Positions 1 through 64,000 of a stretch of 64,000 nucleotides of DNA are shown piece by piece. The stretch's first letter is position 1. The number at the start of each line of letters is the position of its first letter. Source of the stretch: Orenia metallireducens (GTDB lineage: Bacteria > Bacillota > Halanaerobiia > Halobacteroidales > Halobacteroidaceae). The DNA lies in assembly GCF_001693735.1 (NCBI RefSeq), contig NZ_LWDV01000009.1, positions 70,629-134,628 on the forward strand, in the 5' to 3' direction. A program made the position numbers and the translations under genes. Below the pieces are notes generated by a model. That model was not told the DNA's origin and searched no databases. It saw only the letters and a list, made by a program, of their open reading frames with translations.

Positions 1-1613
1 TGAACAAGGGTGAGTTTACCAATATCTTAAAGAACTACATCAAGGTCTATCGTAGAGAAAGTAAAGCTACTCTAGTTTATGACTATGATAGTGTAGGTAA
101 TAGGCAAACTAAGAAGCTGGTAACCTCAACTACTCAGACGACAGATTATAGTTATTATGAAGGTACAAACCGTTTAATGAGCAATGGAGAGTATGCCTAT
201 GTCTATGATAATGCAGGAAATCTAATCAAAAAAGGGAATACCTATAGTATAGAAGATGGAAAAATAACCTTTACGGCTACCAAGGGAGAGGAAGTAGAGT
301 ACTGGGAGTATCAGTATAATCTCCAAGGTAGATTAAGCAGAGTCTATAAGAATGAAGAGTTAATCGCAGAATTCAGCTATGATGCCGATAATAGCAGAAT
401 CAGAACTATAGAGTATGACCATACAGGAACTGCTACAATCACTAATTTTGTTTATAATTTTGCTGGCAAAGTAATTTTTGAAGATGAGCAAGGAGAATAT
501 ACTTCATATATTTTCGCACTAAATAAACGGTATGCGAAACTTAACGGTATAGTTGGGCAAAGTACAGAGATAACTTACTTCCATCAAGATAACCTAGGCT
601 CAACGAGACTAATGACTGATGCCAGTGCTAATGTTGTCATGGATCAGGATTATCTGCCTTTTGGTGGAGACTTAGCGAGACCGAATCAGATTGAGGTACA
701 GAATGATACTAATGAAAGTTATAAGTATACAGGACAGAAGCAAGTTGTGTCGATAGGATTGTATTATTATGGGGCGAGATACTATGACCCTGAGATAGGT
801 AGGTTTACGAGAGAGGATACTTATCGTGGGGAGTTGGATGATCCGCAGAGTCAACACTTATATGTGTATGTAATGAATTCACCGTTAAGATACAATGACC
901 CAACAGGTCACAGTGCAGAAGAAGGCTATTTTGGAATGAATTATTTAGCAAACATGTGGGAAGGTGCTAAATTAAAATTTGAAGATATGTTTGGATTTAT
1001 GAATAAAGAAAAAGAAGAAAAAACTCCAGAAGTTAAAGAGACTTCAAATAATAATACTAATCAAGAGAAAATAGGAAATAGTTTCTTTAATCAAACTAGT
1101 CAAAATGATTCAGGAACTTTTAAATCAACTGCTTTTGTTCTTAATGGAGATGCTAAAGGACTTTTAAAAGGAGATACAAGCGATGCACTTAATACATCAT
1201 TTACTTTAGAAGGTATGTTAAATAAGACAGAAATTAATACTGAGGGTGCGATGATTAAAGGAGATGTGAATTTAGTAGGTGCTACTGGGAAAGCAGGTTT
1301 AGCAGGCTATGGAACAGATGGTAGTATAACTGGATTTGAAGTGGGGTTTGCTTTAGTTGAAGGGAATATAAAAGGTAAATTTGCTTCTACTGAGAATTAT
1401 GATTTTTATGTAACTGCTAATGGTTATGTAGGTGGGTATAAACTTGCAGCTGGATATTCAAAAGGAAAAGGACTTCATTTTACAGTTCCTATTCCTGAAA
1501 CGCCTGCAGGAGGAGGATTTGGTGTTGAATGGGTTAAAAGAAAACAGCCATCAACTGTTAAACAATTACCTGATTTTGGATTAGTAGGAGGTGTCCCTCA
1601 ACTTCAACAATAA
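1..1613 (+). CDS. Rhs/YD-repeat polymorphic toxin, C-terminal part (5' end outside window)
   Basis: The reading frame is open from the left edge (first full codon at 3), so the start lies upstream. The visible part has YD repeats and then the Rhs core end, with YYYGARYYDPEIGRF around 760-810 and the DPTG junction at 897-908. After the junction come about 238 residues of variable C-terminal domain: an acidic/lysine-rich linker, then a glycine-rich, probably beta-rich stretch with repeated G-containing turns. Rhs cores encapsulate such C-terminal toxins and release them at the DPxG region (family knowledge). I do not recognise the toxin fold. Two membrane-protein genes follow (1719, 2467), which would fit a membrane-acting toxin with membrane immunity, but that is inference. 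This is the only core copy here not shown to be 5'-truncated. Confidence 0.85.
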   Translation, partial: NKGEFTNILKNYIKVYRRESKATLVYDYDSVGNRQTKKLVTSTTQTTDYSYYEGTNRLMSNGEYAYVYDNAGNLIKKGNTYSIEDGKITFTATKGEEVEYWEYQYNLQGRLSRVYKNEELIAEFSYDADNSRIRTIEYDHTGTATITNFVYNFAGKVIFEDEQGEYTSYIFALNKRYAKLNGIVGQSTEITYFHQDNLGSTRLMTDASANVVMDQDYLPFGGDLARPNQIEVQNDTNESYKYTGQKQVVSIGLYYYGARYYDPEIGRFTREDTYRGELDDPQSQHLYVYVMNSPLRYNDPTGHSAEEGYFGMNYLANMWEGAKLKFEDMFGFMNKEKEEKTPEVKETSNNNTNQEKIGNSFFNQTSQNDSGTFKSTAFVLNGDAKGLLKGDTSDALNTSFTLEGMLNKTEINTEGAMIKGDVNLVGATGKAGLAGYGTDGSITGFEVGFALVEGNIKGKFASTENYDFYVTANGYVGGYKLAAGYSKGKGLHFTVPIPETPAGGGFGVEWVKRKQPSTVKQLPDFGLVGGVPQLQQ

Positions 1614-1718
1614 TTTATAATATCAAATAAAAATTATTGTTAATTTTTGTTAATTGATATATCTCTCTAGAATTAATAATTTATAGGGAGATATAGTATT
1701 CAAAAAGGGGATGAAATT

Positions 1719-2330
1719 ATGAAGTTAGAAAAAAATATTATAATGAGTTTAATATTAATAGTAATTATATTTATGGCTATTGGTGTTGCACATAGTCAAA
1801 ATAATTTAAATGATGAAAGTAAGGTTATTGAGAAATTTATGTATTATTTGGAGGATAGGGATTTTGATGGGATCAAAAAAATTGTTTTGAATTCTGATAC
1901 TGAGTTAAATATACTAAATTTCATGAATAAAAATAAAGTTGAAAATTTGACAGGTAAAGTTAAATCTATAGATAGGATTTCAGAAGATATGGTTAAATTA
2001 TATGTATATTATGATATTGAATTTAGAACAAAGTCAGGTATTATTAATAGTACTGCAGGTAATATATATTTCATAATAAAAATGGAGGATGAGAAATGGT
2101 ATATTAAGGAGACTAATTTTATTGAAGATATGAAAAATTCACAAATAATTATAAATATCTTGATGATAATTTATTTTGTAATTGTAATTCCTTTTCTGCT
2201 TTATATTAATCTTTGGCGTTCAGACTTAGAAGTTAAAGAAAAGAGATATTGGTCAGCAGTAATAGCTATTTTTAATATTATAGGACTTCTAATATTCTAT
2301 TTTAGAGTAATAAAAAAGAAAACTTCATAG
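1719..2330 (+). CDS. Membrane-anchored hypothetical protein, candidate immunity protein
   Basis: 203 aa with good ribosome site AAGGGGATG before ATG 1719. An N-terminal hydrophobic segment (about residues 9-26) is followed by an exposed acidic domain (about 30-140) whose pattern, ending in WYIKET, resembles the NTF2/lumazine-binding-like folds seen in small secreted proteins. Two more membrane segments lie near 145-165 and 180-198. It lies 105 nt after the Rhs toxin end on the same strand, the usual place for an immunity gene. Function is not recognised; immunity is inferred from position only. Confidence 0.55.
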   Translation: MKLEKNIIMSLILIVIIFMAIGVAHSQNNLNDESKVIEKFMYYLEDRDFDGIKKIVLNSDTELNILNFMNKNKVENLTGKVKSIDRISEDMVKLYVYYDIEFRTKSGIINSTAGNIYFIIKMEDEKWYIKETNFIEDMKNSQIIINILMIIYFVIVIPFLLYINLWRSDLEVKEKRYWSAVIAIFNIIGLLIFYFRVIKKKTS

Positions 2331-2466
2331 TAAATAAAATGTACCCTATAAGGTGGAAACTTGAAAAAAGAGTGTTCCTTATATGGTGGTTACATAAATT
2401 GGTCCTAATGTAAATGTTGACATTTATTCTAGTGAAAAATAAAACTTATTCAGGAAAAAGATAACA

Positions 2467-2757
2467 ATGATTAATAAATTAAAAAAAGTATTAAAAGTGT
2501 TCAAGTTTAAGAGGTTCATGAAACCTTTTTTAGTCATGTTCGGTTTTTTTGTTTTGATGAGTTTTTTTGATTCACTATTTTTATCAGTTAGAACTTTTGG
2601 TGATTTCTTAAAGATTCTATTAACATACTTTTTAATTATAATGGCGATTTTGATATTTTTAAAGGTATTTGAATTAATTGCTTCTTTTATGGGGGCTGGG
2701 AAGATATATGATAGTATGTTTAAAAAAAAAGATAAAGATTCTAATCAGAATAAATAA
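2467..2757 (+). CDS. Small membrane protein, unknown function
   Basis: 96 aa, basic N-terminus, two predicted membrane segments (about residues 22-40 and 48-72) and a lysine-rich tail. The ribosome site is weak (AGGAAAAAG before ATG 2467). It could be a second immunity component of the toxin at the left edge or an unrelated small membrane protein. No family recognised. The gap 2331-2466 shows no other gene. Confidence 0.5.
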   Translation: MINKLKKVLKVFKFKRFMKPFLVMFGFFVLMSFFDSLFLSVRTFGDFLKILLTYFLIIMAILIFLKVFELIASFMGAGKIYDSMFKKKDKDSNQNK

Positions 2758-2768
2758 AAGCAATAAAC

Positions 2769-2863
2769 TAGTAATGAGTATTAAGTAAGAGGTAAGGAAA
2801 TATAAATAAGTGGGTAGTGAGTGGTAAATAGATATTGCTCACATTATCCACTTGTTTTTTTAT
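2769..2863 (+). repeat. Dispersed GTAA/GTGA-type repeat plus hairpin terminator
   Basis: 2769-2797 is a run of short GTAATGAG/AAGTAAGAGG units of the dispersed-repeat type seen again at 17725, 21341, 27811 and 51872. Directly after it, AAGTGGGTAGTGAG (2808-2821) can pair imperfectly with the strand around 2837-2855, followed by a T run ending near 2863, giving a plausible terminator. Rhs homology restarts at about 2899. Confidence 0.4.
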
Positions 2864-2898
2864 TTTAGAATTTAATCATCACATGTTACTGATTTTTA

Positions 2899-4248
2899 GA
2901 ACATACTCATGACGGTAGCATCAAAGAGACTAACTTTGTTTACAGTGTCAGCGGGAAAGTTATCTTTGAAGATGAAAGTGGAGACTATACTTCTTACATC
3001 TTTGCACTGAATAAGCAATACGCTAAAATTAACGGTATCGTTGGAATTAGTACAGAGATAAGTTACTTCCATCAAGATAACCTAGGCTCAACGAGACTAA
3101 TGACTGATGCCAGTGCTAATGTTGTCATGGATCAGGATTATCTGCCTTTTGGTGGAGACTTAGCGAGACCAAATCAGATTGAGATACAGAATGATACTGA
3201 GGAAAGCTATAAGTATACAGGGCAGAAGCAAGTTGTGAGTATAGGACTGTATTATTATGGTGCGAGATACTATGATCCTGAGATTGGTAGGTTTACAAGA
3301 GAGGATAGTTATCGAGGAGAGCTAGATAAGCCACAGACACAACACTTGTATATTTATGTTACTAATAATTCGTTGAAGTATGTAGATCCGACAGGACATT
3401 ATCTTGAAACAGTCTGGGATGCAACTTCATTTGGAGTTGGATTATGGTCTTTAAAATCCAGTATTAGAGATAGAGATTGGTTAGGAGCAGGATTAGATAC
3501 TGTTGGGTTAATAGCTGATGGTGCTGCTACTATATTACCCATTATTCCTGGTGGAGCTAGTCAAGCAATTAAAGCTGCTAGATTTGCTAAACAGGCTAAA
3601 AGGGCATCAGATGTAGCGGATGTACTTGGTGGAGTACGTGAAATTAAGCATGGATTAGAGAAGGGTAGTGTAGTACAAACTGGATTAGGAGTAGTACAAG
3701 CAGGATTTGGAGCTAGAAGTGCACTTAGCTCAGAGGTTGCTGAGGCTGCTGGTGATGTTGGTAAGTTAAATAAAGTTAATAATTTGGATGTAGATAATGG
3801 ATATAATAGTAAGATAGATTTACAGTTGTTTGCTAAAAAATCAGGTGAATATTCATTATTACCAAATGAAGGAATGGTTGGTAGTTATGGAAGATTAGAT
3901 TATATTGGAGTTAAAGGTGATAATCTAACTCCTCATCATATGCCATCAGCAAAATATATAGAGCAGCATGGAGTTAACTATAGAGATGGTATATCTATGT
4001 TTGTGGAGCAACCTTATCCAGGAAGTGGAGGACGACATAGGTTAACTAAAACATATGGAAGAAATATGACAGATATTCAAAAACAAAATTATTATAATTT
4101 ATCTCCTAGGGATGCTTTAGCATATGACATTCGAGATTTAAGAAAAATATATATGGATCAAAATATTTATACTTCAGAAATAAGAAGTGGGTTATTAGAG
4201 GTTATTCAACAGAACAAAAGTGATTTTCCAGATTTGTATAAAAAATAA
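2899..4248 (+). CDS. Orphan Rhs tip with HH-motif toxin domain
   Basis: Rhs homology begins abruptly at about 2899 (EHTHDGS), just after an in-frame stop at 2890, and has no start codon or ribosome site there; the first ATG is internal at 3100. The core end is well kept (GARYYDPEIGRF, DPTG at 3385). The C-terminal domain (about 287 aa) has an alanine/glycine-rich pre-toxin helical segment, the linker KINLQLFAK-like KIDLQLFAKK, and then a toxin part with LTPHHMPSAKY and GGRHRLTKTYG, a histidine-rich signature suggesting a metal-dependent nuclease. Probably a displaced, silent cassette that becomes active only after recombination with a full-length rhs gene (inference). Partner gene at 4268. 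Confidence 0.7.
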   Translation, partial: EHTHDGSIKETNFVYSVSGKVIFEDESGDYTSYIFALNKQYAKINGIVGISTEISYFHQDNLGSTRLMTDASANVVMDQDYLPFGGDLARPNQIEIQNDTEESYKYTGQKQVVSIGLYYYGARYYDPEIGRFTREDSYRGELDKPQTQHLYIYVTNNSLKYVDPTGHYLETVWDATSFGVGLWSLKSSIRDRDWLGAGLDTVGLIADGAATILPIIPGGASQAIKAARFAKQAKRASDVADVLGGVREIKHGLEKGSVVQTGLGVVQAGFGARSALSSEVAEAAGDVGKLNKVNNLDVDNGYNSKIDLQLFAKKSGEYSLLPNEGMVGSYGRLDYIGVKGDNLTPHHMPSAKYIEQHGVNYRDGISMFVEQPYPGSGGRHRLTKTYGRNMTDIQKQNYYNLSPRDALAYDIRDLRKIYMDQNIYTSEIRSGLLEVIQQNKSDFPDLYKK

Positions 4249-4267
4249 AGTTAAGGGGGCTATAACA

Positions 4268-4750
4268 ATGAATATTTCTGAAATAACTGAAAAATTAAAA
4301 AGAAATAAATTATTAAGAAATAAAAAAGAAATAAATGGCTTTGAAGAAGCGTTAATGGAATTAAATGAAATAAATAATGTTAAAATTATTGGTGATTTAT
4401 GTAAAGGATTTGATGATAATACTAAAGAATATGAAATAATGTATAATGTATTACATGCAGTAGAAGATTATGAGGGAGAAGGTGCTTATATTGAATTATT
4501 AAAAATTACCCCATACATGATAGAAAATGATGCCAAGGAATGGAGCAAAAGACTGCATCGTAGAATATTAAATCATTCTCAAGAGCGTATTGAGTATATA
4601 AAAGCTTTAAAAAAAATGGATACTTCAATTCAAAATATTATTATAAAATTAATTCATGATATAAATAATGATGGGAAAAAATGGCTCAATAATGAAGAGC
4701 AGAAAAAGTTTGAAAATATTACAAATGAAGTACTAAATGAATTAAGATAA
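4268..4750 (+). CDS. Imm30-like immunity protein
   Basis: 160 aa from ATG 4268, chosen because AAGGGGG lies 9 nt upstream; a longer in-frame reading would start inside the previous gene. All-helical, charged; the central pattern EYEIMYNVLHAVEDYEG followed by a proline-containing helix resembles the Imm30 immunity family (family assignment from memory, moderate). It sits 20 nt after the HH-motif toxin tip and is the probable cognate antitoxin acting in the cytoplasm. Confidence 0.6.
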   Translation: MNISEITEKLKRNKLLRNKKEINGFEEALMELNEINNVKIIGDLCKGFDDNTKEYEIMYNVLHAVEDYEGEGAYIELLKITPYMIENDAKEWSKRLHRRILNHSQERIEYIKALKKMDTSIQNIIIKLIHDINNDGKKWLNNEEQKKFENITNEVLNELR

Positions 4751-4816
4751 TTTAAAAATTTATCTGGCTTTAATGATATAAAAGTTAGCTTATTAATAAA
4801 AAGCTTATTTAATTTA

Positions 4817-4862
4817 CCCTATAGAGTAGACAAATAAAGAGTCTATCCTATAGGGATTTTTC
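4817..4862 (+). terminator. Rho-independent terminator after Imm30-like gene
   Basis: CCCTATAG (4817-4824) pairs with CTATAGGG (4848-4855), extended by GTAGAC/GTCTA, then ATTTTT. It ends the second toxin-immunity cassette. Confidence 0.7.
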
Positions 4863-4904
4863 TTATGCAATATAAAATTTGTTAGATTTGTAATTATTAA
4901 TCCT

Positions 4905-7835
4905 TTGATTTATGAAGCAGGAATCTCTACTCCAACAGAGTACCGATATGATCCTAATGGAAACTTGGTTAAGAAGATCATGAGTAATGGTCTAGTAACT
5001 GAGTATGAATATAATAGCTTAAACCAGCAGATAAAAGAGATCAAAGCAGGAAATCAAGTCACAGTTTATAACTATGATGGAGCAGGTAAGCTAAAGACTA
5101 AGATTAATCCTTTAGGGATTAAAGAAGAGTATCTCTATTATCTAAATGGTCAGCTAGAAGAGGTTAACTATTATCAGAACCAAGAGGATGAAGTTGCTAA
5201 TGAGAGTGTAAGTTACGAGTATGATGATGCAGGGAATAGGGTCTTAGTAGAGAAAGAGGATAGTAGTATCGAACAGGTTTATGACCAGTTAGGAAGGATA
5301 GTTAGTGAGAGTAGAAGTATCTCAGGTAAAGTCTATAGTACCGAGTATAAGTATGATAAGTATGGTAACCTAATAGGAATCAAATATCCTGAGAGTGATG
5401 AATACTTAAACTATGGTTATGATAGTTTAAATCAGTTAAAGTACATCACGGGTATCGCAGGGGATAAAGACAATCCAGCCTTTAGCTATAATGATAATGG
5501 ACAAGTTACAGCAATGAAGTATGATAATGGGGTTACAACTAGTTATACCTATACTGATGTAGGTAGACCAGATACTATTATCACAAACAGAACAGATATT
5601 GAAACAACTACTACCGAAGAACTATTAAGTCTTGATTATGAATATGATGGAGCAGGCAATGTAACCCGTCGTAACAATAACGTCTATGAGTATGATGGAC
5701 TGAATCGACTGGTATCAGCTCAAGTGGAAGGTGACTTCTATGTCGATAATCCAGGTGATGTGGGGCATATTCTATCAGATTACTATGGTAGTAAAGGAAT
5801 AGATGTCTTAGTAAATCAGATTGAAGATATCACCTTAGATTATGATTCTGGTAGTGTCGGAGTCTCCTTTGGCTCAGAGGTTGAGAAGATAAGTAAGATA
5901 GAACTGAAGACTACTGGAATGGCTAATCATAGAATTAGTAAGAGAACACTGGATATCTATTATAGTAGTGATAATAGTAGCTACACTAAACTAAATCCAG
6001 ATAGTTGGGAGTATCAACAGGACTATAAAGGTGATATAACTATTATCATCCCAGATAGAATCACAGCTAAGTATCTAAAAATCCATAGTAAATATGATGA
6101 CCGAAACATTGACTTTGACCCTGTTAACAAGGGTGAGTTTACAAATATCTTAAAGAACTACATCAAGGTCTATCGTAGAGAAACAGAGGCTACTTTAGTT
6201 TATGACTATGATGATGTAGGAAACAGACTGAGCAAGAAACTAATTGCAGGCACAGTAGAAGAGACAAATTACTTTTACTATGAAGGTACTAACAGGCTAA
6301 TGAGCAATGGAGAATATGCTTACGTCTATGATGAAGCAGGAAATCTAATCAAAAAAGGGAATAACTATAGTATAGAAGATGGAGAAGTTACCTTTACTGA
6401 AACAAGTGGTGAGAAAATAGAGTACTGGGAGTATGAGTATAATCTACAGAATAGATTAAGCAAAGTCTACAAGAATGAAGAGTTAATCGCAGAATTTACT
6501 TATGATGGAGACAATAAGCGAATCAAGATTATCGAACATACTCATGATGGTAGTGTGAAAGAGACTAACTTTGTCCATAGTGCCAGTGGTAAAGTAATCT
6601 TTGAGGATGAAAGTGGAGACTACACATCCTATATCTTCGCACTGAACAAGCAGTATGCCAAGGTTAATGGTATCGTCGGAGTCAGCACAGAGATAACTTA
6701 CTTCCACCAAGATAACTTAGGAAGTACACGAGTTATGACTGATGCTAGTGGTAAGGTAGTTATGAATCAGGATTATCTTCCTTTTGGTGGCGATTTAACG
6801 AGACCGAATCAGATTGAGATACAGAATGATAGTGGAGAAAGTTATAAGTATACAGGGCAGAAGCAAGTTGTGAGTACCGGACTGTATTATTATGGTGCGA
6901 GATACTATGATCCTAGTATCGGAAGATTTATAACTGAGGATAGTTATCGTGGTGAGTTAGATAATCCGCAGAGTCAGAATGTGTATATTTATGTAACGCA
7001 GAATCCATTGAAGTATGTAGATCCTACAGGAAATACAGGTATTCTTGCTCAATTTATTACTAGTGTGGGTCCTTTTGCGACACCTCAGTCTAAAGAGGCT
7101 CATGATGAAGCTGCAAATGCTTTATGGAGAGGTGCACAAAAATTAAGGGAAGCACAGAAACAATTAGTTTCTACATTAGTTGTGAGTAATGTTAGAGCAT
7201 TTTCTTTCGTAAAGAATTTATTTACAAGGGATACCCCAAAAGTTGAACCTGAAGTTTTAGAACCAACAGAGAATTCAGAACCTAACATTCTACCATTTCC
7301 AACTACAACGGGTAGTAAGAATATATTTAATCCATTTCCAGCAAACCATGACGTTGATATGTCTACTCCCGGTATGGAGCCAGCACCAGAATCACTAACG
7401 GGGCCTAATGTAGAGGGTATGCCTTATAATGAAAGAAGTACTGATGATAATCTTATGTTGAGTAAGCAGGGAGCCTTTGATGGAGATATATTTGCTAGAC
7501 CTGATTATAATCTACCACCTAATAGTTATATATGGCCTTCAGAAAAAGCAGCAAGAAGGGCAGCGTTTCGGCATGCTAGTATTGGGAAACATGGTAAAAT
7601 AGATAAGTTTGAATTGGTAGATTTTTCAATAGGTTCACGTGATCCTTGGTTAGGAAATAGTGTAAAGAGACCTATATGGACATCTCATAATGGTAGAGAA
7701 GTTGCTCATGACATGTATGGGCATAAAGCAGAAAATACTCCTCCACATTATAATGTTTATATAGAGACTGAAAATGGTACGGAAAGTCATCATTATTTTT
7801 ATCCGAGTGATCATGATTGGACCAAGAATTATTGA
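4905..7835 (+). CDS. Large Rhs/YD-repeat protein fragment with discoidin-like insert and GH-PPH toxin tip
   Basis: About 976 aa of open frame from TTG 4905, but no ribosome site or secretion signal is seen, so the true start is probably lost. Roughly 15 YD repeats (patterns like YEYDGAGN, YDYDDVGNR) are interrupted at about residues 285-400 by a module with LDIYYSSDN, resembling an F5/8 type C (discoidin) carbohydrate-binding fold. The Rhs core end has GARYYDPSIGRF and DPTG at 7020. The C-terminal 270 aa contain a proline-rich linker and a domain with WPSEKAARRAA, AHDMYGH and PPHYNV, related by motif to the tips at 10 and 15 kb. Longest core copy in the window; could be the parental gene or a truncated one. 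Partner gene at 7859. Confidence 0.75.
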   Translation: MIYEAGISTPTEYRYDPNGNLVKKIMSNGLVTEYEYNSLNQQIKEIKAGNQVTVYNYDGAGKLKTKINPLGIKEEYLYYLNGQLEEVNYYQNQEDEVANESVSYEYDDAGNRVLVEKEDSSIEQVYDQLGRIVSESRSISGKVYSTEYKYDKYGNLIGIKYPESDEYLNYGYDSLNQLKYITGIAGDKDNPAFSYNDNGQVTAMKYDNGVTTSYTYTDVGRPDTIITNRTDIETTTTEELLSLDYEYDGAGNVTRRNNNVYEYDGLNRLVSAQVEGDFYVDNPGDVGHILSDYYGSKGIDVLVNQIEDITLDYDSGSVGVSFGSEVEKISKIELKTTGMANHRISKRTLDIYYSSDNSSYTKLNPDSWEYQQDYKGDITIIIPDRITAKYLKIHSKYDDRNIDFDPVNKGEFTNILKNYIKVYRRETEATLVYDYDDVGNRLSKKLIAGTVEETNYFYYEGTNRLMSNGEYAYVYDEAGNLIKKGNNYSIEDGEVTFTETSGEKIEYWEYEYNLQNRLSKVYKNEELIAEFTYDGDNKRIKIIEHTHDGSVKETNFVHSASGKVIFEDESGDYTSYIFALNKQYAKVNGIVGVSTEITYFHQDNLGSTRVMTDASGKVVMNQDYLPFGGDLTRPNQIEIQNDSGESYKYTGQKQVVSTGLYYYGARYYDPSIGRFITEDSYRGELDNPQSQNVYIYVTQNPLKYVDPTGNTGILAQFITSVGPFATPQSKEAHDEAANALWRGAQKLREAQKQLVSTLVVSNVRAFSFVKNLFTRDTPKVEPEVLEPTENSEPNILPFPTTTGSKNIFNPFPANHDVDMSTPGMEPAPESLTGPNVEGMPYNERSTDDNLMLSKQGAFDGDIFARPDYNLPPNSYIWPSEKAARRAAFRHASIGKHGKIDKFELVDFSIGSRDPWLGNSVKRPIWTSHNGREVAHDMYGHKAENTPPHYNVYIETENGTESHHYFYPSDHDWTKNY

Positions 7836-7858
7836 TTATTAACAAGAGGTGATAGTAG

Positions 7859-8458
7859 ATGAAAAAAATATATGAAAAACATGAACCCGCTAGTATTAAT
7901 AAGGGTAATTTTGGATTTGTAAAGATAAAAGATGAAAATAATTGGGGATTTATAAATCCGCCAGATGATATAAGATTGTTAAATAGGTATATAATTGAAA
8001 AAACAAATATAGGTGATTTTATTAAAGTAAGTAATGATAATTATTTTATTTATTCATGTATTTTAGCAAATCGTTCTGATAAGTTAACTAAAATTCAAAG
8101 GATGTTTAAAGAAAACAAACTTAAAAAAAATGGTTGGGTTGAATGTAATCAAGTAAAAGAATTATATATTAAAAATATTTCCAATCTTAATGAAATAGAA
8201 TTAGAGCTAATGTTTGATAGGCATTCCCGTAGTATGCTTATTTTAGCTGAAGAGAAGAAGTCAATAGAAGAATTGATAGAAATATTAAGGGAGATTGATT
8301 TATTCATTCAACCTAGAACTGTTGGTTCATATTATCCTACTTTAAAATTTATTCCAACTTTAGTGAGTGAGAATGTTTCAGTTGGATATTTTAGAAGGTT
8401 ATTAGAGCCTTTGAGGGCAAGGGATGTTTTAATATTATATTCACCTTGGAAATTATAA
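7859..8458 (+). CDS. Candidate immunity protein, unknown family
   Basis: 199 aa, ATG 7859 with AGAGGTGAT upstream, 23 nt after the large Rhs gene. Soluble, mixed charged protein; no signal peptide or membrane segment. No family recognised. Unlike the partners of the related toxins at 10 and 15 kb it has no cysteine pairs, so the immunity type differs even though the toxins share a motif. Confidence 0.55.
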   Translation: MKKIYEKHEPASINKGNFGFVKIKDENNWGFINPPDDIRLLNRYIIEKTNIGDFIKVSNDNYFIYSCILANRSDKLTKIQRMFKENKLKKNGWVECNQVKELYIKNISNLNEIELELMFDRHSRSMLILAEEKKSIEELIEILREIDLFIQPRTVGSYYPTLKFIPTLVSENVSVGYFRRLLEPLRARDVLILYSPWKL

Positions 8459-8492
8459 TTAGAAAAAATTATTAATTATTATTGCATAAATA

Positions 8493-8540
8493 ATAAGGAC
8501 ATTTAGCTGATCAATACAGCACAAATGTCCTTATTTTTAT
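8493..8540 (+). terminator. Terminator at cassette junction
   Basis: ATAAGGACATTT (8493-8504) pairs perfectly with AAATGTCCTTAT (8523-8534), then TTTTAT. The next Rhs fragment begins within a few bases of its end (8541). Confidence 0.8.
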
Positions 8541-9473
8541 AGGTTTATTACTGAGGATAGCTATTGGGGAGAAATTATAAGACTACAGATCTTAAATCTA
8601 TATCTCAATAATCCTCTAAAATATAATGACCCAACGGGTCATACTAAAGAAAATCCAATATCCAAATCACTAAATAGTTTTGTAGAAATAGGAAAAGGAT
8701 TCTGGAATAGTGCTATGGATAGAGCTGGACATGCTTTAGATTCTCCATATAATTTTGCTAATTATATGACAATAGGTATGCTAGACGCAATGGTATCGGG
8801 AGCAAATGAGAGAACATCTAAAATGATGAATTCACCATACGATTTCGCTAACTGGCTAACTATTGGAGCAGCCGATACAGTTAAAGGAGCTTTTAACCCA
8901 GAAGATCCATTCTCTGCTCAGCATTGGATGAATAATTTTGAAGTAGCAGGTTGGGTTAGTGGTGTATTAGGAACAATGAATAAAGGTAGTTCAAGTAATT
9001 TATTAGATGATGCTATTTCTACAAATAGTCTTGCTAAGCAAGTTGATAATAATTTGGATGTAGAAGGAAAAGCTGATTTTTATGTAAAACCAGATGGTGA
9101 AGCTGTGCCTTCGACAGGGTATCGATATATGTCTGAGAATGCATTTTATATAGATGATTTGAAAAAGACTAAATTAATACCAGAGAATCTAAATGGAACT
9201 TATTTTAGTTTTGATAATTATGATATAGCTAGTCAAAGTAAATTACAAGTTCCTCATGATGCGTCTATAAAAGGTTCTTTTGATACTCTACAAATTATTG
9301 ATGATATAAAAGTTCCTTATGGAAATTGGGGAAATGCAAATTATTTAGAACCGCTTACTAAAGATTTTCCTCAGTTTGGTTCTGGAGGTGCAACACAAGC
9401 GATTACTAATCAAGCCATAAAATTAGATAGCTTAGAAAAAATTCCATATTATTTACCTACATCAAAGGAATAG
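8541..9473 (+). CDS. Orphan Rhs tip with possible ADP-ribosyltransferase-like toxin
   Basis: Only the last ~30 residues of the Rhs core remain (RFITEDSYWGE at 8541, DPTGH at 8628); the frame is open from 8511 but has no start signal, the first methionine being at 8715 or earlier codons lacking a ribosome site. The C-terminal region (about 281 aa) has two copies of a short helical pattern (SPYNFANYMTIG / SPYDFANWLTIG), then a domain with STGYRYMS, TYFSFDNYD and FGSGGATQ. The YRY and the S-x-D elements resemble the first two motifs of ADP-ribosyltransferase-fold toxins, but this is weak. Partner at 9529. Confidence 0.6.
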   Translation, partial: RFITEDSYWGEIIRLQILNLYLNNPLKYNDPTGHTKENPISKSLNSFVEIGKGFWNSAMDRAGHALDSPYNFANYMTIGMLDAMVSGANERTSKMMNSPYDFANWLTIGAADTVKGAFNPEDPFSAQHWMNNFEVAGWVSGVLGTMNKGSSSNLLDDAISTNSLAKQVDNNLDVEGKADFYVKPDGEAVPSTGYRYMSENAFYIDDLKKTKLIPENLNGTYFSFDNYDIASQSKLQVPHDASIKGSFDTLQIIDDIKVPYGNWGNANYLEPLTKDFPQFGSGGATQAITNQAIKLDSLEKIPYYLPTSKE

Positions 9474-9528
9474 AATTTAGATTTCAAAAATTATTTAAAA
9501 GATATTTTTCTTATAAGGGGAGACGATA

Positions 9529-9759
9529 ATGTATAAAATACCAGAGGAAAGTTTAAAAATCACAAAACAAATAGTTATTAATAAGATAAAAAATCACCAG
9601 TCAGGTGTTGAAATTAATAGTGAAGAAGTAGATAGAAAAGTTAATGAAGTAGTCAATAAAATCTATTCTATAGGAGGCAATTTTAATAAAGCAACTATTG
9701 GAGCTGTTGTAGATATATTATTTGAAGAGTGGTATAATAATAAAAAGAACTCTATATAA
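9529..9759 (+). CDS. Small helical candidate immunity protein
   Basis: 76 aa from ATG 9529 with AAGGGGAGA upstream, 55 nt after the toxin tip at 8541-9473. Highly charged, helical, no membrane segment, no cysteines. No family recognised; immunity role inferred from position. Confidence 0.5.
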   Translation: MYKIPEESLKITKQIVINKIKNHQSGVEINSEEVDRKVNEVVNKIYSIGGNFNKATIGAVVDILFEEWYNNKKNSI

Positions 9760-9790
9760 TTCAATGTAGATTAAAAAGTAGTTGTTGAAT

Positions 9791-9825
9791 AATACCCAGA
9801 GAATTATTTTCTCTGGGTATTATTA
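9791..9825 (+). terminator. Terminator at cassette junction
   Basis: AATACCCAGAGAA (9791-9803) pairs with TTCTCTGGGTATT (9809-9821). Rhs homology restarts about 20 nt later. Confidence 0.8.
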
Positions 9826-9842
9826 ATCTTATTACATTTATA

Positions 9843-10940
9843 AGGCGGACACCAGTGCTAAAGTAGTCATGGATCAGGATTACTTGCCCTTTGTGGAGAC
9901 TTAGCGAGACCGAATCAGATTGAGATACAAAATGATAGTGGAGAGAGTTACAAGTATACAGGTCAGAAGCAGGTAGTGTCGATAGGGCTTTATTATTATG
10001 GGGCGAGATACTATGAGCCTGAAATTGGTAGGTTTACGAGAGAGGATAGTTATCGAGGAAGACTCCATGTACCGCAAAATCAAAACTTATATTTGTATGT
10101 GCTGAATAATCCATTGAAATATACAGACCCAGATGGACATGATTATTTGGGTATAGGAGAAGCGTTAGATGATTTAGCCGAAAAAGGTGAGTTGCCTTGG
10201 GATAGAACAGCAAGAGAATTAACTTTCATGGACTATATGAAAGGCTTAAATGAAGTAAAACACTTCTTTGATAGTGATACAGATAGGCTGTTAAATCATT
10301 ATAGACAAAGTGATGAATATTTTGAATGGCAACTTACATCTAAGGAAGCTAATTATTTAAGAAGCATTAAGTTAGCTAAAACTGGTGTTGAAGTAGCAGG
10401 GTTTGTAGAACTAGGTGCTGCAGCTTATGGAGAATATAAAGCAAGTAAGTCAGTAGCTAAGCTTGATAATTTAGCATCTGAAGCTAGATTTTTTGATGAA
10501 TTGGGTAAATGGAGTGCTGAATATAATTATAATAAATATTATCCAAGAGCTGTTGGTGGAGATATTCATCCAGCATATACACGTTTTACAGAAGCTGTAA
10601 AGCGACATAAAGGGATGATTACTGGAGATCAAAGAGCAATTTTCCCTAGCCAAAGAGCAGCAAAACAAGCCACATCTGAGATTGCTGGTGATTTAGGCAG
10701 TGAAACAATTAGGTGGAATATGAATCGATATGATATTAAAAATCTAGATTTAAACTGGCAAACAAGAGATGCTATAAGTAATTCTAAAAGAATTTATGCA
10801 AGATGGAATAAAGATATGACTGTTGGATGGAGACATGATATATTTGGTCATGTATTTCCAGATGTTATGTTGATTCACCACATTTTAATGTAGAAATTAA
10901 ACCAGCCAAATTTAACTTTCATTTATATTATAAAAAGTAA
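9843..10940 (+). pseudogene. Frameshifted orphan Rhs tip with FGH-PHFNVE toxin domain
   Basis: Core homology starts near 9847 (TSAKVVMDQDYLPF) but one G is missing at about 9887 compared with sister copies, sending the frame into TAG 9901; the second frame resumes (GDLARPNQIE) and carries GARYYEPEIGRF and a DPDG junction at 10126. The C-terminal domain (FPSQRAAKQA, GWRHDIFGH) is homologous to the tip at 14751-15457. A second frameshift near 10850-10868 moves the ending into TAG 10891, while the other frame continues as SPHFNVEIK to TAA 10938, which matches the sister copy. Two lesions make it non-functional as read, unless they are sequencing errors. Partner at 10953. Confidence 0.7.
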
Positions 10941-10952
10941 GGAGATGCTAAT

Positions 10953-11330
10953 ATGTTAGTGAGAAAGATATTTGTTTGTGAAAATCCCCATCCACTTTGG
11001 AGTATTTTAATGGATGAAAATGAAGAAGTAACAGATGAAATGATGATATGTCCTAAATGTGGATTAAGAGCAGTGGCTGTAGGAGAGAGACCAGAGAATG
11101 ATAAGGCAGTAATTAGAATAGAAAATGGAGTATTTTATGATAATGATTTAAAGAAATATCAAGGAGAAAAAATGTATTATATTATTATAATTGATTTTAG
11201 TGGGAAAGAACATTGTCGTGCAGCTCATCCTGTATCATGGCATAAACTTGTACGTCATTTAGAACAACTGAGAGACATGACTATTGAACAGGCTGTTAAA
11301 TATATGAAACGTGAAAAATTAACTATATAG
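10953..11330 (+). CDS. Cysteine-pair immunity-like protein, paralogue of the gene at 15470
   Basis: 125 aa, ATG 10953 with AAGGAGATG upstream, 12 nt after the corrected toxin end. N-terminal CENPHP and CPKCG could bind a metal; the C-terminal half has YYIIIIDFSGKEHCRAAHP and SWHKLVRHLEQLRDM. It is closely similar over its whole length to the gene at 15470-15856, and both follow related FGH-PHFNVE toxins, so this is the best-supported toxin-immunity pair family in the window. No named family recognised. Confidence 0.65.
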   Translation: MLVRKIFVCENPHPLWSILMDENEEVTDEMMICPKCGLRAVAVGERPENDKAVIRIENGVFYDNDLKKYQGEKMYYIIIIDFSGKEHCRAAHPVSWHKLVRHLEQLRDMTIEQAVKYMKREKLTI

Positions 11331-11343
11331 TAGATATTTAGTT

Positions 11344-11373
11344 ATAAGCACCTAATATTAGGTGCTTATTTTC
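11344..11373 (+). terminator. Perfect palindromic terminator
   Basis: ATAAGCACCTAAT (11344-11356) and ATTAGGTGCTTAT (11357-11369) form a perfect stem followed by TTTTC. Confidence 0.8.
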
Positions 11374-11432
11374 TAGAGTAAATTTAGGCAATAGTTAAGT
11401 AGTATAATATTTAAATATAAACTATTTTATAA

Positions 11433-11600
11433 AATGCAGATGATTTATTACCAGAGGCATTTATTAAGAGATTTACAACTAAAAAAGGTGTTCCTCAAAC
11501 TTGGGATGATGCAATTAAGCTAAGAGTTGGTAAGCAAAAAGCTTCTTTTAGAAATAATAATCCATTCGGTTCATTTGAAATAGAAAAGGTGGGTAAATAG
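11433..11600 (+). pseudogene. Decapitated toxin tail without Rhs core
   Basis: A 55-codon open stretch (DDLLPEAFIKRF to FEIEKVGK) directly after a stop at 11430, with no start signal and no Rhs sequence. It ends 2 nt before the SUKH gene at 11603, exactly where the toxin end would be in an intact cassette. I read it as the last piece of a displaced toxin whose front was deleted. The toxin type cannot be told from this piece. Confidence 0.5.
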
Positions 11601-11602
11601 AT

Positions 11603-11956
11603 ATGAAACTAGAATGGTCAAAAGAGATTTTAGGTAAAGATTTTAAATATCCAGATTCATTCTTAAAAGTTATTGAATTAAATTTAGTAGATTTTGATTT
11701 GTGGTACATTATGGATAATGAACAAGTGCAGACAAGAATGAAAGGATTAAAAAAAAGGTATCCAAATAGGAGTTTAATACCATTTGCTAGAAGAGATGAT
11801 AATGATGATATAGCTTGTTTTGAAATAGATAAGGGAGAAAGAGTACAAATTATACATGATTTTGCTTCTAAAGGATATGAGCAAAGAAAAGAATTTAATG
11901 ACTTTTGGGAATGGCTTCAATCAGCTATTAAAGAAATGATAGAGTATAATAAGTAA
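11603..11956 (+). CDS. SUKH/SMI1-KNR4-type immunity protein
   Basis: 117 aa from ATG 11603 (GGTGGG lies upstream inside the previous frame). The pattern IPFARRDDNDDIACFEID, then VQIIHDFASKGYE and FNDFWEWLQSA is typical of SMI1/KNR4 (SUKH) superfamily proteins, the commonest immunity family for nuclease toxins. It follows the decapitated toxin tail and is followed 14 nt later by kptA, so the two may be co-transcribed. Confidence 0.7.
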   Translation: MKLEWSKEILGKDFKYPDSFLKVIELNLVDFDLWYIMDNEQVQTRMKGLKKRYPNRSLIPFARRDDNDDIACFEIDKGERVQIIHDFASKGYEQRKEFNDFWEWLQSAIKEMIEYNK

Positions 11957-11970
11957 AGCCGTTTAGAGAG

Positions 11971-12525
11971 GTGATTAGAATAAATTATTTAAAGTTAAGC
12001 AAAGAGATATCTTATGCATTAAGACATTCACCATCAGAATATGGGTTAGAACTTGATGATAATGGCTCGGTTAATCTTGAAGAGTTATTGATTGCTTTGA
12101 AAAAGAAAGAAGAATTTAAATTTCTTGAAGCAGAAGATTTAGTAAAAATGATAGAAACATCTGATAAGAAACGTCATGAAATAGTAAATAATAAAATAAG
12201 AGCTTTATATGGTCACTCGATATCTACAAAGATACAAAAGGATGCAATAGAACCTCCTCAGTATTTATATCATGGAACTGCAAGGAGATTTATTCAATCT
12301 ATAAAAGAAAATGGTTTATTGCCACAAGATAGGCAATACGTACATTTATCAATAGACATAGAGACGGCTATTCAGGTGGGAAAAAGAAGGGATAAAAAAC
12401 CTGTTATTTTAACTGTTAAGGCTAAGTTAGCATGGGAAAATGGGGTAGGTTTTTATAAAGGGAATGATAAAGTTTGGTTATCAGATGCGATAAAAAGTGA
12501 ATATATTGAGTTTCCAGAATCGTAA
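11971..12525 (+). CDS. kptA: RNA 2'-phosphotransferase, Tpt1/KptA family
   Basis: 184 aa. N-terminal winged-helix part has KLSKEISYALRHSP and a GSVNLEELL segment; the C-terminal ADP-ribosyltransferase-fold part has YLYHGTARR, VHLSIDIETA and the final WLSDAIKSEYIEF, all hallmarks of Tpt1/KptA. The family transfers an RNA 2'-phosphate to NAD+. In bacteria without tRNA splicing its role is unsettled, RNA repair being one proposal. The start is unclear: GTG 11971 overlaps its own AGAGGTG site; AUA/AUU codons 4-9 nt downstream are spaced better but rare. Position inside the toxin array behind a SUKH gene is unusual. Confidence 0.9.
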   Translation: MIRINYLKLSKEISYALRHSPSEYGLELDDNGSVNLEELLIALKKKEEFKFLEAEDLVKMIETSDKKRHEIVNNKIRALYGHSISTKIQKDAIEPPQYLYHGTARRFIQSIKENGLLPQDRQYVHLSIDIETAIQVGKRRDKKPVILTVKAKLAWENGVGFYKGNDKVWLSDAIKSEYIEFPES

Positions 12526-12534
12526 ATAGTATGG

Positions 12535-12567
12535 AAATAGTGGTTGTCTTTGACAACCACTATTTTT
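12535..12567 (+). terminator. Terminator after kptA
   Basis: AAATAGTGGTTGTC (12535-12548) pairs with GACAACCACTATTT (12552-12565) around a TTT loop, with a T run. Confidence 0.85.
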
Positions 12568-12646
12568 AAATAAGGATAAAAAATAGTCTAGTTAATTAAA
12601 AGAAGATTTATCCCTCTAGGTAGCCGATTAATTTACTTTTACCACG

Positions 12647-13906
12647 TATACCTTTTTATTAAATAAGCAATATGCCAAAATTAATGGTATTGTGAGAGTA
12701 AGTACCGAGATAACTTATTTTCATCATGATAATCTAGGCTCAACAAGATTGATGACTGATAGTAGTGGTAAAGTCGTCATAGATCAAGATTACTTGCCTT
12801 TTGGTGGCGATTTAGCAAGATCAAATCAGATTGAGATACAGAATGATAGTGGTGAGAACTATAAATACACAGGTCAAAAACAAGTAGTAAGCATAGGACT
12901 TTACTATTATGGGGCGAGATACTATGACCCTGAGATTGGTAGGTTTGTAACTGAGGATAGTTATCGAGGGGAGCTAGATAAGCCACAGACACAACACTTG
13001 TATATTTATGTGACTAATAATCCGTTAAGATACACTGATCCTAGTGGTAATTCACGCCGAGATCCTTTCCATGAGTTTATGACTAATGTTTTATGGAATG
13101 GAATTCAGGAGATTAAATCATTCAATAATCCAAGAACTAGAGCATATTTTAAAGGTGTTGGAGATAGTTGGGTTGACACAGGTAAAGGAGTTGTAGATTT
13201 TGCAAGAGATCCAATAAACAATTCTATTAATGCAGCTAAAAGTGCTTATAATACAGGAAAACAAGCCTATGGATATGTTACTTCCAATTCTTTAGGCCAA
13301 ATCTATCAAGATGGTGTGAATTTAGCAAAATCTAATTATAATGCATTCCAGCAATTATCTCCTGAAGAAAAAGCTTATGCATTAGGACGTGGAGCTAATA
13401 ATATAGGAATGGATGTTTTAGCTGGAGGAGCAGGAGCGGAAGCTTTAGATAAAGTTGCTGATGCTGCTAAGAATAGTGGTTTGGTTAATAAGTTTAATAA
13501 TTTGGATGTAGAAGGAGCAAATCAGTTTGAATTATATAGAAGAACTAAAAATACTGGTGAATTTAGTGGTTTATCTGAGCCAATGCAATTAAGGCATGTC
13601 AAAAAGACGGCTAAAAAAGCTGGTATAGGTTTAAAAGGGGTTAAAGTTAAAATTGTTAGAGATCCTGATTTAATGGGGAGAGATTTATATGGATATGCAG
13701 GAGGGAACAGAATACAATTATATCCAGATGCTTTTTCTAGTAGAGAAAACTTGGTTAAAACACTAGGACATGAAAGAATGCATATTTATCAAGAGAGTAT
13801 TTTTGGTAAGCCAAAAGATACTACAACATTGAATAAATTTGAAAAAGCAGCATATGGATCCGAAGAAATGTGGTGGGATCATTATTTAAATAATAAGGGG
13901 AAATAA
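12647..13906 (+). CDS. Orphan Rhs tip with HExxH metallopeptidase-like toxin
   Basis: Degraded core homology starts near 12647 (LLNKQYAKINGIV); GTG 12692 is the first start-like codon but has no ribosome site. Core end is intact (GARYYDPEIGRF; DPSGN at 13037). C-terminal 289 aa: a pre-toxin helical segment (about 13200-13530, repeated at 14751), then a domain with LGHERMHIYQ at 13763-13792. HERMH is a zincin HExxH motif, so the toxin is probably a zinc metallopeptidase, a known but minor class of Rhs tips. A downstream glutamate (AYGSEEMWWD) could be the third ligand. Partner at 13909. Confidence 0.7.
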   Translation, partial: YTFLLNKQYAKINGIVRVSTEITYFHHDNLGSTRLMTDSSGKVVIDQDYLPFGGDLARSNQIEIQNDSGENYKYTGQKQVVSIGLYYYGARYYDPEIGRFVTEDSYRGELDKPQTQHLYIYVTNNPLRYTDPSGNSRRDPFHEFMTNVLWNGIQEIKSFNNPRTRAYFKGVGDSWVDTGKGVVDFARDPINNSINAAKSAYNTGKQAYGYVTSNSLGQIYQDGVNLAKSNYNAFQQLSPEEKAYALGRGANNIGMDVLAGGAGAEALDKVADAAKNSGLVNKFNNLDVEGANQFELYRRTKNTGEFSGLSEPMQLRHVKKTAKKAGIGLKGVKVKIVRDPDLMGRDLYGYAGGNRIQLYPDAFSSRENLVKTLGHERMHIYQESIFGKPKDTTTLNKFEKAAYGSEEMWWDHYLNNKGK

Positions 13907-13908
13907 TT

Positions 13909-14184
13909 ATGAAAAAACGGGATAAATGGATTAAAATAGAATTAAATATATTAAACTCTAATAAAAAAAATAAATTAATTTGCCCAGAATGTGGTGCAAA
14001 TCATATTAAGTATCAGTATGTTGGAGATGAAAAGACGCGAATAGGATACTTAGCAATTTGGTGTGCTAATTGCTTACAAGGAATAAATATATCAAGAGTA
14101 AGAGTTCCTGAAAATGAGAATTTAGTGTCTTTCGACTCAGAAAAAATTAGTAATATAATTCCCAAGTTCAAATTAATTAGGTAG
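13909..14184 (+). CDS. Zinc-ribbon small protein, candidate immunity to metallopeptidase tip
   Basis: 91 aa from ATG 13909, AAGGGGAAA upstream, 2 nt after the toxin stop. CPECGANH near residue 25 and CANC near residue 53 make a four-cysteine zinc ribbon. No family recognised. Immediate adjacency to the HExxH toxin suggests it is the cognate immunity protein. The stretch 14185-14271 holds nothing else. Confidence 0.55.
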   Translation: MKKRDKWIKIELNILNSNKKNKLICPECGANHIKYQYVGDEKTRIGYLAIWCANCLQGINISRVRVPENENLVSFDSEKISNIIPKFKLIR

Positions 14185-14271
14185 TAGATTTTTAAAATCG
14201 TTATATGTAGTTGTATTAATAATTTATCAAAGGAAGTCAGATTTCTGATGAGTTAAATAATTCCCTATTGA

Positions 14272-14379
14272 GATAGAATTATTAATAATGCTTTAGTATT
14301 AATTAATAGTTTTAGAACTGATTATAGAACTGCTCATGATGCTGCTATAAAATCAGGACGTTCATGGGAAGTTGAATAG
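14272..14379 (+). pseudogene. Second decapitated toxin tail
   Basis: Open from the stop at 14269 to TAG 14377, reading INNALVLINSFRTDYRTAHD and ending GRSWEVE. No start and no Rhs core. It ends 11 nt before a small gene with a very strong ribosome site, matching the toxin-end/immunity-start layout of the other cassettes. Toxin type unknown. Confidence 0.4.
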
Positions 14380-14390
14380 GAGGGGATTTT

Positions 14391-14648
14391 TTGGGAGCAT
14401 TTGTAGTATTAATAAAAGAGTTTGAAGATGAAGAGAAGGTTACTTATAATTTTGGTCCTGATGAAAGTATTATGGGAAAGATAGAATTGAATAAAAAAAC
14501 AAAAATATTTGCAGAAATTGAACCAGTAGATTCTAATGATTCAAGTAAATTTTATTTTAATAGGGCCGCCCAAAGGTTAGCAAAATGTTTAATTCGCGAA
14601 GGTGGCTCTTTTCCAGAAAAAACACATTTGAATCTTAAAAAGTTTTAA
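14391..14648 (+). CDS. Small candidate immunity protein, TTG start
   Basis: 85 aa from TTG 14391, with AGGAGGGG 7 nt upstream deciding the start. Acidic N-terminal beta-rich half, basic C-terminal half, no membrane segment. Not recognised; immunity inferred from its position behind the toxin tail at 14272. Confidence 0.5.
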   Translation: MGAFVVLIKEFEDEEKVTYNFGPDESIMGKIELNKKTKIFAEIEPVDSNDSSKFYFNRAAQRLAKCLIREGGSFPEKTHLNLKKF

Positions 14649-14662
14649 CAATAAAATTTATT

Positions 14663-14706
14663 AGCCTTGATTGAGTTGTTTTATGCTCTTTCAAGGTTTT
14701 TTTAAA
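14663..14706 (+). terminator. Weak hairpin terminator
   Basis: CCTTGATTGAG near 14665 can pair with CTCTTTCAAGG ending at 14696, followed by seven T. Confidence 0.55.
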
Positions 14707-14750
14707 TATATTATAATATGTCTATTGATTCTGTATAATGCAGAAATTGT

Positions 14751-15457
14751 CCAATAGATAATTTTATTAATGCAGCTAAAAGTGCTTATAATACAGGAAA
14801 ACAAGCCTATGGATATGTTACTTCCAATTCTTTAGGTCAAATCTATCAAGATGGTGTGGATTTAGCAACTTCTAAGTATAATGCATTCCAGCAATTATCA
14901 CCTGAAGAACAGGCTTATGTATTAGGACGTGGAGTTAATAATATAGGAATGGATGTTTTAGCTGAAGGAGCAGGAGCGGAAGCTTTAGATAAGGTTGCTG
15001 ATGCTGCTAAGAATAGTGGTTTGGTTAATAAGTTTAATAATTTGGATGTAGATAATACTGGAACAGTAAATCGACTTCACAAAAGCGTGGAAGCCGCACG
15101 TCATAAAGCATATATCTTTTAGAAAGTGCTGTAGAGCGTCATGGAGGAGAGTTACTTGACAATGGTGCGAAATTTCCAAGTCAAAGAGCTGCTAAGCAAG
15201 CAGCTTCAGAAGTAGCAGGAAATTTGGGGAATATGCCTCAAGTAAAATATATGGATGAATATAGATTTCCAAGTCATGTAGATGATTATACTAAATTAAA
15301 ATTAAGAAATTCAAGTAGGGTTTATTATAAATTTGATATAGATGGAAATGTAGGTTGGAGACATGATATGTTTGGTCATGATTTAGATACAAGACCACAT
15401 TTCAATGTTGAATTTAAAGATGCAGATATTGATTTACATTTATATTATGATAAATAG
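14751..15457 (+). pseudogene. Headless toxin: pre-toxin segment plus FGH-PHFNVE domain, frameshifted
   Basis: Starts inside a pre-toxin segment (PIDNFINAAKSAYN) that is nearly identical to 13208-13530 of the metallopeptidase tip, then switches to a toxin domain related to 9843-10940 (FPSQRAAKQAASE, GWRHDMFGH, RPHFNVEFK, ending YYDK). No Rhs core precedes it. The frame breaks at a T run (15117-15120): it ends at TAG 15120, while the next frame continues ESAVERHGG to 15457; adding one T restores one frame. Either a real inactivating deletion, slippage control, or a sequencing error. Partner at 15470. Confidence 0.7.
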
Positions 15458-15469
15458 GGAGATGATATA

Positions 15470-15856
15470 ATGTTAATTAGAACAAAGTTTATTTGTGAAT
15501 GTGCACATCCAAGAAAGTCTATTTTAATGGATGAAAATGAAAATATTGAAGATTATTATGAAATGCATAGATGTCCAAAGTGTGATGCAGAGGTAGTAGC
15601 TGTATATAGAGAAATTCCTAGTGATAGAAAAGTAGTAATTAGAATAGAGAATGCTGAACATTATGATAGAAGAAGAGATAGATATCAAGGGGAAAAAAAT
15701 TATTATATTGTAATAACTGATTGGCAAGGCGAAGAACATTGTCGTGCTGCACATCCTGTATCATGGCATAAACTTGTTCGTCATTTAGAACAATTAAGAG
15801 AGATGGATATTGAGAATGCAATTAAATATATGAAACGTGAAAAATTAACCATATAA
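15470..15856 (+). CDS. Cysteine-pair immunity-like protein, paralogue of the gene at 10953
   Basis: 128 aa, ATG 15470 with AGGGAGATG upstream, 12 nt after the toxin stop, the same spacing as at 10953. Shares with its paralogue the CPKC motif, an EEHCRAAHPVSWHKLVRHLE block and the ending YMKREKLTI. Very probably the cognate immunity protein of the FGH-PHFNVE toxin. Confidence 0.65.
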   Translation: MLIRTKFICECAHPRKSILMDENENIEDYYEMHRCPKCDAEVVAVYREIPSDRKVVIRIENAEHYDRRRDRYQGEKNYYIVITDWQGEEHCRAAHPVSWHKLVRHLEQLREMDIENAIKYMKREKLTI

Positions 15857-15943
15857 AACTGTATTTATAATCTGATATTATTTCATCTTATCCCATTAAA
15901 AACCCCAAAATTACTTCTAATAAATAAGAAGGAGAGATTGAGT

Positions 15944-16240
15944 ATGAGTGATTTAAAAAAAAGTATCAAATTATTTGACGGCATGAAATTAATTAATGGA
16001 AAAGTTTATTGTCCTCTCTGTGAAGAAAATGGACCTATATTTAAAACTAGACTAAATAGAGATAAATTAGATATTTATGTCTGTGATGAATGTGACGGGT
16101 TGTGGTTTATGAATAATGATTATGTTTTATATGAAAAAGAAGGTATGCAGAATTTAGAAGAATATATAGAGAAACAATTTGGTGATTTAGAGAAGACTTA
16201 TTTACTTTACTTTGATTATGATTGGTATAAGGAACAATAA
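15944..16240 (+). CDS. Zinc-ribbon small protein, unknown function
   Basis: 98 aa from ATG 15944 (AAGGAGAG 9 nt upstream; a TTG 6 nt earlier is too close to the site). CPLCEENG and CDECDGLWF form a zinc ribbon, followed by an acidic helical C-terminus. Lies 87 nt after the previous immunity-like gene; possibly an orphan immunity gene whose toxin is gone. Confidence 0.55.
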   Translation: MSDLKKSIKLFDGMKLINGKVYCPLCEENGPIFKTRLNRDKLDIYVCDECDGLWFMNNDYVLYEKEGMQNLEEYIEKQFGDLEKTYLLYFDYDWYKEQ

Positions 16241-16273
16241 TTGTCTAAAAATTAAAACAGTAATATTATAACT

Positions 16274-16311
16274 TAAAGGATAGTATTTCTATAGAGGAAT
16301 GCTATCCTTTA
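16274..16311 (+). terminator. Terminator after zinc-ribbon gene
   Basis: AAAGGATAGTATT (from 16275) pairs with AATGCTATCCTTT (ending 16310). Confidence 0.75.
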
Positions 16312-16360
16312 TTATTTAAGATATAGAGAAGAAGTTACTAAATGAACAAATAGAAGCTTA

Positions 16361-16500
16361 GCCTACTACTTGGGAAGTGCATTTTTAGTAACTAACGAAA
16401 GTGGAGAAACAGTCTGGAGTACCGAGTATACACCATTCAGTGGACTGACGATTGAAGAAGGAGTCCTTGATAAAGCAGCGAAGTTTACATGTAAGGACAT
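16361..16500 (+). pseudogene. Rhs core remnant (second lineage)
   Basis: Short piece reading LGSAFLVTNESGETVW and STEYTPFSGLTIEEG, then KFT, homologous to the end of the Rhs pseudogene at 17615-19170. Normal Rhs proteins continue after KFTGKE into the GLYYFGARYYD block; here the sequence is replaced by the small repeat at 16501. No start, no toxin tip. Confidence 0.55.
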
Positions 16501-16577
16501 AATAAAGATAATTGAGAATGCAGAATATAGAATTGAGAATTAAGTTTTTTAAAATCTTTAATTATTAATTCTCAATA
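16501..16577. repeat. Short palindromic repeat replacing an Rhs tip (copy 1)
   Basis: Contains ATAATTGAGAATGCAGAAT followed by a second TTGAGAATTAA, which pairs with TTAATTCTCAA near 16566-16576. A near-identical element occurs at 19171-19240, at the same position relative to Rhs sequence. Confidence 0.6.
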
Positions 16578-16659
16578 AGTCCATGAATATCATCTTTTAA
16601 TCTACTTTAAAATAAGTTATAATAAAAATAAGCATAGATTAGATAAAGGAGTAGTTAAA

Positions 16660-17538
16660 ATGTCTGAAAGATTAATGAATCCTAAAATAGATTTTGTATT
16701 TAAGTAGATATTTGGTTCGCAAAAACATCCAGAAATCTTAATAGCTTTTTTAAACGGTGTTTTTGGAAGTAAAGGAACAGAAGAAGAGATAGTAGATGTA
16801 CAAATAGAAAATCCAGATATAGATAAAGATTGGGAAGATGATAAATTTTCTCGGTTAGATGTTAAGGCAACAACTAATAATAATATGAAGGTTAATATAG
16901 AGATACAATTAAAAAATCAATACAATATGAAGAAAAGAACCTTGTATTATTGGAGTAAGTTATTTGAGTCACAAATGAAAGCAGGAGATCCCTATGATAA
17001 GTTACAGAAAACAGTAACGATAAATATTTTAGATTTTGAATATTTGCTAAGTAATAGTAGATATCATAATACTTATATTTTAAAGGAAAAAGAAACAAAT
17101 GAAGTATTAACTGATTTGCAAGAGATACATTTTATTGAATTACCGAAGTTAGATGAAGAGCAATTTAAAGGTAAAGAGATAAATATAGTTGAAAAGGATG
17201 CTTTGCTACCATGGTTACTATTTTTGAAGAATCCTGAAAGTGAGGTGGTCAAAGTGATTGAAGAGAGAATAAAAGAATTACAAGAAGCTGCTGAAGCTTT
17301 AGAGGTGTTAAGCCATGACGAGAAGGCAAGAGAAGTTTATGAGAGTAGGCAAAAAGCAATACATGATCAGATAAGTAATATAAAAGGAGCTGCAAAAGAG
17401 GCAAGAGAAGAAGGTATAAGAGAAGGTATAGAGAAAATAGTGAAAAGTATGTTGATAAATGGGATTGGTGTTGAGGAAATAGTAAAGATGACAAGTTTAA
17501 ATAAGAGAGAAATTGAAAAGATAAAAAAAGAAATTTAA
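16660..17538 (+). pseudogene. Rpn-type PD-(D/E)XK nuclease gene with early amber stop
   Basis: ATG 16660 with AAAGGAG upstream reads MSERLMNPKIDFVFK and then TAG at 16705, where relatives have a lysine codon; translation continues in frame as IFGSQKHPEI through an intact domain to 17538. One substitution (AAG to TAG) explains it. The family (PF12784-like, recombination-promoting nuclease) has the DFVFKxIFG start, a D-x-K and an E-x-Q catalytic region (DVKATT, IEIQ). A coiled-coil tail and a C-terminal helix-turn pattern follow. Internal starts could yield a truncated protein lacking the N-terminus. Confidence 0.8.
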
Positions 17539-17546
17539 AACCGTAG

Positions 17547-17573
17547 CAACCCTCTTAAAAGGGTTGTTTTTTT
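17547..17573 (+). terminator. Terminator after Rpn pseudogene
   Basis: GCAACCC and GGGTTG flank TCTTAAAA, followed by seven T. Confidence 0.8.
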
Positions 17574-17614
17574 ATGGTCAAACTGGAAATTAGACTAAAA
17601 TCAAAGATTTAGCA

Positions 17615-19170
17615 GTAAATATAACGATTAAAGAATATGATGACTTGAATCGAGTAGCTAAAATCATTTATCCAGAGGGTAATAGTGAAAAGTTCTAGTA
17701 TGTTTCAGTTACTATATCTTAATATTTACTCGTCACTGCTTTGAATGGGTAGAGTAACAAAAGTTAATAGTCCAACAGAAAACTCAGTAAGCTATGATTA
17801 TAATAAATTAGGACAATTAACTAAAGTCCTAGGCTGTATTGACCAAGCACCAGTCTATAATACTAGAGGGATGCTGGAGACTTTAACAGCAGTTAATGGT
17901 ATCTCAACAAGCTATGCTTATGATACAAATGGTCGTTTAACTGACTTAAACTATAATAATCAAGAAAACTTATTAAAAGGTTATAAGTTAGGCTATGATG
18001 ATGCTAATAATATCATCACTAAAAATGACAACTCCTATCAGTATGATGCTTTAAATCGTTTAATCTTTGCTAGTTTAAAAGGGAAGTTTGAAAATAATTC
18101 TGATGAAGAAGAGCAGAAGATAGGTAGAACGATCTCAGATTATTCAGGAGAGAAATCTCTAGAGATCTTAGCAGATCAAGCAGAGGCAATTGAGCTTGAC
18201 TATGGAGCAGGAAGTATTGGAGTAGACCTACTAGGCAAATGCAAGATATCTAAGGTAGAGTTAACACCTAAGAGCTTGGAGCACCGAGTAGATAAGAGGA
18301 ACTTAGAAGTATAATATATCCTTGATAATTATCAGTATACTAAGGTTGAGAATTGGAACTTTGTAGCTAAAGGTTCAGGAGAGATAGTGATAGTTTTAGA
18401 CCAACCAGTGGAAGCAAGGTATCTGAAGGTTAAGAGTTACTTTGATGATCGAGATACAGAGTTTAACCCTGTTAACCTAGCTCAATTTGTCAATGAAGCT
18501 GAAGATATAATCAAGGTCTACTATTATGTAGAGAATAGATATGAGCAATATAGCTATGATGAAGTAGGAAATAGAACTAATGAAGTTATTACTCAGCGAT
18601 ATGCAGTAGAGAGAGGATATGAATATTATCCAAATTCAAACCTACTAAAATCTAATGGTAAGTATGGCTTTGAGTATGATGATAATGGTAACTTGATTAG
18701 GAAAGGAAGAGGTTATACCCTTGCAGAAGATGGCAGTATAATCTTTGACCAAGAAGAGTACTGGGAGTATGAGTATGACCTACTGAATCGACTAGTCAAG
18801 TTCAGCAAAAACAATCAAGTAGTCGCAGAATATGTGTATGATGAAGCAGGACTGAGAATCAAGAAAGAAAGTCCAGTAAAGACAACCTATTATGTCTTTA
18901 CTCAAAGCGGAAATCTCCTCTATGAGCAGAAAAACGGTAAATACCTAGAGTATATCTATGTAGCAGGTAAACACTTTGCGAGGATAGATGGAGATTTAAA
19001 TTCTGGCGAGACCAAGAAATATTTCTACCATACCGACTATCTAGGAAGTAGAGTCTTAGTTACAAATGCAGATGGCGAGACAGTCTGAAGTGCCGAGTAT
19101 ACACCATTTGCTAGAACTACCATGGAAGAAGGAATCCTTGATAAGATAGCGAAACTTACAGGTGAGTACA
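17615..19170 (+). pseudogene. Rhs/YD-repeat pseudogene, second lineage, no toxin tip
   Basis: YD repeats from VNITIKEYDDLNRVA; broken at 17696 by a TAG and about 45 nt of foreign sequence containing the dispersed repeat TTTACTCGTCACT, then resuming near 17742. Further in-frame stops: TAA 18312 (a tyrosine codon in the paralogue) and TGA 19086 (TGG in the copy at 16361). It contains the same discoidin-like insert as the gene at 4905 (about 18120-18480). It ends at KLTGE where the repeat at 19171 begins, so no DPxG or toxin follows. Clearly inactive. Confidence 0.8.
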
Positions 19171-19240
19171 TAATAAAGATAATTGAGAATGCAGAATGTA
19201 GAATTGAGAATTAAGTTCTTTAAAATTTTTAATTCTCAAC
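19171..19240. repeat. Short palindromic repeat replacing an Rhs tip (copy 2)
   Basis: Same element as 16501-16577: TAATAAAGATAATTGAGAAT, then TTGAGAATTAA pairing with TTAATTCTCAA at 19229-19239. The following 19241-19546 holds no gene; a promoter for the Rpn gene is likely there but not clear. Confidence 0.6.
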
Positions 19241-19546
19241 TTTGTTATGGTGTTATGATTAGAAAATAGGAAGGTTTACCTAAGAACAACTATTTTTAAA
19301 AAATCATTCTATGAGTTTTTCAGAAATACTAAGCTCCTGAATAAGTTCAGCAGTAAGAATCAACTGTTTTATTAATTTTCATTTTATTACTGATGATACT
19401 TATCTAGGGAATATAAATGATTCAAAGATTTGGAATTTATAAATAACGAGTGTTATAGTTTTAATTGAAAATTGAATCCATCTTCATTTATCATAATCAT
19501 TATGTTATAATTAAAACATAATTGTAAAACAGGAGGTTTAATTAAA

Positions 19547-20401
19547 ATGTGTCGTTTAAACCCAAGAGTGGACTTTGCCTTTAAAAAGTTATTCGGTAGT
19601 GAAGAGAATAAAGATATCTTAATCTCTTTTATCAATTCGGTTTTAGATAAAGAGGAGCAGATTAAAGATTTAGTCTTAAAGAATCCTTATAATTCTAAGA
19701 ACTTTAAAAATGATAAATTATCAATCCTTGATGTTAAAGCAGTAGATGAAAAAGGCAATTGGTACAACATTGAGATGCAGATAACAGACCAAGATTATTA
19801 TGACAAAAGAGCCTTATATTACTGGGCTAGATTATATACGGGACAGTTAGAATCAGGAATTAACTATGATAAATTAGAAAAGACGATAGTAATTAATGTA
19901 CTTAACTTTGATTGTTTAGATGAAGAAGATTATCATAATATTTATAAATTATTTAATTCTAAATCTAAAGAAGAGTTAATAGATCATTTAGAAATTCATT
20001 TTATTGAGTTAGAGAAGTATAATAAAGATTTAAGTGAAATGCAGACTGCTTTAGATAGATGGACAGAATTTCTAAAAAGAGCTCATGAATATAATAAAGA
20101 TTGGATTCCTGCTCAATTAGCAGAGGTTAAAAGTATAGAAAAAGCGATTAAGGTACTTGATGCAATGTATTTAAATGAAGATGAACGTGAGCTTTATGAA
20201 GCAAGATTGAAATGGTTACGAGATGAAGAGATGGCATTGAAGAAAGCTGAAGAAAAGGGTAGAGAAGAAGGTAGAAGAGAAGAAAAAAAAGAAATGGTAA
20301 ATAATCTACTTAAATTGGGAGTAGAAATAGATAAAATAGTTGAAGCAAGTGGATTATCTAAGGAAGAAATAGAAGATTTAAAAGAGAGTAATAAAGATTA
20401 A
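19547..20401 (+). CDS. Rpn-family PD-(D/E)XK nuclease/transposase-like protein, copy A
   Basis: 284 aa, ATG 19547 behind CAGGAGG. N-terminal PRVDFAFKKLFGS, then LSILDVKAVDEKG and YNIEMQI, the D...D-x-K and E-x-Q elements of the PDDEXK_2 (Rpn) family. The C-terminal third is a charged coiled coil with EKGREEGRREEKK and ends in a helix-turn-helix-like LSKEEIEDL segment. Rpn proteins are DNA endonucleases that promote RecA-independent recombination in E. coli (family knowledge). About 85% identical to the next gene, a recent tandem duplication. Confidence 0.88.
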   Translation: MCRLNPRVDFAFKKLFGSEENKDILISFINSVLDKEEQIKDLVLKNPYNSKNFKNDKLSILDVKAVDEKGNWYNIEMQITDQDYYDKRALYYWARLYTGQLESGINYDKLEKTIVINVLNFDCLDEEDYHNIYKLFNSKSKEELIDHLEIHFIELEKYNKDLSEMQTALDRWTEFLKRAHEYNKDWIPAQLAEVKSIEKAIKVLDAMYLNEDERELYEARLKWLRDEEMALKKAEEKGREEGRREEKKEMVNNLLKLGVEIDKIVEASGLSKEEIEDLKESNKD

Positions 20402-20432
20402 ACTATCATTGTCCAAAGGAGGTTTAACAAAG

Positions 20433-21299
20433 ATGTGTCGTTTAAATCTTAGGGTAGACTTTGCTTTTAAAAAGTTATTCGGTAGTGAAGAGAATAAAAA
20501 TATTTTAATCTCTTTTATCAATTCTGTTTTAGATGAAGAAGATCAGATAACAGATATAATTTTAAAGAACCCTTATAATTCTAAAAGCTTTAAAAATGAC
20601 AAGTTATCAATCCTTGATGTTAAGGCAGTAGATGAAAAGGGAGTCTGGTATAATATCGAGATGCAGATTACAGACCAAGATTATTATGACAAAAGAGCCT
20701 TATATTACTGGGCTAGATTATATACAGGTCAGCTAGAGTCGGGAGTTAACTATGATAAATTAGAAAAGACAATAGTGATTAATGTTTTAAACTTTAACTG
20801 TTTAGATGAAGAAGATTATCATAATGTCTATAAATTATTCAATACTCAGTCTAAAGAAGAGTTAATAGATCATTTAGAGATACATTTTATTGAGCTAGAG
20901 AAGTACAATAAAGACTTAAGTGAGGTACAGACTGCTTTAGATAGATGGACAGAGTTTTTAAAGAGAGCCCACGAATACAATAAAAATCAGATTCCTGCTC
21001 AATTAGCTGAGATTAAAAGTATTGAAAAGGCGATTAGAGTATTGGATGCAATGTATTTAAATGAGGATGAACGTGAATTATATGAAGCTAGGTTAAAATG
21101 GTTAAGAGATGAAGAGATGGCGCTGAAGAAGGCTGAGGAGAAAGGGAGAGAAGAGGGGAGAAGAGAAGGAGTAGAAGAAGGAAAGAAAGAGATGGTAAAT
21201 AATCTACTTAAACTGGGGGTAGAAATAGATAAAATAATTGAAGCAAGTGGATTATCTAAAGAAGAAATACAAAATTTAAGAAATAGTATTGAAGATTAG
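20433..21299 (+). CDS. Rpn-family PD-(D/E)XK nuclease/transposase-like protein, copy B
   Basis: 288 aa from ATG 20433, chosen because AAAGGAGG lies 9 nt upstream; an earlier in-frame start at 20409 would include the ribosome site. Same architecture as copy A, with a slightly longer REEGRREGVEEGKKE repeat in the coiled coil. Only 31 nt separate the two genes, so they share a transcript ended by the hairpin at 21306. Confidence 0.88.
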   Translation: MCRLNLRVDFAFKKLFGSEENKNILISFINSVLDEEDQITDIILKNPYNSKSFKNDKLSILDVKAVDEKGVWYNIEMQITDQDYYDKRALYYWARLYTGQLESGVNYDKLEKTIVINVLNFNCLDEEDYHNVYKLFNTQSKEELIDHLEIHFIELEKYNKDLSEVQTALDRWTEFLKRAHEYNKNQIPAQLAEIKSIEKAIRVLDAMYLNEDERELYEARLKWLRDEEMALKKAEEKGREEGRREGVEEGKKEMVNNLLKLGVEIDKIIEASGLSKEEIQNLRNSIED

Positions 21300-21305
21300 A
21301 TTATC

Positions 21306-21336
21306 AGACAACCTATAAAAAGGTTGTCTTTTTTTA
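21306..21336 (+). terminator. Terminator after Rpn pair
   Basis: AGACAACC (21306-21313) pairs with GGTTGTCT (21322-21329), then a run of T. Confidence 0.85.
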
Positions 21337-21340
21337 GATA

Positions 21341-22398
21341 TTTACTAGTTATTCATTACTGCTATTAGAGTATGATGCAGGGAATCTGATAAAAAAAAGA
21401 ATACCTATAGTATAGAAGATGGAGAAGTAACCTCTACTGAAACAAGTGGTGAGGAAGTAGAATACTGGGAGTATCAGTATAATCTCCAGAATAGATTGAG
21501 CAGAGTTTATAAGAATGAAGAGTTAATCGTAGAATTCAGTTATGATGGAGACGATAAGCGAATTAAAGCAATAGAACATACTCATGATGGCAATAGCAAA
21601 GAGACTAACTTCGTCTATAGTGTCAGTGGCAAGGTAATTTTTGAGGATGAACAAGGTGCATATACTTTTTATATTTTTGCACTGAACAAGCAATATGCCA
21701 AAATTAATGGTATTGTGGGAGTAAGCACAGAGATAACTTACTTCCACCAAGATAACCTAGGCTCAACGAAACTGATGACTGATGCTAGTGGTAAAGTAAT
21801 CATGGATCAAGATTACTTGCCTTTTGGTGGAGATTTAGCGAGACCTAATCAAATTGAAGTACAGAATGATAGTGGTGAGAGTTATAAGTATACAGGGTAG
21901 AAGCAAGTTGTGTCGATAGGGCTGTATTATTATGGTGCGAGATACTATGACCCTGAGATTGGTAGGTTTACGAGAGAGGATACATATAGAGGAAGATTGG
22001 ACAATCCACAGAGTCAGAACGTAATGAATTCTCCTTTAAAATATATTGACCCTAGTGGTCATATACCATTGTTACCAATAAGTTGGGCACCTGCTTGGCA
22101 TCTAAATAGAAATGAATATAATAATGTAATAGATCCAGATACAGGAGAGCGTTATACTAGAGATAAACTGAGGAAATTGGTAAAGATAGGTAAAGCAACA
22201 ATGCCAGCTAAATTATACCATGAAATGGGACAAGGTCATAAAGGTAATGAGAAATATGTTCTTGAAGATGGAACGGAAATTATAATGGATGGTAATGAAT
22301 TTATAATTAATATAGCTCCAACCGTAGTTAGTACTGGAGTTCTATTGTTTAGAAAAAGTGATGTTGAATTAGAGTTAGAATTAAAAATTATAAGATGA
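21341..22398 (+). pseudogene. Orphan Rhs tip, frameshifted and with amber stop, short C-terminus
   Basis: Preceded by the dispersed repeat TTTACTAGTTATTCATTACT (21341-21360). Core homology starts near 21366 (LEYDAGNLIKK), loses frame at an A run near 21397, then reads from RIKAIEHTHDG to YKYTG and TAG 21898, where sister copies have CAG; it continues in frame through GARYYDPEIGRF to DPSG at 22048. Only about 116 residues follow (KLYHEMGQGHKGNEKY region), with no recognised toxin motif. No immunity-like gene follows closely. Inactive as read. Confidence 0.7.
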
Positions 22399-22473
22399 TT
22401 TAATCAATTTGTAGAACTACATTATATCTTAAAATAATAATGAATTAATTTATTAAGGTTTTTGCTCATAACA

Positions 22474-22575
22474 TCAGATAACAAAATATTGCCTATTTCG
22501 TTCATAATGTCACTCACTCAAATTTAAGTGCCTAAGATAAGAGCTGAACTTGGGCAGTACGAATATGTTATCTGA
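22474..22575. repeat. Inverted repeat in a 540-nt gene-free stretch
   Basis: TCAGATAACA (22474-22483) and TGTTATCTGA (22566-22575) are perfect inverted repeats about 80 nt apart, with GTGACATT/AAGTGCC-type partial pairings inside. The rest of 22399-22869 shows no gene or known RNA. The left and right arms could be the ends of a small mobile remnant or a structured RNA. Confidence 0.35.
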
Positions 22576-22938
22576 CAGTGCGACAGCATATAGCATCAAG
22601 AGATGTTTTTTTTCATAGAACTGTTCTGTAATATAATTAATAAATTTTTCACATTGTAAAAGCTTAAACTTAGATTCACAATTCTTATGATTGGTTTTTA
22701 AGACCTTTTAACCAGTGTTAGAGTAATAAACATAACAGTGTTATTGCCTTTGATCTGAGAAATTGTATCAAGTTCTAACTCATTTTGTTCTTTAGCTTAT
22801 TGAATAAATAAAATAGGGATATACTTAAAATTAAGAGTATAAATAAAAATCTGAAAGGGGTTGTAAAAGATAGTCATATTCAATAATCATTGGAGCTTTA
22901 GTGGATTATTCTCTATTAATCTTTATGGAGATAGAGAG

Positions 22939-23187
22939 GTGCTAGGTGATGGGCAGAAGCTATACCATGATAGATATCATGTTTATGTCAATAATGATTT
23001 TGTAGGAAATAAGATACTTTTAACTGAAAATGATAGTATATCTGATGTAGAAAATTATTTAAGAGGTGTTGGTTTTGAAAATTTTAAGGCTGATTTGGAA
23101 GGAGACCATTATCTGATTCAGTCAGAGAATCAGATAGATTCAGCAGAGATGAAAAATTTCTTAGGTATTTACTTGAATATTAGATAA
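22939..23187 (+). CDS. Small hypothetical protein with unclear start
   Basis: 82 aa from GTG 22939 (weak site GATAGAGAG). The same frame is open back to 22867 and would add VIFNNHWSFSGLFSINLYGD; a strong AAAGGGG at 22852-22858 lies in front of an ATA codon at 22870, suggesting that the real start was ATG and has been lost, or that a rare start is used. No family recognised; possibly the immunity gene of the preceding cassette, but 470-540 nt away. Confidence 0.4.
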   Translation: MLGDGQKLYHDRYHVYVNNDFVGNKILLTENDSISDVENYLRGVGFENFKADLEGDHYLIQSENQIDSAEMKNFLGIYLNIR

Positions 23188-23194
23188 TAAATTA

Positions 23195-23220
23195 TAAAGA
23201 GCCATATTTATGGCTCTTTA
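23195..23220. terminator. Bidirectional terminator
   Basis: TAAAGAGCCA (23195-23204) pairs with TGGCTCTTTA (23211-23220). It marks the boundary of the toxin island and the convergent GGDEF-EAL gene. Confidence 0.8.
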
Positions 23221-25176
23221 TAAGGCTTGTGCTCTAAATTCTATATTCTGTTTTAATAGTTCTTCAAAATCATGAGCAGGTACAGGTTTACTGAACAGAT
23301 ATCCTTGAGCTTCATCACATTTATAATCATTTAGAAATTTAATCTCTTCCCAATTCTCTACGCCTTCAGCTACAGTCCTTATCGTCAACTTATTAGCCAT
23401 TGCTATAATAGCTGATACAATGGCACTTCGTTTACTACTATTATGGAAGTTACTGATAAATGAACGGTCAATCTTAATTATATCTACAGCAAATTTAGTA
23501 AGATAACTCAAAGATGAATAACCTGTTCCAAAGTCATCTAATAATATCTTAACATTCATCTGTTTAAAGTCTTCTAGAATTGAGCAAGTTAACTCTATAT
23601 TCTCCATAGCCAAGCTTTCAGTAATTTCTAGCCCTAATAGCTTAGGGTCTAATCTTGTTTCTGTTAAGATGTTTTTGACAGTTTCAGTTAAGTTTGATTT
23701 ATGAAATTGTTGGGCAGATAGGTTGACTGAGATCTCTATTGGTTGGTAGCCTTTATCTATCCATGCTTGAGTCTGAAAACAGGCTTCTTTCAGTACATAC
23801 TCTCCTAAGAGGACGATTAAACCAGTCTCCTCAGCTAAAGGTATAAAGTTTCCAGGAGATATTAGACCTTCTTTAGGGTGTTCCCACCTTACTAGGGCTT
23901 CTGCTTTTTTTATCTTTCCTGTCTTAATGTCTACAATTGGTTGATAGTAAACTCTAAGTTCCTTATTTTTGATGGCTCTTCTAAGGCTATGCTCTAGACA
24001 TAACTTCTTATTAACTTGTAAATTCATATTATCATTGTATAGTTGGAATGAAGTTCCTGCTTCTTCTTTAGCCTTATACATTGCTGTGTCTGCATTTCTA
24101 AGTAAGGTTTCTTCATGGATGCTATCATCAGGATAAAAGGAAATTCCTATACTAGCAGTTAAAACAAATTTATTATCTTTTATAATAAAGGGCTTATCAA
24201 ATACTTTGGTTAAACGATGGGTGATTTCAGGAATATCCTGTTTATGATTATGTATCTGTGGTAATATTCCAATAAAGTCATCACCACCCATTCTAGCAAC
24301 CATCTCTCTATTGGTTAAGGTCTGCTGTAGTCGCTCACTTAATTTTAATAATATCAGATCTCCTGTTTGATGACCATGAATATCATTAATCAATTTAAAT
24401 CTATCGATATCTAAGAAGAAGACAGCAATTTTTTCATTATTATGCTTAGCTATTTCAGCTTCAATTTGAAACTGTTTACTGAATCCTTCTCGATTTGCTA
24501 ATCCAGTTAATGAATCGTGAAGTGATTGATACTTTAGGGCTGCTTCAACCTGTCTATGTTTAGTAATATCTATTCCAGTAGCTAGGATACCTTCAATTTC
24601 TTTGTTAAGGTTTACAATCTGTGAGATGCTCCAGGAGATAAGCTTTTGCTTATTATTTTTACAAAGTATAGATAATTCTCGGTTACGAACCTTTTGTTTA
24701 GCAAAGTGAGGGTTGAATACTTCTTTAGCTTTTTTTATGAGTTTTGAATCAATAAGTGTTTCGTAGATGCTCTTATTGATTACCTCTTCAGCTTTAAAAC
24801 CAGTCTCTTTTTGAGCATATTTGTTAAGGCTAATAATTCTACCTTCTGCATCTAAGATAAAGATTAAAGTACTGGCTGTATTAATTATAATTTCTTTAAA
24901 CTCTGTCTCTTTGTAAAGATTGTTTTTAACACTATTTAATCTGATGTTATTCATCACTAGGAATAATATTAATAGAATTAAAATTATAATAAAAACCATT
25001 ATATTTTCATAATCATTTAAAAAAGAAAGAGGAAGATTAATATAAGAATGTAGAGCAATATTCTTCTTTTGAGCTATTTGATTATAATTTGAAATATTAT
25101 ACTTATATATAAAGGATATTAATAAGGTTGATAAAATTGAGGTTATAATAAAAAATCTTTTCTTAAAAGATTTCAT
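23218..25176 (-). CDS. PAS-GGDEF-EAL cyclic-di-GMP signalling protein
   Basis: 652 aa. Two membrane helices (about 8-25 and 59-77) bracket a short outside loop; a PAS domain (about 95-210, IIDAEGRI-like TLIFILDAEGR), a GGDEF domain (215-378) and an EAL domain (395-640) follow. The active-site loop reads GGDDF at 297-301, a variant of GG(D/E)EF; the EAL motif (AEALVRWEH) and DDFGTGYSSLSYL are intact, so phosphodiesterase activity is likely and cyclase activity possible. Ribosome site AAAGGAGAC precedes the ATG. No partner gene nearby. Confidence 0.92.
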   Translation of the reverse strand: MKSFKKRFFIITSILSTLLISFIYKYNISNYNQIAQKKNIALHSYINLPLSFLNDYENIMVFIIILILLILFLVMNNIRLNSVKNNLYKETEFKEIIINTASTLIFILDAEGRIISLNKYAQKETGFKAEEVINKSIYETLIDSKLIKKAKEVFNPHFAKQKVRNRELSILCKNNKQKLISWSISQIVNLNKEIEGILATGIDITKHRQVEAALKYQSLHDSLTGLANREGFSKQFQIEAEIAKHNNEKIAVFFLDIDRFKLINDIHGHQTGDLILLKLSERLQQTLTNREMVARMGGDDFIGILPQIHNHKQDIPEITHRLTKVFDKPFIIKDNKFVLTASIGISFYPDDSIHEETLLRNADTAMYKAKEEAGTSFQLYNDNMNLQVNKKLCLEHSLRRAIKNKELRVYYQPIVDIKTGKIKKAEALVRWEHPKEGLISPGNFIPLAEETGLIVLLGEYVLKEACFQTQAWIDKGYQPIEISVNLSAQQFHKSNLTETVKNILTETRLDPKLLGLEITESLAMENIELTCSILEDFKQMNVKILLDDFGTGYSSLSYLTKFAVDIIKIDRSFISNFHNSSKRSAIVSAIIAMANKLTIRTVAEGVENWEEIKFLNDYKCDEAQGYLFSKPVPAHDFEELLKQNIEFRAQAL

Positions 25177-25343
25177 TATAGTCTCCTTTCTTGATATAAT
25201 TAAAGGATAAAAAATTTAAAATATTATACTATATTGGTTTATTTTTCCTAAAATTAATAAGGGTTTACATGCCTCTAGAACTTAAATTTATTTTTATATT
25301 TAAATTGCTCTGACTAATTTAATTCTACATGGATAAATAGTTT

Positions 25344-25379
25344 ACCTGCAAAAATTCAAATTAAAGAATTTGTGCAGGT
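25344..25379. other. Stem-loop in long gene-free region 25177-25718
   Basis: ACCTGCA (25344-25350) pairs with TGCAGGT (25373-25379), extended by AATTC/GAATT. No gene is seen in 25177-25902; the hairpin is not followed by a clear T run, so its role is unknown. Confidence 0.4.
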
Positions 25380-25718
25380 TTAAAATTTTCTATAATAACT
25401 TACTTAAAGTAAAGGCTTGATGTAAAGGGAGTAACTATCTAAATCTAAGCCTAAGTTTGAGAGAATAATTAGTTTGAAACATTTTATTGTTACTGGTGTA
25501 TAATGGAGTGAAGATATTGATATACTATAATTATACATCGATTATAAAAATTACCTTTTTAAAATTTTAATGGAAAACTTTATAACTAAGCAAATAATAA
25601 TTCTATTTTATTACTGCTTAATTATTTCATATATCTTAAAGTTATCAGTTTCAACCTTAGTATGAGATATTAAATATAATTGATTTATAGGTGGAGGAAA
25701 ACCAAAAATTATCTAGTG

Positions 25719-25746
25719 TTGACAACATATGGAATATTGTGATAAT
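25719..25746 (+). promoter_or_regulatory. Sigma-A promoter of the transglycosylase gene
   Basis: TTGACA (25719-25724), 16 nt spacer ending in TGT, then GATAAT (25741-25746), i.e. an extended -10. Transcription would begin near 25753, leaving a 150-nt leader. Confidence 0.6.
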
Positions 25747-25902
25747 ATGAAATCTGCTGGTATACATTTTTTACATATAAAAGATTATATGGAGTGTTAT
25801 TTTTTTACTTGTATAAGTATTTAGTAGTGGTTAGTAGGTTAGGATTGATTGGTGAATTTAAATATAAGATAAATCAGTTTATAAGTACAGGAGGTATTAG
25901 AA

Positions 25903-26556
25903 GTGAAGGTTAGGTTGAGTATATTGTTGGTGTTGATCATGGTTTTTAGTTTTAATGTCAACCTTTATGCTTATAATTATCAAGCTTTAGAGAACTATAT
26001 TAGTTATCGAATTAAGTATATTCATAATGTAGCTCATAATGCAGATATCACTTTATCTAAAGTTAGGGTCAGAGAGTATGCTAAAGAGATTATCTATTGG
26101 GCAGATTATTATTCGAAGGATTTTCAAGTGAATATTGACCCATTATTGGTAACAGCAGTTTTAGAGACAGAGACTAATTTTGTTTCCAGAGATGACTATG
26201 ATTTAGGAGCTAGTATTGGGATTGCTAGTATGAGAATCGATACAGCTAAATGGATTGCTAGAAGGATTAATGTTAACTATAACAAATGGAAAATCTTAAA
26301 TCCAACAGATATGGGAATTAGATTTGCTGTCTATTATTTAGGAGTGGCTTACAAGAAGTATAATGGTGATATTGATAAGATTATCGTCTCTTATAATCAG
26401 GGATTTGCTAAAGCTAGTTCTAAAAATTTAGATGAGTTATATAATAATTATCTATTTAAAGTATTAGGTAGGTATAATTATTATCAGCAGAGGATTAGAT
26501 CCTATGATGATACAATAGATAATTACTTTGCATATAAGCTAGCGAAGTTAGATTAA
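25903..26556 (+). CDS. Secreted lytic transglycosylase (SLT-like)
   Basis: 217 aa from GTG 25903 behind CAGGAGGT. N-terminal signal peptide (MKVRLSILLVLIMVFSFNVN, cleavage near LYA-Y). The SLT-type domain spans about 60-190: DPLLVTAVLETETNF carries the catalytic glutamate (E90 in the E-x-x-F context), followed by GIASMR and YNQG motifs typical of family 1 transglycosylases. It would cleave peptidoglycan outside the membrane. Single gene. Confidence 0.85.
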   Translation: MKVRLSILLVLIMVFSFNVNLYAYNYQALENYISYRIKYIHNVAHNADITLSKVRVREYAKEIIYWADYYSKDFQVNIDPLLVTAVLETETNFVSRDDYDLGASIGIASMRIDTAKWIARRINVNYNKWKILNPTDMGIRFAVYYLGVAYKKYNGDIDKIIVSYNQGFAKASSKNLDELYNNYLFKVLGRYNYYQQRIRSYDDTIDNYFAYKLAKLD

Positions 26557-26572
26557 TTTTGATTACATATTA

Positions 26573-26602
26573 AGAAGTAGTAGGGAATTCCCTACTACTT
26601 CT
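26573..26602. terminator. Perfect palindromic bidirectional terminator
   Basis: AGAAGTAGTAGGGAA and TTCCCTACTACTTCT form a perfect 30-nt palindrome between the convergent transglycosylase and abrB-like genes. Confidence 0.8.
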
Positions 26603-26619
26603 GTACTTAGGTCATAGAA

Positions 26620-26874
26620 TTAAGCACTTTTATCATCATTAGATATTTCACTTAGGCAATCGGTGCAGATAATCTTTCCTTTGAAGTCTATAGTATCTCC
26701 AGCATTGCCACAAAAAGTACAAGCTGGTTCATACTTTCTAAATATAATCTTATTACTATCCACGTAAATTTCCAAAGGATCTTTAATATCGATTCCTAAA
26801 GTTCTTCTTAATTCAATTGGAATAACAATTCTACCTAAATCATCGATTTTTCTTACAATACCTGTTGATTTCAT
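26620..26874 (-). CDS. AbrB/SpoVT-family transition-state regulator with zinc ribbon
   Basis: 84 aa. N-terminal swapped-hairpin AbrB domain (MKSTGIVRKIDDLGRIVIP, LRRTLGI) binds DNA; the C-terminal CTFCGN and CTDC pairs form a zinc ribbon common in clostridial relatives. Ribosome site AAAGGAGAG precedes the start. Likely a global growth-phase regulator; no adjacent target. Confidence 0.9.
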   Translation of the reverse strand: MKSTGIVRKIDDLGRIVIPIELRRTLGIDIKDPLEIYVDSNKIIFRKYEPACTFCGNAGDTIDFKGKIICTDCLSEISNDDKSA

Positions 26875-27139
26875 TACTAAAATCTCTCCTTTTTTTTATT
26901 TTTTAATTTTAATAGTTAATAGATAGCTAAAAACTATAGCTAAAGTTCTTATAATCTCCTTGAAGAAGATATTAGGATAAAAGATTTAATTAATAGAATA
27001 ATTCTTATTTATACGACAATTAATAATTATAACATAAGTGATATTGGTTATCAATGATATTTATAAAAATTCATAAAGATTATAATATTGTTGCTAAAAT
27101 GTAGATATAAGCAAATTTGTTTTTTCCAAATTTAATTTA

Positions 27140-27176
27140 TTGACAAAAGAGTTATCTAAAAGTATAATGATAATAA
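27140..27176 (+). promoter_or_regulatory. Consensus promoter with PerR/Fur-like operator
   Basis: TTGACA (27140-27145), 17 nt, TATAAT (27163-27168). Over the -10, 27162-27176 reads GTATAATGATAATAA, 13 of 15 matches to the PerR box TTATAATNATTATAA; TAATAA and TTATTA arms continue to about 27190. Such a site would repress transcription with Mn/Fe-loaded PerR or Fur (inference). Confidence 0.55.
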
Positions 27177-27282
27177 GAATTGTTATTAAGAAATTTTGCC
27201 ATAAATCACCTCCTAAAATCGATGATGTTTACAGAATTAGAGGACAACAGTATTGTTATTAACAATACTGTTGTTTTTATGT
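27175..27282 (+). ncRNA. Candidate short transcript ending in strong terminator
   Basis: Between the promoter at 27140 and the perfect hairpin ACAACAGTATTGTT / AACAATACTGTTGT (27244-27274, then TTTTT) no reading frame is seen, so a transcript of about 100 nt is predicted. It may be a small RNA or simply the leader of a deleted peroxide-defence gene. Confidence 0.35.
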
Positions 27283-27415
27283 AATTTTGGAGTAATTAAT
27301 TACAAAAATCTCTGCTGATAAATAAAATATAGAAGAATAGAGAAAATAGTAGTATATTAGAGTAATTATTCATAGAATAAATTTTGTAGTGGATTATTAG
27401 GAGATAGATAAATAG

Positions 27416-27679
27416 ATGAGAGGTAAATCAGATTTAAATCGGGCTAATCAGGCACATAAGGAGAATAAAGCTGTTCCTCTTATTGGTGATAAGCTAGAGT
27501 TAAATTGCTATAATGAGATAGCAATTGATTGTGAATGTAAAACCAGTGTAGAAGGCGTCTTTGCAGCTGGAGATGTAACTTCTGTTCCTTTTAAGCAGAT
27601 TATTATAGCAACAGGTGAAGGCTCTAAGGCTGCATTAGTAGCTTATAATTATATTTTAAAATTAACAGATGAAAGCTGA
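27416..27679 (+). pseudogene. C-terminal stump of a thioredoxin reductase/AhpF-like flavoprotein
   Basis: About 87 codons matching only the end of TrxB/AhpF-type proteins: [19 protein letters not shown] is the second FAD-contact segment, followed by [11 protein letters not shown]. The full family is over 300 aa, so the FAD/NAD domains and CxxC are lost. It has a start codon but no good ribosome site. Lies downstream of the PerR-like promoter at 27140. Confidence 0.75.
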
Positions 27680-27810
27680 TAAAATATATAACAATAGTAA
27701 AATTTTTTATAATTATTATCCTCATCCTCAAAGATTTAAGGATGATTTTTATTATTGAGTAAATTATTAAAGTAGAGGTTTTTAATATCGATTAATAGGT
27801 ATATTCAGCC

Positions 27811-27875
27811 AGTAACGAGTGATGAGTAACAGGTGACAAGTTAAGTCCTTTACTGGTTACTCGTCACTTGTCACT
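27811..27875. repeat. Dispersed imperfect hairpin repeat
   Basis: Left arm 27811-27834 (begins AGTAACGAGTGATGAGTAAC) and right arm 27852-27875 (ACTGGTTACTCGTCACTTGT) pair over about 19 of 24 positions. Related sequences occur at 2769, 17725, 21341 and 51872. No gene in 27680-28041. Confidence 0.55.
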
Positions 27876-28041
27876 AAAGTGTCGCAATATCACATTCTAT
27901 TGTATTAATCTTATACTAGCATAAATTCTAATAATATTAATTATTTATAATCTTATTTAAAGGTGATTTTATCTTTTTAGATAATTATGTAATAAATAAT
28001 TCTAATAGATTAATAATAATTCTAGAAAAGGGGGTGAGTAG

Positions 28042-29355
28042 ATGAGAAAAAGGATGACTATTTTATCTTCTATACTAGTATTTTTAGTAATTTTACCAAT
28101 ATTGGTAGTAATGAAAGCAGATGCTAGACCTTCAGACTTAGTATATCAGATACCTATTCAGGGCACTGTAAATCCTGGAATGTTAAAGCTTGTTCAAAAA
28201 GGAATAAGAGAAGCAGAAGAGGTAGGAGCAGATGCTATTATCTTTAAAGTTGATACCTATGGTGGTCTAGTGGACTCAGGAATTAAGATTAAAGATGCAA
28301 TCTTTGCTACAAAGATTCCCACAGTCACATATGTAGCAAATAGGGCTTGGTCTGCAGGTGCTTTAATTGCACTCTCAGGTGAAAAGCTAGTGATGCTTTC
28401 TGGTAGTAGTATGGGGGCTGCTGAGACAAGACCAAATGAAGAGAAGTATATTTCAGCCTTACGTAAAGAGTTCAAGGCAATAGCAGAGAGAAGAGGGAAG
28501 AATCCTGATTTAGCTGCAGCAATGGTAGATGATGATATAGAGGTAAAAGGTATTATAGCCAAGGATAAGCTATTAACTCTAACTGCTAGTGAAGCTTTAG
28601 AGAATAAGATGGCTGATTTAGTAGTCGATGATTTTAAAGGATTATTAAAAGAACTTAATCTATCAGAGGCGAAGGTAATAGAGGTTGAGGCTACTACTGC
28701 TGAGAAATTGGCAAGAGTAGTTACTAACCCTAATATCAGCATCTTATTATTAACTATAGGATTTATGGCTTTAGTCTTTGAAGCTTTAGCACCTGGTTTT
28801 GGAGTAGGTGGTACAGTAGGTCTGGTAAGTTTGGGACTATTCTTTAGTGGGTATATTATCAATGGTGTAGCAGATTGGGGATTGGTGATACTATTCTTAA
28901 TAGGTATAGTTTTGATGGCATTAGAGATATTTGTAGTACCTGGATTTGGAGTAACAGGTATTGGTGGATTGGTCGCTATCTTTGCTAGTCTTTATTTCTT
29001 ATTCCCAACACCAGATATTGCTTTAATGGTCTTAGCTACTGTATTTATTCTATCTGTTATCGGAACAGTAATTCTTGTGAGGATCTTTGGAGCAAGTAAG
29101 TTATGGCACAAAATCTCCTTAGAAGAGATCCAGACTAAAGATTTAGGTTATATAGCTGCTCCAAAGGGAATTGCTTTATTGGGGCAAGTTGGATATGCCC
29201 TAACACCTTTAAGACCAGCAGGAATTATAGAGGTTGATAGGAATAGATTAGATGTAGTTAGTGAAGGTGGATTTATTGCTAAAGGTGAGCAAGTAGAGAT
29301 AATTAAGGTTGAAGGAAGTAGAATAGTTGTTAAAGCAGTAAAAGATGAGGACTAA
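28042..29355 (+). CDS. nfeD: NfeD-family membrane-bound serine protease (YqeZ-like)
   Basis: 437 aa. Signal sequence/first helix (about 7-25), a ClpP-class serine protease domain (30-220) with NRAWSAGALIALSG and SGSSMGAAE containing the likely catalytic serine, four to five membrane helices (235-350), and a C-terminal OB-fold NfeD domain (380-437). Family members act with SPFH/flotillin proteins in membrane quality control. AAGGGGGTG precedes ATG 28042. Start of a three-gene operon with floA and a small membrane gene. Confidence 0.9.
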   Translation: MRKRMTILSSILVFLVILPILVVMKADARPSDLVYQIPIQGTVNPGMLKLVQKGIREAEEVGADAIIFKVDTYGGLVDSGIKIKDAIFATKIPTVTYVANRAWSAGALIALSGEKLVMLSGSSMGAAETRPNEEKYISALRKEFKAIAERRGKNPDLAAAMVDDDIEVKGIIAKDKLLTLTASEALENKMADLVVDDFKGLLKELNLSEAKVIEVEATTAEKLARVVTNPNISILLLTIGFMALVFEALAPGFGVGGTVGLVSLGLFFSGYIINGVADWGLVILFLIGIVLMALEIFVVPGFGVTGIGGLVAIFASLYFLFPTPDIALMVLATVFILSVIGTVILVRIFGASKLWHKISLEEIQTKDLGYIAAPKGIALLGQVGYALTPLRPAGIIEVDRNRLDVVSEGGFIAKGEQVEIIKVEGSRIVVKAVKDED

Positions 29356-29393
29356 AGAGTAGTTAGTATTAAAAATGATAAGGAGTGATAGAG

Positions 29394-30395
29394 TTGACTG
29401 GAGGTTTAGCGATTTTTATTATTGTATTTGGTGCTTTATTTCTTTCTCTGTTCTTTTATTTTATTCCAGTAGGACTATGGATTTCTGCTATTGCAGCAGG
29501 TGTTAAAATTAGTCTATTAAATCTTGTTGGAATGAGATTACGTCGAGTTATACCAACCCATATCATTAGTCCGATGATTAAATCCCATAAGGCTGGTTTA
29601 GATGTAACTACTGAACAGCTGGAGACTCATTACTTAGCTGGAGGTAATGTTGACAGGGTAGTAGATGCTTTAATTGCTGCCCAGAGAGCTGAGATTGATT
29701 TAAGTTTTAAACAAGCCACAGCTATTGATTTAGCTGGTAGGGATGTACTAGAAGCAGTACAGATGAGTGTTAACCCTAAGGTAATTCAAACACCAGTGGT
29801 AACTGCAGTAGCTATGGATGGGATTCAGGTGATGGCGACTGCAAGAGTTACAGTTAGAGCTGATATTGATCGCTTAGTTGGTGGAGCAGGAGAAGAGACT
29901 GTATTAGCAAGGGTTGGAGAGGGTATTGTAACTACTGTTGGTTCTGCTGAAGCCCATACTAAGGTTTTAGAGAATCCAGATTCTATTTCTAAGACTGTAT
30001 TAGGAAAAGGTCTAGATTCTGGTACAGCATTTCAAATATTATCAATTGATATTGCCGATGTTGATGTAGGAAAGAATATTGGTGCTCAATTGCAGACTGA
30101 TCAGGCAGAAGCAGATAAAGAGATTGCCCAAGCCAAGGCCGAAGAGAGAAGAGCTATGGCAGTAGCCCAAGAGCAAGAGATGAAAGCTAGAGTCCAAGAG
30201 ATGAGGGCTAAGGTAGTAGAGGCAGAAGCGGAAGTACCTAAAGCTATGGCAGAAGCTCTGCGTTCTGGTAAGATAGGAGTAATGGATTATATGAATTTAC
30301 AGAATCTTAAAGCCGATACTCAGATGAGAGAGAATATCTCTAGCTTAGGTTCTGGGAATACACCTGAAAAGTCTCCGAAAAAAGATAAAGAGTAG
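29394..30395 (+). CDS. floA: Flotillin-like SPFH protein FloA
   Basis: 333 aa from TTG 29394, chosen because AAGGAG lies 8 nt upstream; the earlier GTG 29385 overlaps that site. One membrane segment ([17 protein letters not shown]), an SPFH domain, then alanine/glutamate-rich coiled coil with repeated EAE/AQAKAE heptads and a short polar tail. Builds membrane microdomains in Bacillus-type cells. Follows nfeD by 38 nt, the conserved pairing. Confidence 0.92.
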
Positions 30396-30407
30396 GGGCT
30401 GATTTAA

Positions 30408-30857
30408 ATGGATTTCATAGAAGATATTATGCCCTTTCTAGTTTGGATAATAATTGTTGGGATTGGCAGATTTATTAAGAGTTCTACAGAAGGAGCCAAT
30501 CATAACCAGCAGAAGGGTAAATTTGAGAAGAAGGTCTCTCAACAACCTAAAGTTGATACCAATACAATTGAGATTCCTTTGAAGAATAATAGTCCTATCA
30601 ATAAGCCAAAGGATAAACTACAACAGGAGATTGAAAAGGAGTATTATAATAAGATAAGTCAAAAGAAAGAAAAAGAGTCTGTTAAAGAGAAGAAGACTAA
30701 AGATAAAAAGAATAAGAAAGAGCAAGATAAGATTAAGGATAGTAAAGAATTTAAAGTAATTGATTTAGACTCTTTTGAAGAAGATATACTTAGAGGAATA
30801 GTATTTAAAGAAATTATTGATAAACCACGATCTAAAAATCCCTATAAATATCATTAA
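30408..30857 (+). CDS. Small membrane protein with charged tail, third gene of flotillin operon
   Basis: 149 aa, ATG 30408 with AGGGGCTG upstream, 12 nt after floA. One N-terminal membrane helix (about 6-22) and then a lysine/glutamate-rich disordered region (KKTKDKKNKKEQDK). Sits where yqfB follows floA in Bacillus, but I see no clear sequence homology. Function unknown. Confidence 0.7.
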   Translation: MDFIEDIMPFLVWIIIVGIGRFIKSSTEGANHNQQKGKFEKKVSQQPKVDTNTIEIPLKNNSPINKPKDKLQQEIEKEYYNKISQKKEKESVKEKKTKDKKNKKEQDKIKDSKEFKVIDLDSFEEDILRGIVFKEIIDKPRSKNPYKYH

Positions 30858-30872
30858 TCTTTAGAATAGGAA

Positions 30873-30906
30873 GAATGGTAAGCAAACTTGCTTGCCATTT
30901 TTTTTA
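30873..30906 (+). terminator. Terminator of the nfeD-floA operon
   Basis: AATGGTAAGCAA pairs with TTGCTTGCCATT, followed by a run of eight T. Confidence 0.85.
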
Positions 30907-31017
30907 AAATTATTTATTGAAAATTTTATAGATTTTAATTAAGTTAATTATTTTTGTTTATAAATAGCAAATTAATTTAATTATTGATACAATATATAAA
31001 GAATCCTATGAAATATC

Positions 31018-31046
31018 TTGACATATTTATTTCTAAGTTTTATACT
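31018..31046 (+). promoter_or_regulatory. Promoter of the Rrf2-type regulator
   Basis: TTGACA (31018-31023), 17 nt, TATACT (31041-31046), 42 nt before the start. Confidence 0.65.
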
Positions 31047-31088
31047 AAGCACTGAAGAAAAAAGAATTTTAGAAGGGGTTATATTATT

Positions 31089-31502
31089 ATGATGAATAGT
31101 GATTTTGCTCTTGCTGTGCATAGTTTAGTTTTGCTAGTTTATAGTCCTGAAAAGATGGAAACAAGTAAGTCTATGGCAGAGAGTATGAAAGTTCATCCAG
31201 TAAGAGTCAGAAAGATATTGAGTTTATTAAGAAAGAATGGATATATTGAATCTAAAGAGGGAGCTAAAGGTGGTTTTATATTAAAACAATCTGCAGATAA
31301 AATCTCTTTAAATGATATCTATAGATTAACATCTAAGAACACCTTAAAGCCTAAGTGCCATAGTTGTAATTGTGAAATTGGTGCAAATATTGAAGATGTG
31401 TTAGATATTATATTCTATAAAGCTGAAGAGAAGGTAGGAGAGTTTTTAGAAGAGTATACTATCGAAGATATCTTTAATGTATTAAAAAGAGGATGTAAAT
31501 AG
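31089..31502 (+). CDS. Rrf2-family transcriptional regulator
   Basis: 137 aa. Winged helix-turn-helix (SKSMAESMKVHPVRVRKILS, then GGFIL wing) in the first 70 residues; a CHSCNCEIG segment around residue 97 could ligate an Fe-S cluster, though the three-cysteine spacing differs from IscR. Starts ATG 31089 or 31092 behind AAGGGG. Followed at 31512 by a promoter overlapping a palindrome, then a nitroreductase gene, which is its likely target. Confidence 0.88.
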   Translation: MMNSDFALAVHSLVLLVYSPEKMETSKSMAESMKVHPVRVRKILSLLRKNGYIESKEGAKGGFILKQSADKISLNDIYRLTSKNTLKPKCHSCNCEIGANIEDVLDIIFYKAEEKVGEFLEEYTIEDIFNVLKRGCK

Positions 31503-31511
31503 AATTAGTTC

Positions 31512-31546
31512 TTGACAAAAACAAATGTAATAATTATAATTACATT
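31512..31546 (+). promoter_or_regulatory. Consensus promoter overlapped by palindromic operator
   Basis: TTGACA (31512-31517), 17 nt, TATAAT (31535-31540). Across the spacer and -10 lies a palindrome: AATGTAAT (31524-31531), 7 nt, ATTACATT (31539-31546). Binding there would block RNA polymerase. Confidence 0.7.
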
Positions 31547-31550
31547 AGAG

Positions 31551-31597
31551 TTATCCTACTGCCAATGAATTTCTAAAAATAGTAGGATAATATTTTT
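31551..31597 (+). terminator. Hairpin just downstream of the promoter (terminator or attenuator)
   Basis: TTATCCTACT (31551-31560) pairs perfectly with AGTAGGATAA (31581-31590), then TATTTTT. It may end the rrf2 transcript, but because it lies a few bases after the predicted start from the 31512 promoter it would also stop transcripts toward the nitroreductase. Confidence 0.65.
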
Positions 31598-31604
31598 GTT
31601 ATAA

Positions 31605-31625
31605 ATGTAATAAAAAATATTACAT
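31605..31625 (+). promoter_or_regulatory. Second palindromic operator copy
   Basis: ATGTAATA (31605-31612), five A, TATTACAT (31618-31625), the same arms as the operator at 31524. Suggests a dimeric regulator such as the adjacent Rrf2 protein. Confidence 0.6.
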
Positions 31626-31743
31626 ATCTGAGCTAAGATGGAGGTGATTAATCTAGTTTGCTAATAAAGATTTAATAAGCTAGAAATAATAAGAGATTAG
31701 AGTACATAAAAGAATCATAAAGACTAAATAGGGGTGATGAGAA

Positions 31744-32346
31744 GTGGATGTTAAAGAAGCGATTAACCAGAGAAGGAGTACTAGGCATTTTAAATCAGAT
31801 AAATTGAAAGAAGAAGATTTAGGTCTAATCTTAGAAGCTGCCAGATTGGCACCATCAGGTACTAACTTACAACCATGGAGATTTATTGTAGTAGAATCTG
31901 ATAAGATGAGAGAAGAGCTAAGGGGATGCACTTTAGATTTTGTGGCAGATGCTCCTGCTACAATTGTTTGTTGTGTTGATTATAAATCTCTAGAAAGTAT
32001 GACAGATAGAATTCAAGAGTTACAAGAAGTAGGTGCTTTGAAAGGAACATCCTTAGAGAAGCTTGATGCTTCTAAATATAGAGGTCGTAAGATGAGTGAA
32101 GAGGATACTAAAAGATATCTACATTTAAATTTATCTATTGCTATTGAGAATATGATTTTACAAGCAACAGAATTAGGCTTGGGTAGTTGCTGGGTGATGA
32201 TGTTTAATCAGCAGAAATTAGTCGAAGTTTTAGGGTTAGATGATAACATAGAAGCAGTGGCACTATTACCAATAGGCTATTCGGAAGATAAGCCAGCTCC
32301 AAGACCACGTCTCTCTTTAGATGAAATAATTATTGATAGAGTTTAA
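31744..32346 (+). CDS. Nitroreductase-family FMN oxidoreductase
   Basis: 200 aa from GTG 31744 behind AGGGGTGAT. N-terminal INQRRSTRHFKSD and LAPSGTNLQPWRF bind FMN phosphate and ring; the centre has ENMILQATELGLGSCWV and LPIGYSEDKP closes the fold, all typical of NADH-dependent nitroreductases. Substrate unknown. Preceded by two operator palindromes and an attenuator-like hairpin, so tightly regulated. Confidence 0.9.
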   Translation: MDVKEAINQRRSTRHFKSDKLKEEDLGLILEAARLAPSGTNLQPWRFIVVESDKMREELRGCTLDFVADAPATIVCCVDYKSLESMTDRIQELQEVGALKGTSLEKLDASKYRGRKMSEEDTKRYLHLNLSIAIENMILQATELGLGSCWVMMFNQQKLVEVLGLDDNIEAVALLPIGYSEDKPAPRPRLSLDEIIIDRV

Positions 32347-32351
32347 ATATA

Positions 32352-32381
32352 AAAGACCACAGGTGCAAACCTGCGGTCTTT
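32352..32381. terminator. Bidirectional terminator
   Basis: AAAGACC and GGTCTTT, with inner ACAGGT/ACCTG pairing, between convergent genes. Confidence 0.75.
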
Positions 32382-32392
32382 GTTAATATATA

Positions 32393-33370
32393 TTATTTTA
32401 CTTCAGTAACACCAGTTACTTTACCATTAGATATTTCAAAGCTTTTTTTGTACTCATCTTTAGCAAAGTAGACATTACCTTTAACTGTAGCCTTGTTTAC
32501 ATTAAAGCCATTAGCCTCAACATAAATGTCACCAACAAAGATACCACCTTGGAATCTAGTGTTAGGGCTTTTGATAATCATCTTAGGAGCAGTAATAGTA
32601 AAGCTTTCAGTGATATTGTGATTCTCATCTTGAGTATAAGGAGCGATTTTACGATATACATCATTACTAGCCTTACCTTTATTGTGGAAAGTACCTTCTA
32701 CAACCAACTCTTTATCAAAAGTTAAATCATTTAAAGTAGCAATAATCCACTTACCATCTTTACTAATTGATTTTTTGAAAACTGCCTCATCTGTTATATT
32801 AATAGAAGCAGCAGCTACTACATCTGTATCAGCCTTTACTTCAGTAACACCAGTTACCTCACCATTAGATACTTCAAAGCTTTTTTTGTACTCATCTTTA
32901 GCAAAGTAGATATTACCTTTAACTGTAGCCTTGTTTACATTAAAGCCATTAGCCTCAACATAAATGTCACCAACAAAGATACCACCTTGGAATCTAGTGT
33001 TAGGGCTTTTGATAATCATCTTAGGAGCAGTAATAGTAAAGCTTTCAGTGATATTGTGATTCTCATCTTGAGTATAAGGAGCAATTTTACGATATACATC
33101 ATTACTAGCCTTACCTTTATTGTGGAAAGTACCTTCTACAACCAACTCTTTATCAAAAGTTAAATCATTTAAAGTAGCAATAATCCAAGTACCATCTTTA
33201 CTGATAGCTTTTGTAAAAGCAGCTTCATCACTTACAATCGAAGCTGTTGTTACTGCATCAACATCTTCTTTAGGTTGCCCTTCAGTTGTAGCAGATTGAT
33301 TTCCAGCACACCCTGTTAATACTACAAATGATAATAAGAATATTAGACTTAAACTAAAAAATTTCTTCAT
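32393..33370 (-). CDS. Lipoprotein made of two near-identical ~146-residue repeats
   Basis: 325 aa from the ATG at 33368-33370 (AAGGGGGAAG upstream); a longer frame exists but the methionine followed by a lipoprotein signal (MKKFFSLSLIFLL, lipobox LTGC) is the start. After a short linker come two copies of one domain; the DNA repeat period is 438 nt (for example 32401 and 32839 begin the same sequence). Each copy has KDGTWIIATLNDLTFDKEL and VVEGTFHNKG, and a region with spaced valine/asparagine strands suggesting a beta-solenoid. Not recognised; a cell-surface protein. Near-identity of the copies implies recent duplication. Confidence 0.75.
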   Translation of the reverse strand: MKKFFSLSLIFLLSFVVLTGCAGNQSATTEGQPKEDVDAVTTASIVSDEAAFTKAISKDGTWIIATLNDLTFDKELVVEGTFHNKGKASNDVYRKIAPYTQDENHNITESFTITAPKMIIKSPNTRFQGGIFVGDIYVEANGFNVNKATVKGNIYFAKDEYKKSFEVSNGEVTGVTEVKADTDVVAAASINITDEAVFKKSISKDGKWIIATLNDLTFDKELVVEGTFHNKGKASNDVYRKIAPYTQDENHNITESFTITAPKMIIKSPNTRFQGGIFVGDIYVEANGFNVNKATVKGNVYFAKDEYKKSFEISNGKVTGVTEVK

Positions 33371-33624
33371 ATTTATCTTCCCCCTTAAAATAATATTTAT
33401 TATAAAACAAGATTCTAAGTAATTAGCTGTCTTGTCCAATAAATAAAATATAGACAAGATAATATCTGTAGTCACACATATTATCTTATAAGCGTTGCTA
33501 AGTGTTTAATGATATAGTATAGTTAACTTAAAGATGATAATTTATTAGGCTAATCCGTTACTATCCAACCTAGTAAACCACCGAAAATAGTTGGAATTAG
33601 TCTAGAGAAAATTAAAAATTAAGG

Positions 33625-35427
33625 TTAAGCTGCAATTTTTTTATCATAATTTACTGGCTTTTTAGATAGGTTGAACAACCAGGGAATTAAATAATAATCT
33701 AGACCGAAGGCTTTACCAGCACCAGAAAGCATAGTTAAAGAGATTAAGAATAACCAGACTGGCTCCCAGATTCCTGCTTCTGAACCTAAAGCACCAATGA
33801 TAAAGTTGGCACTCATACCCATTGCTGCAAGCCCTCCTAAGACTGTTAAGCAACCAAAAATTAAACTAAGCCCTACACCTAATTCGGTAAGAACAAGTAT
33901 TTTTTGGAATAGTACTTGATTTGGAACAACAAAGGTCTTCATTAAATCAATATAGATTTGAGGTGTACCTTCACTCCATAAGATTGAAGAGGCTCCAGAA
34001 ACAAGTTGTCCTTCAGATCCAGTTAACCAACCCTCTTGTACTTTATGGATACCTTCTATTAAGAACCTTAATCCTAAGAAGATTCTTAAGATAGCTAACC
34101 AGTAAGTACCTGACTTTTTAGAGAAGTGTCTTACTAGCATTCCAATACCTCCTTTAACATCAGTAAATTGATGTTCAATATATTCCCAAATCAAACTCAA
34201 ACCATTAACTTCAAATAAATAATGCATATTAACCAGATGCTTGGTTATCATTGCTAAAAATCCTGACATTGGAAGAGTCAATTTTGGAGTAGGTTTAAGT
34301 TCTGCTACAGCATAATTAGCCCCTATAGAGACCATTACTCCATGTAACTGTGGTTTAAACTCCTTTAACTCTTTGCCAGTAATCTCTGCATAAATATTAT
34401 TGGCAACAGATTTACCTGCTTGTACAGCAGCTTCAACTAATTGGGGCATAACCCAGTTATCTTCAGTTTCAAAGTAGGTATTATCTCCAATAGCATAGAT
34501 GTTCTTAATAGATGTTTGTAGATAATTATTTACTTCAATCCTATCGCGATGATTTAATTTTAAACCTAATTTCTTTACAAATTCCTTAGCTTTAACTCCA
34601 CCAGTCCAGATTAGAGTTTTGGTCCTAATTTTTGATTCTTCCGCTTGTGGGGCATCAATAATATGACTACCTTCTAGTTGACAACTATTAATAGTTACGC
34701 CATCTTCTTCTACTTTACAGATGGTAGAATCTAGAAGAATTTCTACACCAAGCTCTTCTTTAAGGTATCTTTCTGCCTTAGCAATACGCTTCTTACTTAG
34801 TACAGGCAGAATCTTATCCATAGCCTCGATAACTTTAATGCTAACTTCTTCTCTTGGGATATTATATAACTTACATAAATCATTTGCCCATTCGGCAATC
34901 TCACCAACTGTTTCTATTCCTGTAAAGCCACCACCACCGACAGTAAAGGTTAATAGTTCTTTACGCTTATCGATATTCTTCTCTTGAGAAGCTAAACTGA
35001 ACATGGTGCGAATATGTCCGTTAATTCTTTTAGCATCCTCCAAAGACCAAAGGTCAAAAGCATGTTCCTCCATGCCAGGAATATTAAAGTATGTTGGCTC
35101 ACTACCTACTGCTAAGATCAAATAATCATAGCTATATATAGCTTCTTGAGATAGCAACTGTTGTTTGTCAGTATCGATATTGATAATTTTATCTTGAACT
35201 AGATTAACTTTAGTGTTGTCAAAGACATCAGTTAAGGAGACTTTTACTCCATTGCTATCGATTCTATTACCAGCAACTTCATGTAACTCAGTTAATAAAA
35301 TATGATGTTGATGCTGGTCAATTAAAGTAATCTCAATAGAATCATTCTTTTTAAACTTCTTATTAAGGGTTTTAGCAGCCTTAATACCAGCATAACCAGC
35401 TCCTAGAATAACAATCTTCTCATTCAT
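33625..35427 (-). CDS. ndh2: Type II NADH:quinone dehydrogenase fused to a DoxX-like membrane domain
   Basis: 600 aa. N-terminal FAD site (ILGAGYAGIKAAKTL), NAD site (VGGGGFTGIETVGE) and C-terminal FAD contact (NIYAIGDNTYF, MPQLVEAAVQAG) make a complete NDH-2 of about 430 residues. Residues ~445-590 add a four-helix segment (RIFLGLRFLIEGIHKVQEGW, TELGVGLSLIFGCLTVLGG) like DoxX, not present in ordinary NDH-2. Listeria Ndh2 of the extracellular electron transfer system also has an extra C-terminal membrane domain. Ribosome site GGAGGGAAGAG precedes the start. Divergent from apbE. Confidence 0.88.
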   Translation of the reverse strand: MNEKIVILGAGYAGIKAAKTLNKKFKKNDSIEITLIDQHQHHILLTELHEVAGNRIDSNGVKVSLTDVFDNTKVNLVQDKIINIDTDKQQLLSQEAIYSYDYLILAVGSEPTYFNIPGMEEHAFDLWSLEDAKRINGHIRTMFSLASQEKNIDKRKELLTFTVGGGGFTGIETVGEIAEWANDLCKLYNIPREEVSIKVIEAMDKILPVLSKKRIAKAERYLKEELGVEILLDSTICKVEEDGVTINSCQLEGSHIIDAPQAEESKIRTKTLIWTGGVKAKEFVKKLGLKLNHRDRIEVNNYLQTSIKNIYAIGDNTYFETEDNWVMPQLVEAAVQAGKSVANNIYAEITGKELKEFKPQLHGVMVSIGANYAVAELKPTPKLTLPMSGFLAMITKHLVNMHYLFEVNGLSLIWEYIEHQFTDVKGGIGMLVRHFSKKSGTYWLAILRIFLGLRFLIEGIHKVQEGWLTGSEGQLVSGASSILWSEGTPQIYIDLMKTFVVPNQVLFQKILVLTELGVGLSLIFGCLTVLGGLAAMGMSANFIIGALGSEAGIWEPVWLFLISLTMLSGAGKAFGLDYYLIPWLFNLSKKPVNYDKKIAA

Positions 35428-35701
35428 CTCTTCCCTCCTTTAAACAAGATTATAAGATTTTAAGAGAATGTATTTATTCTCTATTAAGTATATTTCGCTG
35501 ATAATTTTATAATTCCTTTATAGTTTTATAAAACATTATGATTTTTGCAGGATAAAAGTAATTAAAAATAGAACTGATTTAATAATAATTCTAAGATGAT
35601 ATGTGAAGCAATGCACTAATTATCAAAAATTGGCGTGGTCATATAAATTCTATTTTCAATAAGTATTGAGGAGGTATTAATGGTTTTTAGTAAAAACAGA
35701 A

Positions 35702-35760
35702 AATGATTATCATTACTATATTCCATTCAATATGTTAACATAGGTAATTGTTTGTGTCAA
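35702..35760 (-). promoter_or_regulatory. Minus-strand promoter of ndh2 with Fur box
   Basis: On the minus strand TTGACA (35760-35755) and a -10-like TAACAT (35737-35732) are 17 nt apart. Just downstream AATGATTATCATT (35702-35714) is a perfect 6-1-6 palindrome of Fur-box type. The leader to ndh2 is about 290 nt. Confidence 0.5.
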
Positions 35761-35787
35761 TAATATTTTAATCACTGTTAAAAGTAA

Positions 35788-35844
35788 TTGACAAGAGAAA
35801 TGGTTTTTGATAAACTTTGGAAATGATAATAATTCTTATTTTCC
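35788..35844 (+). promoter_or_regulatory. Promoter toward apbE with Fur-like palindrome
   Basis: TTGACA (35788-35793), 17 nt, TAAACT (35811-35816). The predicted start site overlaps an imperfect palindrome GGAAATGATAATAATTC (35819-35835) continuing TTATTTTCC to 35844. A Fur-like site is probable. The remainder of 35845-36021 shows nothing further. Confidence 0.5.
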
Positions 35845-36021
35845 TAAGCGTTAGGATTTATTAAAATCATTCCTATAATGTAAGATTATTGATAATCTTA
35901 TATGACAGTATATTTAAATTTTACTCTAAAGTTGGATGACTATAATCGATTATGAGCTTAGCATTCTATTTATTGAATTAACTCATTTTGGGTTTTATTC
36001 ATAAAATTTTAAAAAGGATAT

Positions 36022-37080
36022 GTGGTGATAAAAGTGAAATTAAATAAGGAAAGATCTTTTAAAGCTGTTTGCTTTATGTTATTGATAAGTATAACTTTAT
36101 TAGGGTGTTCAGCTAAAAATGAAGATTCTAGTTTTAAAAGTGATTATAAGATGGGAACGATAGTTCAACTGAAGGTTTATGGTGCAGGTGTAGAGAGTAC
36201 AGTTGAAGAAGCCTTTACTTTAATAGATGAGTTAGAGCAGAAGATGAGCTTAAATATTAAAGGTAGTGAAATTAATCAAGTCAACAACTCTGCTGGTAAG
36301 AAAGGTGTAGAAGTAAGTATTGATACCTATCGAGTAATTGATAGAGCTTTAAATTATGCTAAGTTAAGCCAAGGGTACTTTGATCCTACTATCGGTCCAG
36401 TCGTTAAATTATGGGGGATAGGTAGTGAAGAACAGCAGATTCCTTCTAAAGATGAATTGGCAGATAAGTTGAAGTTAGTAAATTATAAGCAAGTAAAACT
36501 GAATCCTGAAATTAAAAGTATTAGCCTAGCAACAGCAGGTATGATTTTAGATGTAGGTGGGATTGCTAAAGGTTATGCTGCTGATAAGGTAATTGAACTA
36601 TTAAAGGGTCAGGGAGTAAAGAGTGCTTATATCAGTCTTGGTGGGAATGTATCTGTCTTAGGTGCCAAACCTGATGGTTCTGATTGGAAGGTAGGGATTC
36701 AAGATCCTAAGGCTAAAACCCGTGGTGAAATAATAGGTATTGTAAATGTAAAGGATAAGACTGTGGTTACTTCTGGTAATTATGAACGTTATTTTATTGA
36801 AGATGGAGTTAGATATCACCATATTTTAAATCCACAGACCGGTTATCCAGCTAGAAATGGAGTTATTAGTGCTACTATTGTAGCTAAAAGCTCCTTTGAT
36901 GCTGATGCGTTATCTACGGCTGTCTATATTCTAGGAGTAGAACAGGGATTACAATTGGTTAATACATTAGATGGTGTAGAGGCAATCTTGATTACTGAAG
37001 ATGATCAAATCTATGTTACAGATAAATTGAAGGATAAGTTTAAAATCACTAAAGAGAATAAATATAGCTTAATAAATTAA
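36022..37080 (+). CDS. apbE: ApbE/FmnB-type FAD:protein FMN transferase lipoprotein
   Basis: 352 aa. Lipoprotein signal with lipobox LLGC near residue 29. ApbE domain with GGIAKGYAADKVIELL, SLGGNVSVLGAKPDG and HHILNPQTGYPARNG, and the metal-binding aspartate near DADALSTAVY. It attaches FMN to threonine of exported proteins. Start could be GTG 36022, 36025 or 36034; AAGGA and GGTGAT both lie close. The pairing with NDH-2 and a prenyl synthase points to extracellular electron transfer or a flavinylated respiratory system. Confidence 0.92.
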   Translation: MVIKVKLNKERSFKAVCFMLLISITLLGCSAKNEDSSFKSDYKMGTIVQLKVYGAGVESTVEEAFTLIDELEQKMSLNIKGSEINQVNNSAGKKGVEVSIDTYRVIDRALNYAKLSQGYFDPTIGPVVKLWGIGSEEQQIPSKDELADKLKLVNYKQVKLNPEIKSISLATAGMILDVGGIAKGYAADKVIELLKGQGVKSAYISLGGNVSVLGAKPDGSDWKVGIQDPKAKTRGEIIGIVNVKDKTVVTSGNYERYFIEDGVRYHHILNPQTGYPARNGVISATIVAKSSFDADALSTAVYILGVEQGLQLVNTLDGVEAILITEDDQIYVTDKLKDKFKITKENKYSLIN

Positions 37081-37120
37081 GGATTAGTATCTCTAAATTA
37101 TTTAAAGTAGGTGATGTGGA

Positions 37121-38077
37121 GTGTTTTGGGATAGATTCCCCCTTATTAAAGAAGAGGTAGTTCAATTTGAAGATTATTTACAAGGGACTTTAGTCAGTAG
37201 GCAGCCCTTGATTCAAGAAGCTATTTCAGATTTGGCTAAATCAGGTGGTAAGAGAATTAGACCAGCTTTATTGATGTTAACAGCCAAATTTGGTGAATAT
37301 AAGAGAGAAGAGGTATGGTCATTAGCGGCTGCTTTAGAGATTTTGCATATGGCAACTTTAATCCATGATGATATTATAGATGATGCTAATTTACGGCGTG
37401 GATCTGAAACTGTACAATCTAAATATGGTAAGGATGTAGCTGTCTTTGCTGGAGATTATCTCTTTACTTTGACCTTTGATATCTTAGCAGGAGAAGCTAC
37501 AAATGAACAGCTAAAGCAAGTGTCTAATATAATTAAGCAAATTTGTGAAGGTGAGATTCAACAGCATCAAGATAGATATAATATAGATGTAACTTATAAA
37601 GGTTATTTTAAAAGGGTTAAGAGTAAGACTGCACTATTATTTGAAGGAAGCTGTGCTTTAGGAGCAGGTAGTGCAGGTCTACCTAAGGCAACAGTTAGAA
37701 ACCTTGGTCATTATGGGCGTTATATAGGAATGGCCTTCCAACTAGTGGATGACCTCTTTGACTTTACTAAAAGTAGTAGTAGTATTGGTAAGCCGAAAGG
37801 AAATGATTTTACCCAAGGTATCTATACCTTACCAATCTTATATACCCTTTATGAAAGTAGCTATGGCGAGAAGTTGGCAGAGTTATTAGATAATCCATTA
37901 GAGAATAATCAAGAAATTAAAGATATTATAACAAATAATGGTTCTTTAGATTATACCATGAAGGTAGCCAAAACCTATATCAATAAGGCTAAAAAGAAGA
38001 TTAAAGGTTTAGCAGGTAATCCTTATCATCAGATATTGATAGACTTGGCTGATATAGTTGTAAATAGAGATTATTAA
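37121..38077 (+). CDS. Polyprenyl diphosphate synthase (HepT/DmkB-like)
   Basis: 318 aa from GTG 37121. Trans-prenyltransferase fold with first aspartate motif LIHDDIIDDANLRRG and second LVDDLFDF; GGKRIRPALLML binds pyrophosphate. Length and small residues upstream of the first motif suggest a long-chain (menaquinone side-chain) product. Follows apbE by 40 nt on the same strand. In Listeria a similar enzyme (DmkB) feeds the quinone used for extracellular electron transfer. Confidence 0.9.
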   Translation: MFWDRFPLIKEEVVQFEDYLQGTLVSRQPLIQEAISDLAKSGGKRIRPALLMLTAKFGEYKREEVWSLAAALEILHMATLIHDDIIDDANLRRGSETVQSKYGKDVAVFAGDYLFTLTFDILAGEATNEQLKQVSNIIKQICEGEIQQHQDRYNIDVTYKGYFKRVKSKTALLFEGSCALGAGSAGLPKATVRNLGHYGRYIGMAFQLVDDLFDFTKSSSSIGKPKGNDFTQGIYTLPILYTLYESSYGEKLAELLDNPLENNQEIKDIITNNGSLDYTMKVAKTYINKAKKKIKGLAGNPYHQILIDLADIVVNRDY

Positions 38078-38266
38078 AAAGGTGTCAGTGTAGGTGTGAT
38101 CAAGGAGGTAAATCATACCTATACTGAAATAAAAAAATCTCCTTTACAATAAAATTGTCTGATGTTATAATTTTACATAAAGTAGCAAGATTTTTTATTA
38201 AAATCAGAAAAAATATTAATAAATTTCAGAACTGCTCCGTTAAGAGTATTTTATTTTTTTGATTTT

Positions 38267-39923
<1,657 letters not shown>

Positions 39924-39965
39924 TTATTTAAAACTCTTAAAATTTGAATTTGTACTTTATTGGTG

Positions 39966-40008
39966 GAGTTCCAATATTTTGATAAGATTAAATATTCTGC
40001 TGGAACTC
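39966..40008. terminator. Hairpin between convergent genes
   Basis: GAGTTCCA (39966-39973) pairs with TGGAACTC (40001-40008); long loop, T-rich flanks. Confidence 0.5.
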
Positions 40009-40030
40009 TTCTACTTTTGGACTTTAAACT

Positions 40031-40861
40031 TTATGATTCTGGGTAGTGTAAATTCTTAAATTGAGCATTTTCAACTACAGTTTTTCCAGGAGTTAATTTA
40101 ATATCTTTATCTATAATTACTTGATTGTAGATACTAGTTATTTTAAAATCGAAGGATTTTTGTCTTGGGTTAACTTTAGTAAAGATACCATCTGGTCTTC
40201 TTTTCAGTTTTATATATTTTTCTTTCTTCTTATCAAAGTACTCTAGTTTTTTAACTGGATAGAGGTGGTTTCTTAATTGTACATTTATATAATATTCAGT
40301 ACTATCTGAACCAAAATGATATTTTATTTTATCATCATTAGGGTCGGGGAATTCTAAGGGAATTATTCTCCATGTGGTACCGATAATACCCCTTGAGAGT
40401 CTAGTTATCTTTTGGAAAGCCTTTTCTTCTAAATCAATATAGTCTTTATCTTTACCCATACTATCAACAACTAATACTTTTATAGTATTTAGCCAGTTAG
40501 TGACTTCTAGATAGGCACCACACATTAGTCCTTTATTATAATCAGAGATATTAACTGCTGCTATATAGTATCCTTGCGGAGGAACTTTATAACAATGCCA
40601 TTCTTCGTGTTTATAATAAGTAGTTTTTCCCTTGTGAATTTCTTTGGGTTTAGGAATATAAATCTTTTCACCGGGATAGATAAGGTCTGGGTTCTTTATT
40701 TGAGGGTTGGCAGCAATTAATGTTCCAAGAGGTATGTTATTTCTTTGAGAAATGTAAAATAAAGTATCTCCGGGTTGTATAATATACTCATAGACTGGTT
40801 GAATAATTTGACTATCATTATTATTTTCATCTCTTTCAGTAGGTATTTTAATCACCTCCAT
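40031..40861 (-). CDS. LysM-expansin fusion protein
   Basis: 276 aa. LysM domain at about 25-72 (YIIQPGDTLFYISQRNNIPL, NPDLIYPGEKIYIP) binds peptidoglycan or chitin. Residues ~78-185 match the expansin double-psi barrel D1: GKTTYY, AAVNISDYN, CGAYLEVTN, VLVVDSM, DLEEKAFQKI, GIIGTTWRII; residues ~190-276 match the D2 carbohydrate-binding fold (YYINVQLRNHLYPVKKLE). No signal peptide is visible, so it may be a spore-coat or otherwise non-classically located wall-loosening protein. Ribosome site GGAGGTG precedes the start. Confidence 0.8.
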   Translation of the reverse strand: MEVIKIPTERDENNNDSQIIQPVYEYIIQPGDTLFYISQRNNIPLGTLIAANPQIKNPDLIYPGEKIYIPKPKEIHKGKTTYYKHEEWHCYKVPPQGYYIAAVNISDYNKGLMCGAYLEVTNWLNTIKVLVVDSMGKDKDYIDLEEKAFQKITRLSRGIIGTTWRIIPLEFPDPNDDKIKYHFGSDSTEYYINVQLRNHLYPVKKLEYFDKKKEKYIKLKRRPDGIFTKVNPRQKSFDFKITSIYNQVIIDKDIKLTPGKTVVENAQFKNLHYPES

Positions 40862-41075
40862 ATGTTAAATTTGTTTAAATATTATATATTATGTTATAAA
40901 TGTTATAAGTGTTACATTGAAAATTGAGATTGAATTGCAATTGAAGGTAGGAAGATGTGAGTTTTAGTGAGCTGTATATGCTAAAGATATTATTCTAGTA
41001 AGATAATTGATAATGTCTATCATGGATTTTTAGAATATAATATTATTTTAATCTTACGCTAAGGAGGAAGTTACT

Positions 41076-42113
41076 GTGGGTGTGACAATCAAAGATGTTG
41101 CTAAAGAGGCTAAGGTCTCTATTGCAACGGTATCTTATGTGATTAATAATAAAGGAAATGTAACTGATGAAACCAAAGAGAAGGTGTTAAAGGCTGTTAA
41201 AAAGTTAGGCTATCAACCTAATCTCTCTGCCAGAAATTTGGTTGGGCAAAAGAGTAATCTAATCGGTGTATTAATACCTAATTGGGGTGATGCTGATAGA
41301 TTAAGTGAGGGCAATAAGGACAATTTTAACTTTGATAACCCCTTTTATGGCAATATACTCAATAGTATAGAGTCACTAAGTACAAAGGAAGGCTACAGTA
41401 TATTACTTATCGGTTCTACTATTACTGCTGATAAAGTTAAAAATATAATTTTACAGAGGGATTTAGATGGTTTGATTATCATTGGAGCACTTCCTAAGCT
41501 GATAGATAATTTGAGTGAAATTAAGATTCCAATAGTCTTGATTGATAGCTATACTAAGCAGGAGAAGTTTTATAAGGTAGGAATTGATGATGAGTATGGA
41601 GGTTATATTGCTACCAAGCACCTCTTGGATTTAGGGCATAAGGAGATTGGCCTGATTAGTGGTGAATTAATAGAAGATGGTGTTGATATGGAACGTTTTA
41701 AAGGATATAAAAGGGCTTTACTTGAAAGAAATCTCCCTATCAAAGAGGAGAATATATGTAATGTAGGTGTTTCGATGGAGGGGGGATATCATGGAGTAGA
41801 GGAGTTATTAAAGCAGAATCAGCAGTTAACAGCAATCTTCTCAACTGCTGATATTATGAGTATGGGAATTTATAAAAAGTTAAATGAGCTTAAATTCAAG
41901 ATACCAGAGGATATTTCAATTGTTAGTTTCGATAATTTTCCTTATACTGAATTTCTCCATCCTTCTCTAAGTACAGTAAGTCAACCAGTTTTCTTAAAGG
42001 GAAGGCAGGCTGCAGAGGTATTGATTGATTTAATTGCTGGAGATAGAGTGGATAATCAGACCTTGACTCTTCCCATAGAACTAATTAAAAGGGATTCAGT
42101 TAAAAGGTTATGA
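41076..42113 (+). CDS. LacI-family transcriptional regulator (sugar-responsive)
   Basis: 345 aa from GTG 41076 behind AAGGAGG. N-terminal helix-turn-helix (TIKDVAKEAKVSIATVSYVI) with hinge LGYQPNLSARNL, then a periplasmic-binding-protein-like effector domain (GLISGELIEDG, STADIMSMGIYKKL, FDNFPYTEFLHPSLSTV). Probably responds to alpha-glucosides and controls the GH31 gene behind it and the operator at 38267. Confidence 0.92.
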   Translation: MGVTIKDVAKEAKVSIATVSYVINNKGNVTDETKEKVLKAVKKLGYQPNLSARNLVGQKSNLIGVLIPNWGDADRLSEGNKDNFNFDNPFYGNILNSIESLSTKEGYSILLIGSTITADKVKNIILQRDLDGLIIIGALPKLIDNLSEIKIPIVLIDSYTKQEKFYKVGIDDEYGGYIATKHLLDLGHKEIGLISGELIEDGVDMERFKGYKRALLERNLPIKEENICNVGVSMEGGYHGVEELLKQNQQLTAIFSTADIMSMGIYKKLNELKFKIPEDISIVSFDNFPYTEFLHPSLSTVSQPVFLKGRQAAEVLIDLIAGDRVDNQTLTLPIELIKRDSVKRL

Positions 42114-42161
42114 TGGCAGAGTATTGCTAAAGCTGATTTATTATTAAAGATAGGAGTTGAT

Positions 42162-44564
42162 ATGATGAATAGCTCAGAGATTATAGATAATGGTAGTTTA
42201 ACTGGAGATAATAGTTATTTTATCTTTAGTGAGCTTGTAGATTATCAAAAGGAAGGGAACGTATTATTTTTAAGGCTAACAGAGGGGAGTATAGCCTTAG
42301 AGTTTTTAACTAGTGATATCCTTAGAGTAATCATGGCTAAAGGTGATAATCAAATTGATTTTAGTAGTACCCCAGCAGTAGTTGACCATACTTTGAATTA
42401 TAATAATTTTAGTATCTTAGATAGAACAGAAGTATTAGAGGTTAAAACAGAGTCCTTAAAGATTTTAATCAATAAGAAGAAGTTTTCTTTAAGCTTTTAT
42501 GACTTAGAAGACAATCTAATTCACCAAGATTATAATGACCATGCTCTTGGTTGGAGTGGAGATCAGGTTAGAGCATGGAAGAAGTTAGAGGAGCAAGAGA
42601 GATTCTATGGGCTTGGAGAGAAGACAGGATATTTAGATAAGCGGGGGCGTAAGTATACTATGTGGAATACCGATACCTTCAACCCCCATGTACCAAGTAC
42701 TGACCCCTTATATCAATCTATTCCTTTTTTAATTGGATTTAATCAAGGGAGAAGCTATGGAATTTACTTTGACAATAGCTATCAGACTTACTTTGATCTA
42801 GGATTGAATTCTAAGGAGTATTATTCCTTCTGGGCTGAAGGTGGGAAGCTAGATTACTATTTTATCAATGGTTCTAATATCAAAGAGATAATTAAATCCT
42901 ATACCAATTTAACAGGCAGGATGCCACTACCACCAAAATGGTCTTTAGGCTATCACCAATCCCGTTATAGCTATCATCCTGAAGCAGAGGTTAGAGAAAT
43001 AGCCCAGAAGTTTAGAGAGAAGGAGATTCCCTGTGATGTAATCCATCTTGATATTCATTATATGGATGAATACAAGGTCTTTACTTGGAATGAGAAGGAA
43101 TTTCCTCAACCTAAACAGATGCTAAGTGACTTAGGTGAGGATGGTTTTAAAGTAGTAACGATTATCGATCCTGGGGTAAAAAAAGACCCTCGTTATAAGT
43201 TATATCAGGAGGGGCTTGAGCATGATTACTTCTGTAAATACCTAGACGGAGAATATTATATTGGTAAGGTCTGGCCTGGTGATTGTGTTTTTCCAGACTT
43301 TACAAAGGCAGAGGTTAGAAGGTGGTGGGGAGATAAGCATCACCTATTGTTAGAGCAAGGTGTAAAAGGAATCTGGAATGATATGAATGAACCAGGTATC
43401 TTCAGTGATACCAGCACTATGGATATTGAAGTAGTCCATGATAATGATGGTGATATGGGAACTCATAGCCGTTTTCATAATTTATATGGCTTGTTAGAGG
43501 GGCAGGCTACTTATGAAGGGCTAAAGAGATATAATTCTAAGGAACGTCCCTTTGTCTTAACGAGAGCAGGCTTTTCAGGGATTCAACGTTATTCAGCTGT
43601 CTGGACAGGGGATAATCGTAGCTTTTGGATTCATTTAGAGATGGCGATACCGATGTTGATAAATATGGGTCTTTCTGGAATTACCTTCTGTGGAACTGAT
43701 GTAGGGGGATTTGCTGATAACAGCGATGGGGAGCTGTTGACCCGTTGGATACAGCTAGGTCTATTTATGCCTTTTTTGAGAAACCATTGTGCCATTAATA
43801 ATATCAACCAAGAGCCTTGGTCTTTTGGCAAGAAGTATGAAGAGATAATTAGAAAGTATCTTAAGTTACGTTATAGGTTCTTAACCCATCTTTATAACCT
43901 CTTCTATCAAGCTCATCAAAGTGGATTACCTATAATGAGACCTTTAGTTTTAGAGTATCCTGAAGATGAGAAGACCTATAATCTCTCAGACCAGTTTATG
44001 GTCGGTGATAGTGTCCTAGTAGCTCCAGTATACCAACCAGATAGAAGTGAGCGGATGGTCTATCTACCTAAGGGAGAATGGCATGATTTCTGGACTGGGC
44101 ATAGCTATCAAGGTGAAGAGCATATTATAGCTAAGGCACCTTTAGACACGATGCCGATCTTTATTAAAGCAGGTGCTATTCTACCTTTATCCCCAGTGAT
44201 GAATTATGTAGGGGAAGAGAAGATAGAGGAACTTGAGTTAAATATATACTTAAGTGGTGATGTTAAAGAAGGTAGCTATTGTCTCTATGAAGACGATGGG
44301 AGCAGCTTTGCTTATCAGCAAGGGAGATATAATATAAGGGAGTTTAGTTATCTCTATCAAACTGATAGATTAGAGTTTAACATAGATAGTCTAGCAGATG
44401 ATTATCAATTAGAGTATAGTAATTACTTAATTAGATTTAGGAATTTAGATTTAGAACCTAGCGTAGTAATGATAGATGGAGTTAAAAGTAATCAATGGGA
44501 ATATAATCATGGTGGCTTAGAACTTAAGGTAGAGATTGAGGCAAGTAAGATAGAGATTAAATAA
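42162..44564 (+). CDS. GH31 family alpha-glucosidase
   Basis: 800 aa. N-terminal beta-sandwich, then a TIM barrel with WNDMNEPGIF containing the nucleophile aspartate, and the acid/base region VWTGDNRSFW, plus RNHCAINNINQEPW. C-terminal DUF5110-like beta domains. No signal peptide, so cytoplasmic; acts on maltose- or isomaltose-type oligosaccharides. ATG 42162 or 42165 behind TAGGAG. Follows lacI by 48 nt and is terminated at 44571. Confidence 0.92.
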   Translation: MMNSSEIIDNGSLTGDNSYFIFSELVDYQKEGNVLFLRLTEGSIALEFLTSDILRVIMAKGDNQIDFSSTPAVVDHTLNYNNFSILDRTEVLEVKTESLKILINKKKFSLSFYDLEDNLIHQDYNDHALGWSGDQVRAWKKLEEQERFYGLGEKTGYLDKRGRKYTMWNTDTFNPHVPSTDPLYQSIPFLIGFNQGRSYGIYFDNSYQTYFDLGLNSKEYYSFWAEGGKLDYYFINGSNIKEIIKSYTNLTGRMPLPPKWSLGYHQSRYSYHPEAEVREIAQKFREKEIPCDVIHLDIHYMDEYKVFTWNEKEFPQPKQMLSDLGEDGFKVVTIIDPGVKKDPRYKLYQEGLEHDYFCKYLDGEYYIGKVWPGDCVFPDFTKAEVRRWWGDKHHLLLEQGVKGIWNDMNEPGIFSDTSTMDIEVVHDNDGDMGTHSRFHNLYGLLEGQATYEGLKRYNSKERPFVLTRAGFSGIQRYSAVWTGDNRSFWIHLEMAIPMLINMGLSGITFCGTDVGGFADNSDGELLTRWIQLGLFMPFLRNHCAINNINQEPWSFGKKYEEIIRKYLKLRYRFLTHLYNLFYQAHQSGLPIMRPLVLEYPEDEKTYNLSDQFMVGDSVLVAPVYQPDRSERMVYLPKGEWHDFWTGHSYQGEEHIIAKAPLDTMPIFIKAGAILPLSPVMNYVGEEKIEELELNIYLSGDVKEGSYCLYEDDGSSFAYQQGRYNIREFSYLYQTDRLEFNIDSLADDYQLEYSNYLIRFRNLDLEPSVVMIDGVKSNQWEYNHGGLELKVEIEASKIEIK

Positions 44565-44570
44565 GTATAA

Positions 44571-44610
44571 ATAAAGAACGAGTATATTAGCTAATATACT
44601 CGTTCTTTAT
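44571..44610. terminator. Perfect 40-nt palindromic terminator
   Basis: ATAAAGAACGAGTATATTAG and its exact reverse complement meet without a loop gap, with flanking A and T runs; works in either direction. Confidence 0.85.
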
Positions 44611-44691
44611 TTAATAAACACTTAAATTAGAAAGATTGTTGGGATGATATAAATTATACTTAGAAACTAGAAAATTATATATAAATTAGTC

Positions 44692-44722
44692 TTGACCTTA
44701 TCATTATGATAAGGTCTATAAT
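44692..44722 (+). promoter_or_regulatory. MerR-type promoter with 19-nt spacer
   Basis: TTGACC (44692-44697) and TATAAT (44717-44722) are 19 nt apart, the over-long spacing that MerR proteins correct. The spacer holds a perfect palindrome, GACCTTATCA and TGATAAGGTC around TTA (44694-44716). Confidence 0.8.
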
Positions 44723-44764
44723 AATAGTATAATCGGATTTGTTTTACAGAAGGGAGGTGAAAGC

Positions 44765-45583
44765 TTGTTTAAAATAGGAGAATTTTCAAAGTTTACAAAA
44801 GTATCTAAAAGAATGTTAAGGCATTATGATAAGGTTGGATTATTTAAGCCTGCAAAAATTGATAAATTAACAGGGTATCGTTACTATTCAGCAAAACAAA
44901 TGCCAGAACTTATCAAAATAATTATATTTAGAGATGTTGGGTTTAACATAGCAGAAATATCTAGATTAGTTAAAATGAAAGATAATGAAGATATTTTAAA
45001 AGAATTAGAAATGAAAAAGTTGGAAATTGAAGAGAATATCAATAATCAAAGGAAAACTATATCTGATATTAATAAGATTATTTCTACATTAGGAAAGGAG
45101 ATGATTACAATGGATTATAAAGTTGAATTCAAAGAAATAGCAAGTTGTAAAGTAGTATCGATAAGAGATAAGGTGAAGAATTATAGTAAAGAAGTTGACT
45201 TATGGGCTATGTTAGGTAATTTTGCTCAAAAGAATCAATTACAACCTAATGGTAATCCTTTTGCAATATATCATGACAGCGAGTATAAAGAAAGTAATGT
45301 AGATATTGAAGTTGCTATGCCTGTGGCAGAGTTACAAGAAAACGAAGGAAAATTTGTCTTTAGAGAAGTTGAACCCGTGCCATGTGTCGCAACACTTTTA
45401 TATAAAGGGCGTTATGAAAACATTGATAGAGCCTTTTTCTTTCTTGCAAATTGGATTGAAGATAGTGAATATGAGTCTTATGGAGAAGTACGTCAAGTAT
45501 CTATTAAAGGAGCATGGAATGAATCTAAGCCAGATAACTATCTAGTAGAAGTCCAAATACCTGTAAGAAAACAAAATATGTAG
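44765..45583 (+). CDS. MerR-family regulator with GyrI-like effector domain
   Basis: 272 aa from TTG 44765 behind GGGAGGTG. MerR helix-turn-helix (FKIGEFSKFTKVSKRMLRHY, GYRYYS), a dimerisation coiled coil (about 75-118) and a GyrI/SOUL-like ligand domain (about 125-270) as in BmrR/multidrug sensors. The preceding palindromic promoter indicates self-activation. No obvious efflux gene beside it. Confidence 0.9.
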   Translation: MFKIGEFSKFTKVSKRMLRHYDKVGLFKPAKIDKLTGYRYYSAKQMPELIKIIIFRDVGFNIAEISRLVKMKDNEDILKELEMKKLEIEENINNQRKTISDINKIISTLGKEMITMDYKVEFKEIASCKVVSIRDKVKNYSKEVDLWAMLGNFAQKNQLQPNGNPFAIYHDSEYKESNVDIEVAMPVAELQENEGKFVFREVEPVPCVATLLYKGRYENIDRAFFFLANWIEDSEYESYGEVRQVSIKGAWNESKPDNYLVEVQIPVRKQNM

Positions 45584-46162
45584 ATTCAAATAATTATTTT
45601 AATTAGAGATATAGAGCAAAGCATGTTTTGCTGTAATTGTTGATTATTAGCTAATAATCAATTTAGCCCAAGACTACTTCCTTATCCTTTTTCCTTTAGG
45701 TCATGTGGTTAATAATTAATTAAAGTATCATACGCGTTAACTTAAGCTGAATTTTGACAATTGGTTAACGGAATATTATATTCAATTAACCTTTCAACAC
45801 TTATTTTTTCTTATGTTTTTCATATAAACTAGCTTCTGCAATTCTTTTAAAGAAAAAATAAGTTCTTTAATATTAGGAATCATGAAAATTAAAATCTCGG
45901 TAACTTTTGTACTTTCATCAGACAATAATTTTATAAAAAGTAGGTTCAACAACGAACTTTGTGATTAAGAATAGTAATGGGCTAAATTTAAGTTATGAGT
46001 TAGCTACAGATTTTCAAATTATGATAATACCAGAGTTTAAAACCTGTGGATAAAAGGTTATTTACAATTTCAAAAATATATTTTCATAAAAGTTGTGGAA
46101 GGACCCAAATTGCTCATAAAATTTACATAGTTTCAGTAGAAACATTTAGCATACGAGCAATA

Positions 46163-46181
46163 GATAATGATTATCATTCAT
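46163..46181. promoter_or_regulatory. Isolated Fur box in a 764-nt gene-free stretch
   Basis: GATAATGATTATCATTCAT matches the classical 19-bp Fur box (GATAATGATAATCATTATC) at most positions. A TTGACA at 46197 with TATCCT 17 nt on could be a promoter toward the ferredoxin. The rest of 45584-46330 has no supportable gene and may contain eroded sequence. Confidence 0.6.
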
Positions 46182-46347
46182 GTTTGTTCTCCTTTATTGA
46201 CAAGCAATATTACATATGCTATCCTATTATCGTAAGAGAATTACTTACATAATTAAGTTTGATTAATTTTATAAGTTAGTCATTTTTTGAATTAATAATT
46301 AATATCTTAGATTTAGTATTATATAAATTTATGTGGAGGTGAAGGTC

Positions 46348-46515
46348 ATGGCTTATACAATTAGTGATGCTTGTATTTCTTGTGGTGTATGCGAAAGCAC
46401 TTGCCCAGTAGAAGCTATTTTTGAAGGTGATACTCAATTTGAAATCGATGCTGATGCTTGTATCGATTGTGGTGCTTGTGCAGGATCTTGTCCAGTAGAG
46501 GCAATTGAAGAGTAA
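46348..46515 (+). CDS. 2[4Fe-4S] ferredoxin
   Basis: 55 aa from ATG 46348 behind GGAGGTGAAGG; an upstream in-frame ATG at 46333 overlaps that site. Two classic cluster motifs, CISCGVCESTCPVEA and CIDCGACAGSCPVEA. Clostridial-type electron carrier for pyruvate:ferredoxin oxidoreductase and hydrogenase. Monocistronic, closed by the hairpin at 46525. Confidence 0.97.
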   Translation: MAYTISDACISCGVCESTCPVEAIFEGDTQFEIDADACIDCGACAGSCPVEAIEE

Positions 46516-46524
46516 TAAATACAT

Positions 46525-46561
46525 AAAACCTCAGAGAGGACTATCCTCTCTGAGGTTTTTT
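46525..46561 (+). terminator. Strong terminator of the ferredoxin gene
   Basis: ACCTCAGAGAGGA and TCCTCTCTGAGGT around CTA, then seven T. Confidence 0.92.
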
Positions 46562-46601
46562 TATTTTAGATATGATTTTTAAAGGTGTGTATCTGTTTAA
46601 A

Positions 46602-47501
46602 TTAAGAACTTACCATAGTACCACCATTAACATGGAGTACCTGACCTGATACATATTTTGAATCATCAGAAGCTAAATAGACATATGTAGGTGCTAATTC
46701 AAAGGGTTGACCTGCCCTCTTTATTGGAGTATTCAAGCCAAAATTTTCTACTTTTTCTGGAGGAAAGCTTGATGGGATAAAGGGTGTCCAGATTGGTCCA
46801 GGAGCTACAGCGTTTACTCGAATATCATTTTCAATTAAGGATAATGATAAAGAACGGGTAAATGTTACTATTGCCCCTTTTGTAACAGAATAATCAATTA
46901 AATTTTTATGGCCTTCATAGGCTGTAACTGATGTTGTATTTATGATTTTACTACCTTTTTTCAAATGTGGTAAAGTTGCTTTAGTCATATAAAAACAAGA
47001 AAAAATATTTGTACCAAAAACATCTTCTAATTGTCTATTAGTTATATCTAATATACTCTCTTGATAGACTTGGATAGCCGCATTATTAACAAGAATATCC
47101 ACTTTACCAAAAGTATCTATAGTTTTTTCTACAATTTTGTAAGAGAATCTAGGATTTTTAAGATCACCTTTAATGGTTAAACAGGTACTACCTATCTTTT
47201 CAACTATCTCTTTAGTTTTTTTTGCATCAATATCTTCATAAAGGTAAGCGATAACTATATCGGCTCCTTCTTTAGCAAAAGCAACTGCAACAGCTCGACC
47301 TATACCACTGTCTCCTCCTGTGATAATAGCTACTTTATTTAATAATTTATTGCTTCCTTGATAATCTGGATTATTAAAAATAGGTCTTGGCTCCATGATT
47401 TTTTCTATACCAGGGTGCTGCTTCTGGTGTTGAGGAGGAAAGGTAATTGGTCTTTTCTTACATCTTTGTTCAAAACCGAAATAGGGATATTTGGGATACA
47501 T
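46602..47501 (-). CDS. Short-chain dehydrogenase/reductase (YhdF/general stress type)
   Basis: 299 aa. Extended N-terminus (about 45 residues, QKQHPGIEKIMEPRP) typical of the YhdF/GSP39 group. Cofactor site TGGDSGIGRAVAVAFAKEG, NNAA motif, catalytic S-Y-K with YSVTKGA, and C-terminal PGPIWTPFIPSS. NAD(P)H-dependent oxidoreductase of unknown substrate. Single gene on the minus strand. Confidence 0.88.
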   Translation of the reverse strand: MYPKYPYFGFEQRCKKRPITFPPQHQKQHPGIEKIMEPRPIFNNPDYQGSNKLLNKVAIITGGDSGIGRAVAVAFAKEGADIVIAYLYEDIDAKKTKEIVEKIGSTCLTIKGDLKNPRFSYKIVEKTIDTFGKVDILVNNAAIQVYQESILDITNRQLEDVFGTNIFSCFYMTKATLPHLKKGSKIINTTSVTAYEGHKNLIDYSVTKGAIVTFTRSLSLSLIENDIRVNAVAPGPIWTPFIPSSFPPEKVENFGLNTPIKRAGQPFELAPTYVYLASDDSKYVSGQVLHVNGGTMVSS

Positions 47502-47775
47502 AAATAAGGCTCCTTTTATTGATTTTAGATTATTATATTCTTTGTATAAGTAAAAGGTTATTAATTCTCTATTTTATTAAGGGGATTAAATAGAGAATTT
47601 GTTGAATAATAAAGATTATATCTTTACATATATTGTTAGTAAGAGGAGTAAAATACTATCACAAGACTTTATTTGTTAAAGGGGTTAAGAATTTTATCTA
47701 GAAAAGTAAATAATTATGATAGATCCAATTTATAAATTTTGAATTAGTATATATAAATAATGAGGTGATAGAAGT

Positions 47776-48579
47776 ATGAAACCTACTCTTGGTGTAGCTT
47801 TAGGGGCTGGATCAGCAAGGGGACTAGCTCATTTAGGGGCTTTAAAGGCCTTTGAAGAAGAGGGGATAGAGATTGATTATTTAGGTGGTACTAGTATGGG
47901 GAGTGTAATTGGTGGCTTTTATGCTGCAGGATTGTCACTAAACAGACTAGAGCGATTAGCTATTCATTTAAAATGGGAGCATTTAACAGATATAACTGTA
48001 CCAAGAAAAGGGCTGATTGCTGGTAATAAGGTAAAGGAGTTCTTTGAATTATTGACTCATAGAAAGAATTTTGAGGATTTAAATCTTCCCTTTGTTGCAG
48101 TAGCAGCAGATATTGAGAAGGGGGAAGAGGTAGTAATTAAGGAAGGATTAGTAGCTGATGGTATTCGAGCCAGTATGTCTATTCCAGGAGTTTATGTGCC
48201 ATATGAGTTAGATGGTAGGGTCTTAGTAGATGGAGCTGTCTTAAATAGAGTTCCTGTAACTCCTGTAAGGGAGATGGGAGCTGATATTGTTGTAGGTGTA
48301 GAGGTTAGTTATAATGTAATTAATGGGACTAAGGTCAATAATATCTTTGATGTGATTATCAATTCTATTGATATTATGCAACAGGAGATTGCTGAGCATA
48401 AGAATACTGGTGCTGATATATTAATTATTCCTGAGGTTGGTCATATCCCTACAACTGGTTTAGATCAGGCAGAAGAATGTATCAAGTTAGGATATCAAGC
48501 TACTAAAGAGTCTATACCGAAAATTAAAAAGTTGATAGAGGAGTGGAGTTTAGATGAGGCGTCTCAACAGAGAAGATAG
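47776..48579 (+). CDS. Patatin-like phospholipase, RssA/YlbK type
   Basis: 267 aa. Oxyanion loop GAGSARGLAHLG, nucleophile GGTSMGSVIGGFYAAG and the DG dyad LVDGAVLNRVPV identify a bacterial patatin of the RssA/YlbK group, a serine lipid hydrolase at the membrane face. Ends inside the start of the next gene (26-nt overlap), so they are translationally coupled. Confidence 0.9.
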   Translation: MKPTLGVALGAGSARGLAHLGALKAFEEEGIEIDYLGGTSMGSVIGGFYAAGLSLNRLERLAIHLKWEHLTDITVPRKGLIAGNKVKEFFELLTHRKNFEDLNLPFVAVAADIEKGEEVVIKEGLVADGIRASMSIPGVYVPYELDGRVLVDGAVLNRVPVTPVREMGADIVVGVEVSYNVINGTKVNNIFDVIINSIDIMQQEIAEHKNTGADILIIPEVGHIPTTGLDQAEECIKLGYQATKESIPKIKKLIEEWSLDEASQQRR

Positions 48580-49561
48580 ACATTTACTTCTAGGAATAAT
48601 CTGCGTATTAATAGTAGGATTTTTAGTTTTTTGGCCTACTGATTATTATAGAATTTCACCTGGAATTGCTAAAACCTTAGAGCCAATGGTAGAAGTGAAA
48701 GCTGAGTCTTATCCTATAAAGGGGGAGGTAATGCTAACAGCTGTTTCAATGAGAGAGGCTAGATTATTCGATTATTTATATATTAAATTATTCAAGCCCC
48801 AATTGATTGAATTAAGACCTAAACCTGAAGGCGTAAATATGAAAGAATATGCTGAGGTTATGCTAGAGATGATGAAAGAGAGTCAACTTAAGGCTAAAGC
48901 AGTAGCTTTAAAGGAAGCAGGTTATGATCCTAAGATAACTGGGGAGGGGGTCAAAATTGTTAAGGTACTAGAAGAAGGAGATGCCTATGGAAAGTTACAA
49001 GAGGGTGATATCATAGTTGCAGTTGATGGTGACCCCGTTCATTTGATGACTGAGACTGTAGATAAGATTCAAAATAGAGAGATGGGGCAAGGAGTTAAGG
49101 TTACCGTTAAAAGGGGCGATGAGAAGAAAGATTATAATTTAAGAACACTTCCTTTACAAGAAAATTCAGATAACCCTTCGATTGGTGTCCTAATCACACC
49201 TTATAATAGAAAGTATACTCTCCCTATCGATATAGAGATTAATGCAGGAAAGATTGGGGGACCTTCAGCAGGAGGGATGTTTACTTTAGAGATCTATAAT
49301 CGCTTGGTACCAGAGGATATTACCCATGGGTTGAAGATTGCAGGGACAGGAACGATAGATTTAGATGGCCGTATCGGCAAGATTGATGGTATTCAACAGA
49401 AGATAGCAGCAGCTCAGAAAGAAGGGGCTAAGGTATTTTTTGTCCCTAAGGGTAATGCTAAGAAGGCTCAAAAGATGAAGGTATCAGGGATAAAGCTTGT
49501 AGTAGTAGAGAATATAAAAGAGATAATTGAATATCTTAAAGAAGAAAAATTTAAATCATGA
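48554..49561 (+). CDS. SepM/YlbL-family PDZ and Lon-type serine protease
   Basis: 335 aa. One N-terminal membrane anchor (LLLGIICVLIVGFLVFW), a PDZ domain (about 130-205, EEGDAYGKLQEGDIIVAVDG) and a Lon-type catalytic domain with GGPSAGGMFTLEIY (serine) and the downstream lysine in GRIGKIDGIQQK. Anchored protease processing exported substrates. The gene order with patatin and ylbM matches the Bacillus ylbK-ylbL-ylbM block. Confidence 0.92.
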   Translation: MRRLNREDRHLLLGIICVLIVGFLVFWPTDYYRISPGIAKTLEPMVEVKAESYPIKGEVMLTAVSMREARLFDYLYIKLFKPQLIELRPKPEGVNMKEYAEVMLEMMKESQLKAKAVALKEAGYDPKITGEGVKIVKVLEEGDAYGKLQEGDIIVAVDGDPVHLMTETVDKIQNREMGQGVKVTVKRGDEKKDYNLRTLPLQENSDNPSIGVLITPYNRKYTLPIDIEINAGKIGGPSAGGMFTLEIYNRLVPEDITHGLKIAGTGTIDLDGRIGKIDGIQQKIAAAQKEGAKVFFVPKGNAKKAQKMKVSGIKLVVVENIKEIIEYLKEEKFKS

Positions 49562-49610
49562 AATGAAATTATTTAACTCTACTATATAGGTTATATTTAG
49601 AATATTGAAT

Positions 49611-49655
49611 AAAAAATAAGCAGTGAGAAGGTATAATTATCATTGCTTATTTTTT
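49611..49655. terminator. Bidirectional terminator between ylbL-like and exonuclease genes
   Basis: AAAAAATAAGCAGTGA pairs with TCATTGCTTATTTTTT across a 15-nt loop; reaches into the last codon of the convergent gene. Confidence 0.75.
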
Positions 49656-50472
49656 ATAGTTTTAATAACTCAATTAAAACCTTAGCATTAGCCCTAGCAT
49701 CATCGATTGCTCGATGATGATTATCTATAGAGATTGAGAAATAATCTGCTATTGTCTTTAATTTATGATTTTCTAAATTGGGTAACTTTTCCCTTGATAG
49801 ATATAAGGTATCTACTATTTGATCAATTTTACTCTTATAGTCAGGGCGATTGAACTTAAATTTATCTACAGCAGCATCTAGGAAGGGGATATCAAAGGCC
49901 TTAATATTATGTCCAGATAATAGACTCCCTTCTTCTATGAAATCCACAAATCTAGGTAATACTTCATAAATTGATTCTTTATCCTTTATCATTTCTGTAG
50001 TAATACCTGTAATTTTGCTTATCTTTTTTGGGACTTTCATAGCAGGATTTACTAGTGAATGGAATTCATCACAGATTTCAAAGGTATTATTTTTATTGTC
50101 TATGTTGAGTTTAACTGCAGCGATCTCAATGATTCTGCCCCAACTACAAGGTTTTAAACCTGTAGTCTCCAAATCAAAAACTATATAAGTTTTGCTATTA
50201 TCTTCTTTTAGGAGGAGTATAATCTCCTTTGCTATTTCTTTTTCGATTTTACTACTTTCGATTTTTCCTTCTAAGATTGCTGTCAAGTAATTCTTACTTC
50301 TTTTGGTTAATTCATCTTGGTTAAAGTACTTATGCCATACCTCAAAAGTATGATATAAGAATCTATATATTTTAAGTTTTTCATGATAATATTCATTATC
50401 TTTAGTAGAAACTTCTCTATTATCTTTCAGATTTTCAGCTAATTTTATAATTGCATCTTTAATATCTTGCAT
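49654..50472 (-). CDS. DnaQ-like 3'-5' exonuclease
   Basis: 272 aa from the ATG at 50472, chosen because GGGAGG lies 9 nt upstream of it and an earlier in-frame ATG (50499) would overlap that site. DEDDh motifs: YIVFDLETTGLKP, HNIKAFDIPFLDAA and HRAIDDARANAKVL. N-terminal 100 residues are a charged helical extension without recognised domain. Could act in repair or RNA/DNA turnover. Confidence 0.85.
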   Translation of the reverse strand: MQDIKDAIIKLAENLKDNREVSTKDNEYYHEKLKIYRFLYHTFEVWHKYFNQDELTKRSKNYLTAILEGKIESSKIEKEIAKEIILLLKEDNSKTYIVFDLETTGLKPCSWGRIIEIAAVKLNIDNKNNTFEICDEFHSLVNPAMKVPKKISKITGITTEMIKDKESIYEVLPRFVDFIEEGSLLSGHNIKAFDIPFLDAAVDKFKFNRPDYKSKIDQIVDTLYLSREKLPNLENHKLKTIADYFSISIDNHHRAIDDARANAKVLIELLKL

Positions 50473-50518
50473 TATTTTGTTCCTCCCATGGTTCTTCAAT
50501 TATTAAGGATTGACTTAA

Positions 50519-51808
50519 TTATTTTATAATTATAGGGTGTTTACGAAAATCTATATTCCCTCTTCTGAGATTATGGTTAGGGTAAGCCAAAGAATAGATA
50601 TTATTTGCTTTAATATCAAGACTTAACATTTCTTGTAAAAGGCTATTTGTTTTTTGGCTACTCCTATAATGATTTGCTACTTTTGTTATAAGAGGAAGGG
50701 TAGAATTCTCCTTTATTAATTTTAATAACTCTCTTCCTTTATGATTAAAACCTAATACTCTTAGATATTGAGGTCCTCCCCCTCTATCGAATCTATCTAG
50801 AGTTGTTTGGTCTAAATTTAATAGAATTTGGGTTAAGATTCTCTGAATTCTAGTTTGAGTGAAACATTTTGTGTTAATTAGATTTATCAATTCTTTTAAA
50901 GAACTTGACTCTATACTAGCGTCTTTAATTCTATTCTCTAACCCTCCTATAATATCCTCGAAATTCTTCAAATCATGATGGGTTATTCTTCTTAATAAAG
51001 TTAAGATAGAATTAGAGAAGTTCTCATAGAAAATTGGTCCTTTTTGTTGATTGAATTCATTCTCTAATACTGCACAGCTTTTATCTGGGAGTACTTGTTT
51101 TAGTTTTTCATCGATTAACTTTTTGTTTTGATTATAGTTTTCTTGTAAATTCTTCCTAATTGCTGAGGCACTTGCTAACTTTCTAATCTCTTGGGAATGA
51201 TATCCTTCACCTTCTCTTTTAATAGTTAAAGGGGTAATGGAACTTTCCGATTGGATTAGTGCTTTAATATACTCAATTCCTAAAATATTATTAGGGTTAT
51301 TTAATATTTGAATATATTTTTCAGATGATTTTTTAAATTCATCCTGATTAGCTTTAATATACTCTACCAAGGCTTGACTTCTAGCTTGGGGATAAGAGAG
51401 CCCTGTTGAAAGGCTAGCCTTAATTTTCTTACTGACTTCTGTAGGTTCATTAGCTATGATTTTAGCAATCTGCTTTAAAGGTTCAATCTCACCCAATTCA
51501 CTACCAAAGCAGATAAAGTCTACAATTTTAGTTGCTTCAAGTAACCTAATTGCACCAAATGCAAAATATTCAGCACTTCTAACAGAGTAGGAAACTGGAA
51601 GTTGAATCACTAAATCTACCCCAGAATTCAGTGCCACCTCTGTTCGAGCCCATTGGTTGACTATAGCGGGTTCTCCACGTTGTAAGAAAGCTCCACTCAT
51701 AATGCAGATACAAGCATCTGCTTGGCTTGCTTCTAAAGATTTCTCTATATGTAATCGGTGCCCTTGATGAAAAGGGTTATATTCTGTGATAATTCCAAGA
51801 ACTTTCAT
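50519..51808 (-). CDS. tmcAL: tRNA(Met) cytidine acetate ligase TmcAL (YlbM)
   Basis: 429 aa. N-terminal nucleotidyltransferase-like fold with GIITEYNPFHQGHRLHI, MSGAFLQRGEPAIVNQW and the internal SASAIRKNL; typical YlbM length. It acetylates C34 of elongator tRNA-Met using acetate and ATP, fitting a cell with pta-ackA acetate metabolism next door. AGGAGGAAAAT precedes the start. Confidence 0.93.
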   Translation of the reverse strand: MKVLGIITEYNPFHQGHRLHIEKSLEASQADACICIMSGAFLQRGEPAIVNQWARTEVALNSGVDLVIQLPVSYSVRSAEYFAFGAIRLLEATKIVDFICFGSELGEIEPLKQIAKIIANEPTEVSKKIKASLSTGLSYPQARSQALVEYIKANQDEFKKSSEKYIQILNNPNNILGIEYIKALIQSESSITPLTIKREGEGYHSQEIRKLASASAIRKNLQENYNQNKKLIDEKLKQVLPDKSCAVLENEFNQQKGPIFYENFSNSILTLLRRITHHDLKNFEDIIGGLENRIKDASIESSSLKELINLINTKCFTQTRIQRILTQILLNLDQTTLDRFDRGGGPQYLRVLGFNHKGRELLKLIKENSTLPLITKVANHYRSSQKTNSLLQEMLSLDIKANNIYSLAYPNHNLRRGNIDFRKHPIIIK

Positions 51809-51871
51809 TAATTTTCCTCCTAATTTTTATCGTATAGGTTTTATTTAATCTATAATTTATATTCCGGTTAT

Positions 51872-51935
51872 TAGTAATAAATGATAATAGGTAATGGTTA
51901 GAAATTTTTCGTTACGGGTCATTTGTCATTTGCTA
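51872..51935. repeat. Dispersed hairpin repeat in the 600-nt gap before pta
   Basis: Left arm 51872-51897 and right arm 51910-51935 (CGTTACGGGTCATTTGTCAT) pair imperfectly and resemble the repeat at 27811. The rest of 51809-52415 is A/T-rich with no gene; the pta promoter is presumably there but no site is clear enough to call. Confidence 0.45.
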
Positions 51936-52415
51936 CTATACTATTATAGAGATATTAAAGTCAAATATCAATTTACTAGTATAAATTTAACCTCTTTATA
52001 AGAAAATAATTTTAGAAATTTTCGTTTATTATATAGTGGGAAAAAGAATTTAAATTTATTTTTAATATAAAACGCTACTAGTTCTTATCAAATGGGAAAA
52101 GATACAAAATATTTAATTCACAGATATTATTCTAAGACTATTTTCTTAAAATATCTTTAAATATGTAAGGCTAACCATTTATTATAGCTTATAAACCTGA
52201 GAATTACTATAGTTATTAATGTGAAATTTTTAATCAGTATATATTGATTAATTGTCAGATAATTAGAAACATTATGATTAAATTGACTTTTGTCATTATT
52301 TAAACTATAAATATTTTATCAAAAAAACAAGGAATTTGCATAGTATATATAGTAATTATAAAGATGAATAAGAAGAATTAATAACATTACAATTTAGTGC
52401 TAAGGGGGATAAAAT

Positions 52416-53414
52416 ATGAGTTTTATAGGAATGATTCATGATAAGGCAAAAAGTGATAGAAAAAAGATTGTTCTGCCAGAAGGAACTGAACCAAGAATGA
52501 TTAAAGCTGTTCCTATTATTTTAGAAAAAGAGATTGCTGATATTATATTATTGGGTGATGAACAAGAGATTAAAGATGTAGCTTTAGAGCATGGTGTAGA
52601 TTTAATAGGGGCTGAAATCATTAATCCACTAGAATCAGATAAGTTAAGTGATTATGCTAATACTTATTATGAGTTAAGAAAGCATAAAGGTGTTACTTTA
52701 GAAGATGCTCAAGAGCAGATCAAAGACCCTTTGTACTATGGAGCAATGATGGTTAAAAAAGGAGATGCTGATGGTAAGGTAGCAGGTGCTGCCAACTCTA
52801 CTGGAAATGTATTACGTGCAGCTATTAAGATAGTGGGTACTGCTGAGGGGATTTCTGTTATCTCAGGAGCATTTATTATGATTGTACAAGATAAAGATTT
52901 TGGTACAGATGGATTGATGGTATTTGGAGATTGTGCTGTAAATCCAGCTCCAAATGCAAATCAATTGGCTGAAATTGCTATCTCTTCTGCAAAGACAGCT
53001 AAGGATTTAGCTGGTATTGATCCAAAAGTAGCTATGTTATCCTTCTCTACAAATGGCAGTGCTAAGCATGAGCTTGTAGATAAAGTACAACAGGCTACTA
53101 AAATAGCCCAAGAAGCTCAACCAGAGTTAGAGATAGATGGAGAGATGCAATCAGATGCAGCAATTGTACCTGTGGTTGCTCAGAAGAAGTATCCTAATAG
53201 TGAAATTGCAGGAAATGCTAATGTATTAATCTTCCCGGATTTAGAGGCAGGAAACATCTGTTATAAATTGGTTCAGAGGTTAGCACATGCAGAGGCTATT
53301 GGACCTATCCTACAGGGTGTAGCAAAGCCAGTTAATGATTTATCCCGTGGATGTAATGTTCAAGATATTGTAAATGTAGTAGCAATTACTGCAGTACAAG
53401 CTCAGAATTGCTAA
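52416..53414 (+). CDS. pta: Phosphate acetyltransferase
   Basis: 332 aa, AAGGGGGA before ATG 52416. Single PTA domain of the short (non-DRTGG) type: LPEGTEPRMIKA, GAANSTGNVLRAAI, MLSFSTNGSAKHELVDKV and LIFPDLEAGNICYKL. Converts acetyl-CoA and phosphate to acetyl phosphate. Paired with ackA 71 nt downstream for ATP-yielding acetate production. Confidence 0.96.
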   Translation: MSFIGMIHDKAKSDRKKIVLPEGTEPRMIKAVPIILEKEIADIILLGDEQEIKDVALEHGVDLIGAEIINPLESDKLSDYANTYYELRKHKGVTLEDAQEQIKDPLYYGAMMVKKGDADGKVAGAANSTGNVLRAAIKIVGTAEGISVISGAFIMIVQDKDFGTDGLMVFGDCAVNPAPNANQLAEIAISSAKTAKDLAGIDPKVAMLSFSTNGSAKHELVDKVQQATKIAQEAQPELEIDGEMQSDAAIVPVVAQKKYPNSEIAGNANVLIFPDLEAGNICYKLVQRLAHAEAIGPILQGVAKPVNDLSRGCNVQDIVNVVAITAVQAQNC

Positions 53415-53485
53415 GTTTAATTAGTGGTATAAATGGTACATAGTTTAATGATTAGTAAGTAAATAGAATTAAGGAGGAAACAAAC

Positions 53486-54679
53486 ATGAAAATTTTAGTA
53501 ATCAATAGTGGTAGTTCATCAATTAAGTATCAATTAATTAATATGGAAGACGAGAGTGTTTTAGCCAAAGGCTTAGTTGAAAGAATCGGAATTGAAGGTT
53601 CCCGCTTAGAGCAAGAGAATGGTGATGGAAATGAATTTGAAGTAGTACAAGATATTCCTGACCATTCTGTGGGAATGGAGCTAGTAATTGACTCTTTAAC
53701 TGGAGATAAAGGTGTTATTTCTAGTGTAGATGAAATTCAAGCTGTAGGTCATAGGGTTGTACAAGGTGGAGATACTTTTGATAAGTCAGTAGTTGTGAAT
53801 GATCAAGTTAAGAAAGATATTGATAGATGGGCTTCATTGGCACCATTACATAACCCAGCTAACCTGATGGGGATTGAAGTGTGTGAAAAACTAATGCCTC
53901 ATGCAAAGCAGGTAGCAGTATTTGATTCTGCATTCCATCAAAGTATGCCAGAAGAAGTATATATGTATGCTTTGCCATATGAATTATATGAAAAACACTC
54001 TATTAGACGTTATGGAGCTCATGGTACTTCTCATAAATTTGTAGCAGCTCAAGTAGCAAAAGAGATGGGTAAAGATATTGAAGATTTAAAGATTATTACT
54101 TGCCATTTAGGTAATGGAGCAAGTGTAACTGCTGTTAAGAATGGTAAATCATATGATACAAGTATGGGACTTACCCCATTAGAAGGGTTAGTAATGGGAA
54201 CTCGTTGTGGAGATATCGATCCTGCTATTATACCTTTTGTAATGGAGAAAGAAGGACTATCTCCACAAGAAATGGATCATCTAATGAATAAAGAGAGTGG
54301 TTTATTAGGAGTTTCTGGTGTCAGCAGTGATATGAGAGATATAGAAGAAGGTGCTGAGAATGGAAATAATAGAGCTAAATTAGCATATGATATATTCATT
54401 TATAGAGTTAAGAAGTATATTGGTTCTTATGCTGCCGTTATGAATGGTGTTGATGCAATTGTCTTTACAGCAGGAATTGGTGAGAATGCTATTGAATTAA
54501 GAGAAAAAATCTGTGCTGATTTAGATTACCTAGGAATCAAGTTAGATGCTGAAAAGAATAATGTTAGAGGAAAGGCAACTGAAATCAATGCCGATGATTC
54601 TAAAGTGAAGATATTTATTATCCCAACTAATGAAGAATTGGTTATTGCTCGTGATACAAAGGAATTAGTGGGTAATTAA
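53486..54679 (+). CDS. ackA: Acetate kinase
   Basis: 397 aa behind AAGGAGG. LVINSGSSSIKYQL start, RRYGAHGTSHKFVA, CHLGNGASVTAVKNGKS and VFTAGIGENA are the acetokinase signatures. Makes acetate and ATP from acetyl phosphate. Co-directional with pta, likely one transcript. Confidence 0.97.
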   Translation: MKILVINSGSSSIKYQLINMEDESVLAKGLVERIGIEGSRLEQENGDGNEFEVVQDIPDHSVGMELVIDSLTGDKGVISSVDEIQAVGHRVVQGGDTFDKSVVVNDQVKKDIDRWASLAPLHNPANLMGIEVCEKLMPHAKQVAVFDSAFHQSMPEEVYMYALPYELYEKHSIRRYGAHGTSHKFVAAQVAKEMGKDIEDLKIITCHLGNGASVTAVKNGKSYDTSMGLTPLEGLVMGTRCGDIDPAIIPFVMEKEGLSPQEMDHLMNKESGLLGVSGVSSDMRDIEEGAENGNNRAKLAYDIFIYRVKKYIGSYAAVMNGVDAIVFTAGIGENAIELREKICADLDYLGIKLDAEKNNVRGKATEINADDSKVKIFIIPTNEELVIARDTKELVGN

Positions 54680-54690
54680 AACAAAAATTC

Positions 54691-54720
54691 TTGACAACAA
54701 GGCAAGAGCTATATTATAAT
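54691..54720 (+). promoter_or_regulatory. Promoter of yceD-rpmF
   Basis: TTGACA (54691-54696), 18 nt, TATAAT (54715-54720), 30 nt before the yceD start. Confidence 0.75.
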
Positions 54721-54749
54721 GAATAATGTTGTCCTAGAGGTGATTATAT

Positions 54750-55232
54750 ATGAATATAAGAGTAAATGTTGAAAGTATTAAAGAAAATCTAGGGACTAAT
54801 TTAAAGCAAGAATTTGATATTTTTTTAGAAGATATGCTTATACAGGGTAGAGAGGTATCTTTTGAAAACCCAGCTAAACTTGATATAACTATAATCAATT
54901 CCAATAAGGAATATATAGTTATGGGTCATGTGAAGTTAAGAGCCGTCTTGCCTTGTAGTCGATGTTTAGAGGAGTTCTTTATGCCTTTAGAGTTTGACTT
55001 TAATTTTGAATTGTCTAAAGAAGAGATAGTAGATGATGAAATTAATGTCGGAGAAGGTTTGCTTAAAGAGCTAAGATTAGCTTTTCCTATGCAGGCTGTC
55101 TGTAATGAAGAGTGTAAAGGATTATGTCCAAGTTGTGGTAACAATTTAAATCGAGAAGATTGTGATTGTTTTATGCATAAGGTTGATCCAAGACTAGCTA
55201 AATTACAGAAGTTATTAAAGGAAGATAAGTAA
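54750..55232 (+). CDS. yceD: YceD/DUF177 family protein
   Basis: 160 aa. Central PCSRCLEEF and C-terminal CNEECKGLCPSCGNNLN cysteines are conserved in this family, which accompanies rpmF in most bacteria and is linked to 23S rRNA/ribosome assembly. Starts ATG 54750 behind AGAGGTGAT. Followed 60 nt later by rpmF. Confidence 0.93.
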   Translation: MNIRVNVESIKENLGTNLKQEFDIFLEDMLIQGREVSFENPAKLDITIINSNKEYIVMGHVKLRAVLPCSRCLEEFFMPLEFDFNFELSKEEIVDDEINVGEGLLKELRLAFPMQAVCNEECKGLCPSCGNNLNREDCDCFMHKVDPRLAKLQKLLKEDK

Positions 55233-55292
55233 TTGGGTAGTTATAGAATTTCTATATAACATATGATGTACTAATGTAAGGAGGTGTTTGTA

Positions 55293-55460
55293 GTGGCAGT
55301 ACCTAAGCGAAGAACCTCAAAAACTCGTAAGAGAAAAAGAAGAACGCACTGGAAGTTGAATGCTCCAAACATTGTGGAATGTCCACAATGCCATGAGCCA
55401 AAATTATCTCACCGTGTATGTCCTGATTGTGGATACTACGATGGAAGAAAAGTGAAATAA
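55293..55460 (+). CDS. rpmF: 50S ribosomal protein L32
   Basis: 55 aa from GTG 55293 behind AAGGAGGTG. Begins [20 protein letters not shown] and carries zinc-binding CPQC and CPDCG pairs. Canonical L32 length and position between yceD and the fatty-acid operon. Confidence 0.97.
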
Positions 55461-55471
55461 TTATCATAGAT

Positions 55472-55508
55472 AAGAGCAAAGTGGAATTTTTCCACTTTGC
55501 TCTTTTTG
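55472..55508 (+). terminator. Terminator after rpmF
   Basis: AAGAGCAAAGTGGA pairs with TCCACTTTGCTCTT, followed by TTTG. Separates the rpmF and fap/fab transcripts. 55509-56005 holds no supportable gene. Confidence 0.88.
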
Positions 55509-56005
55509 TTTTTATAAGTATAATAGATTTTAATATTTTTTATATAATTAAAATATTATGGATATTATATTTACATAAAGCGGAGATTTCACAAATCTTA
55601 GTTAATTATAGATTTTAGTATTGGATTAATATATGAATAAGTTTAAAGTAGAACTTCATTGGTATGTTGCAATAATTTTCATAAAGAAGATATAAATCAA
55701 AACCTTTTTTGACGCAGACTAAAATCTGACTAAAATCCGATTTAAAAACTTAATTTATTTAATTTTTTAATCTGTATTTATCTGCATAAACCTGGGTCTA
55801 AATCTTCTTTTGGTATTGATTTTAATATGAAGAACTTTAATTCAATCTATATAGTTAAGTTAATTACGGTGGATAAAGATACTATATCTAGTAGATTTGT
55901 TGTTCTTTTAATACAAAATATAGAATTTAGTAAAAAAGATAAAAAGTATCTAAATAAAATCTTGCAATGGCAGAAAAATTTATATATAATAACTATAGAA
56001 ATTAA

Positions 56006-56022
56006 TTAGTATCAGGTCCTAA
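56006..56022 (+). promoter_or_regulatory. FapR operator candidate
   Basis: TTAGTATCAGGTCCTAA resembles the FapR site TTAGTACCTAGTCTTAA (about 13 of 17). It lies right before the fapR ribosome site and 16 nt after a TATAAT at 55985, the position of the autoregulatory site in Bacillus. Malonyl-CoA relieves FapR binding (family knowledge). Confidence 0.6.
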
Positions 56023-56050
56023 AAGGAGCTTTTAATAGGTGGTAAAAAAT

Positions 56051-56629
56051 ATGAGAAGATTGACTAAAGCTGAACGTCAAGAGAATTTAAAGGAACGATT
56101 AGATGAAGACCCTTTTTTAATTGATCGGGAATTGGCAGAATTATTTAATGTCAGTATTCAAACTATACGTTTAGATAGATTGGAATTGGGTATACCTGAA
56201 GTCAGAGAGCGAATTAAATCTGTTGCTAGACAGGCAAGTTCTAAAGTTAAATCGGTACAGAGTGAGGAGATTATTGGAGAATTGATTGATATTCAACTTA
56301 ATGATAGTGGTATCTCTATCTTAGAGAGTACTGAAGAGTTAGTATTAGAAAAGAGTAAGATAGTGCGTGGACATCATATCTTTGCTCAAGCTAATTCTTT
56401 AGCTGTAGCGATCATTGATGCTGATGTTGCTTTGACTGGTTCAGCAGAAGTTAGATATAATCGACCGGTCTATGTTGGTGAAAGATTAGTAGCAAAGGCC
56501 AAGGTAGAGAAGATAAAAGGGAATAGATTTTACGTAAAGGTAGAAACTAAGATTAACGGGGAAAGTGTTTTTAATGGAGAGTTCATCATATTCTCTATTG
56601 AAGATGACCTGATGAATAAGGAGGGTTGA
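56051..56629 (+). CDS. fapR: Fatty-acid biosynthesis repressor FapR
   Basis: 192 aa from ATG 56051 (AGGTGG upstream; the start MRRLTKAERQENL aligns with other FapR proteins, whereas GTG 56039 would add four residues). N-terminal helix-turn-helix (DRELAELFNVSIQTIRLDRL, then ELGIPEVRERI), C-terminal hot-dog domain that binds malonyl-CoA (GHHIFAQANSLAVAI). Heads the plsX-fab operon. Confidence 0.95.
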   Translation: MRRLTKAERQENLKERLDEDPFLIDRELAELFNVSIQTIRLDRLELGIPEVRERIKSVARQASSKVKSVQSEEIIGELIDIQLNDSGISILESTEELVLEKSKIVRGHHIFAQANSLAVAIIDADVALTGSAEVRYNRPVYVGERLVAKAKVEKIKGNRFYVKVETKINGESVFNGEFIIFSIEDDLMNKEG

Positions 56630-56633
56630 TCCG

Positions 56634-57623
56634 TTGAAGATTATTGTTGATGCTATGGGAGGAGACCATGCTCCTTATGAGATTGTAAAAGGGGCTATTG
56701 AAGCAAGTCAAGAGATTGATTCTAAACTTATCTTAGTAGGAATTGAAGAAAAAGTTAAGAAGGAACTTGCTAAATATACATATGATAAAGATAAGATAGA
56801 GATTTACCATGCCTCTGAAGTTATTGGTATGAATGAATCACCAGCCAAAGCATTAAGAAAGAAGAAAGATTCTTCAATTGTTGTAGGTTCTAAGATGGTG
56901 AAAGAGGGAGCAGGTGATGCTTTTGTATCAGCAGGAAGTACAGGAGCGGTAATGGCAAGTAGTCTGCTTAAAACTGGCCGTATCAAAGGGATAAAAAGAC
57001 CTGCAATTGCTACAGTATTTCCTACATTAAAGGAAGAGACACTTCTTTTAGATATGGGGGCAAATGTGGATAGTAAGCCAGAGCATTTAGTGCAACATGC
57101 TTTGATGGGGCAGATTTATGCTAAGAACTTATTAGATAAAAAAAATCCCACAGTAGGCTTATTAAGTATTGGTGAAGAAGAGAAAAAAGGAAATGAATTG
57201 ACCATTGAAACACATAAATTATTAAAAGAGATGGATAATATAAATTTTGTAGGTAATGTTGAAGGGCGTGATATCTTCACAGGAAAGTATGATGTCATCT
57301 TATGTGAAGGATTTGTAGGAAATGTTGTCTTAAAGACTACCGAAGGCTTAGCTTCTGCATTATTTAAAATTATTAAGCGGGAGATCACAGCAACCTTCTT
57401 AGGCAAAATTGGTGCTCTATTATTAAAGTCTGCCTTTAAAAGGGTAGCTAAAAAGATGGATTATACTGAATATGGTGGTGCTCCGCTATTAGGCATAGAT
57501 GGTATAACGATAATTAGCCATGGTAGTTCTAATGCTAAGGCTATAAAGAATGCTATAAAGAATGCTGAAAAGGGAATAAAAGCAGATTTGATAAATTTAA
57601 TTAAAGCTAATATAGAAAGCTAA
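56634..57623 (+). CDS. plsX: Phosphate acyltransferase PlsX
   Basis: 329 aa from TTG 56634 behind AAGGAGGG, 4 nt after fapR. IIVDAMGGDHAPYEIVKGA start, SAGSTGAVMASSLL and GFVGNVVLKTTEG are PlsX signatures. Makes acyl-phosphate from acyl-ACP for phospholipid synthesis. Confidence 0.97.
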   Translation: MKIIVDAMGGDHAPYEIVKGAIEASQEIDSKLILVGIEEKVKKELAKYTYDKDKIEIYHASEVIGMNESPAKALRKKKDSSIVVGSKMVKEGAGDAFVSAGSTGAVMASSLLKTGRIKGIKRPAIATVFPTLKEETLLLDMGANVDSKPEHLVQHALMGQIYAKNLLDKKNPTVGLLSIGEEEKKGNELTIETHKLLKEMDNINFVGNVEGRDIFTGKYDVILCEGFVGNVVLKTTEGLASALFKIIKREITATFLGKIGALLLKSAFKRVAKKMDYTEYGGAPLLGIDGITIISHGSSNAKAIKNAIKNAEKGIKADLINLIKANIES

Positions 57624-57645
57624 TATTGAGGGGAAGGACTGGTAA

Positions 57646-58647
57646 GTGATTATGGTACGAGAACTTAGAAGAGCTAAGATTGCAGGAGTGGGTTCTTTTG
57701 CTCCTGAGAAGGTCCTAACAAATAATGAATTAGAAGAGATGGTAGATACTAGTGATGATTGGATAACGACTAGAACAGGGATAAAAGAGAGAAGAATTGC
57801 TGAAGATGATATATCGACCTCTGACTTGGCTTATGAGGCGGCTAAAAATGCGTTAGCAGATGCAGGGTTAGAAGCAGAGGATTTAGACTTAATTTTAGTA
57901 GCTACCGCTACTCCTGATTATTTAGCATTTCCCTCCACTGCTTGTGTGCTACAAGATAAATTGGGAATTAAAGGTATCCCTGCTTTTGATTTGGTAGCAG
58001 CTTGTTCTGGATTTGTTTATGGTATATCTGTTGCTACTCAATATATTGAAACAGGTGCTTATGATAATGTTTTAGTAATTGGTGCTGAAACACTATCTAA
58101 GATTATTAACTGGGAGGATAGAGGTACTTGTGTCTTATTTGGTGATGGGGCAGGAGCAGCAATCTTAACTCCTACCAAATCAGGTGGTATCTTATCAAAT
58201 GTTATTGGAGCAGATGGAGAGCAGAATGAAGTTCTAATAGTACGTGGAGGGGGATCTAAGAGACCCTTTTCTCAACAGATTATTGATGAAGGACTACATT
58301 ATTTAGAGATGGAAGGTAATCCTGTCTTTAAATTTGCTGTTAGAATCTTAGGAAAGGCAGCTATTCAAGCTTTAAAAAAGGCTGGATTAACTAGAGATGA
58401 TATTGATTTCTTGATTCCACATCAAGCCAATATTAGAATCATTGATGCTGCAGCTAAAAGATTGAAGTTAGATAGAGAGCAGATTTATGTAAATCTTGAT
58501 CAATATGGGAATACTTCTGCAGCATCAATTCCTCTTGCTCTAGATGCAGCTGTGAAGGAAGGCAAAATTAAGAGTGGAGATATAGTTGTTCTTGTTGGCT
58601 TTGGAGCAGGGTTAACTTGGGGAGCTACAGTTATTGAATGGGTTTAA
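57646..58647 (+). CDS. fabH: 3-oxoacyl-ACP synthase III FabH
   Basis: 333 aa from GTG 57646 behind AAGGA (ATG 57652 is an alternative). Catalytic triad visible: AACSGFVYG (Cys), PHQANIRI (His), YGNTSAAS (Asn). Starts fatty-acid synthesis by condensing an acyl-CoA primer with malonyl-ACP. Confidence 0.97.
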   Translation: MIMVRELRRAKIAGVGSFAPEKVLTNNELEEMVDTSDDWITTRTGIKERRIAEDDISTSDLAYEAAKNALADAGLEAEDLDLILVATATPDYLAFPSTACVLQDKLGIKGIPAFDLVAACSGFVYGISVATQYIETGAYDNVLVIGAETLSKIINWEDRGTCVLFGDGAGAAILTPTKSGGILSNVIGADGEQNEVLIVRGGGSKRPFSQQIIDEGLHYLEMEGNPVFKFAVRILGKAAIQALKKAGLTRDDIDFLIPHQANIRIIDAAAKRLKLDREQIYVNLDQYGNTSAASIPLALDAAVKEGKIKSGDIVVLVGFGAGLTWGATVIEWV

Positions 58648-58663
58648 AGGGAGGTAGATTAAA

Positions 58664-59608
58664 ATGATTAAGACAGAATTATGCAAGTTGTTAGATATAG
58701 AACATCCGATTATTCAAGGTGGAATGGCTTGGATTGCTACTGGGGAGTTGGCAGCAGCAGTTTCTCAAGCTGGAGGCTTAGGGATTATAGGAGCAGGAAA
58801 TGCTCCTGCTGATGTTGTCAGAGAAGAGATACAGAAGGTTAAAAAGGTGACAGATAAACCTTTTGGAGTTAATGTAATGTTATTGTCTCCTTATGTAGAT
58901 GAAGTGATAGATGTTGTAATTGAAGAAAAGGTTCCTGTAGTAACTACAGGGGCTGGGAATCCAGGGAAGTATATAGATGCTTTAAAAGAGGCTGGAACCA
59001 AGATAATCCCTGTTGTTCCTTCAGTTGCATTGGCTAAAAGAATGGCACGGTTAGGCGTTGATGCTATTATTGCAGAAGGAAGTGAAGCAGGGGGACATAT
59101 TGGTGAATTGACTACAATGCCTTTAATTCCTCAGATTGCTAGATCAGTTGATCTTCCAGTAATTGCAGCAGGTGGAGTTGCTGATGGCTATGGATTGGCT
59201 GCTGTATTGTCATTGGGAGCTGTAGGTGCCCAAGTTGGTACCCGTTTTATCTGTGCTGAAGAATGTATAGTTCATGAGAATTATAAGAAGGCTATCTTAA
59301 AAGCAAGGGATAGAGATGCCATAGTTACGGCTCGTTCTACTGGACATCCAGTAAGAAACCTTAAGAATAAATTAACTCGTCAAATTGAAGCTATGGAGCA
59401 AGAAGGAGTTCCAAAAGAAGAGATTGAAGAGTTGGGTATTGGGCGATTGAGAAGGGCAGTAGTTGATGGAGATGTAGATGAAGGAACTGTTATGGCTGGT
59501 CAAGTGGCTGCAATGGTATCAAAGGTAGAACCAGCAGAGGATATCATTTCCGATATTATCGAAGGTGCAGAGAAGGTACTTAGAGATAATTGTAAATTAA
59601 TAGTTTAA
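58664..59608 (+). CDS. fabK: Enoyl-ACP reductase II FabK
   Basis: 314 aa behind GGGAGGTAG. TIM-barrel flavoprotein of the nitronate monooxygenase/FabK group: IIQGGMAWIATGELAAAV, EGSEAGGHIGELTTMPLIPQ and AAGGVADGYGLAAVL. No FabI in view, so this is the likely last-step reductase of the cycle, placed between fabH and fabD as in many Firmicutes. Confidence 0.93.
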   Translation: MIKTELCKLLDIEHPIIQGGMAWIATGELAAAVSQAGGLGIIGAGNAPADVVREEIQKVKKVTDKPFGVNVMLLSPYVDEVIDVVIEEKVPVVTTGAGNPGKYIDALKEAGTKIIPVVPSVALAKRMARLGVDAIIAEGSEAGGHIGELTTMPLIPQIARSVDLPVIAAGGVADGYGLAAVLSLGAVGAQVGTRFICAEECIVHENYKKAILKARDRDAIVTARSTGHPVRNLKNKLTRQIEAMEQEGVPKEEIEELGIGRLRRAVVDGDVDEGTVMAGQVAAMVSKVEPAEDIISDIIEGAEKVLRDNCKLIV

Positions 59609-59642
59609 TTACTACTTACTGAACTTAAAAGGAGGAACTAAG

Positions 59643-60560
59643 ATGGGTAAAGTGGCTTTTATTTTTCCTGGACAAGGATCTCAACAAGTTGGCATGGGAG
59701 CAGATTTAGTTGAAGAATTTGCAGTAGCCAAAGAGACCTTTGCAGAAGCAGATAATGCTTTAGATATAGATATTTCTAAATTATGTTTTGAGGGACCAGC
59801 AGAAGATTTGCAGAAGACTTCTAATACTCAACCAGCAATCTTAACTACTAGTATTGCAGTCTATAGAGTGTTAAAAGAGAAGGGAATTGAGCCTGATATA
59901 GTTGCTGGACACAGTTTAGGAGAGTATTCAGCTTTAGTAGCAGCTGGAGTATTAGACTTTACTGATGCAGTAAAATTGGTAAGAAAGCGTGGTCAGTTAA
60001 TGGAAGAGGCTGATGGGACTATGGCTGCCATTATCGGTTTAAATGCTAAAGAAGTAGAAGAGCTCTGTCAAAAGGCTTCAACAGCTGGTATAGTAGAACC
60101 TGCCAACTACAACTGTCCAGGGCAGATTGTTATCTCTGGAGAGAAAGAAGGAGTAGAGCAAGCTACTAAATTAGCTCAAGAGGCTGGAGCTAAAAAAGCT
60201 GTTATCCTAAATGTAAGTGGTCCTTTCCATTCTAGTTTAATGGAGCCGGCTGGTGAAAAACTATCTAAAGAGTTAGCAGAGGTTACCCTTAATGATGCTC
60301 AAGTTCCAGTAGTAACCAATATAAATGCAGAATTCACTACTAAAGATGAAGATTTTGTTCAAGCTTTAATTAAACAAATTAGTGGTTCTGTACGTTGGGA
60401 AGAATCAGTTAAAGCTATGATTGAGGATGGTGTAGATACCTTTGTTGAAGTTGGACCTGGTAGAGTCTTAAAAGGGTTTATGAGAAGGATTGATCGTAAG
60501 GTAACTGCTTTAAATGTAGAAGATTTAGCATCTTTAGAAAAAACGTTGAAAAAATTATAA
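59643..60560 (+). CDS. fabD: Malonyl-CoA:ACP transacylase FabD
   Basis: 305 aa behind AAGGAGGA. FPGQGSQQVGMG, nucleophile GHSLGEYSALVAAG and catalytic histidine SGPFHSSLM. Loads malonyl onto ACP. Confidence 0.97.
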   Translation: MGKVAFIFPGQGSQQVGMGADLVEEFAVAKETFAEADNALDIDISKLCFEGPAEDLQKTSNTQPAILTTSIAVYRVLKEKGIEPDIVAGHSLGEYSALVAAGVLDFTDAVKLVRKRGQLMEEADGTMAAIIGLNAKEVEELCQKASTAGIVEPANYNCPGQIVISGEKEGVEQATKLAQEAGAKKAVILNVSGPFHSSLMEPAGEKLSKELAEVTLNDAQVPVVTNINAEFTTKDEDFVQALIKQISGSVRWEESVKAMIEDGVDTFVEVGPGRVLKGFMRRIDRKVTALNVEDLASLEKTLKKL

Positions 60561-60627
60561 TCTCAAGTTATAAAATATAGATGTTTTGGCAAAATATTAT
60601 TGAAATAGAAGTTAAAGGGGTGAAACT

Positions 60628-61377
60628 ATGAGGTTAAAGGATAAAGTTGCTGTTGTTACAGGTAGTTCTAGAGGAATTGGAAAGGCTATTGCGCTTAAAT
60701 TAGCTAAAGAGGGTGCTACAATAGTCATTAACTACCCTTTTGCAGGAGAAGCTGAAAATGCGCAAGAGGCTGTAGGTGAAATTGAAGCATTGGGTGGTAA
60801 AGCTATTGCTATTGAAGCTGATGTAACAGATATGGATCAAGTTAAAGATATGGTTAAGGCTACTACTAAGGAATTGGGTAGCCTTGATATTTTAATCAAT
60901 AATGCAGGAATTACCCGTGATACAGTATTGATGAGAATGAAGGAAAGTGATTGGGATGCAGTATTAACTGTTAACCTTAAGGGTGCTTTTAATGCTACTA
61001 AAGCTGTAACTAGAACGATGATGAAGCAGAAAAGTGGTAGAATCATTAACATGTCTTCTGTAATTGGATTAGTAGGTAATACAGGTCAAGCAAATTATGC
61101 TGCATCTAAAGCTGGTTTAATTGGATTTACTAAATCTGTAGCTAAAGAGTTGGCTACAAGAGGGATAACTGTAAATGCCATTGCTCCAGGTTTTATTAAG
61201 ACAGCTATGACTGATGAGTTACCTGAAAATGTGGTAGAAGAGATGATAGCTGCTATTCCAATGAAGGAGTTTGGTGAAGTAGAGGATATTGCTAATTTAG
61301 TAGCTTTTTTAGCTAGTGATGAGGCAAGATATATCACTGGTGAAGTTATTAGAGTTGATGGTGGAATGGTAATGTAA
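60628..61377 (+). CDS. fabG: 3-oxoacyl-ACP reductase FabG
   Basis: 249 aa behind AAAGGGGTG. Rossmann TGSSRGIGKAIALKL, NNAGITRD, active-site SSVIGLVGNTGQANYAASK and GGMVM end, the classic FabG pattern. Reduces 3-ketoacyl-ACP with NADPH. Confidence 0.97.
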   Translation: MRLKDKVAVVTGSSRGIGKAIALKLAKEGATIVINYPFAGEAENAQEAVGEIEALGGKAIAIEADVTDMDQVKDMVKATTKELGSLDILINNAGITRDTVLMRMKESDWDAVLTVNLKGAFNATKAVTRTMMKQKSGRIINMSSVIGLVGNTGQANYAASKAGLIGFTKSVAKELATRGITVNAIAPGFIKTAMTDELPENVVEEMIAAIPMKEFGEVEDIANLVAFLASDEARYITGEVIRVDGGMVM

Positions 61378-61381
61378 TTTT

Positions 61382-61500
61382 TAGTTGACAGTTAGCAGTT
61401 GACAGTGTACAGTTAGAAGAGAAGTTGTTATCTGAAATTTTAACAGAATTTGCAGTTAGTTCTTTAACTGTCAATTATCAATTCTACATTGCAAATAGAA
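61382..61500. repeat. Short direct and inverted repeats between fabG and acpP
   Basis: AGTTGACAGTTAGCAGTTGA near 61384 repeats TTGACAGT units; CAGTTAG/TTAACTG near 61450-61470 forms an inverted partner. No gene; a dispersed non-coding repeat inserted within the fab operon, possibly with a new promoter for acpP. Confidence 0.45.
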
Positions 61501-61586
61501 TTGTAATTGTGCCGGTCTCGATGACCAAATAATGAAAATTACATTACGTTTTTTAAATAGAATTTTCATTGAAAGGGGGTGAAAGT

Positions 61587-61817
61587 ATGAACATATTTGA
61601 GACAGTAAAGGATATTGTTGTTGCAGAATTAGGTGTAGACCCTGAAGAAGTAACTTTAGAGGCTTCTTTTATCGATGATTTAGGAGCTGATTCTTTAGAT
61701 ATCGTAGAGGTTGTTATGGCCTTTGAAGAGGAGTTTGATATTGAAATTCCTGATGAAGATGCTGAAGATATTGAAACAGTTCAAGATGCTGTAGATTATA
61801 TTGAAAATGCATTGTAA
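61587..61817 (+). CDS. acpP: Acyl carrier protein
   Basis: 76 aa from ATG 61587 behind AAAGGGGGTG (an upstream in-frame ATG 61569 overlaps the previous hairpin and lacks a site). [11 protein letters not shown] carries the phosphopantetheine serine. Acidic helical carrier of all fatty-acid intermediates. Confidence 0.97.
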
Positions 61818-61830
61818 TTTTAATTTTTAA

Positions 61831-61862
61831 TGTCCCCGTTTATTCCTATAAGCGGGGCTTTA
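61831..61862 (+). terminator. Terminator after acpP
   Basis: CCCCGTTTAT pairs with ATAAGCGGGG (one G-T pair), then CTTTAA. The following 61863-62201 shows only a hairpin AAATCTTCT/AGAAGATTT at 62134-62154 and no gene. Confidence 0.7.
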
Positions 61863-62201
61863 ATCAAATAACTTCATTTTTAATTTGAAATCATATGATA
61901 ATAGAATTATTACTAGATAAATAATTTTAAAGATTAATTTTAATAACCAAAGCTAAAATATTAGGAATTGATTGATATTATATAAGTCAGAAGATTTCAT
62001 AGTTGCTAGAAAGTTCTATAGAATTATAGATGTAATAATATGGTTGTTGCTTAGGTTTAACATATGAAATTAACTGAAATTTAAGAGATAAATACTTTGC
62101 GATTCCTAAATTTAAATGTTTTTATATAGATATAAATCTTCTCTAAGAAGATTTAGTATTGCTTACTGATTGCTCAAATAAATGATGATGGGGGAATCGA
62201 T

Positions 62202-63164
62202 TTGAAATTATCTGATTTAAGAATAGGAAAATTAATTGCTAAAGTTCCAATTGTACAAGGTGGAATGGCTGTTAGAGTATCTACTGCTCCTTTGGCAGCT
62301 GCTGTGGCAAATGAAGGTGGGATTGGCTTAATAGCTGGTTCAGGTCTTAAAGTAGATGAGTTGAAAGCAGAAATTCGTAAAGCTAGGGAGCTGTCCAAAG
62401 GGATTATAGGTGTCAATATTATGGTTGCCGTTAGAGAGTTTAAAGAATTGGTAGATGCAGCCGTTAGTGAAGGGATTGATTTGATTGTAGCTGGAGCAGG
62501 TTTCTCTCGAGACTTGTTTACAGTAGGAAAAGAGACTGGGGTAGAGATAGTTCCTATTGTCTCTTCTGTAAAGTTAGCTAAAATTTCTGAAAAGTTAGGA
62601 GCTTCTGCTATTGTTGTAGAAGGTAAAGAGGCAGGAGGTCATTTAGGTACAGATCAACCTATGAAGACCTTGGTTAAAAAGATTGTTAAGGCAGTTAAAA
62701 TACCTGTAATTGCAGCAGGTGGAATCATTGATGGTAAAGATATTGCTGAAGTATTAAAGTTAGGTGCTAGTGGTGTACAGATGGGATCAAGATTTGTAGC
62801 AAGTGAAGAGTGTGAGGTGGATGATAGCTTTAAACAGACCTACATAAATTCTAGTAAAGAGGATAGTGTTTTAATCAATAGTCCAGTAGGTCTACCTGGT
62901 AGAGCCTTAAAGAATGAATTCTTTGATAGATTAAATAATAATGAAGTTGATACTGGTAAGAGTTGTGATTATATATGTTTAAAGAAATGCTCTCATAGTT
63001 TTTGTATTATGGATTCTTTAATCAAAGCCCAAGAAGGTAATATGACCCATGGATTGGTCTTTGCAGGAGAGAGAGCACATTTAATTGATAAAGTCTTACC
63101 TGTAAAAGAGATAATAAATAATTTAGTAAATGAAGCAAGAAAGTATCTGGGAGGGGAAGAGTAA
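62202..63164 (+). CDS. Second FabK/nitronate monooxygenase-like flavoprotein
   Basis: 320 aa from TTG 62202 behind GGGGGAA. Same barrel as the fabK product ([50 protein letters not shown]) but with a C-terminal cysteine cluster ([14 protein letters not shown]) absent from FabK at 58664. Found before fabF, so possibly a fatty-acid-linked reductase or a nitronate monooxygenase; sequence alone does not decide. Confidence 0.85.
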
Positions 63165-63165
63165 G

Positions 63166-64000
63166 ATGAATAAGCGTGTTGTAGTAACTGGAATGGGAGT
63201 TTTATCTCCTATAGGAATAGGTTTGGAAGAGTATTGGACTGCTTTAGTGGAAGGTAAATCTGGAATAACAAAGATTAGCCATTTTGATGCAGAAGAATAT
63301 AAGACTCAAATTGCTGGCGAAATTAAAGGTTTTAAAGCAGAGAAATATGGTCTTGACCGCAAAGAAGCCAAGAGAATGGACCGTTATACTCAATTTGCTG
63401 TTGTGGCAGCTCAGATGGCAATCAAAGATGCTGGATTAGAGATTAATGAAGAGAATGCTGAAAGAGTAGGAACTATTATTGGTTCTGGAATTGGTGGAAT
63501 TGAAGTTCTAGAAGAACAGCACAAGAGATTATTAGATAAAGGTCCTAATCGAGTAACACCTTTTTTAATTCCTATGATGATTGCTAATATGGCAGCAGGA
63601 CAAGTATCAATTTACACAGGAGCTAAAGGACCTAACACCTCTGTTGTAACAGCATGTGCTAGTGCAACCAATTCTCTTGGTGATGCTTTCGAGACTATTC
63701 GCCGTGGAGATGCTGATGCGATGATTGCAGGAGGAACTGAAGCGTGTATAACTCCACTAGCCTTTGCTGGATTCTGTTCTATGAAGGCTATGAGTACTAA
63801 TAATGATGATCCACAAGGTGCTAGTCGTCCTTTTGATGCTGAGCGTGATGGTTTTGTTATGGGAGAAGGTTCTGGTATCTTAATCTTAGAATCTTTAGAG
63901 AGTGCACAAGCAAGAGGGGCTAAAATTTATGCTGAAATGGTAGGTTATGGTGCATCGGCTGATGCCCATCATATTACAGCTCCAGCACCAGGAGGTATAG
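63166..64000 (+). CDS. fabF: 3-oxoacyl-ACP synthase II FabF (3' end outside window)
   Basis: Starts ATG 63166 behind GGGAGGGGAAGAG, 1 nt after the previous stop, and stays open to the right edge (278 codons). [14 protein letters not shown] start, SGIGGIE, and the catalytic cysteine in [29 protein letters not shown] follows. Elongation condensing enzyme of the fab operon. Confidence 0.96.

Follow-up and report, generated by a model that had tools for sequence, protein, structure and literature searches.

Why do seven ends of an Rhs core lie one behind another in one region of the Orenia metallireducens genome? We addressed this question in a 64,000-nucleotide stretch of contig NZ_LWDV01000009.1 (positions 70,629 to 134,628), hereafter the window. 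An array of displaced toxin tips behind the gene for an apparently secreted Rhs polymorphic toxin is, in our judgment, very probably the answer. Displacement by recombination, already proposed in the first-pass annotation, is the reading that fits best, with mosaic cores in the window and other toxin ends in a sister species.

Anatomy of the array

The seven core ends reported previously were all recovered, head to tail on the + strand. The D of a DPxG motif lies at positions 897, 3385, 7020, 8628, 10126, 13037, and 22048, and all seven motifs end a core before a variable tip, which, with the RHS repeats of the main gene, is the build of an Rhs polymorphic toxin. The GARYYDP block said to accompany them precedes six of the seven motifs (as GARYY[DE]P) and has been lost from tip 4. 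When the whole genome was searched with a 67-aa core-end query, seven places were found, every one inside the array; tip 4 matched at E 4.3e-6 and the other six copies at E <= 2.5e-32, values that rule out a chance origin for those six.

As had been claimed, the left ends fall at different points of the core. Aligned to copy T3, they lie at 4911 (T3), 6331 (T7), 6534 (T2), 6645 (T6), and 6747 (T5); tip 4 keeps no more than roughly the final 100 bases, and the tip at 14750 has no core. The frames of core fragments T2, T3, T5, and T6 are still open. Core wear is uneven, and because the most worn core, that of tip 4, is in the middle of the array, the order is a poor fit to a simple age gradient. 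The earlier inventory had overlooked a divergent core together with a duplicate fragment of its end, three PDDEXK_2/Rpn genes, and one KptA gene (Table 1). The idea that an Rpn gene simply split a core was rejected, as the core pieces flanking the second and third Rpn genes overlap and do not abut.

The main Rhs gene is a 2967-aa frame directly upstream of the window on the same strand, so that core fragments with unrelated tips follow its 3' side as in a displaced-tip array. It contains F5/8C, Ig-like, and RHS repeat (PF05593) domains, and a lone N in the assembly breaks its frame one base ahead of the window. Tip 1, whose core matches TIGR03696 (E 3.4e-18), is probably the 3' end of this gene, with the join across the N taken from the scaffold. 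The N terminus has a signal-like stretch, judged by eye, and a Pfam search of the main gene found no known delivery domain; its product is apparently secreted.

Scanning the tips against profile families, a check proposed at the outset, gave no match above the cut-off among the stretches scanned, and of the candidate immunity genes only the Imm30 gene behind tip 2 passed it. The C-terminal domain of tip 2 also occurs on another toxin-like carrier, at 55% identity: it ends a protein of 503 aa, which we take to be PAAR-like, from a genome that shares only the phylum. Among 398 genomes sampled from the phylum, only the present one (G000) has the tip 4 domain. Searches of solved structures with tips 4 and 6 gave chance-level matches only (E 0.93 and 0.36), and the structure model of the end common to tips 3, 5, and 6b was too poor for use (mean pLDDT 43). 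The pre-toxin part of tip 6b is 95% identical to tip 6 (303 bp), and its toxin end resembles tip 5. Judged from sequence, the tips are presumably toxic and the small genes presumably protective.

Table 1. Features of the array in window coordinates (ribosome-site scores in kcal/mol)
Feature	Coordinates	Strand	Remark
Tip 1 core, probable end of main Rhs gene	1..911	+	runs upstream across one-N scaffold gap
Tip 1, presumed attached toxin	912..1613	+	glycine-rich; no family match
Small gene after tip 1, candidate immunity	1719..2330	+	2TM below cut-off; ribosome site -10.5
Second small gene after tip 1	2467..2757	+	ribosome site -4.3
Terminator-like hairpin closing cassette 1	2804..2865	+	then truncated core, as in G001
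Orphan core fragment T2	2897..3399	+	no ribosome site
Tip 2	3400..4248	+	Ntox10 below cut-off
Candidate immunity gene 2	4268..4750	+	Imm30 (PF15565), E 6.4e-24
Orphan core fragment T3	4909..7034	+	longest; 95.7% identity to main gene over first 626 bp
Tip 3	7035..7835	+	shares a related end (H-D-x-x-G-H motif) with tips 5 and 6b
Candidate immunity gene 3	7859..8458	+	ribosome site -12.7; no family match
Terminator-like hairpin	8493..8534	+	
Tip 4 core remnant	8540..8642	+	worn
Tip 4	8643..9473	+	
Candidate immunity gene 4	9529..9759	+	
Hairpin	9788..9824	+	16 pairs; T-poor tail; not significant against shuffles
Orphan core fragment T5	9852..10140	+	
Tip 5	10141..10893	+	toxin end frameshifted relative to tip 6b
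Candidate immunity gene 5	10953..11330	+	66% identical to 15470-15856
Terminator-like hairpin	11345..11368	+	
SUKH_5-like gene	11603..11956	+	no tip; below Pfam cut-off
KptA/Tpt1 RNA 2'-phosphotransferase	11971..12525	+	
Terminator-like hairpin	12536..12564	+	
Orphan core fragment T6	12660..13048	+	
Tip 6	13049..13906	+	metallopeptidase-like only in its HExxH motif (HERMH); no family match
Candidate immunity gene 6	13909..14184	+	
Small gene	14391..14648	+	ribosome site -13.2
Terminator-like hairpin	14666..14702	+	
Tip 6b	14750..15457	+	core-less; split over two frames
Candidate immunity gene of tip 6b	15470..15856	+	
Zn-ribbon gene	15944..16240	+	
Terminator-like hairpin	16274..16311	+	
Remnant of divergent core end	16362..16563	+	81% identical to 19033-19234
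PDDEXK_2 (Rpn-type) gene 1	16681..17538	+	in-frame stop
Divergent Rhs core	17745..19088	+	~35-39% identical; broken; no tip
PDDEXK_2 gene 2	19547..20401	+	
PDDEXK_2 gene 3	20433..21299	+	
Terminator-like hairpin	21306..21329	+	
Orphan core fragment T7	21372..22059	+	in-frame stop
Tip 7	22060..22398	+	
Last small gene of array, candidate immunity	22939..23187	+	ribosome site -6.4

Ribosome sites and hairpins

If the orphan tips have been displaced, they would be expected to lack good ribosome sites, and this is what had been reported. The start of the main gene scores -13.3 kcal/mol, and 71 of its internal starts served as the baseline (mean -3.3, 5th percentile -7.2). All six orphan tips are weak. 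Among the listed starts of T2 to T6, the best score is -6.5 kcal/mol, at a TTG inside tip 5, and the rest are -5.4 or weaker; the broken pieces further down reach -6.0 in T7, -7.0 at an ATG inside the toxin end of tip 6b, and -7.4 at a GTG that lies in the divergent core. Strong sites, from -7.3 to -13.2, precede 10 of the 13 small genes, the exceptions being the genes at 2467 (weak) and 22939 and KptA, which has none (-1.0). The GTG in the divergent core is on a par with the weakest good immunity-gene site (-7.3). The first copy, described earlier as the one with its own start, has none in the window, where its starts score -4.2 or weaker; its presumed start is 8.9 kb upstream, across the assembly gap.

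A generic terminator scan gave no clear excess over chance (9 hits against 6.0 expected in 1-20000 and 3 against 1.2 in 20001-24000), so 14 intergenic stretches were each tested against 60 shuffles of their own. Eight hairpins beat every shuffle. Seven of these close cassettes, which bears out the statement that most tips, though not all, are trailed by a terminator, and such a hairpin lies before six of the nine orphan left ends. The hairpin between the first Rpn gene and the divergent core (Rpn1-RhsX) was exceeded by 2/60 shuffles; those in stretches I4-T5 (7/60), I1a-I1b (13/60), I7-end (22/60), I2-T3 (33/60), and I6-I6b (57/60) were not significant. The I7-end hairpin belongs to the opposite strand. 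The eighth hairpin, between tip 1 and the first small gene, does not fit a pattern of one terminator per cassette end.

These features are consistent with a model in which the main gene would bear one toxin tip at any time. DNA from a relative would recombine into the core, bringing the main gene a fresh core end with its tip and immunity gene and pushing the previous tip downstream along with part of its core. Orphan tips, without a start that has a good ribosome site, would be untranslated, and the small genes that keep such sites would protect against siblings still firing those tips. Since most orphans retain a stretch of core, homologous recombination could put them back onto a main gene, whether in this strain or a different one. 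Displacement is deduced from one strain of the species and the array of its sister species, and the direction and agent of exchange are presumed.

The array could instead be kept chiefly for its protective small genes, with the tips as leftovers that are rarely or never reloaded. In keeping with this, tips 5 and 6b are frameshifted and the genes downstream of both are open, as are the downstream genes generally, mostly with ribosome sites; the gene at 11603-11956 has no tip, and those at 14391-14648 and 15944-16240 (Zn ribbon) are extras. However, the open cores of T2, T3, T5, and T6 and mosaic tracts in T1, T2, T3, and T6 indicate that some fragments do join in recombination, and dN/dS gives no sign of stronger constraint on the immunity genes (~0.49 between those of tips 5 and 6b) than on the paired toxin stretch (0.28). 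We regard this explanation as rather unlikely.

Divergence and mosaicism of the core ends

Pairs of core ends in the window that share at least 79 codons are 75-84% identical in nucleotides, with dS of 0.70-1.80 (one pair is saturated) and dN/dS of 0.015-0.19, mostly near 0.1. High dS with low dN/dS indicates that the cores diverged under purifying selection, as working genes in different lineages. Against this background, the main gene and T3 are 95.7% identical over 626 bp upstream (dS 0.14), and T1 and T3 only 77-79% identical downstream (dS 1.03). T1 and T2 have 119 of 120 bases in common within an 81% background, a run above all permutations (family-wise 0/500); of the 36 pairs, T2/T6 (0.024) is the only other one with a significant mosaic tract by the family-wise criterion. 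A tree was built from nine core ends of this genome and the sister species (G001), and none of its 200 bootstrap replicates unites the cores of this genome; none of its six inner branches is strong, and a single origin of these cores may be compatible with it. Diverged and in part mosaic, the cores do not cluster by species, and their sequences argue for a shared pool of core ends over local duplication.

High-rate swapping of tips inside one lineage, like antigenic variation, would be served by the shared core stretches and by the left end and spacer common to 14 of 16 orphans in another genome of the class (G012, below). We consider it improbable, because core ends at ~75-84% identity are a poor substrate, Pfam found no recombinase among 27 window translations besides the Rpn-type nucleases, and a simple swap would lose the intervening tips, following an argument made in PMC3150448. 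Relatives of the core end were not found in viral contigs, and one stretch of the T2 cassette had no match in plasmids.

Tandem copying of a single Rhs gene followed by decay to pseudogenes would account for the head-to-tail order, the 2.1 kb core of T3 and its closeness to the main gene, and the broken T7 and divergent core. It is very improbable given that core-end dS is at least 0.70 with dN/dS mostly near 0.1, that the tips are unrelated, and that the cores of the two species fail to separate. Mis-joining of separate full-length genes, which the first-pass annotation named as a refutation, is hardly credible: the array is a hard repeat with an N in a core one base before the window, but the window itself has no N, all seven core-end places of the genome lie within the array, and seven arrays of the same build occur in four one-contig genomes.

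Known arrays, relatives, and type II secretion

The layout itself is already known from enterobacteria. In the account of Rhs C-terminal displacement arrays in Enterobacteriaceae by Jackson et al. 2009 (PMC2935791), an intact gene is likewise followed by same-strand fragments with varying core lengths and unrelated tips, most without start sites and some frameshifted. As described there, attached and detached cores are identical or almost so (91.6% of amino acids in Serratia); here, in contrast, the DNA of the core ends diverges by 16-25%, near-identity is confined to the upstream match of the main gene and T3, and the toxin is carried by what appears to be a Sec-type secreted protein, in a class of diderm Firmicutes. 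The orphan cdiA-CT/cdiI and rhs-CT modules of Poole et al. 2011 (PMC3150448), with an array of eleven orphan pairs, share orphan toxins mostly without initiation signals and an orphan immunity gene with a Shine-Dalgarno sequence; in that report function was demonstrated in living cells, whereas here it is deduced from sequence, and the Cdi delivery protein differs from the Rhs carrier. Also close are the Sec/T2SS-type polymorphic toxins with standalone cassettes of Zhang et al. 2012 (PMC3482391), which combine a signal peptide, RHS repeats, a variable toxin end, an immunity gene, and spare cassettes; the locus here resembles them in these parts, with a signal-like stretch and candidate immunity genes. 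Their table gives no signature neighbors for the T2SS/Sec route, unlike the type II secretion genes beside several arrays here.

Three features add to what is described for enterobacteria: diverged and partly mosaic cores, hairpins before orphan left ends, and type II secretion genes as neighbors. The present array would extend the enterobacterial mechanism to a class of anaerobic halophiles with up to 17 core ends per array, and its cores suggest that a tip moving from one lineage to another takes its own core end along, in contrast to the enterobacterial picture of identical cores.

Type II secretion genes adjoin the array here and several arrays of the class, and Rhs arrays and T2SS co-occur when GspL is used as the marker. 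PF03934 was dropped as a GspK marker, since it mostly matched other long frames and did not pick up the gspK of the array. We tentatively suggest that Rhs toxins of this class may leave the cell through the T2SS often encoded alongside, and that T2SS operon, main gene, and array may form one exchangeable weapon locus; the secretion route of the main protein is presumptive, and the location of GspL far from the arrays in G012 lowers our estimate. If true, the T2SS would be an actual delivery machine for large Rhs toxins, beyond a label for Sec-exported ones, and would suggest an outer-membrane route for them in diderm Firmicutes.

The idea that the locus is an unusually dense archive finds no support, since two arrays on the single contig of G012, a related genome of this class, have 17 core ends (over 41 kb) and 9 (over 37 kb). 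A single uniform cut site, ruled out for the window, holds for the larger of these arrays, where one left end and spacer are common to 14 of 16 orphans (13 over ~250 bp and one over 195 bp), so varied cut points are not general. In all seven arrays of the one-contig genomes, the copy furthest upstream has the longest open frame.

At the matching array, the sister species has other toxin ends and no main gene. The toxin ends of the window gave no match at E 1e-3 in the C3 and C7 array stretches of G001 or in that of G002, and T5 matches G001 only upstream of its toxin end. Both species share the junction at which the second small gene gives way to a hairpin and then to a T2-type core, and in G001 that gene has a 65% identical homolog. 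Of two contig scans of genomes, the first gave no match, and the best match in the second was a Halanaerobiales MAG (62%).

Core ends, small genes, and junctions

The seven Rhs core ends that the first-pass annotation had described were each recovered at the position claimed, all on the + strand, with the DPxG motif in 7/7 and the GARYY[DE]P block in 6/7. A core-end search of the whole genome (3.47 Mb, 12 contigs) found no place beyond this array. The window spans C9:70629-134628. The main gene, a full-length Rhs frame just upstream of it, has a signal-peptide-like N-terminal stretch (judged by eye) followed by F5/8C, Ig-like, and RHS repeat domains.

Coordinates of array features and of related loci
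Feature	Location	Remark
Main Rhs gene, 2967-aa frame	C9:61728 to stop directly after C9:70628
Single N	C9:70628	one base before window start
fn3/PKD gene, 2678 aa	L001:2572-10608	between gspD and main Rhs gene
Tip 1	window 3-1613
KptA/Tpt1 RNA 2'-phosphotransferase gene	window 11971-12525	within toxin array
Core-less tip	window 14750
Divergent core-end remnants	window 16362-16563; 19033-19234	each then an Rpn-type gene
PDDEXK_2 (Rpn-type) genes	window 16681-17538; 19547-20401; 20433-21299
PDDEXK_2 gene, G002	C7:317-1003
Broken Rhs core fragment, G002	C7:1093-1278
Larger array, G012	G012:C1:1938000-1997700
Two orphans, G004	18287 and 21794 in G004:C1:340000-370000
Main Rhs frame, G017	L033:7164 onward

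Core pieces with tips downstream of the main gene (orphans) have left ends at T3-equivalent positions 6534 (T2), 4911 (T3), 6747 (T5), 6645 (T6), and 6331 (T7). Tip 4 keeps about the last 100 T3-equivalent bases of core, and in place of a core, the core-less tip has just a pre-toxin stretch that shares 95% identity with tip 6. Tips 5 and 6b carry frameshifts in their toxin ends, and the core of T7 is interrupted by a stop; the small genes that follow the tips (candidate immunity genes) are open. A family search of the tip stretches returned none above a family cut-off. This layout is that of the C-terminal displacement described in PMC2935791.

Ribosome-site strengths and the hairpin scores below come from energy models. 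The ribosome site at the main gene start has a strength of -13.3 kcal/mol, and those of 10/13 small genes range from -7.3 to -13.2 kcal/mol (the weaker three are -4.3 at 2467, -6.4 at 22939, and -1.0 at KptA). For the orphan cores T2-T6, the listed starts have sites of -6.5 or weaker, inside the range of 71 internal main-gene starts (mean -3.3, 5th percentile -7.2). Ribosome-site strength sets the main gene and small genes apart from the orphan cores, with a small but real overlap (-7.4 for a GTG in the divergent core, -7.0 for an ATG within tip 6b). Such a contrast is already described for cdi orphans in PMC3150448.

Nine stretches lying ahead of a truncated core, or of a tip that lacks a core, were analyzed by comparing the best hairpin-plus-T score with 60 dinucleotide shuffles per stretch. 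These were I1b-T2, I2-T3, I3-T4, I4-T5, KptA-T6, I6b-T6b, Zn-X, Rpn1-RhsX, and Rpn3-T7, where I denotes small genes, Zn and Rpn further array genes, and RhsX and X a divergent core and a remnant. The score was above all 60 shuffles in 6/9; in the other three it failed to exceed 2/60 (Rpn1-RhsX), 7/60 (I4-T5), and 33/60 (I2-T3). Among five further stretches, I5-I5b and T1-I1a also exceeded all shuffles, and I1a-I1b, I6-I6b, and I7-end did not. The hairpins lie from a few to ∼180 bases upstream of the core. In the sister species (G001), a homolog of the second of the two small genes behind tip 1 is followed first by a hairpin and then by a core end of the T2 type, in the same order as in O. metallireducens (compared by eye); since this junction is common to both species, it probably predates the present tips.

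Divergence and probable exchange of the cores

In pairwise comparisons of six O. metallireducens core ends, dS was 0.70-1.80 where computable and dN/dS was 0.015-0.19, with one pair saturated and the T5/T7 pair comprising only 23 codons. Such values would not be expected from silent local copies; the cores diverged while they were working genes. A tree of nine core ends from the two species was star-like, had no strong inner branches, and grouped the O. metallireducens cores together in 0/200 bootstrap trees; given its poor resolution, these cores may have a single origin. Recombination is visible in two pairs, T1/T2, which have a common tract longer than any in permutations (family-wise 0/500), and T2/T6, which have a mosaic tract (p = 0.024); the test was not significant for the other 34 pairs.

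At the single N before the window, the reading frame shifts and ∼590 bases of core are absent relative to T3, and for these reasons we interpret the N as a scaffold gap within a repeat. We infer a join to the main gene, whose 3' end would probably be tip 1. Upstream of the gap, the main gene is 95.7% identical to T3 (dS 0.14); window bases 3-42 match T3 at 39/40 positions, and beyond them 20-37/40 match per full bin. The simplest reading of the sequence is that T3 was formerly the attached end of the main gene, or exchanged with it, and was replaced by a core end of foreign origin carrying tip 1.

Arrays in related genomes and type II secretion operons

Of the 49 genomes in this class, 11 yielded Rhs core ends with E ≤ 0.001 (10 above cut-off), and the nearest named core end is that of a Halanaerobiales MAG (62%). 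The matching array of the sister species sits behind a related type II secretion (T2SS) operon (GspE 72% and GspD 63% identical), where the main gene is absent and a core piece begins right after gspD. None of the toxin ends of the window was found in the array stretches of G001 and G002. Four genomes on a single contig carry arrays (G004, G012, G017, and G040); in 7/7 of these arrays, the most upstream copy has the longest open frame.

G012 carries two runs of core ends, 17 within 41 kb and 9 within 37 kb. In its larger array, one left end and a partly palindromic spacer are common to 14/16 orphans, the left-end stretch covering ∼250 bp in 13 and 195 bp in one. The tip family of its main gene recurs in 8/16 orphans at ∼90% identity, and this array resembles an archive of alleles. 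The two G004 orphans have an N-terminal signal-like stretch and then a core end in a different frame, as if a full gene had undergone internal deletion. The N-terminal region of the G017 main frame is, by eye, like that of the window's main gene; therefore, the Rhs carrier itself seems common to several families.

In O. metallireducens, the gsp operon (recognized genes K, E, F, H, I, J, L, M, and D) ends 0.4 kb before the fn3/PKD gene, whose product is a possible candidate surface partner. In G040, the main Rhs frame lies ∼0.2 kb downstream of the operon end, and on G001 contig C3 the operon lies directly upstream of orphans. A secretin gene is also found ∼1 kb upstream of the second G012 array and ∼12 kb downstream of the array on G001 C7. 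Across the genomes with ≤12 contigs (G000, G001, G004, G012, G017, and G040), a secretin lies ≤12 kb from 5/11 Rhs loci. With the chance rate put roughly at 0.04-0.06 for each locus, P is ∼4e-5 to 3e-4; loci from one genome are not independent, and the 12-kb distance was picked after the data were seen. In G017 a secretin lies 23 kb from the locus, and none was near the three G004 and two G012 loci; a gspK-like gene follows one G004 array.

Strong GspL matches (E ≤ 1e-13, a threshold set once the list had been seen) are present in 9/11 Rhs genomes versus 3/38 others (Fisher 5e-6, uncorrected for kinship), and GspL and Rhs co-occur in four families. Against a T2SS link, GspL is near the array only in G000, G001, and G040, lies ∼20 kb off in G017 and >1 Mb from both arrays in G012, and is on different contigs from the Rhs matches in G002, G013, G019, and G021.

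The table in PMC3482391 lists no signature neighbors for the T2SS/Sec route. The Halothermothrix orenii paper (PMC2626281) mentions two secretins in large T2SS operons, and its main text does not contain the word Rhs. Rhs arrays tied to a gsp operon were not found in the literature searched, which covered few subscription journals. What is new is the taxon, together with the divergence of the cores and the link to the operon.

Rpn-type genes, KptA, and the divergent core

The window array holds three of ∼eight PDDEXK_2 loci of its genome, and the matching array of G001 one of three. One G002 copy and a broken Rhs core fragment lie ∼0.1 kb apart, and the copies listed for G004 and G021 are not beside Rhs matches. 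The KptA/Tpt1 gene, which has no strong ribosome site, could have an immunity or repair function or be cargo. The two divergent core-end remnants have the same abnormal continuation.

Follow-up and report, generated by a model that had tools for sequence, protein, structure and literature searches.

The window analysed here, a 64,000-nucleotide stretch (positions 70629-134628) of contig C9 in the 3.47 Mb, 12-contig genome of Orenia metallireducens, contains an ndh2 gene that is divergent from an apbE-dmkB pair, with the families of all three genes backed by both Pfam and NCBIfam. Orenia is a salt-loving, fermenting bacterium. The features of the locus, in window coordinates, are the following:

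32393..33370, minus strand: gene for a two-repeat surface lipoprotein, directly downstream of ndh2 (synteny, beta-solenoid model)
33239..33259, minus strand: codons for D-A-V-T-T-A-S within the linker of the lipoprotein (similar to the ApbE motif; alignment of five homologues)
33625..35427, minus strand: ndh2, encoding an NDH-2 domain (~residues 1-420) and a C-terminal four-helix DoxX-type membrane domain (Pfam, 4nwz match, AlphaFold2 model, identity to Listeria Ndh2)
33985..33999, minus strand: codons for S477-G-A-S-S481, within the loop that joins the first two membrane helices of Ndh2; a predicted ApbE flavinylation site with S480 as the acceptor
35695..35717, minus strand: Fur-type box immediately after the ndh2 promoter (found by matrix scan and by consensus search)
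35732..35760, minus strand: promoter-like TTGACA-17-TAACAT toward ndh2 (consensus scan)
35788..35816, plus strand: promoter-like TTGACA-17-TAAACT toward apbE-dmkB (consensus scan)
35821..35841, plus strand: Fur-type box immediately after the apbE promoter (found by matrix scan and by consensus search)
36022..37080, plus strand: apbE/fmnB, encoding a lipoprotein FAD:protein FMN transferase (PF02424, 329 bits; lipobox LLGC)
37121..38077, plus strand: gene for a DmkB-like polyprenyl diphosphate synthase (PF00348, 225 bits; 37% identity to Listeria DmkB)

The 600-residue Ndh2 combines Pyr_redox_2 and DoxD/DoxX domains (Pfam) and is 34% identical to Listeria Ndh2 across residues 1-584 (97% of the length, E 7e-123). 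A preliminary description of this DNA had matched an NDH-2 with an extra membrane domain to Ndh2, and the alignment bears this out with the C-terminal domain included. The closest solved relative is the bacterial NDH-2 4nwz, which matches residues 4-414 (PDB match). The glutamine of TAQIAIQ in 4nwz is replaced in Ndh2 (LVEAAVQ) by a glutamate that is nearly invariant in the family. An AlphaFold2 model of the protein, with a mean pLDDT of 87, has helices at residues 440-464, 504-524, 528-546, and 554-568. The assignments of the ApbE/FmnB lipoprotein and of the polyprenyl synthase as DmkB were likewise confirmed, by 43% identity to Listeria FmnB with a lipobox present and by 37% identity to Listeria DmkB, respectively. 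The best PDB match of ApbE is Listeria FmnB (7esa), and the alignment shows that the Ser, His, and Asp motifs are retained. The gene is present as a single copy, and one ApbE per genome is found throughout the order, with or without ndh2.

The locus was compared with those of G012 (Orenia metallireducens MSL40, NZ_PVNB01000016.1, assigned by its score to the genus of the window genome), G006 (Halanaerobacter jeridensis), G007 (Halobacteroidaceae), and G011 (a third Orenia genome). The apbE-dmkB pair adjoins ndh2 in all four of the four relatives with ndh2. In Halanaerobacter and G011, ndh2 is followed by dmkA and then by the lipoprotein gene, while in the window and MSL40 the lipoprotein gene alone lies behind it. 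The G007 locus has an IS701 transposase between apbE and ndh2, and adds an EetB-like gene and a PplA-like lipoprotein whose best NCBIfam match, lipo_FMN_PplA, is below the cut-off. Linkage of ndh2, apbE, and dmkB is also found in many Clostridia, and among 50 full-flank loci drawn from 80 named genomes, the 9 kb flanks of ndh2 contain apbE in 33, a dmkB-like gene in 42, an eetB-like gene in 29, and an FMN_bind gene in 23. Halanaerobacter retains the locus, and RnfG is its only FMN_bind protein.

As described previously, the divergent promoters between ndh2 and apbE each have a Fur-type palindrome, with the box downstream of the promoter's second hexamer. Fur-type boxes are also found on the P19 and feo operons of the same genome, and a weight matrix trained solely on the eight boxes of its P19 and feoAB promoters gave the two intergenic boxes ranks 3rd, 6th, and 7th among all 19-mers of the 64 kb, both strands included; the top site, at 46161, is upstream of a ferredoxin gene. 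The 19-bp E. coli-type Fur consensus matches at 35699 with three mismatches, and two such matches were found in the whole window (35699 and 46163), compared with 0.12 expected. Three FUR-family genes are present in the genome. The proposal of Fur-like control has good sequence support in the window strain but does not extend to its relatives: no Fur box was detected in the 300-base ndh2-apbE intergenic region of MSL40 or at the G011 locus, and we rejected a Fur footprint conserved across Orenia. In Halanaerobacter, one palindrome lies near ndh2. Fur is thus likely to control the locus in the window strain, and not genus-wide. The long 5' leaders gave no Rfam match to a riboswitch within the window.

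Proteins flavinylated by ApbE carry the motif D-x-x-[S/T]-G-A-[S/T], in which replacement of the Asp with Ala is reported to have minor effects on flavinylation. The loop between the first two helices of the DoxX domain in the window's Ndh2 contains QLVSGASS (residues 474-481), which is without the Asp of the motif, and S477-S481 are invariant in five Halobacteroidaceae Ndh2 proteins. The loop of Listeria Ndh2 (ATSGASQ) is likewise without Asp. Across 85 Ndh2 homologues this loop ranges from 44 to 130 residues while the short motif is kept, with examples that include DAVSGASQ, DATSGASA, DVTSGASL, DGTTGASL, DATSSASI, and DAVSAATE. In the AlphaFold2 model the motif resides in a flexible loop on the opposite side from the NDH-2 domain. 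The loop follows the first membrane helix after the cytosolic NADH domain, and would therefore be located outside the cell.

To gauge the frequency of the motif we used 1000 composition-preserving shuffles of the loops as the null. The strict form taken from the literature, D..[ST]GA[ST], occurs in 20 of 85 loops compared with a mean of 0.1 when shuffled. Of the relaxed forms, which were chosen after the loops had been inspected, [ST]GA[ST] occurs in 35 of 85 loops compared with 1.2 (largest 6), and D..[ST][GSA]A[ST] in 49 of 85 compared with 0.2 (largest 3), as well as in 22 of 40 representatives that share less than 65% identity. None of the 85 homologues has this latter form anywhere else in the protein, its cytosolic part. 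RnfD of the window genome has DVTSSAT, which indicates that Ser can occupy the Gly position in a likely ApbE substrate. A still looser form is found in 80 of the 85 loops, that of Listeria among them, with the five exceptions being L113 and L116 (SGSS), L164 (DTVGAAT), and L112 and L118, which have nothing similar. L112 and L118 are also the clearest orphan loci, where the search for EET genes within 9 kb found none. This coincidence of orphan loci with loss of the motif is suggestive but incomplete, as L128, a third full-flank locus without EET genes, retains the variant DAVTNAT. Stand-alone DoxX proteins from plasmids provided one weak non-Ndh2 match, too few for a control set.

From these patterns, Ndh2 itself is predicted to be flavinylated. 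It is possible, although we consider it doubtful, that the Ala/Ser/Thr-rich loop is instead a structural or glycosylated linker with an accidental likeness to the ApbE motif. The loops are indeed of low complexity and variable length, those of the window and Listeria proteins have no Asp, and our search of mostly non-subscription papers found no report of a flavinylated Ndh2. However, an accident would not readily account for the excess over shuffled loops of both the strict motif (20 compared with 0.1) and [ST]GA[ST] (35 compared with 1.2), or for the absence of the relaxed Asp-containing motif from the cytosolic part of every homologue. Further, the Asp-to-Ala change is reported to have only a minor effect, and two paralogues at orphan loci, L112 and L118, have no motif.

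The lipoprotein encoded behind ndh2 is modelled as two beta-solenoid repeats preceded by a disordered N-terminal linker, and has homologues at ndh2 loci in Orenia, Halanaerobacter, and two Clostridium EET loci. The linker contains D-x-V-x-x-A-S, whose Asp, Val, Ala, and Ser do not vary across the five homologues aligned. The repeats of the lipoprotein also begin with D-x-V-x-x-A-S. The protein matches no curated family at its cut-off, and a search for a known fold gave beta-solenoid look-alikes but nothing in the PDB at E<=0.001. Possibly ApbE flavinylates it too, or it binds an acceptor; the case is weaker than that for Ndh2. The arguments are evenly balanced on a broader proposal: that the Ndh2 of Gram-positive electron-export systems is an ApbE substrate with covalent FMN on its outer DoxX loop, possibly several in some species, and that the lipoprotein downstream of ndh2 is perhaps a second substrate, filling the place of PplA in Halanaerobacter and Orenia. 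If so, a single protein would span from cytosolic NADH to a flavin outside the cell. The prediction extends beyond the Orenia genome and makes testable both the role of the extra membrane domain of Ndh2 and electron export where PplA is absent or dispensable. In L. plantarum, PplA is dispensable for flavin-dependent iron reduction.

No PplA, EetA, EetB, or DmkA is in view in the window, as the preliminary description had stated, but this does not hold for the genome. In a reading of chosen families and stretches of the genome, FMN-binding, eetA/eetB, and ubiA genes were sought elsewhere, and candidates for each were found on contigs C8, C9, and C10. The sole UbiA protein of the genome, encoded at 185.7 kb on C9, is 42-45% identical to Listeria DmkA and 54% identical to its counterpart in a compact Clostridium folliculivorans EET locus, and scores above the NCBIfam cut-offs for DHNA polyprenyltransferase. 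An EetB-type protein (PF07456, 139.5 bits; 38% identity to Listeria EetB) is encoded a few kilobases from rnfCDGEAB. In Listeria, EetB is the FAD exporter subunit required for flavinylation, and in Clostridia its homologues are often beside rnf. The one NusG_II (EetA-like) protein, at 425.9 kb on C8, is a marginal match to EetA (21% identity, E 7e-4). FMN_bind domains are carried by RnfG, by a small lipoprotein encoded between two flavodoxin genes, and by a 226-residue exported two-domain protein. The two exported proteins besides RnfG carry canonical DxxSGAT/AGAT motifs. The sites of the double FMN_bind protein are DLIAGAT and DIVSGAT; it has no lipobox and aligns poorly, over a short stretch, with Listeria PplA. 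Because ApbE is present as a single copy it must also serve Rnf, and because there are exported FMN_bind proteins besides RnfG it very probably does not serve Rnf only. The homologies to the Listeria set thus uphold the earlier reading of a FLEET module, although the module is dispersed rather than partial, with FLEET-type parts spread over three contigs instead of gathered in the single locus expected of Gram-positive FLEET/EET. Cytochrome bd was considered as the acceptor for Ndh2 and rejected, as no bd oxidase is present in any of 13 genomes of the order.

Endogenous menaquinone was also rejected as the quinone. MqnA has no match in the window genome, and for MenD the best score there is 58 bits compared with a cut-off of 244, with weak thiamine-enzyme matches only. 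L. plantarum is without a complete endogenous quinone pathway and requires exogenous DHNA. The absence of MqnA and sub-threshold MenD, together with the presence of DmkA and DmkB, produce an L. plantarum-like pattern. Judged from MenD and MqnA, a quinone precursor is probably scavenged.

The gene for the double FMN_bind protein is the last in a run that encodes FTR1, P19 (PF10634), FtrD (PF10080), two FtsX-like permeases, and an ABC ATPase. This run is preceded by a gene of the Fur family and followed by feoAB. Clusters of P19 with an FMN-binding gene are already known, with electron transfer presumably encoded elsewhere (Meheust et al. 2021, PMC8238504). In L096, from an uncultured member of the Halanaerobiales, the gene between apbE and ndh2 specifies a double FMN_bind protein with 44% identity to this one, an arrangement that connects the P19 operon and the ndh2 locus of the window genome. 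The ndh2-apbE-dmkB genes are candidates for supplying electrons to FMN-carrying P19 iron uptake. The preliminary description had seen neither the dispersal of the genes, nor the tie to the P19 iron-uptake operon, nor the flavinylation-type motif in the extra membrane domain of Ndh2. Strain Z6 of O. metallireducens has been documented to reduce Fe(III). A 2014 study described the mechanisms of iron reduction in Firmicutes as poorly understood, and a 2026 paper ascribed the activity of Z6 to fermentation. Linking the locus to Fe(III) reduction fits with the genus and offers a concrete gene set for this activity in Orenia, which by sequence could serve respiration, iron uptake, or both.

We consider it probable that these genes form a dispersed FLEET-type system in which electrons pass from Ndh2 through the membrane to outer flavins fixed by ApbE and on to Fe(III), with iron acquisition as the foremost role. 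In this process, Ndh2 would oxidise cytosolic NADH and pass the electrons to an acceptor in the membrane, probably demethylmenaquinone, which DmkB (encoded in the window) and DmkA (encoded at 185 kb on C9) would produce from scavenged DHNA. The EetB-type exporter beside rnf could supply FAD to ApbE, which would fix FMN on the double FMN_bind protein, the small FMN_bind lipoprotein, RnfG, RnfD, and the predicted loop of Ndh2. The resulting flavins on the outer surface would then reduce Fe(III) outside the cell. In the window strain, iron shortage is expected to turn on the locus by way of the Fur-type boxes. These boxes make iron acquisition through P19/FTR1 the likeliest everyday role, and an Fe(III) electron sink for fermentation the second. 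Several observations speak against this explanation. The genes are dispersed, so that linkage is no proof of a single pathway. The proposed counterpart of PplA is no lipoprotein and gives a poor alignment with the Listeria protein, the similarity to EetA is marginal, and the quinone source is assumed. Fur boxes are missing in MSL40 and G011, and in Halanaerobacter the only FMN_bind protein is RnfG.

A purely assimilatory Fe(III) reductase, with Ndh2, DmkB, and ApbE feeding P19/FTR1 uptake only and providing no electron sink, appears unlikely. It would fit with the Fur-type boxes on both window promoters and on the P19 and feo operons, and with the FMN_bind gene being the last of the P19 operon; an association of P19 with FMN_bind has been published. 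However, the boxes are unconserved in other Orenia, Halanaerobacter and G007 keep ndh2-apbE-dmkB without a P19-type double FMN_bind protein, and O. metallireducens reduces Fe(III) in bulk. That ApbE serves Rnf only, with Ndh2 and the prenyl synthase balancing redox as an independent NADH:quinone or NADH oxidoreductase in a merely historical neighbourhood, is quite improbable: rnfCDGEAB is present, each genome of the order has one ApbE whether or not it has ndh2, RnfG is the sole FMN_bind protein of Halanaerobacter, and EetB homologues of Clostridia are commonly beside rnf, but the window genome encodes two further exported FMN_bind proteins with canonical motifs, apbE is linked to ndh2 and dmkB and not to rnf in Orenia and Halanaerobacter (and is <9 kb from ndh2 at 33 of the 50 full-flank loci), and the Ndh2 loop has an ApbE-type motif.

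Compared with known FLEET systems, the evidence supports a dispersed variant in Orenia that is coupled to P19 iron uptake and probably dependent on scavenged quinone. With the systems of Listeria and lactic acid bacteria it shares the C-terminal domain of Ndh2, the FmnB/ApbE lipoprotein, DmkB, DmkA, and EetB homologues, and as in L. plantarum no complete endogenous quinone pathway was detected. In contrast to Listeria, the Orenia genes are dispersed, EetB is encoded beside rnf, Fur-type boxes are present, a non-lipoprotein double FMN_bind protein of the P19 operon would take the place of PplA, and an extra two-repeat lipoprotein is encoded behind ndh2. Orenia has FTR1, P19, FtrD, two FtsX permeases, an ABC ATPase, and FMN_bind in one region, as in the published P19/FTR1 clusters (PMC8238504), and differs from those clusters in offering a concrete candidate for electron input, ndh2-apbE-dmkB with its Fur-type boxes. 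Ndh2 is unrelated to Rnf and the window locus is unlinked to rnf, whereas ApbE-flavinylated RnfG and RnfD, the common feature of the two systems, are present in the Orenia genome with the same ApbE.

A glutamine usual for this enzyme class is replaced in the Ndh2 family within a short stretch of the dehydrogenase domain:

34420-34437, within ndh2: VExAxQ stretch of Ndh2, residues 331-336

In contrast to typical bacterial NDH-2 enzymes, represented by the solved structure 4nwz, which carry AQxAxQ, the Ndh2 family has VExAxQ, with a nearly invariant glutamate at the position of the 4nwz glutamine. A D-x-x-S-x-A-S type motif occurs in more than one copy in the Ndh2 loop, between DoxX membrane helices 1 and 2, of five homologue loci (L117, L125, L111, L090, and L100), and such copies could mean that one protein carries several flavins. 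The DVISGAT motif is found in a lipoprotein encoded elsewhere in the genome:

L006:4629-6102: small FMN_bind lipoprotein gene between two flavodoxin-domain genes

In two relatives without ndh2 (G009 and G010; L079 and L080), MenD exceeds its cut-off and a UbiA gene lies about 2 kb away. The family therefore probably includes members able to make menaquinone, though not among its ndh2-bearing genomes.

Two further features lie near the ndh2 locus and beyond dmkB:

31089-32346: gene pair, Rrf2-family regulator and nitroreductase
38325-39921: glycoside hydrolase gene, frame-disrupted by comparison with its O. metallireducens counterpart

The gene pair is present in both other Orenia genomes. The glycoside hydrolase counterpart is intact (545 aa), while the window's copy alternates between two frames, shifting near 38672 and returning near 38922-38967, and is either a pseudogene or the product of a sequencing error. 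A ferredoxin-like gene with two 4Fe-4S motifs (start about 46349) has the window's top-scoring Fur-type box (46161-46181) ~170 bases upstream of its start.
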